A DNA stretch of 64,000 bases, taken from the NCBI GenBank assembly GCA_949152475.1, contig OX424570.1, positions 8,048,181 to 8,112,180 on the forward strand. Direction: 5' to 3'. Both the position numbers and the translations under genes were made by a program. Below are positions 1-64,000 of this stretch, one piece after another. The notes under the pieces are model-generated. The model had not been told where the DNA came from, did no database searches, and saw nothing but the letters and a program-made list of their open reading frames with translations. The stretch comes from Terebella lapidaria. Taxonomy: Eukaryota > Annelida > Polychaeta > Terebellida > Terebellidae. The stretch's first letter is position 1; each line of letters begins with the position of its first letter.

Positions 1-799
1 GGATAACTGCGAGCCGATTATATTTTCGTGAATATATCGCGATACAATAAACGAATTTGTTCCACGTAATACATCATCATCTGTCAGCTATATATCATTA
101 AGAAAATAAACAGCTATGCTGGGAATAATGACAACATTACATGTACTGGTGTTTTGAAGCCTAACACAAGGAATTGGTTTGAATAGTTGTCATATTATGA
201 TTCATCGTATGGTAACTCAATTTGTCATATAACGTAGTTTGATGTCCATCTGCATTACAATACTGTGTACAGTGATTGATCTAGTCAAACGGGTGACACC
301 AAAGCAAATGTGTTTCATATATATATGTTCACAGACGCTTTATCAATCGCCACGCCAATATTATCGCTCCTGATTAATGCCAAGTTTACTTGTGAATTCA
401 CCAAGATGGCTGGGTGTTGTGTGGCAGTTCTCAACAGTATCATATCGCTGTTATATCTTCACTGAGTCTCGTTGTTCGTAATCTGGTCACGCCCTTCTGG
501 TGGTGATGAAAGCTGACTACATCACTTTCCTTTCTTGGTTGTCTTAAATATCCACTCAGTGTATACCAATATAATTCACAGGGGAATTAGCTATAATTAT
601 GAATTTTGCTCATACTGTGATTTCTTACATGTTGTAGTGCAAATTTGAAAGGTTCAATTGATTTCATCGTGAAAGCTAAGTTGCAGAACAAGCATATTTT
701 TGTAATTGGATGGGTCGCGAGGGTCCGGTAACCAAGAGCTCGTAAAACCCAAATGATCACACTGACATTACCAGCTTGATATGAGAATTGGATCCCCGG
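1..799. other. Non-coding, no gene seen; possible truncated Helentron-like end
   Basis: No open frame with recognisable features is present. At 722-733 the sequence GGTCCGGTAACC equals the 3' terminal motif of the element at 7,691-9,171, so a short truncated end of that family may lie here. The palindrome arm described below begins near 800. Confidence 0.4.
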
Positions 800-3125
800 G
801 CATGTTCACCATGTCGGTATTAACGGGAACTAACAGACTGAGAGCTGTGATTTTTGTCGTCATTTGATTCGCTTGAACTTCGTGTGCATTGCTTCTATTC
901 TTGGCTAATAGCGAGATGACCATTGTGCGGGACGAATAAAAGAGGCATGCGCCTGGGCTCATACTGAGTTGTAAGAGACAGAAGGATTCCTTTAAGTTAT
1001 TTAACCTGCGTGGCGATTGAGCACTTCAATACATGTCTATGCTTTTAAATTGGATAATGCTTACTTAAAGCAGGCAAAACATCTTTCAACGGAATTAATC
1101 ATTATAATTAATTACATCACATCAATTAAACAGACCAGCGATAATTTGTTACTACGCTACACATTCGTGTTCAGTTACACTGTCGTTTTGCTTTAATTAA
1201 AAAGTCATTTTAATAACATATTATTCAGCCAAACGTACACTCAATCTTGCAGGTTTACCAGCGAGGATTACTGGAATCGTTCTGGAACAGACCCTCTGGT
1301 ACATGTAATATTATTCCTCAACCTTTTTGGAGTGTTGTTGTAAACATATAATATATATGTTATAATTTGAAACGCTCATGGTGTGTATACGAGCTGTTTA
1401 TTCCTATACACATGCTCAAAATTCCAAGCAAACGACCCCGCAATGAACAACATGGAGGTAATGAAAACATGACATACACTTATTTACTCACATCAAGTGA
1501 ACGACTGCCATAAATCCAACTGAAAATGGAGCAATGCTGGAATAGATAGAAAATAGTGCCATATTCAGTGATGTGAGTAAAAGTAAAAAAAAATATTCCT
1601 TCACAGATACTTGGCCCAATTTCAGCTTCCGTCAACTTGCCAACGGAATCGTTTGCTGGTGCAGGTGCTATAGCATGAATGATAGACAGTACAAGGTTTT
1701 CTTTCCCAGATACATTATATTTACCAAACTTCAACCGAAATGGAGGCGATGTATAATCATATATCATATATAAAATTATTTTTGAACATTCACGTCTTCG
1801 TGTGCTAATCTCTCTTGTTAAAATTGGTTACAACACATGGCTGACTCCACTCTTGAATGCGGTTTATTGTGTAAAAACACCCAGTTGATATGAATTGGTA
1901 AAACTGGCCATTTATATTCAATATGGGTGACGTGGGAGTTATTTCCCATACGGATAAACTCATGCACGAGTATGTCTCATGTATAGTTGGCTTTCTTGAT
2001 AGAATGCTATCATATTTGAAAACTATATGTCACAAGTGGAATATCAAGAAAACATGACATTGGAAGTAGACACTCTCATATTATAGTATCGAGTGTTCGA
2101 AATTCAATGTCAGACAGGGATTTCTCGGATTCTGGACAAATCCGTGATACTGTGGATTGCAACTGAAAGTTCAATCTCGGAATAGAGTGACACATGTGGT
2201 TTAAATTGAGTTTTTAGGAGTTATCTTGCCTGACACTCCTTGAAAAAGTAAACGTTAATCATATCCAGTTGCTATAATAGTAGTACTGCAGGAATTTGTG
2301 TTTCTTGTTCTCTCAGAGTTCTCTTTTCTTGTTTCTCAAATTTACGTTTTATTCATTATATTTGTTGTTCTTCGTTGTGCTTCTCTACATCACACTCCAT
2401 TGCTGAAAAGAATCAACAAGAACGGCGCTCCAATAGTTTATTCACAACTCCACATGCATTCCAAGTATTTCCTAATTCATTTTACTAGACAGCCTGAACA
2501 TGTGACTCCATAGAATATTCCCCATAATTCCCAGTGACCCTGAACAATCTCCTATTCATGCTTAGAATTCGTTCCTAAACGAGGCTGATGAAGCAGGTAG
2601 ACAAATAGCACTGCCCATAGCAACATGTCATGATTTTCTGTTCACAACATCACATAAAAACAGCATCATAACTATCAAATAAATATGAAGTATACAGCCT
2701 ATGAAATATTGAGATATAGCTTGGTTTCTATCATGAAGATTATTTGTCGTCATCACAACTGATGATGTACCCGAGGTATCATGTTACCATATCTATTATC
2801 TTCAAATAATCCAATATATTGCCCTAAAAATAACCAGTGGCGTCTTATGACACATAGGTCGGATATGCATATTTAAAACACAACCCTCTATGATATTAAT
2901 CGCCCATGACAACTCTGTAAGACATGCACATGACAATAAAACTTACGAAGGCAATTAGTCAAGCATACATGAAAGACCGGTACTATACGAGGTAAACAAG
3001 ATATATCATTGAAATAGATCTTCTTGCAATCGACGAGGAGACATATACATAGACCACCCACGCGTCTGTACAGACAATAACTCAGACGCTAGTCTAAGTT
3101 CTAATTTTTTTGCAGAGAAATACAA
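800..3125 (+). repeat. Left outer arm of the large inverted duplication
   Basis: This segment matches 60,246-63,165 on the opposite strand over almost its whole length. Anchors are GGAACTAACAGAC near 830, the block around 1,480-1,770, the TTCTTGTTCTCTCAGAG block near 2,300 and the GACGCGTGGGTGG block near 3,060. The right copy has an extra ~240 bp insertion (about 61,740-61,985) and an expanded minisatellite (61,103-61,405), both absent here. Open frames of 60-95 codons within it are disrupted in the other copy, so I see no conserved coding. Confidence 0.8.
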
Positions 3126-3359
3126 GAGCATAGAACATTCGTTTGAAACGCACCGTGGCACTGCTATATGTAAGTATCAATCTACCACCAATACGTATTT
3201 ATATATTTTGTGTATGATTCAAGTCTGCAAAACATTTCAACCATTACATGGATATGACGATGAATTGCATCCCATTAACAGGACCGAACTTTTAAAGCAA
3301 TCTAATACAGATATCAATGAAACCTGGTGTTTTTAAACTGTGCAACTGAGCCCCTTGAT

Positions 3360-3390
<31 letters not shown>

Positions 3391-4771
3391 GAGGGGTATT
3401 GACTGGGACTTATCGTGTGTTGACATTATGCTGGATAAGTGGCTCGGTTGGTTTATGGTAATAGAATGTGATATCCCAGTTCGGTGCCTGCAGTGATATG
3501 TTTTCTTCTTGGATCAATCGTCTCGAGTTTGGAAAATCGTTGAGTATATTAGACAACCATACTAAACCATATCAATGATGATATCTACCTGAAGACTCTA
3601 CACCCACATAACCTATATTGGTTATGACTATAGTAGTTAGTTATTACCATGAGACCCATTAGTTGAATGTCCAACTATATAAACACTGACCCTACCCACC
3701 CAGTCGCATTAGGTTGTCATAAAAACCACACGGAAATTTGATCAATTTAGGCTATTTTGTTCAGGCATCGACATTACATATGCAGAGTATACTAGTCTAC
3801 TGTGACCTCCACAATGACTTCAGTACATTATGTGTATTAGTTATGACCATCGGGCCTTAGAGTATCCAATCCTGTAGACATCGAACCCACCCAACTAAAC
3901 ATAGTTGCCATGACAACAAAGAATTCTCCAATTTCCACTTCATTATGCATGTTGAAGAAAAGAACAAGTCATTATTCAACATTGCGCTACTGTCAGAAGT
4001 AGCTAATATTTATATTATTTCACCTGATGGTGTCATTGTTATAACAAACTATATGCCAAACTATAGCATACTCCTCCCCCCACAGAACAAGTCCATTCAA
4101 TTTATCATGTGACATGAAATTCAATCGAACTCAACACTGGTCATAAATGACATCGTCTATGTAATATGAAAATCGAGGATATATACCGATATTGATCATT
4201 TCTCTATCACAATATGCGTTTAGATTTACCCACACATGTTCTTTACACGAAAAAAAAAAATGTTCGGATATGCCGAATGACACTTTGACAGGCAGCTGTA
4301 CCAGCACCCTAATATTGCTCTTGTCATCGCCGATTCCACCGTTTCTCAATGATTCGTGGCGGTAAAGACTGCTATATCGTCCTCAAATTCATCTGATAAC
4401 TTAAGCCACTCTGACTTCAGTCTGTCGAATTTGTATTGAAATAAACCATCTGAAATCGATTGCATTGCCGGTAAAATCTGCGCGGACCGGCGCCATTGTT
4501 GCCAGACACGCGTATTTTGTGGGTCAGGTCAGGTCACGCTGTGTCATGAGCTCCTTTCGCGTTTGCTCATTCGTTCAAAAATCCGTGACTTCATGTCCAT
4601 GCCTATATATAGTATATAGGCTGCCTCACTTTCAATTCCATGGGGAAATTCCAGAGAAAAAGATACCAAAATATGGCCGAAAGCCGAAATCAGTTTCACG
4701 ATGCATTTTAGCAACGTCCGCCCAATCGTAGGCGATGCATTTATGCATTTATTCGAGATCTGGAGAGTGGG
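3126..4771. other. Gene-free spacer with dispersed repeat and poly-G tract
   Basis: About 3,270-3,590 is repeated in inverted orientation at 26,650-26,930; the shared anchor is CAATCGTCTCGAG and its complement. A TG run followed by about 18 G lies at 3,362-3,393. The rest (3,600-4,770) shows no recognised gene, only short open frames without domain features. Confidence 0.5.
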
Positions 4772-4985
4772 ATGGAGATTGCAGAAATGTCCAGTCAATC
4801 AAGTCAGACAATTGTGCTTGACGTAGCCCCACGGCTTGAAAACAAATTTTCAAATATTCAGCATGTTGAATATAAATACCAGATTGTCAATTGGTTGTTT
4901 TCGGGCTTACTTTTTCGGGCTTACATAAATACATGTCGTACCGCTTGCATGATGAGATTACAAATTTGAGAGAGGGTTAGTGTAT
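4772..4985 (+). repeat. Dispersed repeat, also at 63,520-63,690 and 21,735-21,790
   Basis: The block around 4,772-4,920 (anchor GTCCAGTCAATCAAGTCAGA) recurs on the opposite strand at 63,520-63,690. The piece at 4,930-4,980 (anchor CATCATGCAAGCGGTACGAC read on the other strand) recurs at 21,728-21,783 and, more diverged, near 49,445-49,500. I recognise no protein. Confidence 0.6.
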
Positions 4986-6221
4986 ACTGAACTCTTTTTT
5001 TAACTCGTTTACACCGTTTTCAGGTGACATTGTTGCGATGATGTATGGTATTGAATAATTGGCATGCTTCACCCTGGACTCAAACGGCAATTTTATACCA
5101 AATTCCATGCTTCTATCACAAAAATTGAAAAATAATCCAAAGTATATAGCATGGTCGATGTCCCAATTTTGGACAGAACCTTGGATTTTCTTCTCATGTT
5201 ATAGTATGAGCGATAAGATTTGTTTTGCCTCGCCAGGTACTCGTGTGTCAGTGTTCTCGTTAATGGATGGAGATGGAATGTGACTGCCTCATGGGGAGAT
5301 GCAGTGTCCAGCTGTCGGAAGTTTCTGATATCATCCCCTGCTGCGCCACACAAGCGAAACTCATCACTTATAAACGGGTGTGTGTTTTGTGTGAATGGAA
5401 TTATTCCAACCCATATCACGGGGGTCAAGCACACTTGTATTATTCGGAAGAAACTAGGCGCGTCAGCATTATTTCGAGTGGGTGCATGTGTTATTGGAGG
5501 GAAACGTGATGGAGATCACCATGCTCGCACAAACCCATCGTGGGTGCACAGTATTTGATCAATCCACAGACAATGTACTGTCACCATACAGTGTAGGATG
5601 GTGTTCTGCTTTCATTGACATTATGAACGAATTCGCCAGCATCTTTATTTTATCCGTATTCATGTTCCTACGTTTCGACTATCGGCTCGAAGACAACGGG
5701 AGAATTTAAACATGTTTCGGACATGTTCACACTGAAATCTGCCCAGATTCAGAACACTAGCAGAAGAATTTATCTTCTAAAGATGTATTCTTGCCATAGA
5801 ATAGTTGTTATGACTGTTCAGTGCACACAAAATAGTTTTGTGTTCTTGACCCCCTTGCATATTCAAACCGTTTTAGCTTCAAATGTCAAGATCGTGTTTC
5901 TGTTGATTATTTTTCGGTATTCCCTTTTAAATTCCAAACTGTTATACTGTTGACAATCTATATACCAATGAGATGAATTTTCTAAATGAACTTCGAGAAA
6001 CTGGCTGCCAATGTCCAGAGTTCGTTTTTCTACAATAATGGCTGATTTGACTGTCAAGGTTATTGAAGGTCAAATTCGGGATCACCACTGAAATTGACTA
6101 TGCCAATTATTAGGTCCTATCTTGAAGTAGTCAAAAATATGTCTGAGTTCACCTGATGAACAATGACCGGCCACTCAGACGCTGGTATCGTATAATTCTC
6201 GAGCACCTGTATTATACAAGA
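4986..6221 (+). repeat. Long dispersed repeat with Tc/mariner-like terminus (family A, copy 1)
   Basis: The left end reads TA then TACTGAACTC, followed by AACTCGTTTACACCG. That is the terminal inverted repeat of the small complete element at 10,021-10,658. The body (5,000-6,221) is repeated on the opposite strand at 20,540-21,735 and 48,200-49,445. Shorter diverged pieces with the ATGGATGGAGATGG...CCAGCTGT core lie at 18,120-18,330, 33,960-34,140 and 44,755-44,950. Open frames up to 113 codons occur on both strands but are not preserved between copies, so I treat it as a non-autonomous element or degraded remnant. Confidence 0.65.
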
Positions 6222-6228
6222 TAAAGGC

Positions 6229-6380
6229 CGTTTTGGGGGGTTCATGAGTTTCCCTGTCATTTTTGTTTTCTCTCACTTCGTATGCCTGATATGACTTTCT
6301 GTCCCCGGACTATGAGATTGGATAACGGACCCTGTTTTATTTGCTCGGAATACTTAATACTGGGTATTGATTCCTCGTCT
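6229..6380 (+). mobile_element. 3' UTR fragment of the YIDD reverse-transcriptase element
   Basis: The run from GGGGGGTTCATGAG through the CCCCGGACTATGAGATTGG region matches, on the opposite strand, the non-coding tail just beyond the reverse-transcriptase stop at 11,208 (about 10,970-11,110). It also partly matches 35,690-35,760. The corresponding position in the mirror arm (about 48,190-48,200) lacks it, so it is an insertion in the left arm. Confidence 0.55.
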
Positions 6381-6399
6381 ATGGATACGTCATATGGCA

Positions 6400-7660
6400 A
6401 TATTTCCCCCAAATCAATTCCGTTTGATCGAATAACTGTGCAAATTATCATACATATGTTACACCATCAATGCACTGCAACGGAGCAGAAATAAGCGCTA
6501 CCCAGAATAGAAAGCTAATGGTTCATAAACTTATCAAGCACAGTCGCTGCCTGCACAGACAAAGTTTATCCCGCACATAGATTACTTTCGATCCAATTGG
6601 AGCATCGGTGTATATGAGGCTACAAAACACATTTTACAAGGAATTGATGGTGTAAAACTGTTCAATCACCAACGATGCTCAAAGATATTGGCACAACAAA
6701 ATGGTTTTTTTTTTTACGATCTTGGGTTTTTGTAACCTGGTGGTTGTGAAAATAACTCTACAGTTTGACAGACAATCTGAATGTATTTCATAGTAACTTT
6801 TATCTCAGGGATAATAGTCTGGCAAGCTTCATAAAGGTCTAGACATACAGCCGCTCATCTCTGGCAAATTTATCATACATTTCATAACATATTTCTGTGG
6901 AAGTGTCTTGAATATTATTATAATAATTACGAAGTCACAAACGGAGCAAAGAGTTTGCTCCACATGACATATTGTATTGCGACTGAATTGGAACAGTTGG
7001 TCAATTTGTACAAGTCATAGCGCCATGTAAGCAGAACACTCCACCCCAGGAATATGACGAGAATGGTGTCTCTTCCGTTATTATGAAACTACAGGCTGTG
7101 AAATAAATTCTTGTGCTTGTTGCGTCTCGGAAACAAGCTCCTTCACATGCATAAAAACATGACACGTCAATGTAACTAGATCAGTCTTATTACTATATCT
7201 CTGATAACAGAATAGCTCTGCATGCAAGTGAAAACGAATTTGAGTTAAATACTGCACACAAGTAATTGTCATGGAAACCAACGACTGGCCATTCTCCACC
7301 AACAACTCCAGCCCGTGCTATCGCGGTATGACAGCAAAGATGTTTCAGAATTTTTGAACACGATGAGTTGGTGGGCATTCACTCGGGAGATTGGGGCAAT
7401 CTCGGACGCTTTTGAACGAGTTTGGTTTTGTCTGTCAACAGTATTTTTCTTTTTACCTCCGTGGAATACGACAGAAAATGATATTAATTGCACTAATTGC
7501 ATGGATTCAGTGCAATCATATTCAAACCATTTAGCTCGGTATCGTATTTCATTTACTCACTTGATATTGTGTTTCATTAAATTTACTCACTTATTATTGT
7601 ATTTAATCATTCATAATTCCGGATTACATAACCATTTGTCAGCAGATAGTTGAGCACTTT
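6400..7660 (+). repeat. Continuation of left arm (mirror of 47,190-48,170)
   Basis: Anchors shared in inverted orientation include GGATAACGTTTATC-type and TGACTGTGCTTGATAAG sequences (6,480-6,570 versus 48,050-48,130), the TTTGCTCC block near 6,950 versus 47,670, and the AACAACTCCAGC block near 7,300 versus 47,290. A 150-bp sub-block is also related to 32,410-32,500 and 36,205-36,300. No coding region is supported. Confidence 0.65.
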
Positions 7661-7690
7661 AAGAAAAAATTAGGCCAAGGGCCAAAGATA

Positions 7691-9171
7691 GGTTACCGGA
7701 CAATGTTTAATATTTTAGATATTAGCCAGGTCACTGATTGAATTCAAGGTCAAGAGAATATTCAGCATATATAACATTAAGCATATATCATGTCTACAGT
7801 TGATTGCTAAGCTGTAAATTCAATAATCAGCGAGATATTAGCAATTTTGTGCTGTGGCCTTGAAAATGAAGGGGCAAAGGTCAAATTCAAGGTCATCAAA
7901 ATATTCAGTGTATATAATTTTCTATATCATGTCTACAATTGATTCCCAAGCCATACTGTCAATAGAGGAGCAAGATATGAGCCAGTTTGTCCTTGGACCT
8001 TGAAAATGAGGTCAGAGGTCAAATTCAAGGTCCGAGAATATTCAGCATATATCATTTCCTACATGTCCACAATTGATTCCTAAGCTGTAAAACCGATAAT
8101 AAGTGAGATATTAGCCATTTTGTCCTGTGACCTTGAAAATGAGGTCAAAGGTCAAATTCAAGGTCATGACAATAGTCTGCATATATCATTTCCTATATGT
8201 TCATAACTGATTCCTAAGCTGTAAAGTCGATAACAAGCGAGATATTAGCCATTTTGTCTTATGACCTTGAAAATGCCGTCAAAGGTCAAATTCAAGGTCA
8301 TCAGAATATTCAGCATATATCATTTCCTATATGTCCACAATTGATTCCTAAGCTGTAGAGTCGATAATAAGTGAGATATTAGCCCTTTTGTCCTGTGACC
8401 TTGAAAATGAGGTCAAATTCAAGGTCATGACAATAATCTGCATATATCATTTCCTATATGTTCATAACTGATTCCTAAGCTGTAAAGTCGATAACAAGCG
8501 AGATATTAGCCATTTTGTCCTATGACCTTGAAAATGCCGTCAAAGGTCGAATTCAAGGTCATCAGAATATTCAGCATATATCATTTCCTATATAAATGTC
8601 CACAATTGATTCCTAAGCTGTAGAGTCGATAATAAGCGAGATATCAGCCATTTTGTGCTCTGACCTTGAAATTGAGGTCAGAGGTCAAATTCAAGGTCAC
8701 GAGAATATTCAGCCTATATCATTTCCTATATGTCCACAATTGATTCCTAGTCTCTAATCTCAATATTAAGTGAGATGTTAGGGATAATGTGTACCATTAT
8801 AAAGCATAGGAGAAATTAACATGGGAAAGTCCCATTTGGGCCGAGTTTGGGCCAAAATGGCCCACTTCGAGCGATTCAAGCGCAACGAAATTTATAGACA
8901 GGAGTGTTATGTATCAAAAAGAAAAAAAGTTACTGAACAGATTTTGAGAAAATGGCCACCAAAATCAGGCAATTTTTGGTCGAAAACGGCTGCCATTTTG
9001 AAAAAAATGCGAAAGTCAAAAAACTAAAAAATATCTCCTTCTTGAATTATTTTTAAGTATTTTTGTACAAAATTTCAGAAGAATTCGCCCGTAAACAAAA
9101 AAGATAAAAATGTGGACGACGACGGACACAACGCCATGCCAATAGGTTATCCGACCATAGGTCCGGTAACC
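7691..9171 (+). mobile_element. Helentron-associated (HINE / pearl-like) non-autonomous element
   Basis: The block begins GGTTACCGGAC and ends GTCCGGTAACC, flanked on both sides by TA (7,689-7,690 and 9,172-9,173). Just inside the 3' end is an imperfect palindrome, GGTTATCCGACC then ATA then GGTCCGGTAACC, able to form a terminal hairpin. The core consists of eight tandem units. Terminal inverted motifs, a 3' hairpin and a tandem-repeat core are the published hallmarks of Helentron-associated elements and of molluscan pearl elements. A simple TIR element with a TA duplication is the alternative. The mirror arm lacks this block. Confidence 0.65.
7742..8760 (+). repeat. Minisatellite, eight units of about 135 bp
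   Basis: ATTCAAGGTC recurs at 7,742, 7,885, 8,023, 8,156, 8,290, 8,417, 8,551 and 8,689, giving unit lengths of 127-143 bp. Each unit carries ATTCAAGGTC, CATATATCATTTCCTA, a CACAATTGATTCCTAAGCTGT-like segment (variable) and GAGATATTAGCCATTTTGT. Most units carry several AGGTCA half-sites. Three (around 8,003, 8,142 and 8,674) hold AGGTCA-N-AGGTCA direct repeats. Confidence 0.9.
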
Positions 9172-9390
9172 TAAAATAAGATATACCTCCAAAGTCTAGG
9201 CCTATCAGTTGTTTGACAAATCTACACAACTGTAACGTCATTAAGACATCACACTTCTCAAACAAATCAAACGAGAATCTTATATGATATAAATAATAAT
9301 ATATATACATGGTCTCCTCGAGAGAACATCACACTCTTTGGGAACATTTCGTCACCTTTCCCGGCCCATGTAGCGCAGCTTACTATTTCT

Positions 9391-9633
9391 TCTATATTCA
9401 ATGAAGAATAAAAATGTGCCAGACGGGTTGAATATGGTATACATTCAGTGGATGAGTAGAATTAACAGAGTAAGGTGCGCTACTTGGGCCTGTTTCCCTC
9501 CACACTAGGCGCCCTGGGCCTCATATCATGTGTATTTCTCTATATTCAATAAGGATTAAAAAGGTGCGAGACGGATTAAATGGTATGTTTTCAGCGGACG
9601 AATAGTATTAAGGAGCAGTGTACGTTACTTGGC
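9391..9633 (+). repeat. Direct duplication of about 100 bp, offset 148 bp
   Basis: TCTATATTCAATGAAGAATAA near 9,391 and TCTATATTCAATAAGGATTAA near 9,539 each open a diverged unit. Each runs through an AGACGG(G/A)TT...GGTAT block and ends in GCTACTTGGGCC or GTTACTTGGCCC. No coding potential is seen. Confidence 0.6.
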
Positions 9634-9689
9634 CCAAACGGGTCACCGTTTTTTTTATAATACCAAACGTCACTCATGAACGTCAAAGT

Positions 9690-9950
9690 CATTGGACCGT
9701 GGCGGTAAATATTTCGTTGCAGAGGTCAACCCCGCACGGTGGGCAATTCAATGCAGAACACACAAATTCACAAAATGCCATCTCAGGCCAAATTGAATTC
9801 CGAAGAATGCAGAATACACAAAATCTAAGGTCCATTTTGCAGGTTTTCCTTCAACTAAACGTTCTTTCGACAGGTTAGTTCAAGCTCACCAAAGGTCCTA
9901 TATTAGTTATTACAACGAATGGAAGTATCAATCCATCACTACTAATACAA
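9690..9950 (+). repeat. Left-arm segment mirrored at 46,820-47,080
   Basis: The sequence around GAATGCAGAATACACAAA and the AGCTCACCAAAGG block are found in inverted form at 46,860-47,060. The region is gene-free. Confidence 0.65.
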
Positions 9951-10730
9951 CCAGATCCTGATGACGCCAACAGAAAACGTAAAATAAAAAATAGAAATAG
10001 AAACAAAGCCCGGTAGACTATACTCTGATTTTTCTAACTCGTTTACACCGTTTTTTGCCGATATTTTTGCGATGTTTAATAATGGTATCGTATTGTAACT
10101 TGGCATACTTCACCTGGAGATCAAACGGCATTTTTCTGCAAACTTTCAGACTTCTGCTCATAGAACTGTGAGAGTTAGCAATCTACTGCCATGATAAATT
10201 TTTGCTGAAATCCTGTCGTTTGCATGTCAACAAATATTGTTTTCCTTTGGCACGTGATGGGCGATTCTGTTCCAATAATTTGCATAGGGGCGAGGGTTAG
10301 GAACCGGGACCACCCACGCAGGTAAACTGATTCGAAATTACTAGCACGTGCAGGCACCTTGACGACAATGACAACCCATCCCCCTATTATGACTAATTTG
10401 AACTTGTCCATTTGGATTCCGTCATCAGTTGTCGAGAACTAAGCAATATGTCGGCGCCCATGGTTCGAGCAAATCCTCGCTTAAATAAAACTTTTGTGTT
10501 TTGGAAGAAACAGATAGCGTCCCGGAAGGCAGGTTTGTGTAAATTAATTGCCGTTTGTATCACAGATATGCAATATTCAGTTAAATAGTTCGCTCGAAGT
10601 AACTTGACTGAACTGAAGGCAAAAAACGGTGTAAACGAGTTTAAAAAAAATCAGAGTATAGTTCATTCAAAGACACAACGGCATCATCAGGGGCAGACTG
10701 AGTGTGGAATACAGCTGTTTCTACCACACA
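9951..10730 (+). repeat. ~310 bp dispersed unit (family R), split by a MITE
   Basis: 9,926-10,020 and 10,659-10,730 together form one diverged copy of the unit found intact at 15,361-15,670. Anchors are GAAGTATCAATC at the left and GGCATCATCAGGGGCAGAC at the right. The interruption is the 638 bp element at 10,021-10,658. On the minus strand the copy reads GCCCCTGATGATGCC. Confidence 0.65.
10021..10658. mobile_element. MITE with TIR TACTCTGATTTTT and TA target duplication
   Basis: The left end TACTCTGATTTTT...AACTCGTTTACACCG is the inverted complement of the right end, which runs from about 10,620 to 10,658. TA flanks both ends (10,019-10,020 and 10,659-10,660). About 110 bp inside the left end match the start of family A (5,000-5,110), so this looks like an internally deleted derivative of that family. 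The TA duplication and TIR type suggest the Tc1/mariner superfamily. No transposase is encoded. Confidence 0.75.
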
Positions 10731-10849
10731 TTGAAAAACTATATACTCATGATATAGAATCTAAGCTCTGTATGCGCGCACTGTGTCCCCATGGGCCAGT
10801 TTTGATGGTCGTATTGCTTACAACAGAGTAATTAAGAAGAATCATATGT

Positions 10850-11207
10850 CATGAGCATATTCGTATTCTGAGAAATTTATATTTTGTGAGAGAGAAATTT
10901 ATATTTTGTGAGAGAAGTGAAAGTTTCCGGTCGATGATTGTCCATTTATAGATAGATAAGTTGAAATCAATAGACGTGGAATCAATACCCAGTATTAAAT
11001 ATTCCGAGCAAACAAAACAGAGTCCGTTATCCAATCTCATACTCCGGGGACAGAAAGTCATATCAGGCATACGGAGGGAGAGGAAACAAAAATGACAGGG
11101 AAACTCATGAACCCCCAACAATGGCCATTAGGAGGTGAAATCAGGTGTTCTGGAAAGAGTGAGCATTCCCTGTCCCATTAGTGGCACCCGTCATGAATTC
11201 CCCAAAA
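10850..11207 (-). mobile_element. 3' untranslated tail of reverse-transcriptase element
   Basis: Non-coding sequence directly downstream of the reverse-transcriptase stop codon. Related pieces follow the same C-terminal reading frame at 27,784-27,857 and 35,596-35,760, and stand alone at 6,229-6,380. The part at 10,850-10,920 has a 21-bp direct duplication (AAATTTATATTTTGTGAGAG) and is mirrored near 45,970-46,000. Confidence 0.5.
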
Positions 11208-11845
11208 TTAACATGAAAATATATCTAGTTGCATGTCAGACATGGATTTGGTGTATTTATCAACCAGATCATGATGACGTCCATAGAATTTCTCAAACGC
11301 AGCTATAAGTCTTGGTATAACATATCCTTGTCGCAGCAGTTTTGAGACTAGCTGGGCACTTCGATAGACAGAGTCCTCATATTTGCAACTAGCTCTGGAA
11401 TAGCGTATAAGGTGAGAAACAAACACACCATATGCCGGTGACATAGGTATGTTGCTGCTTAGAAAAGGAAAATTGACAATGGAAAAATTGAAATCATCAC
11501 GTTTGTCATATAATCTAGTTGACCGATTAGAATCATTCTCAATCTCCAACCTCAGGTCTAGATAGTTGGAAAATTTAGCGGAGTCTGTAGTATCCGTCAT
11601 TTCAAGTTCTTTGGGATATATGACATCCAAATAATCACCTAACTTGGGATTATTTAGCGACAATACATCATCTATGTATCGGAAAGTGAAATTAAAATTA
11701 CAGGTTAGTTTCTTAGAACTAACTTGTTGTAAATGTTGGATAAAATCTGATATGAGTATAAAAGCAGGTCTGCCAATAATGGTGCACAGTTTGTACCCAT
11801 GGGATTATGGATGTCACATTCAGTCGAGATTGTTCAGTTATTGAT
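11208..11845 (-). pseudogene. Reverse transcriptase C-terminal part, frameshifted (YIDD clade)
   Basis: The uninterrupted frame at 11,208-11,663 extends upstream without its own ATG through the palm-domain catalytic motif RYIDD (codons at 11,667-11,678). Further upstream, in a frame offset by one small indel near 11,770, comes PMGTNCAPLLADLL, the conserved block that precedes the YIDD box in this retroelement group. After YIDD come YLDL, LYDKRDDFNF, a NIP-x-P-AYGV block, LIRYSRA and the C-terminal FYGRHHDLVDKY. The order is that of the RT palm and thumb. I see no finger domain and no endonuclease, so this is a 5'-truncated copy. The exact clade (possibly Penelope-like) is not certain. The mirror arm has no counterpart. 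Confidence 0.8.
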
Positions 11846-11849
11846 AGAA

Positions 11850-12470
11850 AAGTTGAAATCGATATTGGATGTCACACTCACTGGAGTTATCTTGGATAGA
11901 TTCGTCTGATTAGATATACGAAAGTGAATATAGCATAAATCATATTTTGGATCGACCTCCCGCTATCTGCAAGACTCATGTTTCGTGTTATTTTCCCAAT
12001 GGTTCTGTACACTGAACTATGCAATATCTGATTCCCGTAGTCTCGACCATCCATGGTCTATACATTAATTATCTGGTATCAAGCCGAGTCCCGTCTATGG
12101 CTTTACGGGCAGTTAACGCCCACACTGGCTTACGGTTCTATACTATTGGTATATCCCTACCCATTCGGTAATAGAGGTGACGTGATGCCTCTCAACAGGA
12201 TTGGTGGTATGTTTTCAGAGGGAACCAGATGAGGGTTTATCTCATAAATGTGTGACTGCAGAGAAAGTATGTGGTGGACGAATAACAGACGTAGTTCGTG
12301 GTCTCATAAATATGCTATACTCCAGCAGATTTCCCCCGAAAAGTAATGTATCATCCACTTACTGCCATCAGTACATCAAAATTCTGATAGTGACACAGAG
12401 TTATATTTATTATATGGGAATGGAAGTCGACCATCAGATGATCCAAAAATAGTGGGAAAATAAGCTTGAG
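11850..12470 (+). repeat. Left-arm segment mirrored at 45,350-45,930
   Basis: Anchors in inverted orientation include GGCAGTTAACGCC near 12,110 versus 45,470, and CCTCTCAACAGGATTGGTG near 12,190 versus 45,390. No coding region is supported. Confidence 0.7.
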
Positions 12471-12979
12471 TACAATTCAATTTATGTGTAACCACAAAGG
12501 TCTAGTAACATATGTTCACTCAATTTTCCTCCAAAGGTGGACAATATAATGAGAGAATGTGGATAATATATGCGCGAACATCCTCAATTTGCACTTATCG
12601 ATCGGTTGTTAGCTGGTCTAATCGCCCTGTTGATTACAGTTGATATGAGCCTTGGCAACTTCCAAATACTGGTGTGGTTGGTTATATGTAAAATGATGTC
12701 AGTATATGCCTGATGGGCTGAGACCTAAGTCATTGCTTCCGTTTATATCCAGATGGAACACCGTCTCTGTTTGTTACAATTACATTCAATATCAGACATG
12801 CTTCCTGTGATTTATTCAATGAAAAATACGCGGAGTGTGTAGTTTGTTTTGAAGAGATCGTAACATAATTGAAGTTGTAAAGTCACATAAAGTGATGTTG
12901 ACCCATGCTTTACATTTGGCAAGCAGTGCGCTAACTTCATGATAATTTATAGAGTATGGAATTGATATGTATTGTTATT
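12471..12979. other. Gene-free spacer
   Basis: No domain-bearing frame, RNA gene or repeat border was seen. Confidence 0.4.
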
Positions 12980-15090
12980 GATAAATATAAACGAGAGGCC
13001 ATAGGCCACACACTTGCCGGAGCGATTACGTAATTATGACGTAATTTGTCGTCAATTCTATACTGCAAACTTACTGTGAATGGAGTTTTTGAATATGCAT
13101 GATAAAATCGTGTTTATATGAGTTATATCATAACCAGACAAGATCATAAGATCTTCAAATAATGAGTTTCCTTTGCAATTTCACCGATTTGTTCGAACAA
13201 TCCCCGTAAAACTTCGCAGTTTGATGGAGGATACCATTATATATCCGTGTGTTGAATTTCAGAAGTATCGGATTAAATGTGACTGCTGTGTGAATTTCTG
13301 AAAATTCGAAAAAAAATGAGAGATGTCTGGTGCATGTACAGGACCTTTGGTCATGAAACAAATTACCACCAAAAACCGGGAATTGAGCTGATCCCTCCGC
13401 CGGTCCGTCATCCCCAAAAGTTCTGATATGAAGTGGCCTGTCGCTTGACCCAGACTGTATTTAGACATGAGTTTTAGACTTTATTATACCAGTTTGACAC
13501 CTCTGAGTCGGAAAACAAAAGAAATATTGTTTGAGATGTGCATTCGGATATATATATGATATACTGTACTAATACGCGACCGAGTGTGTATATTTAGAAG
13601 GGGACATGTCCACAGGGGGTAATCGTTTCTACAGCTTATTGATGTGTGAATGGATTGAGAATCAGATTCACCCCACTGCTCTTTCTACTTTGATATCTCG
13701 GCGAGTTTTCAATTTATTCCAAATATGAAAAGTGGACCATAAACTAGAAGTAACACTGCAACTAACTGCATGAAATGCTTTAGAATTTAATGTTCAGTAA
13801 ATTGGTGAAAATCGGAACCATGAAAACATAAAAAGTATATGTTAAAGGAAGAATTTTCATAGGATTCTGATTAAGTTTTGTCAATTCTATAGTTCAAACT
13901 TGCTGTCAATAAATTTTTCAAATATGCATGATTAAATCGTGTTTATATATGTTATATTATAACCGGACAAGATCATAATATCCACAAATGATGAGTTTCC
14001 TTTGAAATTTTACCAATTTGTTGGCACAAAAACGTCAATTACGTCGAAACGGATATATTGATTGAGCTGAAAATTGGTAGAAACCATCACAGGACGACTC
14101 CACATCGTTTGCATCTGTTAGATCTGCAGTAAATGGTATTACTTTGAACATCTGACACTCGAAAGGCCTAAATGTTGGTCTGAAATCACGTTTGACGTCA
14201 TTATGACGTCAATTGACGTCCGATTCCAAAAATAACAACAGATTTGGAAAGTACTCTCGAAGAGCTTTCAAACGAGCTACTACTCGATATTTTTGCAAGA
14301 GGTCAAGGTCAAGGTCATTTTTGAGGTAAACTCAGTCGCTTGCAAAGGCTATCGCTCATACGCCTTAGGTGTAAATGCAAAAGTTGTTAGGCTAAGTGAG
14401 TGCAATACTGTGTATTTACTTTCGTGTCTCTATCTTGCTTAGTTCCTGAGATATAGTGACCTACATGGTTTTCACTTGCGGGTCAATATTGACCTTAACT
14501 TTCGACCTACGACCTTGAAATTTCGTGGATCAAAAGAAGTCATCCTTGCTTATTAACAGGTTTATCATTGGATTTTTACGCACATTATTGACGCTTTTAT
14601 CAGCATGGACAGCTTGAAAAATGCAATTTGGCTTATAATGGGACCGATTTCGTTGCCATAGAAACGTCAATTACGTCATAACGGATTGATCGATCGCGCT
14701 AAAAATTTATATTGACCATAAGGGACCGGCCCCACATCGTTTCCGAGCATCAGATCGAAAATCGGAGGAGGTGACCTCCAAGGTCAAATATTCGACCTCG
14801 GGCTAACATCTCAAGGTCAAGGTCAAAGGTCAGGGTCAAGGTCTCAGAAGATAGAACTCGAGTTTATCTACAATATGAACTTAATTTGAAGTCTCTAGGA
14901 CCATTAGAACCGAAGTTATGACCACTTATGTGTTTTCAACGTTTTGCTTGACCTTGACCTTGACCTTTGACCTAGACACACCAAAATAGGACGTTTTCTG
15001 GCTGGTATACTACAGATTCTGCACACGGATTTTGGAAGCTTTTAATCAAGAACTGTGGACGCTAGAGTGCGAACAAACACACACAAACAC
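12980..15090. repeat. Unclassified repeat block rich in AGGTCA and TGACGTCA sites
   Basis: Two diverged direct repeats, about 13,050-13,230 and 13,876-14,035 (anchor TATGCATGAT(A/T)AAATCGTG), lie inside this block. The sequence at 14,195-14,225 holds several TGACGTCA/TGACGTC sites. Arrays of AGGTCA half-sites occur at 14,300-14,330 and 14,812-14,843, and the complementary array at 14,948-14,974. The mirror arm between 44,560 and 45,350 lacks the block, so it is probably an inserted element, but I could not find terminal repeats. Confidence 0.45.
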
Positions 15091-15360
15091 ATAAAGCATA
15101 TTTAAAATGTTTCAAAAATACTAATATTCAACCGATTTTGAGATTAGTGTGAAAATGTTCTAAATTGACTATTGTGACGGATGAATCGCCAAAATATATT
15201 GGCTAGAATGACTGTTCAAAAACGGCATACAAAGGACCTAGGGTTCAACCCAAGATAGTTTATGGAGAATGTAATGTAAATTCCATCAATACAAAACAAA
15301 TTTCTTGTCAAGATGACGACAGACTGAAAACTAGGTGGCTGTTGCAATACATGATAAATG

Positions 15361-15670
15361 TAAGTATCAATCTATTACCACTAATACAATCAGATTTTGA
15401 TGATAACACTAACAAACGTAAAATACAACATTTCTGCAATAGAAACGAAGCCCGACCAAATAGTTTATCCAAAGACACACTGGCGTCATCAGGGGCAGAC
15501 AGTGTGTTAAATGTAGTTGTTTCTACTGTACACCTGATGGAATTAGTATACAACTGCCCAACAACCTGTGAAAATAATTTAGAAATCCGAAACTAACCCC
15601 ATGGAATAGATACATGACAAGTACAAAAGTACCCAATCACAAGCCAGAAGGCTACTGAGTTGATGGTATC
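15361..15670 (-). repeat. Family R unit, tandem copy 1 (retrozyme / Penelope-LTR-like candidate)
   Basis: A ~310 bp unit repeated at 15,726-16,035 in the same orientation, offset 365 bp, with about two differences visible over the first 200 bases. On the minus strand it contains GCCCCTGATGACGCC followed about 30 bases later by GGTCGGGC. CTGATGA is the hammerhead core, and the flanking GCCC and GGGC could pair as stem I with cleavage after GTC. The expected GAAA box is not intact (ATAAA), and a competing 8-bp hairpin, ACACACTG with CAGTGTGT, spans the core. Other copies are at 9,926-10,730, 46,735-46,865 and 61,740-61,975. Confidence 0.6.
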
Positions 15671-15725
15671 CTCGGGGACAGATTTAACGTCCGCCAGCAG
15701 TGACACCGACTCAGTGGTATGAATG

Positions 15726-16035
15726 TAAGTATCAATCTATTACCACTAATACAATCAGATTTTGATGATAACACTAACAAACGTAAAATACAACATTTCT
15801 GCAATAGAAACGAAGCCCGACCAAATAGTTTATCCAAAGACACACTGGCGTCATGAGGGACAGACAGTGTGTTAAATGTAGTTGTTTCTACTGTACACCT
15901 GATGGAATTAGTATACAACTGCCCAACAACCTGTGAAAATAATTTAGAAATCCGAAACTAACCCCATGGAATAGATACATGACAAGTACAAAAGTACCCA
16001 ATCACAAGCCAGAAGGCTACTGAGTTGATGGTATG
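15726..16035 (-). repeat. Family R unit, tandem copy 2
   Basis: Nearly identical to 15,361-15,670. A 55-bp spacer (CCTCGGGGACAGA...) separates the copies. The same GTCCCCGAGGACACC sequence flanks the single copy at about 61,750, so the spacer belongs to the element. The mirror arm (44,277-44,330) reads straight through CATGATAAACTTTC with no insertion, showing that the whole ~690 bp composite was inserted here. Confidence 0.7.
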
Positions 16036-16902
16036 AATAATATAATAAACTTTCAAGAAATTGTAATTCTTCTGTTTTATTATCTGGTTTCATCTAATTG
16101 AATTCTGATGGAATATTTGTGAGTGGCCTCAGGAACTAAGAAGGCTTGTAATCTGTGATCATGAGACTGCCAATCACAGAAGTCCTGACGGTGGCAGCTA
16201 GACTTCTCTTTCTTAACGTCTGTTCAGTTCTTGGCAGGCAGCGAATCATAGGTTCTTTGATTTCTAATTTAGATCTGATCCATGTCGACCATTCCATTTT
16301 ATCATCAGGATGGGTTGTTGATCTGGTAGTGTTTTGACTGAAGCACAACAGTTCGAACCGTAAATACACATATCACGTTCCCATTTGTATTCTGAAAAAA
16401 ATATGTTGTTTGAAATAAGAGAACATGAAAGATTGATCGGTCACTGATACATAGGTTGAAACATACATTGGAGGCTGCCTTTTATTCCGGAATGGAATTG
16501 TTTGCTTAGATTTATGGCGCGAATGTAGTGTATATTATATTTTATCGGCTTTTGACATATTCTCTGCCTTGTTAATCCCCTGATAATTACCAATATTTCA
16601 TAAAACCAATTAATATTTCATTCATATCGATATCCTTGGACCATTAATCCAGCACTAGAAATCAAACAGATTCTTTTCTGCGGGAGATATGGCGTCGTTG
16701 CACATTGAGTGTAGCAAAAACCACGCACTTTCGCTGACGGTCTTTTCATGTTCACTGATATGGACGCAATTTCTTTGATGTGTTTTCTACCTAATCAGCA
16801 ATATGTGATGCAGTATATTTCATAAAACCAGCGCCGACGTTGTCTTTGAGGAAACTGAATTTAAAATGGCGCAAATCTTGACACAAAAACCGAAATCATA
16901 TA

Positions 16903-17321
16903 CAGTGGGGTCCAAAAGTCTTACACCACCTTGAGAGTTTCATCATAATCACATGCGGGCTCTAAAGATCGATCCTCTGCCTGTACTTTATAGATATATA
17001 TATCTCAAATATCACACGAAGGTTTATTTCGGTGAAATAAAATAAAAATTACCAAAACAAAACATAAATAAATAAAGAAATGTAACATATTTATTCATAT
17101 GTCAACAACTTTTCTTAATTTAGTGTTTTTCCCCCAAAATCAATAAAATATTATGTTGCACAATCACACTTCCTGAACATCTGATGCTTTTGTGCTCACA
17201 TACATGGAAGTGACTGAAAGAACAAATACCTATTAACTTAGGCGGAATAAATTATACTTCAATGATAGGTTTCAGAAAATGTGATATTTTCAGGGTGGTC
17301 TAAGACTAAAGGACCCCACTG
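16903..17321. mobile_element. Tc1/mariner-like MITE, copy 1
   Basis: The left end CAGTGGGGTCC...AAGTCTTA.ACCACC and the right end are inverted complements over about 37 bp with a few mismatches. TA lies on both sides (16,901-16,902 and 17,322-17,323). At 419 bp it has no coding capacity. The same element sits at the same relative place in the mirror arm (37,012-37,408), so it was inserted before the arms were duplicated. Confidence 0.85.
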
Positions 17322-17335
17322 TAAGTACAAGCAAG

Positions 17336-19620
17336 TACACACAGATGATTTAGTCCTTCTCATGGTACTGTTATGACCTTGTCCCATATAGACAAATCTC
17401 TGTCTGACCCCGGTACCGTCGCTGGCAAGGATATTTTGGTCTTGGAACCTATAACAAGCAATATCAGTGAAGTGACAATTTATGTATCACAATGAAGGTC
17501 ATGACCAATAAAATGTGTTCACTGAAATTGTCATCTTATGTGAGATGTATAAATCTCCCACCATCATTGCAACCAATTTTTTAGACAATAGCTTGAATGC
17601 AACATTTTAAAACGGAAAAGAATGTTCTAACGGCTTCAGGAGCTTCAGACTGTGTTATCGCACAACTCCCAAGGGTAGTGTCTGAATTTTACAGATTATT
17701 GCATTCCAAGAATATGTCACAACACAACATATTTACCAATTTGAGATCGTTTATCACCTGAAATTTGTATTTACCTCGGACTTGGAAATACCAGAACATC
17801 TCGGACATGATGCACTATCGTTTTAGTCACGTGGCCTCATTTAAAACAATCACGAAAAGTAATCATACAGAGTTAATAATACATTGAATTATTGTGTTAG
17901 CGAAGAATAACACCATTAGGCGCTAATCTCAGACGCTTTTCGAAATAATCTTGCTATAACCTGTCAAATGAGCAGCTTCCTAATTATTCACTTCTAACTG
18001 AATTTGGACTTCTAGAATCGGACGCAGAATGTTTTTTTTCTTATTCATTTTGATAACACAAATTTGCAGATAGAGAAGCAGCGTTGGGTTCTTGTCAGCA
18101 AACCCATATTGTTAATAACTCATTGTGGATTTTTTTCACGATGTTCAGTGATCTGATGGACAAGATTTGTCCTGCGTCGCTCGGTCCTCCTGAGTCAGTG
18201 TTGTCTGTAATTGATGGATATGAGATGCGACTGCTTCATGGAGAAATGTAGTGTCCAGCTGTTGCTGGTTTCTGATATCGTCTCCGTTGCGCCACACGAG
18301 AGAAACCCATCATTTGTGAGTCTTCCCAATGATCTGTTTTAGCTCGAAAAGTGAAAAAAACGTGTTTCTTTTGATTTATTTTCTAATTAGTAGTAAGTGG
18401 AAAGTGTTTTATATTATACAATATTTTCAGTTGTATTTTTATGTTAATGCTGGTTGGACGAATTCATGCTATGGTGGCATATCGTTCTTTAGGTTTATTG
18501 ATCGGCATAGCACGAATTTTCTGGACATGGAATTAGACACATCTCAAATGACTTGGAAAATCAAGAGATACAATATTTGACAGCATTCGCCTACCTACTC
18601 CATTCTGATGAAATAAATTGTCCATAGTCCAATATACAAGAAAAAACGCTATAAAATTCATCGAACTAAAAAGGCTTTTTGGGAGTAAAAACGAGATACC
18701 CGTGATTATATCTGGTTTCATCCAATTGAATGCTGATGGAATATTTGCGAGTGACATAGGAATTGAGATGAGCTGTAGTCTGTGATCATAAGACTGCCAA
18801 TCACAGAAGTCCTGACGGTGGCACCCAGACTTCTCTTCCTCAACGTCTGTTCCGATTTTTGTCGGGGAGGCAGCAAATCCTAGGTTCTTTGATTTGTAAT
18901 TTGAATCAAATTCATGCCGATCAGTCGATATTATGATCAAGATCCAGTATGGATAGATTTTCGGTCTGGTAGTATTTCTAATCTGAATATAGCACAGCAT
19001 AATTATGCATACATAGTGTATTTCACGAATACTGAGAGATCCGTTGTAAATGTTAGAAGCTACCTGTAAAAAGTGTATTTCTTGTTTGTTTGTTTTTTTT
19101 TTTTTTTTGGGGGGGGGGGGGGGGGGGCTAAATAGCGATATTATAGGCAATGAATTATTATGCCTGTTCCTTTATGATTCATGGTTCTTCGTGTGTGCCA
19201 AGAATGGATATTGTATGCTTTCAGTTTGTTCTTTATGTATTAACCTTTCACGTGTTTCGTTTATTACCTGTGGTTTCCTGTGGTTCGACATAGGAGATTA
19301 ACATGAGGGTTGCATATACACATCAAACTTTCACCACGATAACAATGCAACTGTTGGTGCCAATAGAGACCTAAAATGTAATGTTTTTTTTGGAATCAAA
19401 AAGAGGTCTGGCCGACAAAATACAGCAAAAGGCACAAAGATATCACCAGGGTTGGCAATATCTATTCTTCATCAGATAAAAAAAGTCAAAATTGTGTGCA
19501 CTGTTTCTATCATAATTATATTATTGAAAAGACTTATGTAACACAATGTCACTAATGTTTACGTCAACATACTGTATCAATGTTGAATAAATATGATGCG
19601 TTCATGTAACGAGTTCAGTA
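17336..19620 (+). repeat. Left-arm segment mirrored at 32,700-37,000
   Basis: Collinear inverted matches are 17,345-17,640 with 36,440-36,985, 17,765-18,320 with 33,960-34,500, 18,320-18,960 with 33,340-33,960, and 18,960-19,600 with 32,735-33,330. A run of T followed by about 19 G at 19,087-19,127 is matched by a C/A run at 33,178-33,200. The 205-codon minus-strand frame through the poly-G tract is low-complexity and not conserved. Confidence 0.75.
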
Positions 19621-20539
19621 ATTTGTATTTACTATCTCAGACATGGGTCTAGTAACAGACATGGGTCTCAAGGTATATGCGAACAATCTCGAGGTAGACA
19701 CCGCATACACTGTGTAGTTCTGGAAACCAACGATCCTCATTCACCAACAATCACTTTAGCAATGATTTAGAGATGACGTATGATGATGCTACATAGCAAA
19801 CGCGACATTGTTGCAAGAAAATCCCCTGTGGAAAAAGCGACATATTGCTGCGGGACTGTTATAGAGAAAGAGACATATCGACCATACACGTGAATTAAGC
19901 AACACATTACTGCGAGGCTGCTGCATTACATAATAATCTAAGCCCATAGCAAAACCGACATGGTGAGACATCGCAAACAGAGAAACGACCAGAAACGAAA
20001 TGGATGACTGACGATACGGCGGCTAAATTTTAATAAATTTATTATGGGTAGTCTAGAATATATATCGGTTTTCATCATTATGACCCATTTGCGCAGACAT
20101 ATAATCTAGAAACATGACATTTAGCAGACTTGTGGATATACGGAAAGCCAGTGGGGACATGGGAATTAGGAAATCCGCAGTATCAAATCATGGTTTACTA
20201 CGGAATACATATATACGATGGTAACTTGGGAATTTGGAACTGGAAATTTCAGAATATTAAAGTATTATTAGTCTAATAGTATTACTATTATTAATTTGAG
20301 ATTCCATTTGTTATATTAAATACAAAACAATTCCACTTTCTCAACAAAATATTTCTGACCAGTCAAATTGGTTCGTGAAAAGACAGTAGCCATGAAATTA
20401 CCGAATGGGCGATAAAGGGTGGTGCATGTCGTGTTTTTTCACGGCCGTGACATATGCGATCACTGCTGTTCGATTTTTCGCCATGTCTGTTTTACTATGC
20501 TACAATGATCTTTTTCTCGAAATATGTTAAATATTTTAT
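19621..20539. other. Gene-free stretch with a short dispersed repeat
   Basis: 19,720-19,785 (anchor ACCAACGATCCTCATTCACC) is repeated on the opposite strand at 45,005-45,070. The rest shows nothing recognisable. Confidence 0.4.
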
Positions 20540-21735
20540 TTTTATAATTCATTCAAGAAGTTATGGGAGCTGAATGTAGTGAACTCCTTGACTACTTCAA
20601 GATAGGATTTAATAATTGGCATAGTCAATTTCAGTGGTGATCCCGAATTTGAGCTTCAATAACCTTGACAGTAAAATCAGCCATTATTGTAGAAAAACGA
20701 ACGTTGGACTTTGGCAGCCAGTTTCTCGAAGTTCATTCAGAAAATTCATTTCATTGGTGTATATATTGTCAACAGTATAACAGTTGGAAATTCAAAGGGA
20801 ATACCGAAAAATATTCAACAGAAACACGATATTCACCTTTGAAGCTAAAACGGTTTGAATATCCACGGGGGTCAAGAACACAAAAACTATTTTGTGTGCA
20901 CTAAACAGTCATAACAACTATTCTATGGCAAGAATATATCATTAGAAGAAAAATTCTTCTGCTAGTGTTCTGAATCTGGGCAGATATCAGTGTGAACAAG
21001 TCCGAAACATGCTTAAATTCTCCCATTATCGACCACGAAGGTTGTCTTCGAGCCGATAGTCGAAACGTAGGAACATGAATACGGATAAAATAAAGAAGCT
21101 GGCGAATCCTACACTGTATGGTGACAGTACTTTGTCTGTCGATTCATCAAATACTGTGCACTCATGATGGATTTGGGCGAGCATGGCGATCACCATCGTG
21201 TTTCCCTCCAAATAACACATGCACCCACTCCAAATAATGTTGGCGCGCCTAGTTGCCTCCGAATAATACAAGTGTGCTTGACCCCCGTGATATGGGTTGG
21301 AATGAATCCAATCACACAAAACACACACCCGTTTATTAGTGATGAGTTTGCGTGGCGCAGCAGGGGATGCAACCACCGACAGCTGGACACTACATCTCCC
21401 CATGGGGCAGTAACATTCCATCTCCATCCATTACCGGGAACACTGACACACGAGAACCTGGCGAGGCAAAACAAATCTTATCGCTCATACTAACATGGGA
21501 AGAAAATCCAAGGTGCTGTCCAAAATTAGGACATCGACCCTGCTACATGTATATACTTTTTCTGCTATATGTTTTTTTCTTCAATTTTTGTGATAGAAGC
21601 CTGAAGTTTGGTATAAAATTGCCGCTTGAGTCCAGGGTGAAGCATGCCAATTATTTAATACCATTCAGCATCGTAGAATATTACCTTAAAACGGTGTTAT
21701 GGAGTTTCAAAAAAGAGTTCAGCATACACTAACCC
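20540..21735 (-). repeat. Family A, copy 2
   Basis: An inverted copy of 4,986-6,190 that is closely matched by 48,240-49,445 in the same orientation. It ends at 21,735 with the same TIR-like terminus (GTTCAGCATACACTAACCC on the plus strand). Frames of 94-133 codons exist on both strands, but indels between copies break them. Confidence 0.65.
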
Positions 21736-23380
21736 ACTGTAAAACTTGTAATCTCATCATGCAAGCGGTACGACATATATTTACGTAAGCTTCTATGTCT
21801 GAAATTTTGTTTTATGAAAGGAAGTGATAATACACTGAAAGAATATATTATGCGTCTCATTATGTGAATATTAAACTTGATTAAAGTTAAATATTAGCGA
21901 TATTACATAATTTGAGACCAACAATACTATTTCAAAAGCATCTAGAATGGCCCAGACAATGATTATTACGTACCTAATTATTTCCAGTTTTTTTTAAACA
22001 GCTTCCTGTTGACACTGATACTGGACAGTGGTAGAACATGCTGGAGTAATTCTTGGTGAATCGTTTGTTTTCATGGCTGCATAACAAATTATCATTCAAC
22101 ACGAGACCAGGCATGTATGAAATATTTATAATACAACAGGCAAATGATACAATTACCTAAAAGTCTCATATTCAAAATTGTTACTCGTGCATGTGAAGAT
22201 GCTAGTTAAACCAAAAAGATATTGAGTCACTACTCCGTCTAGGATATGTGCAACGGATTGCTGTTGCGATGTTCCAAACAATATTTCACGAAGGTAATAT
22301 GCATCCTCTTATGCTCGACTCTTATGCGGTATCATTTTGGGACTGATTTCCACCAGATCCGGAGTATATATATATTTGTATATTCGTACATAAAAAGTAC
22401 ACTAGTCTATATACAAATTTACTGAATAAATAATACATGTAACATGCATGTATTAATTGAGGTGACCTACCCAGTGCTACTTAGCTTGTCGGACGAATGT
22501 GATAAAGTATAATAATGATAAAATAGTGATAAAGCTTGTCAGACTAATGTGATCGAAATTTTATAAAACACATAGATGTATAAACCCTGTCGGATCAGTT
22601 TCCAGATGATATTTTTTTGAAAGAAGTATTTTGTTCGTTCTGAAAAGATTCATTCTGCAACCACACACATCATGGACTTAAAAACAACAACAACTACTCA
22701 CATATAATGTACAAAGCGCAATATGTGAGGCTAGTAGTAATAATGATGGTAGTAATAATGAATGACCGCTCTGTTGTATGCTGTTCACATAAACATAATT
22801 GAAGGGCTGATTATAAACAGAGATGAAAATGTGTCTGAACAATGGTTTGTTCTAAGTGACTGCATAGCGGAGTACAATTCATGTTGTTAAGTGTCTCGTT
22901 GAACAGTTCCAAGGGGTTTTTTTTGCCTGTGAAACGCTTGGAGAACCACATACAAGGGAAGGCGCTATGCACAAGTATTATTCTGAACTGGTTGATTGAG
23001 CTATTGATGAAGCCCATGTACAATATGAGGAATTCGAGTACAATAATAATAATACTCTCGTCCGGTCTCACCTGTTGAATTGAGTGTATCATAAATACAT
23101 ATAATGTTTAGGGGCACTGTATAGTACGGAAAGATTACAAACGAACGAATATATAATGAGCTGAATTTAAAGAAAAAAATAATCGTGAAAGATGTCCATC
23201 GAAAAAAGTATTTTTCACTCCTCCGGGACTGGTACACCATGTTGTTTGAAACAACTGTTCAAAGCCAACAGGAGATTTTATTGATACAGAGAGATACATG
23301 TGTATGGGAAAACTTTGTGCGTGTAAGGACAGAAAGCGAAAACATGTGAACAAAGTCATTTCTGTACATAGCATGATTTG
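21736..23380 (+). repeat. Segment duplicated in direct orientation at 49,440-53,165
   Basis: Collinear direct matches are 21,780-22,170 with 49,490-49,920, 22,230-22,370 with 51,325-51,470, 22,460-22,720 with 51,670-51,920, and 22,725-23,380 with 52,585-53,165. Between the first two the second copy carries the hAT-like insertion 50,011-51,321. The reading GATATGTGCAACGG at about 22,229-22,242 is its empty site. No gene is seen in the segment, which lies downstream of the LRR-PAN gene. Confidence 0.8.
23277..23282 (-). terminator. Candidate polyadenylation signal of the LRR-PAN gene
   Basis: AATAAA on the minus strand, about 200 bases beyond the stop codon at 23,479. Position and orientation fit, but there is no transcript evidence. 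Confidence 0.4.
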
Positions 23381-23478
23381 CTCAAGGTTACATCCAACAA
23401 TAAGCAGCGATCAACACCACATGAGATAATTATTGAATATTGTTGTCCGGGAAAGGTCATCAGGTCGATTAACCAGAA

Positions 23479-23729
23479 TCAATTGATGAGGTACACAGTC
23501 TCACCAGGTACAAAGTCCAGTCCTGTCTCAGTGTCCTTCGGAGAACTAGCCACGGAACACAAGTTTCCACCGGCTATTGTGAAAGCGACACACTTCAGAT
23601 CAGCTACACATGCGTTCGCACAATCAAAGACATTCTTAATTTTGGTAACCCTCAGAAGATTCAACGCACAGGTCATGACCCCTCCTTTGCCCTTCTTGAA
23701 GGTTGAGTGTCGCAGTAAGTCTCCCTTGT
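23479..23729 (-). CDS. Exon 2 of the LRR-PAN gene (PAN domain)
   Basis: 251 bp: two bases completing the split Asp codon, then 82 codons and TGA. The central CANACVADLKCVAF stretch has the cysteine-rich helix-strand character of PAN_1 domains. The shifted plus-strand frame over the same bases is a shadow. Confidence 0.75.
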
Positions 23730-24689
23730 CTGAAAAATGTTCATATTATTTATACAGTCCATCATATACAATTATTATTAACCTAGCGCGCACAATATTT
23801 GCTCTTGACGACAACCGTACGAACCCATGAGATAAGTGTGAGACATGTACACAGGCATCAGTTGCAAAGCAAAATATTAAAATGCATACCTAATTCACAT
23901 GTTGCAAAATATTAAACTGCATACTTATTTCACATGTTGTAAAACCTTTTGTTCTGAATGTTGTATAATAGTGATGGTATACAAAACAAATTCTCAGATT
24001 CGATTTGAATGTTGTTACCACTGACCATCTCGGATAAAATCTTCAATGGTGATTTGTTTTAGCGATAGTCCTTTCACTCGCCCTGGTCCTGAACATTCCA
24101 GATAACCAAGAACCTTGCCATTATACGTACTGGACAAGATGCCTTCGTCATATGCTATCTTCGCCCACAGCATTGAAACATCACAGTTGTACTTGCCTCC
24201 GTGGGTCCTCAAAGCCAACCCAGTAGAACTGTTTAGGAAACACCTGTTTGGTAAACTCGTAAGTGGATTGTCAATAATACCGAGACTCTCAAGTGTGTAA
24301 GGTATGAATTCAGCGTCAGGTACAGTTAACAGCAGGTTTTTGCCCATACTCAGCATTCTGAGTTTGACCAGTCCTGATAGCATAATTGGTGGTGTAATTG
24401 AGGTGATGTAGTTCCCCCACATATTAATTTCTAACAGCGTTGATGACCGGTTTAGGAAATTGGGGAACAATTTTAGCTTGTTGACTCTGATATCAATCGT
24501 TGAAATAACTTTTCCTGATGGGCTCCAATCCACAAACTCAACGTCATTTCTCTTCATTACCAAGACCTCGTCATTGTCTGGTATCAGATGCCATGGAATC
24601 TCCGGTAGATGTTGACGGACGAAAGAAATTCCAACACCAGTTTCAAAATTCAACTGAATCAGTATGAAGATGACCGTAGAATAGTACAT
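23479..24689 (-). CDS. Secreted leucine-rich-repeat protein with C-terminal PAN/apple domain, two exons
   Basis: Exon 1 is 24,689-24,026 and exon 2 is 23,729-23,479, separated by a 296 bp GT-AG intron. The donor (G then GTCAGT) and acceptor (TTTTTCAG) join in phase 1 to make an Asp codon, giving about 304 residues. Residues 1-20 look like a signal peptide (hydrophobic STVIFILIQL). About four degenerate LRRs cover residues 60-140. An LRRCT-like cap follows (YNCDVSMLWAKI ... LECSGPG, with an L.G..L run). Exon 2 encodes a PAN/apple-like domain with the Cys spacing CALN ... CANAC ... CVAF ... LC. LRR and PAN modules usually bind protein or carbohydrate ligands outside the cell; the ligand here is unknown. 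A hidden third exon cannot be excluded. The PAN exon has a broken duplicate at 53.3 and 56.0 kb. Confidence 0.75.
23730..24025 (-). other. Intron of the LRR-PAN gene
   Basis: GTCAGT donor and TTTTTCAG acceptor on the minus strand. It contains a 38-bp direct duplication (GCAAAATATTAAA...CACATGTT) at 23,866-23,940. Confidence 0.7.
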
Positions 24690-27200
24690 ATTCGGATTTG
24701 TAGTTTATCCTGAATGATTTCATAGGACTACAGTAACCACGTCCAATGAATTCCACATGAGAATGTAAAAGCTGTTGCGCAGGGCAGTGTCGAGGAATAT
24801 TAATGTGCTTGCCACGTAATCACTACTAATACATTATATCCAGTGGAAACTTTTCTTGCAAATATAAGATATATAAGAACGAAGACATGGACATGATTAG
24901 TCACTTTACACCATTGCAATAATCGAATCCATTAGCGGTGGATAAAGCCTCAACTAAGCCCATTTTTAATAAACAATGGATCTTAGGTATTGTGTAATCA
25001 GGCTTGCGGTGTAATCAGTCTTCTTAACATTGATACGATGCTCTTTGAACATGCTTCGTAATAATCTTTTGAAAACAAATTTAACGCCAAACATGCCACA
25101 CCATCATGATAACCTTTGCTGGTGACATCGAAAACCAAGTTGAAAGCTTCTCGAATGATTTATTTGACAGAGCAGAGATGTAATTGTGATCAGACAAACA
25201 TTCTTCCCCGAAGCATTCTGACAATTCAATAACAAGTAATTTCAACATGACGAGTGTATCACGCAGATGAGGTTATTAGGTTTTTGGCATGTACGGGCGG
25301 ATCCAAGTGAAGTATATGAAGATACAATTTTAGGAAGATGTACAGATTGAAATGTGTTGGGAAGAACAGGAACTTTGCTGTTGTGTTTGATCTAACTTAA
25401 GGTATCTCGTTTGTATGGACAGTATACAAAAATAAACACCTACGTCGTGTGATTATTATTCGCTTCTTGAGCAGTTTTTATGGCACATGTTAGTAGAACC
25501 TGCTAGAAGAATTTCAGGCACTGCTGAAACATGTGCCCTTGCAAACAATGTAATTTACAGACACAAATTAACGCATCTCATGCAGGATGGATTCGTTTGC
25601 ATTGTAAATGCAGCAGTGTGGTGCGTACTGAATATCATTAAAATGGCGATAGATCAAACGAGGGCGGAGATAAAAACTTGGATGAATCGCATAATCAAAA
25701 TTCCCGGCCACAATAATTAGTTAATTTTTTACCGTTCTCAATCTATCAATAATTATATAGTCATGTTGAATTGTTTGAGTAAGTTGAACATGCACATGAC
25801 ACTTCATTATTCGTGTGTTTAATGTCAAAAATACATCATGAGAATGATTATATATATTTGTTACAAATGTGAACAATATACACAAACAACCTCTATTTTT
25901 TACTATATTAAAACTTATTATAGATTTACAAATCATAAGCATGTGTAAACGTGTTTGGAATGTGATTATTTGCATATTTCATGTGTACAGGCTAACCTAT
26001 TTACGCTTAACACCAAATGAAGTGCTTATCAGCTAGTGCGGACAGGAGAGGAGAGGAAAAGTGAGAAATCGTGTCAGTCAGGTCACGAGGCAGCAATGCC
26101 ATAACTTCTATCGATATCTGCTGCTTATTTCCGCTGACACATCTAGCAATAGCGCAGAGGTAATAAATAGTGGACACCAACGACCTAATAACGGAGAAAT
26201 ATTGCACACCACAAGCAGGGCGTGTACTAGCATACGGTGAAAAGCATATATCAATAGCAATTCATGATTGTTAGAGATAATGTATTTGATAAAGTCAATT
26301 TATGATTTTTTATTACCTTTCATGGACTCCAACTGAGTTTTTTCTCCATTACCTGGACTATTTCAATTGACTTCTCTGACTCAGAATACATTGCTTTCGG
26401 TGGGTTGATAGAAAATTAGCTGCATTTGTCACTGGTAAAAATTGATATATCCATGATGAAATCAAACTGTTCTGGACTGGCACCGAGTAGCTGGGGGGGG
26501 GGGGGTACATCTTGGCTGTCTGGTCAGGTATAGTCCTTAAGTCTCTGACCTCCCACAAAACACGCGAGTTCTTGTTGTGCACGTTGTAAAAAGTCAATTC
26601 GAAATCATGAAGAAACTGGATGCTTAGAATTCAATAATTTTGGAATAGAAACGAACAGAGTTAGATTTAGTATGGTTGTCCAATATACTCAACGATTTTC
26701 CAATCTCGAGACGATTGATCCAAGAAGAAAACACATCACTGCAGGCACTGAACTGGGATATCACATTGTACTACCACAAACCAACCGAGCCATTTATCCA
26801 ACACACTGGTAACACATGATAAGTCCCAGTCAATAGCCCCACATCAAGGGGCTCAGTTGCACAGTTCAAAAACACCAGGTTTCATTGATATCTGTATTAG
26901 ATTGCTGTAAAAGTTCTGTTCGTAAGGTGCACCTATAACGTGCACCTATGATTACAGTGACGTGAAAATAAATACACGGAACTGATTACTGTATCACAGA
27001 GAAGCTTACCTGACAAATACGATACCTATGGTATGATTTGTAGCTGTGATGCGATGCGTGTGGTACAGACTTTAAAAATTGTGGCAAATTTAATAGAGGG
27101 ACCTAATAATATCCTAAAATGTAACAAATTATATATAACAATAACTCAACATAACAGTATGCTAGATCTAGTATCGTCCTTTATACGAGGCAGTGGAGGA
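24690..27200. other. Upstream of the LRR-PAN gene; no gene recognised
   Basis: Only short open frames occur, including a 77-codon plus frame at 25,487 without recognisable domain. 26,650-26,930 is the inverted match of 3,270-3,590. A G12 tract lies near 26,493. No promoter element could be assigned with confidence. Confidence 0.4.
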
Positions 27201-27214
27201 TGGTGGGATATCCG

Positions 27215-27413
27215 ATAAGAAATGACTTTCTTACCATAATTATTATAGTTCAGATGCCGGTAATGTAGTTCGAAGTGAACGGCTTTTCTCGCAAACCATC
27301 GTGTTCTAATTGGAGAAACTTTCAGTGAAAAATCGGGTTGGCCCGACAGGGACTCGAATCACGGACAATACGCTCACAGAGTCACTGCTCTACCAATTCA
27401 GCTACCGGGGCTC
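27215..27413 (-). mobile_element. tRNA-derived SINE
   Basis: Read on the minus strand, the head resembles a tRNA. GGAGCCC begins the acceptor stem, TAGCTGAATTGG fits the A box and GATTCGAGTCC the B box of RNA polymerase III. The acceptor stem pairs in only about four of seven positions and the anticodon stem is poor, so this is not a functional tRNA. A non-tRNA body of about 115 bp follows (GATTTTTCACTGAAAG onward), as in SINEs. Confidence 0.65.
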
Positions 27414-27659
27414 CTTAATTTACTAATAAAAGTTTGATTATTTTATCACGTTTTGTTATAATTATATTGATGAAAATTCGTTTTGTCAGATGTGTATTAG
27501 CACAACACATGCACATTGCTCAAGTGTGTAAATTGATATATCGATATATTGTGTTCTTGAAATGACTGAAACGTTTCTGGAGCAATGCATTGAATTGAAG
27601 ATACTTGAGCAACAAAGTCGCAACAAAGATAAACGCTAAGATTAATCTTAGGATTGATA

Positions 27660-27857
27660 ACAAGGATATGTTATACCAAGACTTAGAGCTGCGTTTAAGA
27701 AATTCTATGGACGTCATCATGATCTGGTTGATAAATACAACAAATCCATGTCTGCCATGCAACTAGATCTATTTTCATGCTAATTTTGGGGAATTCATGA
27801 CGGGTGCCACTAGTGGGCAGGAAATGCTCACTCTTTCCGGAACACCTGATACGTATC
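27660..27857 (+). pseudogene. Reverse transcriptase C-terminal fragment, copy 2
   Basis: The plus-strand frame from QGYVIPRL through FKKFYGRHHDLVDKY to FSC and a TAA stop near 27,783 is nearly the same as the end of the minus-strand copy at 11,208. The same 3' UTR (GGGGAATTCATGACGGGTGCC, about 27,788) follows. The fragment ends abruptly at 27,857, where an unrelated repeat (27,858-27,975, matching 18,470-18,580 inverted) begins. It is 5' truncated, with no catalytic motif. Confidence 0.75.
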
Positions 27858-27975
27858 TCTTGATTCTCCACATCATTTTGGGATGTGTCTAATTCCATGT
27901 CCAGAAAATTCGTGCTTCGCTGATCAATAAACCTAAACAATGATATGCCACCAAAGCATGCACCATAGCATTTGA
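27858..27975 (+). repeat. Dispersed repeat matching 18,470-18,580 (inverted) and 33,715-33,830 (direct)
   Basis: The shared anchors are CTTGATTCTCCA and CAGAAAATTCGTGCTT. Its left junction with the RT fragment is sharp. Confidence 0.6.
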
Positions 27976-28539
27976 GACAAGAAAATGCAGCTAACTGCGG
28001 GAGACGACATTAGAGCTCGAGCACATCATCAGCACCACGACAGCTGAATGTATCTTACACAACGTTACCCCCCCCCCCTTCTGCAAAAAAAGAAAGAAAA
28101 TTGAACCACACCATGCCCCCATATGATTCCAATTCATTCCCTATATTATGATGAAACACATAGGCGTACTTAAATCATATTCCTAATGAGTAAACATTTA
28201 TTTTGAACTCAATGAAACAGATACGCCTGATAAAATGATATTGAACCTCAATAGAATATCCTTAAAATATTGGATACTATGATGAATATCTGCATCTGAT
28301 ATCATGATATAAATAACACATACATACAGAGCAAATTAAAAGACCAGTTTAAAATAAAAAGGTTTTGCAACCCAGCATGGAACACGTCTCAAGTGATAAA
28401 ATATGTCAGATTACGGTAAATGTAGTCGTGGTATCGCAGACGAATCGTTGTGTTTACTTCATAATGCCAAAGAAGGCCACAAGCAAAGTTACATGTACAT
28501 GCATGCACAAAATGCTGCACAGCAAATTGTGTGTTCCAA

Positions 28540-28640
28540 AGTACGCGTCATTGCGGTAAAATTTGCTTTGCATTCTGGGAACGTGAATTTCCATCGGCTC
28601 CGCCATTTTGACGTTTTTCAGACGAGCTGACCGTTTTGCG
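28540..28640. promoter_or_regulatory. Possible housekeeping-type promoter motifs (YY1-like, ZNF143-like)
   Basis: CCGCCATTTT at about 28,601-28,610 matches the complement of the YY1 consensus, and GCATTCTGGGAA at about 28,571 resembles part of a ZNF143 site. Such pairs mark TATA-less promoters in animals. No gene is recognised on either side, so this could be chance or a mobile-element promoter. Confidence 0.2.
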
Positions 28641-28844
28641 TAATTTTCTCAAACCTAACACATCGATTTATGCATTATATATCTGTGGAATATTCAAAGG
28701 TTGCCATCAAATCGAGAGATTTTATGTCAAGGACGAAGAAAATCCTCATTTGAAGTAGGTGAACAAAGGTTTATATGCCAAAACGGGCGTCGATAGGTTG
28801 GCATGAAACCTCCATAAAAAAGTCAGCACATAGACATGTAGAGG

Positions 28845-28865
28845 GTTGGGGGCTTCGCCCCCAAC
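28845..28865. other. Perfect hairpin TTGGGGGCTTCGCCCCCAA
   Basis: Eight-base arms TTGGGGGC and GCCCCCAA around a TTC loop. Such GC-rich hairpins are common near the ends of metazoan transposons; the element itself is not delimited here. Confidence 0.5.
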
Positions 28866-28869
28866 GCTC

Positions 28870-29387
28870 TAATGTCAAAAAGACGTCATTGAAAAGGAAT
28901 GTCCCTATTGACTCAATACCATCATTTTTTTCTCTCCCACTCTGATCTAGAATGGCCTAATTGGATTCTGATGGAGGATTCGCGAGAGAACAGGGCATCT
29001 GAGAGCGTCTGTAATCTGTGATCATCCGCCTGTCAGTCACAGAACTCCTGACGATGGCATCTGACATTTCAGCCTGTGGTCGTTTCTTGTTCTTGAACCC
29101 ATCTTGTTGGATGTAGGTGAAGCGATTCGAAGGATGCTAATCATGCGGAGGTAATGAAGCATATAATAGCATATTTCACAGCTTCAATACCACCTTCAAT
29201 GGTATGTGAGTTCAACCATCTTGTTCAATACATGAATGTCTGACACGTTGTGATACCAGACAAAGGATCATATGCTTTTTCTTACATATGTATGAACTAT
29301 ATGAGTTTCGTCGTTACATCACATTAGCCAGTACTGTCTATGGCAATGTGTTGTAATTTTTTTTTCTTACACTGATATGAGCTGGAC
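28870..29387. other. Gene-free; diverged copy of the GTCCTGACGGTGGCA repeat
   Basis: About 28,960-29,080 (CTGTAATCTGTGATCAT ... AGAACTCCTGACGATGGCA) is related to 16,130-16,200, 18,770-18,830, 33,460-33,540 and 44,150-44,220. Nothing else is recognisable. Confidence 0.45.
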
Positions 29388-29391
29388 TTAA

Positions 29392-30096
29392 CCTTTTCGC
29401 TACTGACCCACACCTCAGCCTCCATACTGAGCCGATTCATATATGATTTGATAGGATTTTTTATGTCTGATTAATTTCATTTAAAGATGTTTCAGAATAA
29501 TTATGAGTGAAAATGAAGCCATAATATACTTCGCTATTTTTGTATAATATTCTTTTCAACCCTGTGCCATTGGTAAGCATGGACACAAAACAAAAAACTT
29601 AACCAAACAAATGGCTGTGGTTCCAGTTTCTTTACCATACAGCCATTTTCGTATTTTTGACGAAATATAACCCAATACGTTTGACTTGAGTACTTGTAGT
29701 CTTCTTTATTTGTGATGAAGTGAATCTCGTAGTTTTTTATAGTGCTTACAGCATGTCAATATGTTGATTAGTTATGAAGATATAAAAGTTTTAGTGGAAA
29801 TTGTTTGTAGTCCGGCCCATTGTAATCAGTAATTGTGACGTCACAAGGCTAATGGCAAGTTAATTATTCAATTGCCTAAACAGTCAATTACACTTCTAAA
29901 TTTCAATCGATGACAATATGTATATGCCAGTTTAGCGCGTAGGTACATTTTCAGTCATATATAGCAGTAAATACGATCAGTCGATAACTCTCTATACATT
30001 TATTGGTTGCCAAAGTTATGGTTACGCAGCGTAACCATCAGTACAGCAGCATGGGTGTGGTATGGTTACGCAGCATAACCATGAGTAGTGAAAAGT
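29392..30096. mobile_element. piggyBac-like MITE, TTAA target duplication
   Basis: TTAA at 29,388-29,391 and at 30,097-30,100 brackets a 705 bp segment whose ends, CCTTTTCGCTACT and AGTAGTGAAAAGT, are inverted complements with one or two mismatches. TTAA duplication and this style of terminus are characteristic of the piggyBac superfamily. No transposase frame is present. Two closely spaced hairpins lie just inside the right end. Confidence 0.75.
30018..30082. other. Twin hairpins inside the right end of the piggyBac-like MITE
   Basis: 30,018-30,038 has perfect nine-base arms ATGGTTACG and CGTAACCAT with a CAG loop. 30,062-30,082 repeats it with one mismatch. Their position next to the terminus suggests subterminal transposase-binding sites, which is inference. 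Confidence 0.6.
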
Positions 30097-30100
30097 TTAA

Positions 30101-32390
30101 AGTTGGGTCCTTAATAAGGTACCATCATCCATAACAAATGAAACAACTTCACTAGAAATATGACAAGGGGAAATTAAGAGGGAAAACCAGGTTGGAATAT
30201 ACATAAAACATCGTTTGACTGCAGAATTGTGAACTTGTATATTGCAGAAAGAAGAGCATCACTTTCTGTTCTCTTGGTATGCAGAATGTGTACTGATTTA
30301 CCGCACTGCATGGATTGTAAAAAAAAACTGATGAGCTCTTCTCCGAATAGAGTTTGTGGTTCATAAAATCACCAGCTCGCTATATATCTTCACTGAACAG
30401 GTTTCTAAATAGTTACATTTGAAATCCAGTTTCTGCCTGTCAATCCCACTGCCATATACATGTAGGCTATATGGTGTACAAACATAACACGCAGGTGAAG
30501 TAGTGCAAATACCTTAAAATATCTTTACTGGGTACCTGTTGATTGAACTAATAAACGGTATGTGGTTTGTTTTAAATGTGCTTTATCACACCAACTGCAT
30601 CACCAGCTGATATCAACAGAGTGGCTGTGTTTGCATGAGATAAGATTGTTGCCTCGGATTTGGGTGGTATGCAACAGTAACCTGAAGTAGAGTGGATATA
30701 TAAGACTAGTGGTTGTTTGTAACAATCGGACAGACGTTGTCCACCATTGAGTGTTGTTGGTTCACAAAATCGTCAAACACTCTCTTCACTGATAACCAGC
30801 TTTTCTTCTTGTTACTTGCAGCATCGGTGTGAACTTTTATTTACTGAAACTAGGGGCTTGTTCTACACAACATGTGCTATATCTTGTCTACACTGATAAA
30901 CATAATATAACACAACAATTTTTGCACTGTAGGTTCTTAACTTTTATGTATCCACACAAAGGGTGCTAGTTATCCTAGTAAATTCATATAATGTTGTACG
31001 AAAACTGGCTATTTATGTAATGAGAAATATTATGTGTATAACTTCGAATGACTATAGCCATAAAACTGGTATGTGTTTCATTTCTAGACTTCTGTGTCTT
31101 GTCCAGTCCATGTGATTTCATTCACAACGTTATTGAAAGTATCATCGCTTCACATCTAAACGAACGACTTTAATATTGATGTGGCAATAGAAGAGGTTCA
31201 AGTAGATTGTCAAATTTTTAGATTGTGATTCCATTGGATGCTATATGTTGAACATGAATCCAACATTTAGTCATATCCTGATATCACACCCAATTGTATG
31301 TACTTCAATCATTGTCTTAATCATACCATTCCGATTTGAAAACTTTCGGTCTTGAACTGATTTTCTGGTTATCTCTTTATTTACTTATACTGTATGATAT
31401 TGCGACAAAAACCCGACAAAAATCAGTGGTAGGCACTGAGTGGAGAATTGTATCAAGATGAGAAAAAATCTATTACGTTAGGTGTTTGTAGTTCAGTGAA
31501 GTACAGATTTCCAATGTGAATTGCATACTTCATACACCAGTAACTGTTTAACAAGGCTCATTCTACTAACGTTGTAAATATTTTCCGATATCGGTTAATG
31601 AGAGTTCTGCAAAGTGTCCTGAAACGTTCATCTTTTATAATTTGATCAGTTGCAATGTGCCTTTAATCGTTGAGGACGATTCGTTGAGAATGAATGGGAT
31701 GAAATCTAAAACCCGACTTGCCATTTATTTCATTTGCACACATTGTATTTCATGTTATAATGTATGGTTCATATGATATTGTGAACTGGAGAACTAATCA
31801 TTATTTCGCTGCTTCGTCCACCCACTTCAATGGTTTCTCACATGGATAACCGAGACCGGACATGAGCAGTAGTATGGATTGAATTGTGTATCTGTGATCT
31901 CGTGAGGATCTGGCAAAATGAATTTCACTCAATTATCAAGGTTGGTTTGTCACAGACGCCCACATGCTTGTAGTCGAATCAGCAAAAAATACTAGGCTTG
32001 AACTCAGATGGGAGAAGCAAGTCGTGAAAACAAATACATGTCTCATGTTAGTGCTGAATATATTAACCATGTGTTCTACAACACCAATATCAGAAATTTA
32101 TTTGGAAATGTATGAGTGAAAAAAAGATAAAGCAAATTTGATATTCGATTTGGGTCCGACAGTTTGAGATTCATTTGAATGGATCATTATACATCTATCT
32201 GTTCGTGACCAGGAAGGCGATGAGGGATTAGAATTGATGAAAAACTAAATCATGCCCAAGAATTACAGAGCTCTTGCCCATATTTCACATATCCTTTCCA
32301 ATGCTATCAGCCATACAAGTGAATTTTGACATTAATTACCTTTGTGTGGCAGGAAGAAGACATTCACTAATCTGATGCTCTGACTGGTAC
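30101..32390. other. Gene-free stretch
   Basis: No RNA gene, domain-bearing frame or element border was recognised; frames are short and stop-rich on both strands. Confidence 0.4.
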
Positions 32391-32735
32391 TTAAGTTATG
32401 CATCCAAACCAGAAGTAATCTATGTGTTTGTAAACGTTATCTGTTGAGATAGTGACTGCTGGATAAGTTTAGGAACCACTAGCCTTCTGTTCTGGGTTAC
32501 ATTTATCACTGCTTCATGACAGTGCTTTGATGGTTCAGTATTTTATGGTAATTTGCACAGTTACTGGATCAAAAGAATTTAAATTGGTAGAAATGTTGTG
32601 TTGATATCACAAGTCCATGAGATGCAAGAATTTGAGAAAAAAAAAACGAACAGGAACGAAATATATCAACTCTTTTTGGGAGTTTTGCGATAACACCGTC
32701 TGAAGCTGTACGCGTCCTAAAACTATTGGAATTTA
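32391..32735 (+). repeat. Dispersed repeat, direct copy at 36,195-36,500
   Basis: Shared anchors are AGAAGTAATCTATGTG, GATAGTGACTG / GATAGCGACTG and TGCGATAACAC. The first ~120 bp also occur at 48,030-48,150 and inverted at 6,490-6,590. Confidence 0.7.
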
Positions 32736-35489
32736 TCCAACATTTAAACAGTATGTTGACGTCATATAGCCTCTATTTAAATCATATAATTGCGAGAGGA
32801 ACAGTGCACGCAATTTCAACTTTTTTCGTCTGATGAAAAATGTATATTGCCAGCCCATGGTGATATATCTGTGCCTTTTGCTGTATTGAGTTGGCCGGAC
32901 CTCTTCTTCATTTCCAAAACAAAGAATACATTTTAGGTCTCTATTGGCATCAACAGTTGAATGGTTAACGTGGTGAATATTTGATGTGTATATGCAACCC
33001 ACATATTAATCTTTTTTGTCGCACCAAGGGGAACCACTCAGGTAATAAACGATCACGTAAAAGGCCATAAAAGAACAAACTGGAAGCATACAGTGGTTAA
33101 TCTCGGCACAAACGAAGAACAATGAGTCATAAAGGAACAGACATAATAATTTAGTGCCTAGAATATCGCTATTTAGCCCCCCCCCCCCCAAAAAAAAAGA
33201 GAGAAATATACACTTTTTAGAGGTAGCCTGATATCTCAGTATTTGTAAAATAAACTATGTATGCATATGCTGTGCTATATTCAGATTAAAAATACTGACA
33301 GACCGGAAATCTATCCCTACTGGATCTTGATCATAATATGTCGGCTGAGTTTGATCCAAATTACAAATCAAAGACACTAGGAATTGCTGCCTACCCGACA
33401 AGTCCATGAGTCCATGAGATGCAAGAACTGAACAGACGTTGAAAAAAAAGTCTGAGTGCCACCGTCAGGACTTCTGTGATTGACAGTCTCATGATTACAG
33501 ACTACAGACCATCCCAATTCCTATTTCACTCGCAAATATTCCATCAGAATTCAGTTAGATGAAACCAGATATAATCACGGGTATCTCAATTTTCCTCCCA
33601 AAAAAACCTTTCTAATTCGATGAATTCTATAGGGTTATTTTCTTGTATATTTGCCTATGGACAATATAATCCATCAGAATGGAGTAGCGAGGCGAATGCC
33701 GCCAAATATTGTCTCTCTTGATTCTCCAAGTCATTTTGGGATGTGTCTAATTCCTATTCCAGAAAATCCGTGCTTTGCTGATCAAAAAACCTAAACAATG
33801 ATTTGCCACCATAGCATGGATACGTTCAACCAGCATTAACATAACAATACAATTAAATGATATTGTATAAAATAATACCCTTTCCACTTACTACTAATTG
33901 AAAAATTAGTCAAAAGAAACACGGTATTGACTTTTCGAGCTAAAACAGATGATTGGGAAGACCCATTTATAAGTGATGGGTTTCTCTCGTGTGGCGCAAC
34001 GGAGATGATATCAGAAACCACCAACAGCTGGACACTACAATTCTCCATGAAGCAGTCACATCTTATATCCATCCAATACCGAGAACACTGACTCAGGAGG
34101 ACCGAGCGACGTGAGACAAATCTTGTCCATCAGGTCACTGAACATCGTGAGAAAAATTCACAATGATTTATTCTCAATATGGTTTTGCGGACAAGATCCC
34201 AACGCTGCTTCTCTGTCTGCTGCATTTTTGTGTTATCAAAATGGGTAAGCGAAAAAGAAAAACATTCTGTGTCCGATTCTAGAAGATCAAGTTCAATTAG
34301 AAGTGCATAAATAAGAAACTGCACATTTTACAGGTTATAGCAAGATTATGTCGAAAAGCATCTGAGATTAGTGCCTAACCGTGTTATGCTTCGCTAATCC
34401 AATATTTCAAAGGATTATTAACTATGTATGGTTACTTTTCGTGATTGTTTCAAATGAGACCACGTGACTAAAACGATAGAGCATCATGTCCGAGTTGTAA
34501 ATACAAGTTTCAGTTGATGTTATTCTGACCTCGCCAGATGGCGCGCATCGCTCGATCATGCACTTGGACAGTAACTGTTTCCAAGGCGTGCGCTTGGTCT
34601 TTTGATAATTTGACACCTGACATATCTCTTCAAGAGGGCAAATTCGGGTTGCTGCTTCAGAATTTTATTGATTTTGACTGTGATTGTATGAATGACAGAC
34701 ATGAATGATGAAAATAAGCGTACTTTTGCGCTTGAATTTATGTCTGGAAGTCAATATGAACCGGCTCCTTTGGAAGAACGTGACACATTGTCACTGACAA
34801 TGCTGCTCGCAAGGTGACGGGATAGGGATTGGGAAAACGAACGCCTATGCATTCTTTTTGGACCGCATAGCTACAACACGAAACTCGCCAAAAGCGTGCA
34901 GTCAATAATAATTCTGTAGTGGTTAGTGAATGGCATATATGATTTTAGTTTGACGGAATTGTCCACACAGTTTATAATAAGACGAATATAACTTTCCAAC
35001 GAGTGAAGATAGTCACGCATCAGTCTGCGAAAGTCAATATTCGTATGATATCAACCTTTGACCAAAAATATAATCAGATTCGTCTATGTCAATTATATAC
35101 CCAAATTACAACATTTTGATTAACTGAGCCCCTAGTCATTTAAGCCATATTCCTACGATGCAAATGCACAATACCGTGTGCAGATCAAAAGTTCAATGTC
35201 GGAGACTAAATTAACAAGGATGAAGATATTGCCAGCCCAACAAGTAGGCCCAACACATCCCCAGTGGGACGAGTTTCCAAACATGTATGAATACTTGCTG
35301 ACGATGCCCCGTTCATGTCACCCTCGTCCGAACGACCCCCAGCAGATAACAGGCAACCCTAGGTTTGCCCGGGGACTATTAGTCGCTCAGCCCGATTTTT
35401 CCAACTATTTAGATCTTTTTGGAGATTGAACTTTTCACCGAAATTCCCAGGTAGTCTCTGAACTGCTGTGACAACGATTTGTTTTACCA

Positions 35490-35760
35490 AGACTAATAGC
35501 GGCTTTCAAGAAATTCTATTGACGTCATCACAATCTGGTTGATAAGTACAGTAAATCTGTCACCAGGATGCAACAAAACCTTTTTGCATGTTAATGTTTT
35601 GGAATTCCTGACGGGTGCCACATGTGGGGCAGGAAATGCTAACTTTTTCCAGAACACCTGATTGCACCTCCTAATGGCCATTATATTGGAGGATCATGAA
35701 TGTCCATTGACTTTGTTAGCTCGGAATACTTTGTACTTGGGTATTGGTTCCATGTTTATT
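35490..35760 (+). pseudogene. Reverse transcriptase C-terminal fragment, copy 3
   Basis: The plus-strand frame reads VLPRLIAAFKKFY, then an in-frame stop at the position of the usual Gly, then RHHNLVDKY and a final TAA near 35,595. The 3' UTR with CAGAACACCTGATT and the CTCGGAATACTT block follows. It is 5' truncated and carries a nonsense mutation. Confidence 0.75.
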
Positions 35761-36014
35761 GGCTACGGTACAGCCCTCTCACCTCACGGCAGACAAATAA
35801 ATTTACTGCCATATCTTTGCCGTAGTACAATTCGTCCATGGAATCGGTCTTGGAATATGAATTTGTCTGTTTGTCGGTATCCATTTCTACTTTCCTAGAT
35901 CCCGTCACAGGAAAAAGTAATACAATGTATGCTAAATAGCTTGTCCCGACCAGTTTTCATGTGATAAAATCCGATTGCATTTTCTTCAAACTGTAAAATT
36001 CATATTTCCACCAC

Positions 36015-36122
36015 CTCGAGACCAATTCCAACATAGTTCCCAATATCATTAAAAATATTTTATTTTGCCTCGTGACCAATTCCAACATAGTTCCCAATAT
36101 CATTAAAAATATTTTATTTTGC
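36015..36122 (+). repeat. Tandem duplication, 2 x 54 bp
   Basis: ACCAATTCCAACATAGTTCC begins at 36,021 and again at 36,075, and the two units are almost identical, indicating a recent event. Confidence 0.9.
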
Positions 36123-37011
36123 ATCGTAAATGTAACAAGTTTACACTATAATTTCCTCGAAAGAGCGTATTTTGTAGTTAAAACAAATCGTGTCTATATC
36201 AGAAGTAATCTATGTGTGTGATGAACGTTATCTCTGCAGATAGCGACTGTGCTTGATTATGAAACACAGCATTCTATTCTGGGTTGCGCTTATCTTTGCT
36301 TTGTTACCACGCTTTGATGGTAAAGTATATTTAAGGTAATTTGCAGTCATTTTATCAAGCGAAATCAAATTGTTAAATATGTTGTGTTAAGACATATTCT
36401 TGGAATGCAAGAATCTGTAAAGTTCAGGCACTCCTCTTGATAGTTATGCGATAACACGATCAGAAGCTATACACGTCCTGAAGCCGTTGAAACATTTTTT
36501 TCCGTTTTAAAATGTTGCATTTTAAGCTGTTGTCTAAAGCATTGGTTGCAATGATGGTGGGAGATTTATACGTCTCACCCCACATTACCTCGGAGGCAAC
36601 CAACGAGGGCTAGGGGCCTGAAAATTGGGGGATAAATCCCCTAATGGCCTCTAAAGCCCCGTGGCTCAGACCAAAAGTTCGGTTTAGGGGCTATTTTTCG
36701 CCAACTTACGGGAAAAATTATATGACAATTTCACATATGGAAAGCCCGTAAGCCCAATCTGTTCACCCGCCAGTGTAAAACGTATATATATTCACATTCA
36801 ACACCTCGAACCACCATTCCGAAGCTAGAGCATTGTATCATGAGTGCACGAATATCATCCACATTATTCCATCACATGATATAAGATGACAATTTCAGTC
36901 AACACATTTCATTGGTCATGGCCTTCAGACAGAGACTTTTCTATATGGGAAAAGGTTAAAACAATACCATCAGAAGGACTAAATCATGTACGTGTACTTG
37001 CTTGTACACTA

Positions 37012-37408
37012 CAGTGGGGTCCTTTAGTCTTAGGCCACTCTTGAAATATTACCTTTTATGAAACCTATCATTAAAGTATAATTTATTCCACCTAAGTTAT
37101 CTGGTATTTGTTCTTTCAGTCACTTTCATGTATGTAAGCACAAAAGCGTGATTATGCAATATATTATTTGATTGATTTTGGAGGAAAAACACTAATTATT
37201 AATAAATATGTTACATTTCTATATTTATTTAAGTTTTTTGGTAATGTTTTATTTTATCGAAATATACCTTCTGGTGTCACTTTGAGATATATGCCTATAA
37301 AGTACCGACAGAGGATTCATCTTTAGAGTCCGCATGTAATGAAGAAAGTCTTCTATTGCCAATAATGATGAAACTCTCAAGGTGGTCTAAGACTTTTGGA
37401 CACCATTG
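37012..37408. mobile_element. Tc1/mariner-like MITE, copy 2
   Basis: The mirror-arm counterpart of 16,903-17,321, starting CAGTGGGGTCC and ending GGACACCATTG with TA on each side. At 397 bp, terminal mutations and small deletions have accumulated. Confidence 0.8.
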
Positions 37409-37697
37409 TATATGATTCCGGTTTTTGTGTCAAGATTTGCGCTATTTTAAATTTAGTTCCCTCAAAGATAAGGTCGGCGTTGGTATTGTGAAACATACTA
37501 CATCACATGTTGCTGATTAAGTTCAAACATCAAAGAAACTGCGTCCATATCAGTGAATATGATAAGACCGTCAGCGAAAGTGCAATGACGCCATATCTCC
37601 CGCAGAAGATAATCTGTTTGATTTCAAGTGCTGGATTAATGGTCGAAGGATATCAATATGAATGACGTATCAATTTGTTTTATGAAATATTGTTAAT

Positions 37698-37709
37698 TCT
37701 ACAGTTCGG
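37698..37709 (+). repeat. Left terminal inverted repeat of the ISL2EU-like element
   Basis: TCTACAGTTCGG is the exact inverted complement of 43,753-43,764. With the flanking TAAT the identical stretch is 16 bp. Confidence 0.9.
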
Positions 37710-37921
37710 GGATACCCAAATTTGATGTAATTTTGGAACTCTTCAGCGCGTACAAAGTACAAAGAGTGAATTTCCGGTGGGTGTTGTTTATCTAGAGTGA
37801 CAGCTGTGAACCGGTTGACGGTCCCAGAGCTTCGAAATTTTCTTTAAAAACGCGGAATATCCGCGACCGGCTATGACAAAAAGAGACTTGTTTCGCTGGC
37901 TGAAGGGCCAGTAAGCTGTAT

Positions 37922-40839
37922 ATGCCACTTGCACAAGACGACTCAGGGGAAGTGTCTGTGAAGCGGCGCAGGATTCAGACTGCCTCTGGTGAAATCAGGG
38001 TAGGCCTACTGTATATAGGTTCAATTTTGACAATGCCAATGGCATGTATAACTATGATCTACTATAAGGCTGTATGGGCGTACTATGGCCAGCAAAGTTT
38101 GCACAATTATTCTTCAGCTGTACAGGTCACCTGCAATTTCCCATGATATGACAATAAAAGGAAAAATATAGATATATAATGTATAATGTAGATCTATCAT
38201 GTTTTCTATGTTTTTGATTTGTTGCAATGCATTTAATAGTTGTTTTTGTTTGTTATCTAGATAAGGTTTGTGTCATTGCTGATGTTGAAGAGACGAACAC
38301 AAGGCCTCGTTTAACTTGTGTAATATAATTGAAATTTGGTGAGTTTCTTGTGAGTAATTTTTGAAGCTATGCATTACCTTTCATAGTAAACATACTCTAA
38401 TACTTTTTCATGCCTGTGTGCTACTGCCTATTCGACTGGTATGGATTTAGTGTTGAAACTCTTTCTCAACACTTAACGTATTGTTTTTCTGTTTTTATTC
38501 CTCAGTGTTTGCCCGAGCCTTCATCATGCACCTTCACACAAAACCTTGGCGGCCTTCCATCTCTGCAGTCAGGCCACGTCATTGCATATGCCAGCAACAG
38601 ATGCCAGTGGTCTGCGAACCGGCTAGAAAAGTTCATTGAAGACGATAGCTACGAGCTTTTCATGGCAAACCATATAACAGGTGTGAAATGTGTAATAACA
38701 TGTACCATATTGGTCCTATTAGTAGCACAGTGAGCCAAAGCAATACCTCCTGCATCAGCACGCGCAAATATGAGGCCAAACTTGAGGTCAAATTTAAGGA
38801 AATTATTAAATAATATACCTATAGCCTTCGATCCCCTTCATTATGAATCAAATAACATAAATATGTGGATTGGAACACTCCAAGAGTTTATTAGAAAGCT
38901 GTGAAGTGAACTATAAGGATTCGAAAATTGAACATTTCGGGGGGAGATAGGGGGTTGCTCTACTATTAGGGCATGTGCCACTATTGGTACCAATAAGGTG
39001 AACAAAATGAATGCCGTTTGTACAAAGCATTCAATTTGAATAAAATAATGCACAATGCATTTGAAATTTGCATGTACCCTGGAAATTAAATCTAATTACA
39101 GGTGATAATTATGTCTTATTGACAGGCGTGGAGATTTCCAAGCTGTTACATCCCTGCTGACTACTTCTATGTCAAGTGCAGGTGTATACCTGAGCAGCGG
39201 CAAACAGCTGACAAGTACATCATAATTATCGCCCTCACACAGAATGCGTCTGTTGCTTCGGCCTGGTGTACATGTGTGGCTGGGTGAGTAAAATTTTGTT
39301 TGATTTAAATAATTTATGCAAAATATATTAGATTACCGGACGTATTGCCCCAAAACGCGTTACTATCCATTTTGGGTCATTTCTAGGCAAAAAAAAATTT
39401 TCACCCTTTGAAAAATATTTGGACTTATAATATTAAATATTTGGAAACTTTTTGCTGTTTTCGGCACTTTTTTCCTTCATAATGGGAGCTGTCAGAAATG
39501 TACTCATAGAAAGCCTGAAGATAGAGCTTAGATATTGGCACTTTCAAATAGGAAGTCATATATGGCGATTTGTGTGGTGACTTTGAATTTGACCTTCGAT
39601 GACCTTGAAAGGTCAAATCAGTCATTTTTGGGTCGAAAAATGCCCTAATTTGCTTCTACAGACAAAGATATTGCAGATAGAGCTTATGTTTGCATTATGA
39701 GATGCTGCAAGTTTTAATGGTATTCACGATTTCTTGATGAAGTGTTTATATTATGCCAATGGAAGTTTATGCATTGTATCTATATTCATGAATGTATTTG
39801 CAGGTGTGACGGATCCTGCAAGCATGTTGTGGCCTCACTGTTTGCTTTGGCTGACTTCTCTGATCGGCTTAGGGATCGAGCAACAGTGGTTGGGACTGAC
39901 CAAGCATGTGTGTGGAACAAGCCACGTAAAGAGTCTTGTCCAGTTGAGGCATCGGTGCTTGACTTCCGCAAAGATCAGTCGATACCTGCAAGATTGAAAC
40001 GAACAGCTGAAAATTATCAGCCACTGTCTGGGATTTCTGAGGATACGCAGCACAACATCAAAATGTCCTTGTTCCACACCATCAAGCATTCCAGGCCGAA
40101 TGCTGTTGTACTCCAGCTGCACCCAGAAATGGACAAGAACATTGACCCTGACGAAGAGATACCGGTACTCACCCTACTCACCGCAGCAAGCAAGTACAAA
40201 ACTGAGAAAGGCATGACCAGTATCCCGACAAGCCACTTTGATGACTTCAATGATTACATGCGTGGTGTGTACAGTGCCTCTCAGGTCGAGACCTTCGCTG
40301 CATACACACAGTATTTTCAGACATGGTGGAACCAAAGGCAGGGAAGATTGACAGCTAGTCAGATGTTCACGATTACGCGCTTCCGGAAAAATGACCCCAA
40401 AGCGTATTTGCCAAGGAGCGTAATGGAAAAACACGAAGCAAGTGAGCTGAGAAAGTCAAATCCTGAACGTGACCCTCGTGCTTACGGTAGTGCCATGGAG
40501 ACAGTTGCAAGAAATCTTGTGAGGCAAAAACTGTCGAGTAGCCACCGTGAACTCTCCATTGCGGAAGTAGGACTGTTGGTGGATCCAAACTATCCGTACT
40601 TGGCAGCATCACCGGATGGTGTTGTCACTTGTCAGTGTCATGGCAAGAGACTGCTTGAAATCAAGTGCAGTTTCAAACATAGGAACTTGAAGCCAGCAGA
40701 TCTCTTCACACTTCCAGATTTCAAGCAGATCACACTGTCTCAATCGACAGGATTGCCTGAACTGATTGGACACTCAACATGTCTAATGTTTTTTGCAACA
40801 GGGATGATAGGGCGTCAAACTGAAGGGAATAATGTCTGA
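37922..40839 (+). pseudogene. SWIM zinc-finger / YqaJ-type nuclease of the ISL2EU-like element, four exons, frameshifted
   Basis: The proposed exons are 37,922-37,999, 38,506-38,680, 39,126-39,283 and 39,804-40,839, all with GT-AG borders. Exon 3 cannot join both neighbours in frame: HITG continues as VEISKLL and then hits a stop. The frame that gives ADYFYVKCRC and AWCTCVAG is shifted by one, so one indel lies near 39,140-39,165. Exons 3 and 4 together make a SWIM finger (CTC ... CKH). Exon 4 holds the PD-(D/E)xK YqaJ core: GSAME (Glu at 40,498), SPDG (Asp at 40,615) and LEIKC (Glu 40,657, Lys 40,663). The usual YYYQVQ segment after the core is absent, so the C-terminus is truncated or altered. 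Family proteins cut or resect DNA; their role in transposition is not established. Confidence 0.75.
39804..40839 (+). CDS. Main YqaJ exon of the ISL2EU-like element
   Basis: 345 codons open from the acceptor TATTTGCAG to the stop. The first codons complete the SWIM finger (CDGSCKHV). A linker of about 140 residues rich in charged residues follows, then the nuclease core over roughly the last 170. The upstream in-frame ATG at 39,742 lies in the intron and is unlikely to be used. Antisense frames of 61-95 codons over this exon are shadows. Confidence 0.75.
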
Positions 40840-41556
40840 CATCATGGAATTGTGATCTCATAATGTTGCCATAGTCCGATGTGTGTGGCGTTGCTTCTCT
40901 CAGTCTTCCGTTCACATTTAGTTTACCGGTCCTTATGGGCCGATTATAATGTTATTGTGTGCATTTGTTTGTACAGATGGGTACATCTCAAGGTTTATCA
41001 CTTATAGTACATGAACATGTTAAACAAAATTATTGGGTAATCTACACATATTAAAGCAATGCTGTTATTTTTTTCTAACGTGCTGCATAAGTTTCAAAAT
41101 TACTTGATGTGACCATGCATGAATGTTACAATGTATGAATGTAACCTATAAATTGATGAACAAACTCTAGAAAACTTCGTGTTTATTCCTTATTGATTAA
41201 ATCGTGCTTTACGTCTGTGCATGTCTTTTACACATCACTGATGATCATGATATTCATCATGATATTGTTAGAAGTAACCTTAACCTATTCAAAAATTGAT
41301 CAGGAGCATGATGGAATGTTTTATTGCAGTTTATTGCAAGGTATTTATACGAATTGAAAAAACATGATGAAAATATGTATATTCAGCCATTCAAAATACA
41401 GTTTAAACAATAATAGCATTCATAAATAATGAACAAGATTTCATTATGTATAAAGTTGTAAAATCATTCACAGTAATTGTATGTGTATAGCATTAAATGA
41501 CTATGTGAACTTAGACATTTTTTACAAGTGGCAAACCAATGGCTCTTTATGTGAAC
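40840..41556. other. Intergenic space between the convergent ISL2EU genes
   Basis: AT-rich, with no coding. It probably holds both 3' ends: AATAAA on the minus strand near 41,318 and ATTAAA on plus near 41,049 are candidate poly(A) signals. Confidence 0.4.
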
Positions 41557-41594
41557 TTAGACATTTTTTACAAGTGGCAAACCAATGGCTCTTT
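41503..41594 (-). repeat. 46-bp tandem duplication at the transposase 3' end
   Basis: ATGTGAACTTAGACATTTTT begins at 41,503 and 41,549, and the units are identical through GGCTCTTT. The transposase stop codon falls inside this duplication, just after the catalytic Glu, so the duplication may have replaced the original C-terminal coding sequence. Confidence 0.85.
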
Positions 41595-42341
41595 CTACAT
41601 GAATTCGACAATGTGCTATGGACCGAGTGTCTCTGATTTCTGCCGCATTTAATCGCTTTCCTTTGCCAAAACCACATTTCCTAGTGAAAGGTGGAGCAAC
41701 CAGTTTGACTTTTTTTGGTAGTAGAATGTCTTCGATTTGGAAACCTCGGTCTGCCATGACCTCATCGCCATCAGTCAACAAGTCCACTATACCACAGTGC
41801 TTAGTGATGTGCTTGTCTGACACATTCCCACTCCACAGCTTGCTCACGAAGCTGAATGCTCCAGAGGGTGTCACTCCAACTAGTGCTTTGAGAATGTTGT
41901 GAGACTTGTAGCTGGAATATGTTTTGTACTGGGTGTCGGGCATGTGTGGTTTTTGCATAAAGAATTCGGTGCAGTCTATGACGACTCTGGTGTTTCCAAA
42001 TTTGTGTCTCTTGAAAACTTTGGGCATGTGTTTCCTCACTTGGGCTTGAGATGGCCATGTCAGCAGAACCGGTGTCACCAGCTGGTGGATAAGGTGTACC
42101 CATGTGGTAAGAATGCTGCACACCGTACTCTGCGACACACCGTAGAGGTCTCCCACGAAGTGCAATGGAAGGCTCATTCGCATCCAGAGTAGCACCATGA
42201 CATACTCTGTGAACAGTTTGAGCTTTCTTTTGGGACCTGTTTTCCTCCTGTTGCCTTCTTCGTAGGATTTTCGTCCGGCACTATCTGGTCCACACCAGTA
42301 CTTCATTTTCTCAGCTGGCTGTTTGATAGCGTCAAACATAC
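41557..42341 (-). CDS. Catalytic DDE exon of the transposase
   Basis: A continuous frame of 261 codons from the acceptor TTTTTTTCAG. Counting from its first Met, the triad is Asp122, Asp197 and Glu249. Residues about 56-85 form the helix-turn-helix. All catalytic residues of the superfamily are present. Confidence 0.85.
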
Positions 42342-43117
42342 CTGAAAAAAATTATACACATATCATGCATATATTACAGTGTACCTGCATAATGGATAAA
42401 AATTATTCCTGATAATAAATGATAAATTTTACAGAATACAAATTATTAAAAAAATACTTTAGTGTACTGTAGCTATTTTGAATAGGCCATTTCGTTTTAA
42501 TACACGCACACTGCACTCTAAATCAACAGGATTTATAAAATACAGTATATGGTGAGCAATAAACATGATAAAGCATAGATCTCAAAGGCAATGAGGACAG
42601 TGTTCTATGACAATATACAGTCATGTACCTGTTGACAGTTATGTACCTGTTAGAATGTCGCGGGCTGGTATTCCAGTGTAGTAATTGACATTCTTATCAT
42701 TTGACGTTATGATGACTTGCAGCTTATCAGAGATACTTGGTTCTGTTTTGTTTTCAAGGCAGGTGATGTCTTTCATGGTCAAGACAGTCTGTGTCGAACA
42801 GTCTTTCACATCGGGTATTTTGAAACTGCTGGAATTGATGGAGTACTTGTGGTCTTCAATGGAAGGGGTAATAGCTGGAAACAAGTGTTTTTAAAGTTTA
42901 AATTCTACTAAGTTGATATCAAGTCAAATGTCACATGGCTTAACTATTTTCGAAAAACAATTTTAAGTTAAATTTTTTTTCATATAATTTATTTCAGGAA
43001 TTAGGATAAATGGCAAATGCACATAAACCTCTACATGTATTTGTAAAATGTATTGAAAATGTGCTGAGTAGCCTATCGTATCAGGCATAATACATGTAGA
43101 TGAAACATAGACCCCAC

Positions 43118-43594
43118 CTGTGATTTTTTTGGCTTCAGATTTTTCTGTACAATCACAAGGTACAACTTCATGGGCAGCTACGTCCCCTCGATGAGTGACC
43201 ATCTTCACAAGGCGAATTTTTTCTTGCTTGGGGCAAATCTTTCAGCTTCTGTGGACTCAGTGGGTTGTGCATGCAGCTTGGCTGATAGGCTGTTGGCATT
43301 GTTGCGAACTCTCAGAGGCTGTTTAAAATTGTTGTGAGGGAACAGCTCTGGTCTGGGGTGGTTCTCTGTCACACAACCTTCAACAAAGTGCCTGGAACAT
43401 ATCCTCGTCCATTTGCTTATATCTGACATGGAAAAATCAGCCCGTCTCATTAGCCTAATCCAGGCCCGCCTCTCGCGAAAGTCCCTTGGAAAAGACAGGA
43501 AAGTCACTCCCTTCATCCACGGATATTTCTCCAGCTGCTGCCATTTTTTGGAATTAGATGTACATCCTGGCACGGCACAATGATAAAATACCAT
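43118..43594 (-). CDS. THAP exon of the transposase
   Basis: The first ATG at 43,594 is followed directly by FYHCAVPGC, the expected N-terminal position of a THAP finger. The C2CH set and the WIRLM helix are present. The exon splits into two overlapping open frames because of the one-base difference in the A run. Confidence 0.8.
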
Positions 43595-43752
43595 CTCTTG
43601 CTAAATACGGCCACAGACAGACACAATTTTCAGTGTAACGAACACCTGAACTGAAGACGTCAAGTCAGAATGACAGTTGCTAATGAAAACACACCTACTT
43701 CCGGTTGTCAAGGCTAAACTTTTTTGCCTCCACTACTGGAGATCGCGTAATT

Positions 43753-43764
43753 CCGAACTGTAGA
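43753..43764 (-). repeat. Right terminal inverted repeat of the ISL2EU-like element
   Basis: CCGAACTGTAGA, exact inverse of the left end. The flank continues ATTATCAG, as in the empty site. Confidence 0.9.
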
Positions 43765-44560
43765 ATTATCAGAGGCTTAACAAAGCAGAGTATATGTCAA
43801 AAGCCGATAAAATATAATATACACTACATTCGCACCATAAGTCTAAACGATTATATTCTGGAATAAAAGGTAGCCTCCAATGTATGTTTCAACATATCTA
43901 TCAGTAATCGATCAATCTTCCATTTTCTCTTATTTCAAACATATTTTTTTTCAGAATACAAATGGGAACGTGATATGTGTATTTACGGTTCGAACTGTTG
44001 TGCTTCAGTCAAAACACTACCAGATCAACAACCCATACTGATGATAAAATGGAATGATCAACACGGATCAGATCGAAATTAGAAATCAAAGAACCTAGGA
44101 TTTGCTGCCTGCCAAGAACTGAACAGACGTTAAGAAAGAGAAGTCTGGGTGCCACCGTCAGGACTTCTGTGATTGACAGTCTCATGATCACAGACTACAG
44201 ACCTTCTTAGTTCCTATGTCACTCGCAAATATTCCATCAGAATTCAATTAGATGGAACCAGATAATAAAACGAAAGAATTACAATTTCTTGAAAGTTTAT
44301 CATGTATTGCAACAGCGACCTAGTTTTCAATCTGTCGTCATCTTGACAAGAAATTTGTTTTGGATTGATGAAATTTACATTACATTCTCCATAACCTATC
44401 TTGGGTGGAACCCTAGTTCCTTTGTATGCCGTTTTTGAACAATCATTCTAGCCAATTTTTTTGGCGATTCATCCGTCACAATATTCAATTTGGAACATTT
44501 TCAAACTGATCTCGAAATCGGTTGAATATTAGTATTTTTGAAACATTTTAAATGTTTCAA
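43765..44560 (-). repeat. Right-arm segment beyond the ISL2EU insertion (mirror of 15,100-16,570)
   Basis: Matches 16,570 down to 16,050 and then 15,357 down to 15,100 on the other strand. It skips the tandem family R insertion and so provides that insertion's empty site at about 44,300 as well. Confidence 0.85.
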
Positions 44561-45345
44561 AAATACTATTATTATATTTTTACCTTTAATGAGTATTCGA
44601 AATTATCTCGTTAAAATTATTTGAGATGTAAAATAGTGTCGTTTTGGTTGCGCAGACATAACAATCAACAATTCATTTCAGTACATATCATAACGGATAA
44701 GCTTAGACTGTACAGTATATCGCAGTTACTGTACAGGCACACACCCACGTATAACCGATGTGAATCGCTCGTGTGGTGCAGCGGTAGATTTTTTTAGAAA
44801 CCACCAACAGCTGGACACTACATGTACATTTCCCCGTGCAGCAGCCACAATTCATATTGATTTATTATCGAGAACACTGACACAGGAGGACTGTGCGAGG
44901 CGAGACAAATCTGATCCGTCATGTCGACATCACGAGGAAAATTTTTGTGGAGTTGTTAGCAAGATCACAAGTTATGAAACAACTTCGTTTCGACTCGGAT
45001 GCACATCATGACAGCTATTGCTAAAGTGATTGTTGGTGAATGAGGATCGTTGGTTTCCAGAACTACACAGTGTGTGTGGTGTCTACCTCCGGATTGTTCT
45101 GTTACCATGTCTGTTCGTGGAATTGTCAGTCTATATCGCACTTCTATGCTTTGTTTACATCTGCGTGTGATGGATACAGTTCCTGTATATACGCTAGAAC
45201 CGCCTGTTCAAATGAGCAAAATTCCGCTGAGGACTGGTTATTTTCATTACATTTGATGTGTTTCATTCAGTTAGTTTAGCATGTTTAATATGAAATATAG
45301 TTTTCAAAAAATATTGCATACATTCGAAGGCAGCAGCTTTAACGA
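44561..45345. other. Non-coding; diverged family A core and a short inverted repeat
   Basis: 44,755-44,950 contains the ACCAACAGCTGGACACTACA core of family A. 45,005-45,070 is the inverted match of 19,720-19,785. Short frames here show no recognisable domain. Confidence 0.45.
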
Positions 45346-45349
45346 GATA

Positions 45350-46105
45350 AACCCTCATCTTGGTTCCCTCCAAAAACATATCACCAATCCTGTTGAGAGG
45401 CATCACGTCACATATATTTCCGATTGGGTAGGAAAACACCAACAGGATAAAATCGCAAGCCAGTGTTGGCGTTAACTGCCCGTAACGCCTTGGACGGGAC
45501 TCGGTTTGATACCAGATAATCCAATGTAATGGCCCGTGGATGGTGAAGACTATGGGAATGAGATATTACATAGTTCAGTGCACAGAACCAATGGGAAAAT
45601 AACACGAAGCATGAATCTTGCAGATAGCGTGAGGCCAATCCAGAATATGATCTATGCTATATTCCCTTTCGTATATCTAATCAGACGAATCGATCAAAAA
45701 TAACTCCAGTGATTGTGACATCCAATCTTGATTTCAACTCTTCTATCAAAAAAATTGGACAATCTTCATAACTTTAGAAAATTGGACAATCTTCATAACT
45801 TTAGAAATTTCTCAGAATATGCATAGGCTTACATCTAATTCTTCTGAAATACTATCTAAGCAAACAAATCTATCTAAGATAACTCGAGTGAATGTGACAT
45901 CCATCATTGATTTCAACTTATCTATCTATAAATAGACAATCTTCGACCAGTAACTCTCTCACTTCTCTCACAAAATATAAATCTCTCAGAATTCGAATAC
46001 ATGGTTCTTCTGAATTACTCTGTTGTAAGCAATACGCTCTTCATAATTGGCCTATGGGAACACAGTGCTCGCATGCAGAGCTTAGATTTTATATCATAAG
46101 CATAC
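45350..46105 (-). repeat. Right-arm segment (mirror of 10,740-10,900 and 11,850-12,270)
   Basis: Collinear in reverse with the left arm except for the reverse-transcriptase fragment, which is missing here. A 31-bp tandem duplication (TTGGACAATCTTCATAAC) lies at 45,760-45,825. Confidence 0.7.
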
Positions 46106-46109
46106 AGTA

Positions 46110-46729
46110 ATGGTCCTATTCACAGAATTTCCCGCCACTGATCACAAGAGTGCCGACCAATCACAGCTGCGCGCAGTAATGGTAATAAACAAATCCGCAG
46201 TGTCCAGTTTATCGCACATTTTCTCATCATAGACGGCAATACCGATTTTATTTAACCCAGATGCCCCATTATCTACAACAAGGCTGTATGGAAATAATGG
46301 TTTCTAAGCAATATGATCACCAAAAACGGGCGATGCGAGTTTGGTCAGAATGTCAACACAGTATTGGGGAAATCCCAGTAAGGGAAACTCGGGCCAGTGA
46401 CCATGGTGTTCCTCGCGCTGTGTTTGTAAACAAATAGTTGTGGCTACTCAGTAAAATGATTTTACTGGCAAGGTTGGTCTCAACGGGGGAAAGGATGGGT
46501 TCAAAGGTATTTTTTCCCGAAAATATCAGCGAATGTCACAAAATGTCAGGTTTCTTTTTGGCCTGAACACTATATATCATGCGTGTCACACGACATTTTG
46601 AGTGGTTTCGGTACACATGGTCAGGCTGGGATTTCCACCAGATCCACCGAAGATTGCGCGCAGCTGCGATTGGTCAGTTTGAACTACGGAATTTGCCGAC
46701 TTCTAGTAGGGGTCTGTGAATAGGACCAT
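46110..46729. mobile_element. 620 bp element with perfect 17-bp terminal inverted repeats
   Basis: ATGGTCCTATTCACAGA at 46,110-46,126 is the exact inverse of 46,713-46,729. The corresponding place in the left arm (about 10,735-10,750) lacks this block. No transposase is encoded. The target duplication is unclear because the flanks have diverged, so I leave the superfamily open. Confidence 0.75.
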
Positions 46730-46734
46730 TCGAA

Positions 46735-47190
46735 GTGCCGTATAAACAACTGTATTCCACACCCTGTCTGCCCCACACCCTGTTTCATTTTACGTTTCCT
46801 GTTGTCGTCATCGGGTTCTGGTTGTATTAGTAGTGATGGATTGATACTTCCATTCGTTGTAATAATATTGATCCTTTGGTGAGCTTGAAGTAGATTGTCG
46901 AAAGAACTCTTAGTTAAAGGAAAACCGGCAAGATGGACCTTAGATTTTGTGAATTTGTGTATTCTGCATTCTTAGGAATTCAATTTGGCCCGGGATGGCA
47001 TTTTATGAATTGGTGTATTCTGTATTGAATTTCTTAGGAACTCGATTTGGTCTGAGATGATATCAGGTGTTGATATATGTGCAAGTACCTCAAGTTATGG
47101 GAATCGGCCAGCCACTCGTACATGACAAATCAAAGAATATTTCCTTCAATATATTATACATCTAAGGTCTCTCTAGATCGGAGAATGTAT
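46735..47190 (-). repeat. Right-arm segment including a family R copy (mirror of 9,690-9,950)
   Basis: 46,735-46,865 is a diverged and internally deleted family R unit in plus orientation. 46,830-47,080 matches 9,690-9,930 inverted. Confidence 0.6.
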
Positions 47191-49445
47191 ACACATATTT
47201 CGGATCAGATATCACCAACTCATCGTGTTCAAATATTCTGAAACATCTTCATTTTGACTCTGCTGTCGCACCACGATAGCACATGCTGGAGTTGTTGGTG
47301 GAGAATGGCCAATCATTGGTTTCCATGACCATTACCTGTGTGCAGTATTTAACTCAATTTTGTTTGCACTTGCATGGAGAGTTATGTGTATTACCAGAGA
47401 TTTAATAATACAAGAGACTGCTCTAATTACATCAACGTGTCGTATTTTGGATTATTTTTCATGCATGTGAAGGAGCTTGTTTCTGAGACCCAACAAGCCC
47501 AAGTATTTCATTTTACAGCCTGTAGTTTCATAGTAATGGAAGAGGCACCATTCTTGTCATATTCCTGGGGAGGAATGTTCTGCTTAGATCGGGCGATATA
47601 ACCTGTTCAAATTGACCAACAGTTCCAATTCAATTGCATTCCGAAATGTTTTTTTTTTGTGTGGAGCAAACTCTTTGCTCCGTTTGTGATTTCGTAATTA
47701 TTTTTAAAAATATCCAAGACACTTTCACAGAAATAAGTAATAAAATGTATGATAAATTTGCCAGAGATGAGCGGCTGTACATCTAGACCTTTTTTTACAA
47801 GCTTGCCAGACCATTTTCCGTGAGATAAAAGTCATTATTAAATACATTCAGATTGTCTGTCAAACTGTAAAGTTAATATTTTAACCACCAGGTTACGAAA
47901 ACCCAAGATCGTAAAAGAAAAACATTCTGTTGTGCCAACATGTTTGAGCATCGTTGGTGATTGAACAGTTTTACACTATTAATTCCTTGTAAAATGTGTT
48001 TTGTAGCCTCATATACACCGATGCGCCGATGGATCGAATGTAATCTATGTGCGGGATAAACGTTATCTGTGCAGATAGTGACTGTGCTTGATAAGTTTAT
48101 GAACCACTAGCTTTCTATTCTGGGTAGCGCTAATCTCCGCTCCGTTGCAGCCGTATGATGTATCCATATCACGCAAGAATCTTGTATAATACAGACACTC
48201 GAGAATTATACGATACCAGCGTCTGAGTGGCCGGTCATTGTTCATCAGGTGAACTCAGACATATTCTTGACTACTTCAAGATAGGACCTAATAATTGGCA
48301 TAGTCAATTTCAGTGGTGATCCCGAATTTGACCTTCAATAACCTTGACAGTCAAATCAGCCATTTTTGTAGAAAAACGAACTCTGGACATTGGCAGCTAG
48401 TTTCTCTAAGTTCATTTAGAAAATTCATCTCATTGGTGTATAGATTGTCAACAGTATAACAGTTTGGAAATTAAAAGGGGATACCGAAAAATAATCAACA
48501 GAAACACGATATTGACATTTGAAGCTAAAACGGTTTGAATATGCACGGGGGTCAAGAACACAAAAACTATTTTGTGTGCACTGAACAGTCATAACAACTA
48601 TTCTATGGCAAGAATATATCTTTAGAAGATAAATTCTTCTGCTAGTGTTCTGAATCTGGGCAGATTTCAGTGTGAACAAGTCTGAAACATGCTTAAATTC
48701 TCCCATTATCGACCACGAAGGTTGTCTTCGAGCCGATAGTCGAAACGTAGGAACATGAATACGGATAAAATAAAGATGCTGGCGAATTCGTTCATATGTC
48801 AATTAACGCACCACACCATCCTACACTGTGTGGTGACAGTAATTTGTCTGTCGATTCATCAAATACTGTGCACTCACGATGGATTTGGGCGAGCATGGTG
48901 ATCGCTATCGCGTCTCCCTCCAAATAACACATGCACCCACTGCAAAAAATGCTGGCGCGCCTAGTTGCCTCCGAATGAAACAAGTGTGCTTGACCCCCGT
49001 GATATGGGTTGGAATTAATGCATTCACACAAAACACACACCCGTTCATAAGTGATGAGTTTGGCTTGTGTGGCGCGGTAGGGATGATATCAGAAACCACC
49101 GACAGCTGGACACTACATCTCCCCATGGGGCAGTAACATTCCATCTCCATCCATTAACGAGAACACTGATACATCGGAACCTGGCGAGGCAAAACAAATC
49201 TTAATGCTCATGCTATTACATGAGAAGATCCTCATGTCCAAAATTAGGCCATCGACCCTGTTATATACTCTGTTTCTTTTTTTCAATTTTTGTGATAGAA
49301 GCCAGAAATTTGGTATGAAATTGTGAAGCATAATCCAAGGTGAAGTATGCCAAGTTAAAATTTAATACCATCTAGCATCGCAACAATATTAGCAAAAAAT
49401 GATGTAAAGCAGCTTTTTTTTTTAAAAGTTCAGTAAACATTAACC
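47190..49445 (-). repeat. Right-arm segment with family A copy 3 (mirror of 4,986-7,400)
   Basis: 48,200-49,445 is family A and ends at 49,445 near the TIR-like terminus. 47,190-48,170 mirrors 6,490-7,400. The HINE, the RT 3' fragment and related insertions of the left arm are absent. Frames up to 125 codons are not preserved between copies. Confidence 0.75.
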
Positions 49446-50005
49446 CTCTCTAAACTTTGTATCAATCAATCTGATCATGCAAGAAGCATAGCATATATTT
49501 ACGCAAGGATTTGCTTCTATGTCTGCATTTTTGTTCTATGGAAACGAAAATGATAAAACACTGAAAAAACATTCTGCGTCTCATTCCGTGAATATAAACC
49601 TTGATTAAAGTTAACTATTAGCGATATTACCCAATTCGAGACCAACAATACTATTTCAAAAGCATCTAGAATGGCCCCAGACACTGATTATTACAGATTC
49701 ACTCGTACGTAGCCATTTCTTCCCAGTTGTTCTGAAACAGCTTTCTGTTGACACTGATATTGGACAGTGGTAGAACATGTTGGAGTAATTGTTGGTGAAT
49801 TGTTTGTTCTCATGGCTGCATTACAAATGTGTGGAGTATCTCCAGCTGGTTATCATTCATCAAGAGAACTTGCATATATGAAAGATAGACAAATGATACA
49901 ATTACGTAAATCATTTAAAATTGCTACTCGTACAAGAGAAAGTGCTAGTTTCCATGACCCAACAAGACATAAGAATTACCTTGAGTTACTCCTCCATATA
50001 TGATA
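49446..50005 (+). repeat. Direct duplicate of 21,736-22,200
   Basis: Anchors are AAGCATCTAGAATGGCC and GACAGTGGTAGAACATG. The 78-codon frame at 49,767 is closed by indels in the other copy. Confidence 0.75.
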
Positions 50006-50010
50006 TGTGC

Positions 50011-51321
50011 TAGGGGCGTAGCCAGAGATTATAGAAGTGTACTCAAAATCCTCAACAACCTGGTCTGGGGGGTTGAGGGCGCCGTAAGCCCCCAAAGAAA
50101 ATTTTTAATTACGACACTTTCTGGAAGCTATTCGAAGCTATATTAGGGACCACATTCAACTTTCTTTTTCAATATTTTGGCTACAAATGTTGAGAATTAT
50201 TTAAATATTCTAAACACTTTCTGGAAGCCTTCCGAAAATATATTAGGCAGCGCATTCAACAATTTTCATTCAATATTTTGACTGAAAATATTAGAAGTTA
50301 TTTAATATATTTTAAAAAGTGAAAATTATATAGTTTTTTTTTTCGCAATTTAGCGTTTTCCCGATATATTTTACATATGTAAAAGCATTCAAGCAGTCCT
50401 TTCAAGTAAAAATATTTTGAAGAATTGCTACACTTTCAATAATGCATAAATTCGACTTATCATGTCATGTGAATGCCGTTGGAATATATGTTTAAAACTG
50501 GCATACATTTCCTGCAAGTGGACAAATAGGATATATGCAGCACGAGGTACTCTTATAATTGTACAAAATTCGATTTCGGATTTATTACTGGTAAATTATC
50601 AAGTGAAACAGGTCGTTTGAGTCTCTCTATTGGAACCAATCAAGGCTCATGTCAACTGAATTTTCAGGTTTGGCCAAGTCGTTCAACACCATTAGAAATA
50701 AGTGTGGACGACAAGTAGGGTGGCACAGGTTTTTACCTCAGAGAGTACTTATATAGGAGACCTCACCGAAAAAAAAACACCAATGGGCTCAGTCGGTGTA
50801 AATAAAAAAAATCTGAGTCTATATCTAGTCCGCTTAAATTGTTATAGTAATATTGCGTGTAGGTCACTCAGTTCTAGATCTACTCTTTGTTAGAGTCTGT
50901 AGTACTGTAGGCCTAATGAACGATCATGGTCAGACCGACACTGCTGAGGAGGGTGGGGGATAGGTAGTAAGTGGTGTAACTTGTGTTTTGTGTAACGGTA
51001 AAACCATTGAATCACTTGCAAAATAGATGATTTATAACCACCCGGTAAGAAATTCCGACATATTTCTTTGTCGTTTCTTGATCACACTTCACTCTCCCTG
51101 ACACCAAGGTCCTTATTCAATATTGAATGCGTTAGTCAGCATTCAGTTTAGCATTCGATGTCATTTATGGCTATTTTGTTGACATACATGTACAAGGAAC
51201 ATATAAACAATAATATAACAAGTTGCGTGATTTTACTGGATTCGTTATTTTTCTCGTTTTTTAATGTCAGCAATTAATGTGTACGCAACTGCGTACGTGC
51301 GTACGCCTAGCTACGCGCCTG
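50011..51321. mobile_element. hAT-like non-autonomous element with 5-bp target duplication
   Basis: The left end TAGGGGCGTAGCCAG and the right end CTAGCTACGCGCCTG are imperfect inverted complements in hAT style. TGTGC lies on both sides (50,006-50,010 and 51,322-51,326). The related locus at about 22,229-22,242 reads GATATGTGCAACGG with a single TGTGC. A 5-bp duplication is known for the hAT5 group. The 1,311 bp interior is AT-rich, with no transposase. Confidence 0.75.
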
Positions 51322-51326
51322 TGTGC

Positions 51327-53333
51327 AACGGATTGCGGTTGTAATGTTCGAAACAATAGTTCGAGACGATAATATGCATCCTCTTGTACTAGAGTCTGAT
51401 GTGGTAAAATTTTGAGGTCGAGTCGATTTTGGTTTCCACCAGAGACTGCTTTTCATCCGTAGTATATGCTATTTATTATATATATTGTGCCATCGTTGTG
51501 AATGATCAAATCATAATAATGTTACTTACACTCATAATTTCGATTATTGCCAAACTAAATCTGACACTGGTGATCTTGTATGCCAATGTATTATATTTGC
51601 TGACATTGTAAGATCACACTCCCGCGACCTCACGGCCTAACTTTGCATGGGGTCCTTTCAATCCTGTATTAGGTCAGGTTAACTACCCAGTGCTACTTAG
51701 CTTGTCGGACTGTGATAAGATATAATGATGAAGTAGTGATAAAGCTTGTCAGACTAATGTGATCCAAATTCCATGAAACACATAGATGTATAGATCCTGT
51801 CAGATAAGTTTTCAGATGATAATGTTTTGAAATAAGTATTTTATTCGTTCTGAAAAGATTTATTCCGCGATCACACACATCAAGTACTTGCACACAACAA
51901 CAACTACACACATATAATGTACAAAGTGCAACAATTAACTCGGTTTAACAATCTGTACAGCAGTCGCATTGCAGAAAAATTCATATTAAATAATAATTAT
52001 AAATTATCACTATAATTATAAATGATTTTAATTTCTTTTTTATTCTTGCAAATCCATTTACACTGTCTACGGGTTCACATTTTCACAAAGGAAACCAAAT
52101 CCAGGATCAGTGCCAAAATTTAAAAAAAAATCATTTCATTCAGCAGGTTACATACTCCGTCCAAATATTCGAGCATTGCTGGTATTGTTACAAACTTTAC
52201 CATAGTTTCTGAATGTAGGCTATTCAAGTCTGGGGTTGCAGAAATCTAAAATCCTCAGTGTGAGCCAACTAAGGTTTGTACTGCCCCCAAAATACTATTC
52301 ATCCAATGAAAACATAAAATTTTATTGATATGGTTTCACCCTAAATCTTCATTCGATATGGTATAACAGCACACACATATCAGGACTAAATGATGTTTCA
52401 TGGTCGGTGAATATCATACATGTAATATGTTTGAATTATTCAGTTCAGCTGTGAACAAGCATATTGTTTGTCTACACTACTTGCTGGTAGTAATTTTGTT
52501 GAAAAAAATAATAATTGTACGGTCCCGTAGCTCATGACATACCGATACCAATAAAATAGTTAATAGGTGAGCGCTTATCACGATAGTAGGAATAATGAAT
52601 GACCGCTCTGTTGCATGCTATTCACATAAACCTAATTGAAGGGCTGACTATAAACAGAGGTGAAAATCTGTCTGAATATTGCTTTGTTCTAAGAATGACT
52701 GCATAGCTGGGTACATTACGTGCAGTTGAGTTGAACAGGTTCCAGGCGCTATGCAAGAAGAACAATTAATATTCTGAACTGGTTGATTGAGCTACTGATG
52801 AAGCCCATGTACAATAATGAGGAATTCGAGTACAGTAATAATACTCTTGTAAAGTCGTATCTGTTCCAGTTGAGTGTGTCATGAGTACACATAATATTTA
52901 GGGGCACCGTATAGTACGGAATTATTACAAACGAACGAATATATAATGACCTGAGTATAATAAGGAAAAAAATTATCGTGAAAGATGTTCATCGAAAAAA
53001 GTAGTTTTTACTCCTCCGTGACTGGTACACCATGTTGTTTGAAACAACTGTTCAAAGCCAACAGAAGATTTTATTGAAACAGAGAGATACATGAATATGG
53101 AGAAACTTTGTGCGTGCAAGTACAGAGAGCGAAAACATGTGAACAAAGTCATTTCTGTACATAGCATGATCTGCTCAAGGTTGCGTCCAACAATAAGCAG
53201 CGCTCAACACCACATGAAATAGTTATTGAATATTGTTGTCCGGGAAAGGTCATCAGGTCGATCAACCAGAATCAATTGATGAGGTACACAGTCTCACCAG
53301 GTACAAAGTCCAGTCCTGTCTCGGTGTCCTTCG
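51327..53333 (+). repeat. Direct duplicate of 22,243-23,540, with insertions
   Basis: Matches resume at CAACGGATTGCGG and run with gaps to the PAN-exon remnant. 51,920-52,580 has no counterpart and no recognisable content. Confidence 0.7.
53270..53333 (-). pseudogene. C-terminal half of a duplicated PAN exon
   Basis: The minus-strand reading PKDTETGLDFVPGETVYLIN then stop is identical in protein to the end of the gene at 23,479. Homology stops abruptly at 53,333, in the middle of the codon series. The missing N-terminal half is on the plus strand at 55,906-56,085. Confidence 0.85.
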
Positions 53334-55905
53334 GACATATGGCCCCAATTCTGCTATATGCTCATCCTTGAATCTCATGTAAGGAAAATACGGTAATGGT
53401 GTTCTTTCTCCACCATAAAAGCGCAAATGATATGGTTTCAACGTAATATTAGTACCTTTGGAAAACAATAGATATTCTTAATTTTTAACACCGTACCAAT
53501 CTTTACATTTCTCGATACTGCCTGAATCTCGTAACTGCCTGAATGACTGTATCCAATTACCAAAGCAAGGCTTCATTCCTGAAGACGTTAAAGACTCCAG
53601 GTCATGCTAGGTGAGGACAGTGCAACAGGAGTTGACCTTGAAGCAGTTGGATAGCAGTTTTCTTGCAGGTGTTGTATGGGCAACGGATTGATACTTCAAT
53701 GACACAAGTCCCTCTGCCACGGACAGATGACAACTTGTCTCTTCATGGGCGCTGTGCTCATCTTCATATGCTGCTATTGTAGGCAGCTGACGGAATGAAT
53801 ATGAATGTTATGAATATGGAATATAGGAGGGAAGTGACAGATGACATTGTATCAACAGAGGCCCGCCTGGACCACCACTATTGCTGAATGTCATCAGGTG
53901 CGGCTACCGAGCAAAAGACAAGGCCTGCAAGCAAACCAGCTGCAGTTGTCAACGTCAGAACTGAGCTGAAACACATATTTTTCTGCAGGTGACGGTTGTT
54001 ATAACCTATTCACAAGAAAGATGAGGCGGTGGTGAACAGTGAGGATGAGCATCAACATAATAATTGATTTGTCCTGTAGGATAATCGCGGCAAGCTGGGA
54101 GATGATTAGTTGGATATTAAGTCTTCTTGTACAACTTCACAGCCGCGGCTGATCACAGTAATGGACATGAAGTTATGAGTGCACAAAACAAGATAAGGCC
54201 ATTCCTGTTTAATTTTCTGTTTCTCGTCCCCGCGCGCCTAGCTTTTTGCGAAAATTTTGAGAAAAAACAAACAAGATAAATATGTAATATTATGGAAATG
54301 CAAGCGATTTTGACACAAAATTCCGCCAGTCTCTGTAAAGCTTACTCTTATTGGTCTCGCAGCAAAACTCATCCGACTGGCTTATGTGTATACAAGATGT
54401 ACCCAGTTTTGAACAGACTAACATTTCAAATTAACAATTCTTACCACAAATAAGTTTCTAGATTCAATATGAAACTACGATATATTTTCAGATGCTCAAA
54501 GACTTAGGTCCTCCACCCAAGCAACTTTTGCATTCAGAGAATCATTGCACGGTATATCGTTTTTTATTTGAAGGTCTGTTTGTTTTTTTCCGCCCTCCCT
54601 CCTAGCTTTTGATTTTCCAAAGGACGAGAAACAAAAAATTTAACAGGAGTAGCCTAACTCGTATTATTTCTATTACTACCATGATCGCTAAAATCGCGGT
54701 AATTTATTTTAATGCTACGTCCAATGTAAAATGCATATTTTCTGTCGAATGATTCACCCTGTGTTGGCCTCATGATTTTGAAATGTAGTAAATGCTTGCT
54801 GGGTCATGAATGGACTATATATAAAAATTGCTGGCAGTTGCATTGTTGGATGTATCATGGCGTAGTTGAAGATAAATGTTGTGAATCTGAAGCCACGTTT
54901 GTTTACTCTGATTTTTACTCGGTTACAATGGTTTTCGCAGATATTTTTGAGATGTTTGAAGGAATTGTATTATAACTTGGCATACTTCATTGTGGAGTCA
55001 AACGGCACTCTTCTAACGAATCTCAGACTTCTATCGTAGAAACTGGCTGTCTACCGCAATATGAATTACAGCCCAAACAGCATCACAGAAATCTGAAGAT
55101 ATTCCAGTAAATGGGAGTTGGAAGTATTGTTGTAGTTTTGGAACAGAAAACACATTAGGGTGTATCCTACACAAACAAGCAAATACACACAGTTGTATGC
55201 GAATCAAGACGTTCAATGATGGGGCTAAAATTAATAGTGGGGTAGATTTCCAACTATCTGAAATTTTGCGAGAGAAGAAATTTGGTCGGAAACTGCCTCT
55301 TGACTTTTCCCAAAGTGAACATTGCTCAATTGTGTATTACATATAGGTAATCAGTATATCATTACAGATAACTTAACAAGCAATCCAACAATGCGAACCA
55401 CACACAGTAGTGAAAACGTAAAATTCAACTGGTGTGGATGAATGTCCATATCCCCTAAAACCGGGAAATTTGACAATTTTGTGTGAAAACTGACCTTGAC
55501 CTTAATCTTATATGGTGACTTTGACCTCGGATCACGGAAATTTCAGCAGAAATGAATTCCTTGGCTCAGACTTGTATAGAAAAGTGCTATCACACTTCAT
55601 TCTAGGCCTATTACTATAAAAGTTATATTTTGATAATGCTAATTATCCATATCTGGCGGTTATTATGCTAATTAACCAATAAAAAAGTTTCCCCAAAGTT
55701 GGCGCAGTGCAAACAAAGCTCAAAATCTCCTGGAGACACATATGAATGCATATCAATAAAAAAACCTTGCTGTTTCAACAATTTCTAGGTTCGTTGTCTG
55801 GCAACTAGACTATATGCACATGTCTCTCTCCTATCTCAGGAGCAGATAGGTGTAAGGATTTAAATAACTGTATACAATAGAGTTATTAATATTGACTTTT
55901 TTCAG
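53334..55905. other. Probable inverted segment; contents mostly non-coding
   Basis: It contains a 45-codon minus-strand open stretch at 53,335-53,468 (RTPLPYFPYMRF) that I do not recognise, the MITE 54,204-54,647, and a family A-like end at 54,905-55,030 (TTTACTCTGATTTTTACTCG). No trace of the LRR exon was found upstream of the plus-strand PAN half. Confidence 0.5.
54204..54647. mobile_element. MITE with ~25-bp terminal inverted repeats
   Basis: The left CCTGTTTAATTTTCTG...CTCGTCC and the right GGACGAG...AATTTAACAGG are inverted complements with few mismatches over 444 bp. CCTAGCTTTT-type sequence lies inside both ends. There is no coding; the superfamily is not assigned. Confidence 0.7.
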
Positions 55906-56085
55906 ACAAGGGAGACTTTTTGCGACACTCGACCTTCAAAAAGGGCAAAGGAGGGGTCATGACCTGTGCGTTGAATCTTCTGAGGGTTACCAAAATTAAG
56001 AGTATCTTTCATTGTGCGAACGCATGCGTAGCTGATCTGAAGTGTGTCGCTTTCACAATAGCCGATGGAAACTTGTGTTCCCTGG
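55906..56085 (+). pseudogene. N-terminal half of a duplicated PAN exon, inverted
   Basis: It begins after TTTTTTCAG, exactly like exon 2 of the intact gene, and reads through RHSTFKKGKGGVMTC and CANACVADLKCVAF to NLC. Then it changes to unrelated sequence at 56,086. Rotating 53,334-56,085 would rejoin it to the remnant at 53,333, so an inversion broke this copy. Substitutions such as NVFD to SIFH show it has been diverging. Confidence 0.85.
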
Positions 56086-56530
56086 GGCCATATGGAGCAG
56101 AATTGAGCAGAATTGGGGCCAAAATTCATGACATGTCATATTTTGCTATATTCACTTTTTATCTCGAGATTATAGAAAGCTAAACTATCAATTGTAGACA
56201 TGTGAACTTCAGATTGTAGAAAGCACGAACTACAATAGGTACATTATTTGTTCAAAACTCTAATATTTAAACTTTTTCGTCAAAATCAACAAACCATATG
56301 TGTGAAGAAATAAAAATAAAATTTATATTTTAATAGTCTATGATTCAGTAAAATACAATAAAAAAACAACACTTTATATAAGTGGTTTTCTCCTTACGTA
56401 GTTCTATAGTTTATATGTTTCTGATTCACGTTCTGTCATTCATCAATTGACAATTTGGCATTCAGAAATCTATCTTCTGCATTTTGACATTTTGAAGTTC
56501 GTGTTGGAAAGTCTACAAAAGACTCTCGCA
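56086..56530 (+). repeat. Left inverted repeat flanking 56.1-59.9 kb
   Basis: GGGGCCATATGGAGCAGAATT onward matches the opposite strand of 59,560-59,895 over about 400 bp (anchors GCAGAATTGGGGCCAAAATT and CATATGTGTGAAGAAA). The first 20 bases also resemble 53,335-53,355. Confidence 0.7.
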
Positions 56531-57160
56531 TGTGGAACAGAGGGCGCGTGAAGCGATATGAGTTTTGTTAATGTGAAACCAAATACTCCCTCACGCCATG
56601 CCACCCACACACCCGTGCAAGACGGTTCACTCGCGGGGAAAAACTTGAATGCCTATCGGTATGCATCATGCTGATGATAGTGTTTGTGAATGGGAATAAC
56701 TAGGCCTATATTTCCTACATCCAAAACATTATATTTAAAAATTAATATATCATTGTAAGTTATGCAAGTTACGTGTGCGCTTCTTCCTATTTTGTCATGT
56801 CCATTCATGTCATGTCCATTCCTTTATTCATTGCATTTTTGCAATACTATTTGGAAGAAAAAGTTTTGGAGACATCTAATTTAGTGTATATCAACAACAA
56901 CAACAACCGCAAGTTCACGACGAGTTGTTTTTGTTAGTTTCGCGGAAATATATTTATTCTGGATTCTATGCACATAATGGTGATAAGATGGCATATAAAT
57001 ATGGTCACTCATTGGGATTGGTTCATTTTTTTAAAAATCATAATTCAGGGAAAAATATCATGTGCAAGAACATACTAAAAGTTTTGTGATGAGATAGAAT
57101 CACCAAAAATTGTGTGTTTACCACAATATTTATGACAAAGAACCCTTGCGATGGACCGTG
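56531..57160. other. Gene-free stretch
   Basis: AT-rich, with no recognisable coding or RNA gene. CAACAACAACAACAA-type simple sequence lies near 56,893. Confidence 0.4.
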
Positions 57161-58208
57161 GAAAGATGTTTATTCCACAGTTAGACTCAACAAGACGAGC
57201 AATAATATCAGTACATTATAAAAATAGAATATATTTTCAAAATTCAGTCACACCTCAATATTATCAATTAACAAGCTAACTCCTACACAAATGAATCATA
57301 CAAGGGAAGTTTCAGACAACTGAGGCCAGCAGAACTGAAGTACAGTAAATAGCTGAACACGAATGAAATTAGGTCCATCCTACAAATACTAGTACATGTA
57401 TAAATGCCTTGTCCACATATTCGTAAAAAAACTGTTTATCAGAAAATGATAAATTACTGTGCTTATGTTATTAACTGAACCAAACTACATGTAAATTTCA
57501 CAGACCATGCAGGACTGACACAAATACATGTCTAAGCACGCTGCTAACACAGCTTGGAAATTCATGAAGTCCAAAATAGCTATTTAAATGTGCTTCTGCA
57601 CTGAATACATTGTCTGTAATAGATATATTGTTTGAATCAGGTATATTATCTCTACGATAGCATTCCAACATATTACTGCATATATCACAAACATATTAAT
57701 CTGTTATGAATGTGATCAATGTATATACATGTTCTTGGAAATTTTCAACTTTAAAACTTTGTGAAACCATCATTGAGCATCAAATCCTATACTACATATG
57801 GAATGCTTCTGAACATGAACAAAACATACTTCATCATACCAAGTACATACCGGGTATGCATTTACATTTTTACTACCAAACTCATTATTTATCACACTAT
57901 CAGCTCAAAGTTCAAGATGTTGAAGACAACATCTTGAGTGTCACCCCCTTTCAGTCAGCCTTCGATCAGGAGCCATGCCTCCTTCAGTTCGCCTGTGATC
58001 TTGAGTCTTGATGCTGATTTCAGTCAGTCGATTATCTTGACTTCAGGCCATAACATCAGTCATCACCTAACAAAAATTTGAAAGAAACATTTTGAATTCC
58101 AATACACATGTATGCAACTATCAGGTCATAACTTGATCATTTTATTATATTTATATAACAAAAATGCAGAATATCTTGGATGATAAACTTTAACAATTTG
58201 TAATTCAC

Positions 58209-58264
58209 CTGTCAAAAATCATCAATTGCAGAGTTAAACCGTCCAATGGCGCCCCCACTTGCAC
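58209..58264 (-). other. 56-bp candidate internal exon
   Basis: It is bounded by a strong polypyrimidine tract plus CAG and by CAG-GTGAAT. Read in phase 0 it has no stop (VQVGAPLDGLTLQLMIFD). Confidence 0.35.
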
Positions 58265-58494
58265 CTGAAAGGTGGAAAAAAAAAATCCAGTAGAAATGTA
58301 TATTTATAGGCTATTACTATGTGGCGATTTCACCCAAAGATCACGGCAGGAGATTCTTTGTAAACACTACTCTTGTTTTGACCGCTTCGTATTCGAAGCA
58401 TGTGCGCTACATAGCAACGCCCTCTAATCCTCTCGCTCCATTGTACTGTAACAATGGTCTCACGTCATCCCTCGTGTTTCGTTTCTTTAGGGGT

Positions 58495-58524
58495 TATAAA
58501 TACTCTGGCGCCGTCTTGTTCAGT
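58495..58524 (+). promoter_or_regulatory. TATA box plus initiator
   Basis: TATAAATA at 58,495-58,502 is followed 27 bases later by TTCAGT at 58,519-58,524, an initiator-like motif at the canonical distance. It opens the GC-rich block downstream and could be a retroelement LTR promoter or a gene promoter. Confidence 0.5.
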
Positions 58525-58870
58525 GGAGTTGTCTCAGTGTTGGCAAGGCGAGAGGACGACGGAGGGCTCGGGTAGGGCTCGGGTATGAGCTAAGGCCCGC
58601 GGGGGCCCTTGGGACTATTCCCATAGGAGGCCCAGGAGGGAGACCGTGATGATTCGGGACCCTGTGATCACCGGTCTCTCGCCCTGGGATGGTGTGACAC
58701 AGGCTCTGGCAGACCGTCGGGCTGTCCAGGGTTCCACCCCTGTGGCAGTGCCGTCGGCGAGGCCGGCCAGCAACATGCCCACGTGTGCGAGTTCTGTGGT
58801 GCCGCTCCCATGGCATCTCAGGCTCTGCATTCGGCAACATTACCACAACTACCCCCGCCAGCCGATATAT
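58525..58870 (+). other. GC-rich block of foreign composition, possible retroelement leader/gag
   Basis: Base composition changes sharply from AT-rich to GC-rich and back. One plus frame of about 75 codons without ATG, from about 58,625, ends HVCEFCGAAPMASQAL ... PPPAD and a stop at about 58,870. It is Cys-containing and resembles a gag-like leader, but I cannot name a family. The long minus-strand frame (132 codons, Arg/Pro-rich) is a shadow of the composition. Confidence 0.35.
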
Positions 58871-59304
58871 AACATTTTTCAACCCCAAAACCGAGGAGAG
58901 CGGCTGTCGAAGCAACATTGACAGATATTGTGCAGCCGAAGGTATCGCTACACTGGCTCATTTATTTAATTTAAACTCTCAACAACAATCATGAATAATA
59001 TTCCGTGCAAAACCAAATCCGACATTTCAAAACAGTAAAATTAGAGAAATTGTATGTATTTCCTGCTAGAAGTTAACCAGAGGCTGCCATTTCCTCATAA
59101 TAACGCGTAATACTCATGATTTTACGCGGCACTCCCCGAATAACGCGTAACGCCTAGCCACCGTGAAAATGGACGTTCGCTTCGTTTTCGCCTTCGCCGA
59201 TTACAAGCCTATAAGCCCTAATTATCGCCCAGACACCACATTTCGGAGATTAAATTCAACAAAATAAATTGATTGAGTACTTCGAAAACGTGAAAAGGAG
59301 AACT
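58871..59304. other. Gene-free stretch
   Basis: It contains two ATAACGCGTAA repeats (59,100-59,150). It lies in the presumed intron of the candidate minus-strand unit. Confidence 0.4.
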
Positions 59305-59559
59305 CACCGTCAATTTTCTCTTCATTAAATATCTTTTGGCGGAGTAAAAACGGCTGGTAGATGGGTACAACATAAAAGTTTTGTCGAAGTCGGCTGTGCA
59401 GACACTATTGACAATCCATCGCCAGCCAGGAGCTTTGGCGCCGGCAGGGAGGCAGCATCAGGGAGCATTTAGTTTCACACTCCTCTAACATACTTCGCGA
59501 CATACTTCATGACATACTTCGTGACATACTTCAAGACTTCCAAATACGAACTTTCAAAC

Positions 59560-59895
59560 ATGAACTTTCAAACACGAACTTTGGAAATACAAAATATAGA
59601 TTTGTGAATGCGGAATTAGCAATAGGTAAATGACAAAACCTGAATTATATACATGCAAGGTGTTGAAATACGGAAGAAGAAAACAAGTTATATAAAGTTT
59701 TCTTTGTATTTTACTGAATTGAACAATGAAATATAAATTTTATTTTCCTTTCTTCACACATATGGGTTGTTCTTTTTTGAAATGTTTAAACATTAAAGTT
59801 TAAATGATAAAGTTTCAAACAGAGAATGTGCCTATTGTTGTATGTGTTTTCTACAATCTGATCATTAATTTTGGCCCCAATTCTGCTCCATATGA
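59560..59895 (-). repeat. Right inverted repeat flanking 56.1-59.9 kb
   Basis: The counterpart of 56,086-56,530. Its inner part has several short tandem variants: CGAACTTT/TTCAAACA at 59,540-59,590 and GACATACTTC at 59,500-59,530. Confidence 0.7.
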
Positions 59896-60245
59896 ACAGG
59901 CCTGAAACTTTTCGAAGCGAAATACCCTCCGCCAGTTTTTACGATTTCCGAACCGTACGTTACGGTAATCGTATGGTATTCTGGGTATCGACAGTGCATG
60001 TAATAGTTGACATGTTTTGCAGACTTGAATCATACACAAAATACACAAGTACGTGTGATATCAGTCACATTATTTGTAGGTATTGTCTTTTGGCTGCCCT
60101 TTCCGATTTCTATTTCCACTCAGGAGAATAACAAGCCAAAAGATATGTTATTTCATGGTGCCAGTTAGGAGTAGACTGATCCTTATGATGAATATATAGC
60201 AGTGCGACAGTGCGTTTCAACAGTGCGGTGTTTTTATACTTTCTT
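59896..60245. other. Gene-free spacer
   Basis: Short frames on both strands (65 and 86 codons) overlap the repeat edge and have no recognisable motif. Confidence 0.4.
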
Positions 60246-61102
60246 TTTTATTTCTCCGTCAAAAAACTAGAACTCAGACTAGCGTCTGAGTTATTGTCTG
60301 TACAGACGCGTGGGTGGTCTTTGTATATGTCTCCCCGTCGATTGCAAGAAGGTCTATTTCAATGATATATCTTGTTTTCCTCGTAGAGTACTGGTCTTTC
60401 ATGTATGGTTGACTAATTGCCTTCGTAAGTTTTATTGTCATGTGAATGTTTCACAGAGTTGACATGGGCGAGGAATATCGTCAGAGGGTTGTGTTTTAAA
60501 TATGCATATCCGACCTTTGTGTCATAAGACGCCACTGGTTCTTTTTAGGGCAATATATCGGATTATTTGAAGATAATAGATATGGTAACATGATACTTTG
60601 GATACATCATCAGTTGTGACTACGACAAATAATCTTCATGATGGAAACCAAGCTATATCTCAATATTTCATAGGCTGTATATTTCATATTTATTTCATAA
60701 ATAGCAGCAGTCGGCAGAACGAGGTAGTAAGTTCTGATGCTGTTTTATGTGCTGTTGTGAACAGAGAATCACGAAATATTGCTCTGAGCAGTGCTATTTG
60801 TCTACCTGCTTCATCAGGCTCGTTTTGGAACGAATTCTAAGCATGAATAGGAGATCGCAAGGGTCACTGGGAATTCTGGGGAATATTCTGTGGAGTCTCA
60901 TGCTCAGGCTGTATACTAAGATGAACTGGGAAATACTTGTATATATGAAATAATAATCATACAAGGAATGCATGTGGAGTTGTGAATAAACTATTGGAGC
61001 ACCGTTCGTGTTGGTTCTTTTCAGCAATGGAGTATGATGTAGAGAAACACAACGAGAAACAACAAATATAATTGATAAAAAGTAAATTTGAGAAACAAGA
61101 GA

Positions 61103-61405
61103 AGAGAACTCTGAGAGAACAAGTGAAACAAGAAACACCTTGTACTAACAAGATAAGAGAACTCTGAGAGAACAAGTGAAACAAGAAACACCTTGTACTA
61201 ACAAGAAAAGAGAACTCTGAGAGAACAAGTGAAACAAGAAACACCTTGTACTAACAAGATAACTCTGAGAACTCTGAGAGAACAAGTGAAACAAGAAACA
61301 CCTTGTACTAACAAGAAAAGAGAACTCTGAGAGAACAAGTGAAACAAGAAACACCTTGTACTAACGAGAGAAAAAGAACTCTGAGAGAACAAGAGGAACA
61401 AGAAA
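61103..61405 (+). repeat. Minisatellite, about six units of 52-59 bp
   Basis: AGAGAACTCTGAGAGAACAA recurs at about 61,103, 61,156, 61,209, 61,268, 61,319 and 61,375. The mirror position (about 2,298-2,330) has a single unit, so the array expanded in this arm only. The repeated Phe/Leu/Ser-rich minus-strand frames are by-products of the array. Confidence 0.9.
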
Positions 61406-61739
61406 CACAATTCCTGCAGTATAGTAACTGGATATGATTAACGTATGCTTATTCAAGGAGTGTCAGGCAAGATAACTCATAAAACTCAATTTAAACCACA
61501 TGTGTCACTCTATTCCGAGATTGAACTTTCAGTTGCAATCCACAGTATCACGGATTTGTCCAGAATCCGAGAAATCCCTGTCTGACATTGCATTTCGAAC
61601 ACTCGATACTATAATATGAGGGTGTCTACTTCCAATGTCATGTTTTCTTGATATTCCACTTGTGACTTATAGTTTGCAAATATGATAGCATTCTATCAAG
61701 AAAGCCAAATATACATGAATCATAGTATGATATACTATT

Positions 61740-61985
61740 GGTATGCTCTGTCCCCGAGGACACCATCAACTCAGTAGCCTTTTGGCTTGTGATTAGGTAC
61801 TTTTTCACTTGTCATATATCTATTCCATGGGGTTTGTTTCGGATTTCAAAATTATTTTCATAGGTTGTTGGGCAGTTGTATACTAATTCCATCAGGTGTA
61901 CAGTAGAAACAACTACATTAACCACATTGTCTGCCCCTGACGACGCCAGTGTGTCTTAGATTGATACTTATAGATTGAGTATATA
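61740..61985 (+). repeat. Family R unit inserted in the right outer arm
   Basis: It starts GTCCCCGAGGACACC and includes GCCCCTGACGACGCC, a hammerhead-core-like motif changed by one base. It ends in short TAGATTGATACTTA repeats. The left arm at about 1,960-1,975 is uninterrupted (CATGCACGAGTATGTC). Confidence 0.65.
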
Positions 61986-63165
61986 GATTGATACTTACAT
62001 ACTGGTGCATGAGTTTATCTGTATGGGAAATAACTCCCACGTCACCCATATTGAATATAATTGGCCAGCTTTACCAAGTTATATCAACTGTATGTTATTA
62101 CACAATAAACCGCATTCAAGAGTGGAGTCAGCCATGTGTTATAACCAATTTTGACAAGAGAGATTCGCACAGGAAGATGTGAATGTTTAAAAATAGTTTT
62201 ATATATGATATATGATTACGATCGCCTCAATTTCGGTCGAAGCTTGGTACATTTAATGTATCCGGTAAAGAAAACCATCTGCTGTCTATCATTCATGCTA
62301 TAGCACCTGCATCAGCAAAGCTTGACGATTCCGTTGGCGAGTTGACGAAAGCTGAAATTGGGTCAGGTGTTTATGATGGAATATTTTTTTTTGCTTTTAC
62401 TCACATCTCTGAATATGGAACTATTTTCTATCTATTCCAGCATTGCACCGTTTTCAGTTGTATTTGTGGCATTCGTTCACTTGATGTGAGTAAATAAGTG
62501 TATGTTTTGTTTTCATTACCTCCATGTTGTTCATTGCGGGGTCGTTTGCTTGGAATTTTGAGCATGTGTGTGGGAATAAACAGCTGGTATACACACCCTG
62601 AGCGTTTCCAATTATAACATATATATTCCATGTTTACAACAGCACTCCAAAACGGTTGAGGAATAATATTACATGTACCAGAGGGTCTGTTTCAGAACGA
62701 TTCCAGTAATCCTCGCTGTTAAACCGGCAAGATTGAGTATAGTCTGGCTGAATAAATGAAGCAAAACGACAGTGAAACTGAACTCGAATATGTGTGGATA
62801 AAATTATGGACAAAGGTGCAGCGTAGTAAAACATTATGGTTGGTCCATGTAATTAATTATAGTGAATAATTCCGTTGAAAGATGTTTTCGCCTGCTTTAA
62901 GTGAGCATTGTTCAATTTAAAAGCATAGGCTTGTAATGAAGTGATCAATCTCCACGTGGGTTGAATAACTTATGAGGAAATCCTTCTGTCTCCCACAACT
63001 CAGTATTAGACCACGTGCATACCTCTCGTCCCGCACAATGACCCTGTGGCATGTAGCCAAGCTTGAAGGAATATTATATATTGCATGAGAATCAACTGAT
63101 GACATTGGGGTGCACAACTCTCCGTCTGTTAGTTCCTGTGACTGCCGACATGTTGAAATATGCCT

Positions 63166-64000
63166 CAAGATCCAATTCTCAGGTCAAACTGGGAGTGACA
63201 GGATTAACATCCACCAGCTCTTGATTTTCGAATATCCTGTGACCCTTCCAACTACAAGAAAATTGTGAATAACTTAGTTATCAGGGTGAAATCAATGAAA
63301 TATTTCAATTTGTGATATAATGTGGAATCAAAGTACGAGCAAAATGATTAGTCCCAAAAAAATAGTGGTCTAACACCACACTTACGTGAAATGTTAGCTG
63401 CTTTCTAAGGAATATAACTATACTGTACTATTAGTACCAGTATCATGTGTATATGTAGGTTACTCCTGCACGTTACCAGGGTCACTTATACCATTTCATC
63501 CATGGTGTCTTCGTCAAGGTAGCCCAACGGCCCGAAAACAAACAATTGACAATCTGGTATCTAGCATTCAACATGCTAAATACCAGATTGTCAAATATTT
63601 GTTTTCAGGTCGTGGGGCTACGTCAAGCACACTTGTCTGACTTGATTGACTGGACATTTCTGCAATCTCCGTTCCACTTTCCAGATCTCGAACCAAACAG
63701 TTTACAGTAGACAAATCCAGATTATATGCCAGAAAACAACCTCGTCAGTCTGCATGCGTTGACAAACAAATCAACAAAACGTCATGCATGTGACTGAATG
63801 TTACGTGATAGCTGGGCGGTCAATCATTATTTATGTCAAAAAGCTGGACTGTTAATCAGTTTGCAATTCAATGATTTCTCTTAATATTGCAGGCGTCATA
63901 AACTTTTGCCTCGATAACCAGTGAGATTCTAATCGGTCATAGTTAACATAAGTTTACTGGTACTGATATAACAATAGACTTTTTTTGAAGGGCGAAGTGA
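63166..64000. other. Non-coding right edge
   Basis: 63,520-63,690 is the inverted copy of 4,772-4,920, and the CAATCTGGTAT sequence recurs within it as a local inverted repeat (63,550-63,590). No gene is seen. Confidence 0.45.

Follow-up and report, generated by a model that had tools for sequence, protein, structure and literature searches.

Known Types of Inverted Duplication

Segmental duplications are defined by more than 90% identity in the excerpted text of PMC4053137, and PMC3907307, also as excerpted, describes fold-back inverted duplications in human patients, with spacers of 766-70,466 bp that are normal in copy number. The locus studied here, a window of 64,000 nucleotides from Terebella lapidaria (contig OX424570.1, positions 8,048,181 to 8,112,180) considered together with its flanks, resembles local segmental duplications (low-copy repeats), since it is made of kb-scale neighbours of low copy number, direct and inverted, which diverged to unequal degrees and later received transposon insertions. 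Of the 44 comparisons between copies, only 19 reach at least 90% identity at aligned sites, the threshold commonly used in catalogues of segmental duplications, and no duplicated gene was identified. With the patients' fold-back duplications it shares two inverted copies around a spacer, the gap being about 13 kb; unlike those duplications, as far as the available part of PMC3907307 describes them, the spacer holds further pieces of the repeated unit and no junction microhomology is readable. We consider it very probable that the locus arose by serial local segmental duplication, in direct and inverted orientation, followed by transposon insertion; it is a known and ordinary kind of old local duplication.

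An Inverse-Order Chain of Blocks

Comparison of the window with itself on both strands, at sensitive settings, yields a single inverse-order chain of 18 minus-strand matches, which pairs 0.6-19.6 kb with 63.3-32.7 kb. A sequence-only reading had proposed a giant palindrome with more than ten collinear inverted blocks, naming five block pairs; all five were found at about the places assigned to them and the collinear chain was recovered, though 46 of the 64 minus-strand matches that pair non-overlapping places of the window lie off it. The chain takes 10,927 of the 17,776 bits of these matches; overlaps of up to 60 bp were permitted in building it, and the short match 2299-2333/61200-61236 shares its left bases with its neighbour.

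When the right-hand positions of the 41 matches of at least 60 bits were shuffled, the best permuted chain score was 9,229 versus the observed 11,020, which none of 2000 trials equalled; five Markov-shuffled windows gave no minus-strand match at E<=1e-3. In the one independent control for inverted-pair content, 50 kb of C5, the best chain on the minus strand comprises 2 blocks and 714 bits; at equal setting, that of the window comprises 16 blocks and 10,833 bits. Inverted pairs of at least 150 bits occupy 54,659 of 115,000 bp of the cluster in which the window lies versus 1,368 of 50,000 bp of the control, while 50-kb flanking windows beyond the cluster hold at most 5,701 bp in inverted pairs.

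Copy Map of the Cluster

With 100 kb of flank added on each side, the window is seen to be the middle of a cluster of ~110 kb, which in the coordinates of the window spans about -32 to +77 kb. From the arrangement of the matches, we read this cluster as five partial copies of one putative unit, of order e-f-g-c-d-B-A, lying in both orientations: [A- B-], [c+ d+ B+ A+], [e+ f+ g+ c+], [f- e-] and [B- d- c- g- f- e- e- e-]. The blocks measure up to 3.1 kb, with 2-4 local copies each, and their order is common to the copies and broken by insertions. The giant palindrome is the third of these copies paired with the fifth.

The third copy forms the left arm (603..19592, + strand) and comprises e (to 3.2 kb), f (4.9-7.4 kb), g (9.7-11 kb) and c (11.8-19.6 kb), ending before d; its homology runs past the window edge to about -1.4 kb, against 77.3 kb. 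A partial copy follows at 20587..26921 on the - strand, consisting of f at 20587-23542 (-), which matches 48.3-53.3 kb, and of a piece from the e side at 25627-26921, which matches 68.7-70.0 kb. The right arm (28878..63345, - strand) contains B (28.9-31.8 kb), d and c (31.3-45.3 kb), g (46-47 kb), f (47.2-49.5 kb, with an extension to 53.3 kb) and e (60.0-63.3 kb), and continues outside the window with tandem extra e copies to about 77 kb. The outer ends of homology are not sharp, but fade near -1.4 and 77.3 kb.

Additional copies, which the sequence-only reading had not noticed, are present both inside the window and outside it on both sides. One origin put forward in that reading was a single ancient inverted segmental duplication: segmental duplication is supported, but "one" is not, because the arm segments are found again between -32 and -3 kb, at 20.6-27 kb and, in the form of tandem extras, at 64.5-77 kb.

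Search of the Genome for the Unit Blocks

Long matches of blocks e, f and c were sought in the species' own genome (762 Mb). For block e, 5 of 5 candidates were scored, and its 8 matches all fall on C17, inside a span of 74 kb. Block f includes a piece of a dispersed repeat (about 4995-5132) and has 1399 candidates, of which 40 were scored; among these, three places match it over at least 1200 bp, each of them inside the window, and partial matches of 69-73% lie on C3 and C15. Of the 107 candidates for block c, 40 were scored; they give at least 44 matches, and those longer than 102 bp are without exception on C17, at 8.03-8.10 Mb. The matches listed for block B are those of its embedded dispersed element, and the known local B copies are absent among them. 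Long matches of e, f and c are, among the scored candidates, confined to one genomic place, the C17 locus.

This confinement argues against a dispersed fold-back element, the other origin put forward in the sequence-only reading. One very large fold-back or TIR mobile element, with arms at 0.6-19.6 and 32.7-63.3 kb, would fit the long collinear inverted arms that flank a spacer; however, dispersed copies with the same ends, by which a fold-back or giant TIR element would be recognised, were found neither for e nor for f among the scored candidates, and for c only as pieces of up to 102 bp. Moreover, third and further copies of the arm segments lie nearby, some of them direct, and the transposon ORFs that were recognised amid the arm blocks are those of an insertion confined to one arm. 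No indication was found that the arms act jointly as one element today, and we regard the chance that they ever formed such an element as very small.

Insertions in One Arm

Among the larger gaps between paired blocks, 11 of 13 are one-sided, in a table built from 17 of the 18 chain matches (2299-2333/61200-61236 being left out); this is the expectation for insertions after duplication, although some of the 11 need not be insertions, such as the gap at 61131-61368, which sits in a 53-bp tandem array.

An ISL2EU-type DNA transposon occupies 37699..43763, in the right arm only, with transposase and THAP ORFs on the - strand and a YqaJ ORF on the + strand (DDE_Tnp_4, 1.6e-34; HTH_Tnp_4, 8.3e-8; THAP, 9.5e-13; YqaJ, 1.7e-13). 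It is bounded by terminal inverted repeats, with an AT target duplication within AATT, and its empty site lies in the left arm at 16585..16588, where the chain blocks overlap by 4 bp and the sequences were compared with the flanks of the insert. The available part of PMC4482050 gives, for the ISL2EU group, an AT target duplication within AATT, a transposase ORF with DDE, HTH and THAP, and a YqaJ ORF. The insert agrees with this description in its target duplication and in its DDE/HTH transposase, THAP and YqaJ domains, and differs from it in that DDE/HTH and THAP are in separate open frames. It is a passenger in one arm and not the cause of the palindrome.

Three left-arm insertions were characterised. 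The first, at 15359..16041, is a short element present twice in tandem, the two copies being 99% alike; the element occurs also at 61.7-62.0 kb and in the flanks, and the right arm is uninterrupted at the corresponding place (44296-44303). The second, at 6223..6474 (right gap 28 bp), contains a high-copy element of ~160 bp, for which 40 of 2355 first-look candidates were scored, giving at least 45 matches, mostly to query 1303-1467. The third, at 7374..9744 (right gap 181 bp), holds, at 7741-8781, a tandem array whose period is 134 bp and which is dispersed, with copies also in the left flank and in the C5 control. Segment B is interrupted at 29388..30100, in this copy only, by a dispersed element of ~713 bp, which lies between B pieces that adjoin each other at -23.5 kb and at -9.7 kb and has at least 39 copies elsewhere, 83-96% alike (40 of 738 candidates scored).

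Such dispersed elements are abundant between the blocks and partly within them, as they might be if the palindrome were a chance row of independently inserted high-copy repeat families. That explanation has a very slight probability, given that no permutation reached the chain score, that e, f and c are without long copies elsewhere among the scored candidates and that 11 of 13 gaps are one-sided; the same grounds support the sequence-only reading in holding that the order is not expected from independent repeat insertion.

Divergence between Copies

Over the 44 comparisons, copies differ at 5.9-19.0% of aligned sites, with 10% or less in 19 and more in 25, and counting gaps would reduce identity further; K2P distances are 0.078-0.153 in 38 of the 44, the full range being 0.061-0.220. 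With a single assembly, an artefact that joined haplotypes or chimeric reads in inverted orientation has to be weighed; it is very improbable in view of these differences, of the private insertions in each arm, including the 6-kb transposon, and of the several separate copies in two orientations.

In 14 chain blocks, the proportion of substitutions lies between 3.4 and 14.5%, and divergence between the arms is uneven among blocks (chi2 68.7, 13 df, p 1.4e-9; 14 of the 18 chain blocks used). In block e_1, 51 sites back the grouping of e1+e3 versus e4+e5, and 2 and 4 sites the alternatives; in the neighbouring block e_2 no grouping prevails (6:6:2). Differences in age or constraint, and not conversion, could underlie the uneven divergence.

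Motifs X, Y and Z

Three motifs recur within the blocks. Motif X (~200 bp) is found at 5180..5398 (+), 21308-21514 (-), 49020-49230 (-), 44723-44946 (-), 18122-18323 (+) and 33954-34164 (-), and two more copies lie left of the window; the 8 copies in 264 kb score 189-226 bits with a profile made from those same copies, the control reaching at best 3.9 bits. Motif Y (~230 bp) lies at 16081..16310 (+), 18709-18942 (+), 33325-33571 (-) and 44036-44264 (-), with a weaker copy at 28956-29070 (+); 264 kb contain 6 strong (223-271 bits) and 3 moderate copies (62-70 bits). By eye, it has a hairpin-like inverted repeat. Motif Z (~190 bp), at 6398..6587 (+), 32413-32598 (-), 36203-36384 (-) and 48039-48170 (-), has 5 strong copies (139-191 bits) in 264 kb, plus weak ones. 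The three keep their order in several deep paralogues, the intervening sequence having diverged, and we read them as older internal repeats of the ancestral unit.

No gene was identified in the unit, and none of the six frames is stop-free in all copies of X, Y or Z. Motif Y nevertheless shows a weak coding-like signal, which lies on the opposite strand relative to the + direction of the unit. In its frame -1, the variable majority columns number 21, 13 and 30 of 77 at codon positions 1, 2 and 3 (chi2 9.4, 2 df, p 0.009; 18 frames were tested, and the value is not significant once corrected for them). All 6 copies share an open stretch of 45 codons, which is equalled in 12 of 300 column permutations; the share of synonymous changes is elevated, to a level attained in 13 of 300 permutations, and pN/pS is 0.40. 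From these features one might suppose that the unit derives from a duplicated protein-coding gene, mostly decayed, of which Y is an old exon. We hold this to be unlikely: besides the lost significance of the position bias, beyond the 45 codons the whole-Y frames are interrupted by stops, Pfam gives no match for the Y peptide, and X and Z lack the codon-position pattern of Y. A scan for synonymous excess in all repeated block pairs, counting each copy pair in both directions, gave a best p of 0.018, uncorrected, in 344 runs of at least 40 codons, with low power for short exons.

Motif X has a shared open stretch of 44 codons (6 of 300 permutations), but was dropped as a coding candidate because its synonymous share is low (299 of 300 permutations as high or higher). 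The LRR ORF at 24015-24704 was rejected as an amplified gene, having no second copy in 264 kb (one 20-residue match, E 0.82); it has no homologue at E<=0.001, and its Pfam scores are under the cut-off. The ORF beside the left outer end (L018:8154-8642) likewise has no homologue at E<=0.001 and nothing over the Pfam cut-off.

The ordered X, Y and Z of the deep paralogues, set in diverged sequence, would also suit duplicated non-coding RNA genes or regulatory modules, of which the motifs would be the conserved parts kept by selection. This is improbable, as chance alone is expected to preserve some pieces, Rfam has no match in the window at the gathering threshold, and the consensus fold of X shows a double compensatory change in one of 29 pairs, with an unfavourable covariation term.

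Origin and Meaning of the Locus

According to serial local duplication, one ancestral unit, already containing X, Y and Z, would have been duplicated several times in place and in both orientations. The inverted copies may be products of strand-switching duplication (a fold-back, or a switch of template, where an end had broken or a fork had stalled) and the direct ones products of unequal exchange, with later deletions and perhaps some conversion between copies; this copying mechanism we infer, because no junction is resolved to the base.

What stands out in raw sequence as a striking giant palindrome can be a single pairing among the products of a longer series of local duplications in two orientations, a history that is visible only with flanking sequence and a genome-wide search for copies. 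The paired arms provide a before-and-after record, in which an insertion in one arm is set against the empty site in the other, and this record identified the ISL2EU-type insertion here. Should the repeated X-Y-Z modules prove to be under constraint or to yield transcripts, the locus would offer a useful example of how inverted duplication enlarges a cluster.

Inverted arms within the window

Self-comparison of the window recovered, at about the positions first proposed, the five inverted block pairs of the sequence-only reading, and their collinear inverse order was borne out: 18 minus-strand matches form a single chain, in which 603-19592, the left arm (+), is paired with 63345-32731 of the right arm (28878-63345, -). 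With sensitive settings, 64 minus-strand matches join non-overlapping places of the window; the chain takes up 18 of them, and its score was reached in none of 2000 permutations of the right-hand positions of the 41 matches of at least 60 bits, while five Markov-shuffled windows gave no match at E<=1e-3. The other 46 matches fall outside the chain, with several strong ones among them (e.g., 4919-6134 vs 20588-21790), and these gave the first hint of a copy number above two.

Copies across the wider locus

Copies were mapped over the window and 100 kb of flank on either side; coordinates that are negative or above 64 kb lie in these flanks. The segments belong to one repeated unit, whose + direction is defined by the order e-f-g-c-d-B-A, and on our reading of the copy maps they appear to group into five partial copies: A- B- at -31.7 to -21.6 kb; c+ d+ B+ A+ at -20.8 to -2.9 kb; e+ f+ g+ c+ at about -1.4 to 19.6 kb; f- e- at 20.6 to 27 kb; and B- d- c- g- f- e- e- e- at 28.9 to 77 kb. 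The palindrome of the window corresponds to the third partial copy facing the fifth; to its left, a second, shorter one pairs -31.4 to -21.7 kb with -11.8 to -2.9 kb. The inverted duplicated arms are real, but the single giant palindrome, or very large fold-back element, that had been proposed is not the favoured reading; the locus is most probably an old cluster built up by a series of segmental duplications, some direct and some inverted.

Inverted pairs of at least 150 bits cover 54,659 of 115,000 bp of the cluster vs 1,368 of 50,000 bp on contig C5, the single independent control for this coverage. They cover 0, 3,114, 4,363, 5,098 and 5,701 bp in five 50-kb windows that overlap one another and lie entirely or for the most part beyond the cluster, and 602 bp in each of two within-cluster windows with one orientation only.

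Other features were observed in the flanks. Tandem duplications in direct orientation, up to 3.6 kb long (91% identity for the longest) and devoid of strong matches to the window, occupy +111 to +128 kb (loci L023-L025). Two oppositely oriented open frames, each of about 255 codons, one at -84.1 to -83.3 kb (-) and the other at -77.3 to -76.5 kb (+) (L010-L011), are alike by eye and would represent another local inverted duplication, perhaps a gene pair. Two more open frames adjoin the left arm at its outer end (about -2.8 to -1.4 kb, L018:7170-8642), in a stretch where G+C is 53-58% over -2.5 to -1.5 kb; a homologue search with one of them found none.

Copy number in the genome

Blocks were searched against the 762-Mb assembly of 438 contigs, in which the window occupies C17:8048181-8112180; the counts are lower bounds, as very common words were skipped. 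Block e (603-1975) has at least eight matches, all at 8.048-8.123 Mb of C17, the contig of the window (5 of 5 first-look candidates scored). With 40 of 107 candidates scored, block c (17796-19529) has at least 44, and every one longer than 102 bp falls within 8.03-8.10 Mb of C17. For block f (4920-6222), with 40 of 1399 candidates scored, there are at least 65 matches: three places, all inside the window, cover it over at least 1200 bp, partial matches at 69-73% lie on C3 and C15, and the remaining ones are short: some are local (motif X, see below), and the dispersed ones consist chiefly of a 138-bp piece near 4995-5132. Block B, with 40 of 738 candidates scored, gave at least 40 matches; an embedded dispersed element of about 713 bp filled this search, the known local copies being unlisted.

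Insertions after duplication

Thirteen of the gaps that separate adjacent chain blocks measure 150 bp or more. Of these, 11 are one-sided, i.e., with a shorter side of at most 200 bp and a longer side at least 1.9 times the shorter, and two are two-sided (1669 vs 10489 bp; 2856 vs 790 bp). The clearest insertion is 37699-43763, bounded by matching terminal inverted repeats; AT is duplicated inside AATT at the insert and single in the left arm, which represents the empty site. Its open frames contain DDE_Tnp_4 with HTH_Tnp_4, THAP and YqaJ domains, and the YqaJ frame found seven proteins, the best at 34% identity, with three named oyster proteins next (31-36%) and weaker ones after them. The insert is a putative ISL2EU-type transposon: terminal inverted repeats, AT duplication in AATT and DDE/HTH, THAP and YqaJ domains are ISL2EU features in PMC4482050, although here, unlike the transposons described there, THAP and DDE sit in separate frames.

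Among the remaining one-sided insertions are a short element present as a tandem pair (15359-16041), a high-copy element of about 160 bp (6223-6474) and, at 7374-9744, a dispersed array with a 134-bp period (7741-8781), whose family has members in the left flank and the C5 control as well. Array growth rather than insertion may explain the one-sided gap at 61131-61368, which is part of a 53-bp tandem array. A 1.3-kb element, one end of which starts TAGGGGCGTAGCC, is 98.9% alike at 50003-51321 and at about -70330 to -69010 (L011/L012), which suggests that an unnamed DNA element inserted recently. The fragment at 10965-11807 shares 93.9% identity with part of a longer element, at -62.1 to -61.2 kb, and the open frame of that element resembles a putative Penelope-type reverse transcriptase.

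Divergence and history of the copies

K2P distances were 0.078-0.153 in 38 of 44 copy comparisons (full range 0.061-0.220). Arm-to-arm substitutions are heterogeneous across 14 chain blocks (3.4-14.5%; chi2 68.7, 13 df, p 1.4e-9); the lowest value belongs to 1971-2329 vs 61369-61724, which contains a 110-bp exact match and lies among blocks at 8-15%, and either conversion or constraint may account for it. In sub-block e_1, the left and right arm copies pair against the two tandem copies (51 sites vs 2 and 4), while the adjoining e_2 has no clear pairing (6:6:2); the grouping of the three c copies varies weakly between sub-blocks (chi2 13.9, 6 df, p 0.03). Such unevenness could come from conversion among the copies, from duplications that differed in extent, or from constraint that varies along the unit.

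Content of the unit

No gene was identified in the unit; the lowest p from a synonymous-excess scan of block pairs was 0.018 over 344 runs, and Rfam gave no match over the window at the gathering threshold. Three short motifs recur inside the unit: in 264 kb, X (about 200 bp) has eight strong copies, Y (about 230 bp) six strong and three moderate ones, the latter in B, and Z (about 190 bp) five strong copies and weak ones. They recur in an older paralogous order, so the unit itself was enlarged by internal duplication at an earlier stage. None of the three has a stop-free frame in all copies, and X has no supported fold.

Y (16081-16310 and its copies) carries a weak codon-like signal on the strand opposite unit +, where variable columns number 21, 13 and 30 of 77 by codon position, a 45-codon stretch is open in six of six copies (equalled in 12 of 300 permutations) and the synonymous share is raised (13 of 300). 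The recount of Y on majority columns is the reason for considering that the unit is a decayed gene cluster with Y as its trace; this seems unlikely, as the Y peptide has no Pfam match and the codon-position p of 0.009 is uncorrected and one of 18 frame tests. Such proposals about unit content are compatible with serial duplication and do not exclude it. Separately, a 229-codon open frame at 24015-24704 (-) matches leucine-rich repeats weakly (LRR_8, E 1.5e-4, below cut-off); a search of 264 kb showed no other copy of it, and a homologue search found none at E<=0.001.

Origin of the direct and inverted copies

The copying mechanism is one that we infer, no junction having been read to the base. 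Inverted local copies can arise from fold-back of a broken or stalled DNA end, or from a template switch at such an end. Spacers between inverted copies of this kind span 766-70,466 bp in PMC3907307; the 13-kb spacer between the arms is within that range but, compared with the duplications described there, is not single-copy. The direct copies, namely the c pair in + orientation and the e tandem on the right, would fit unequal exchange.
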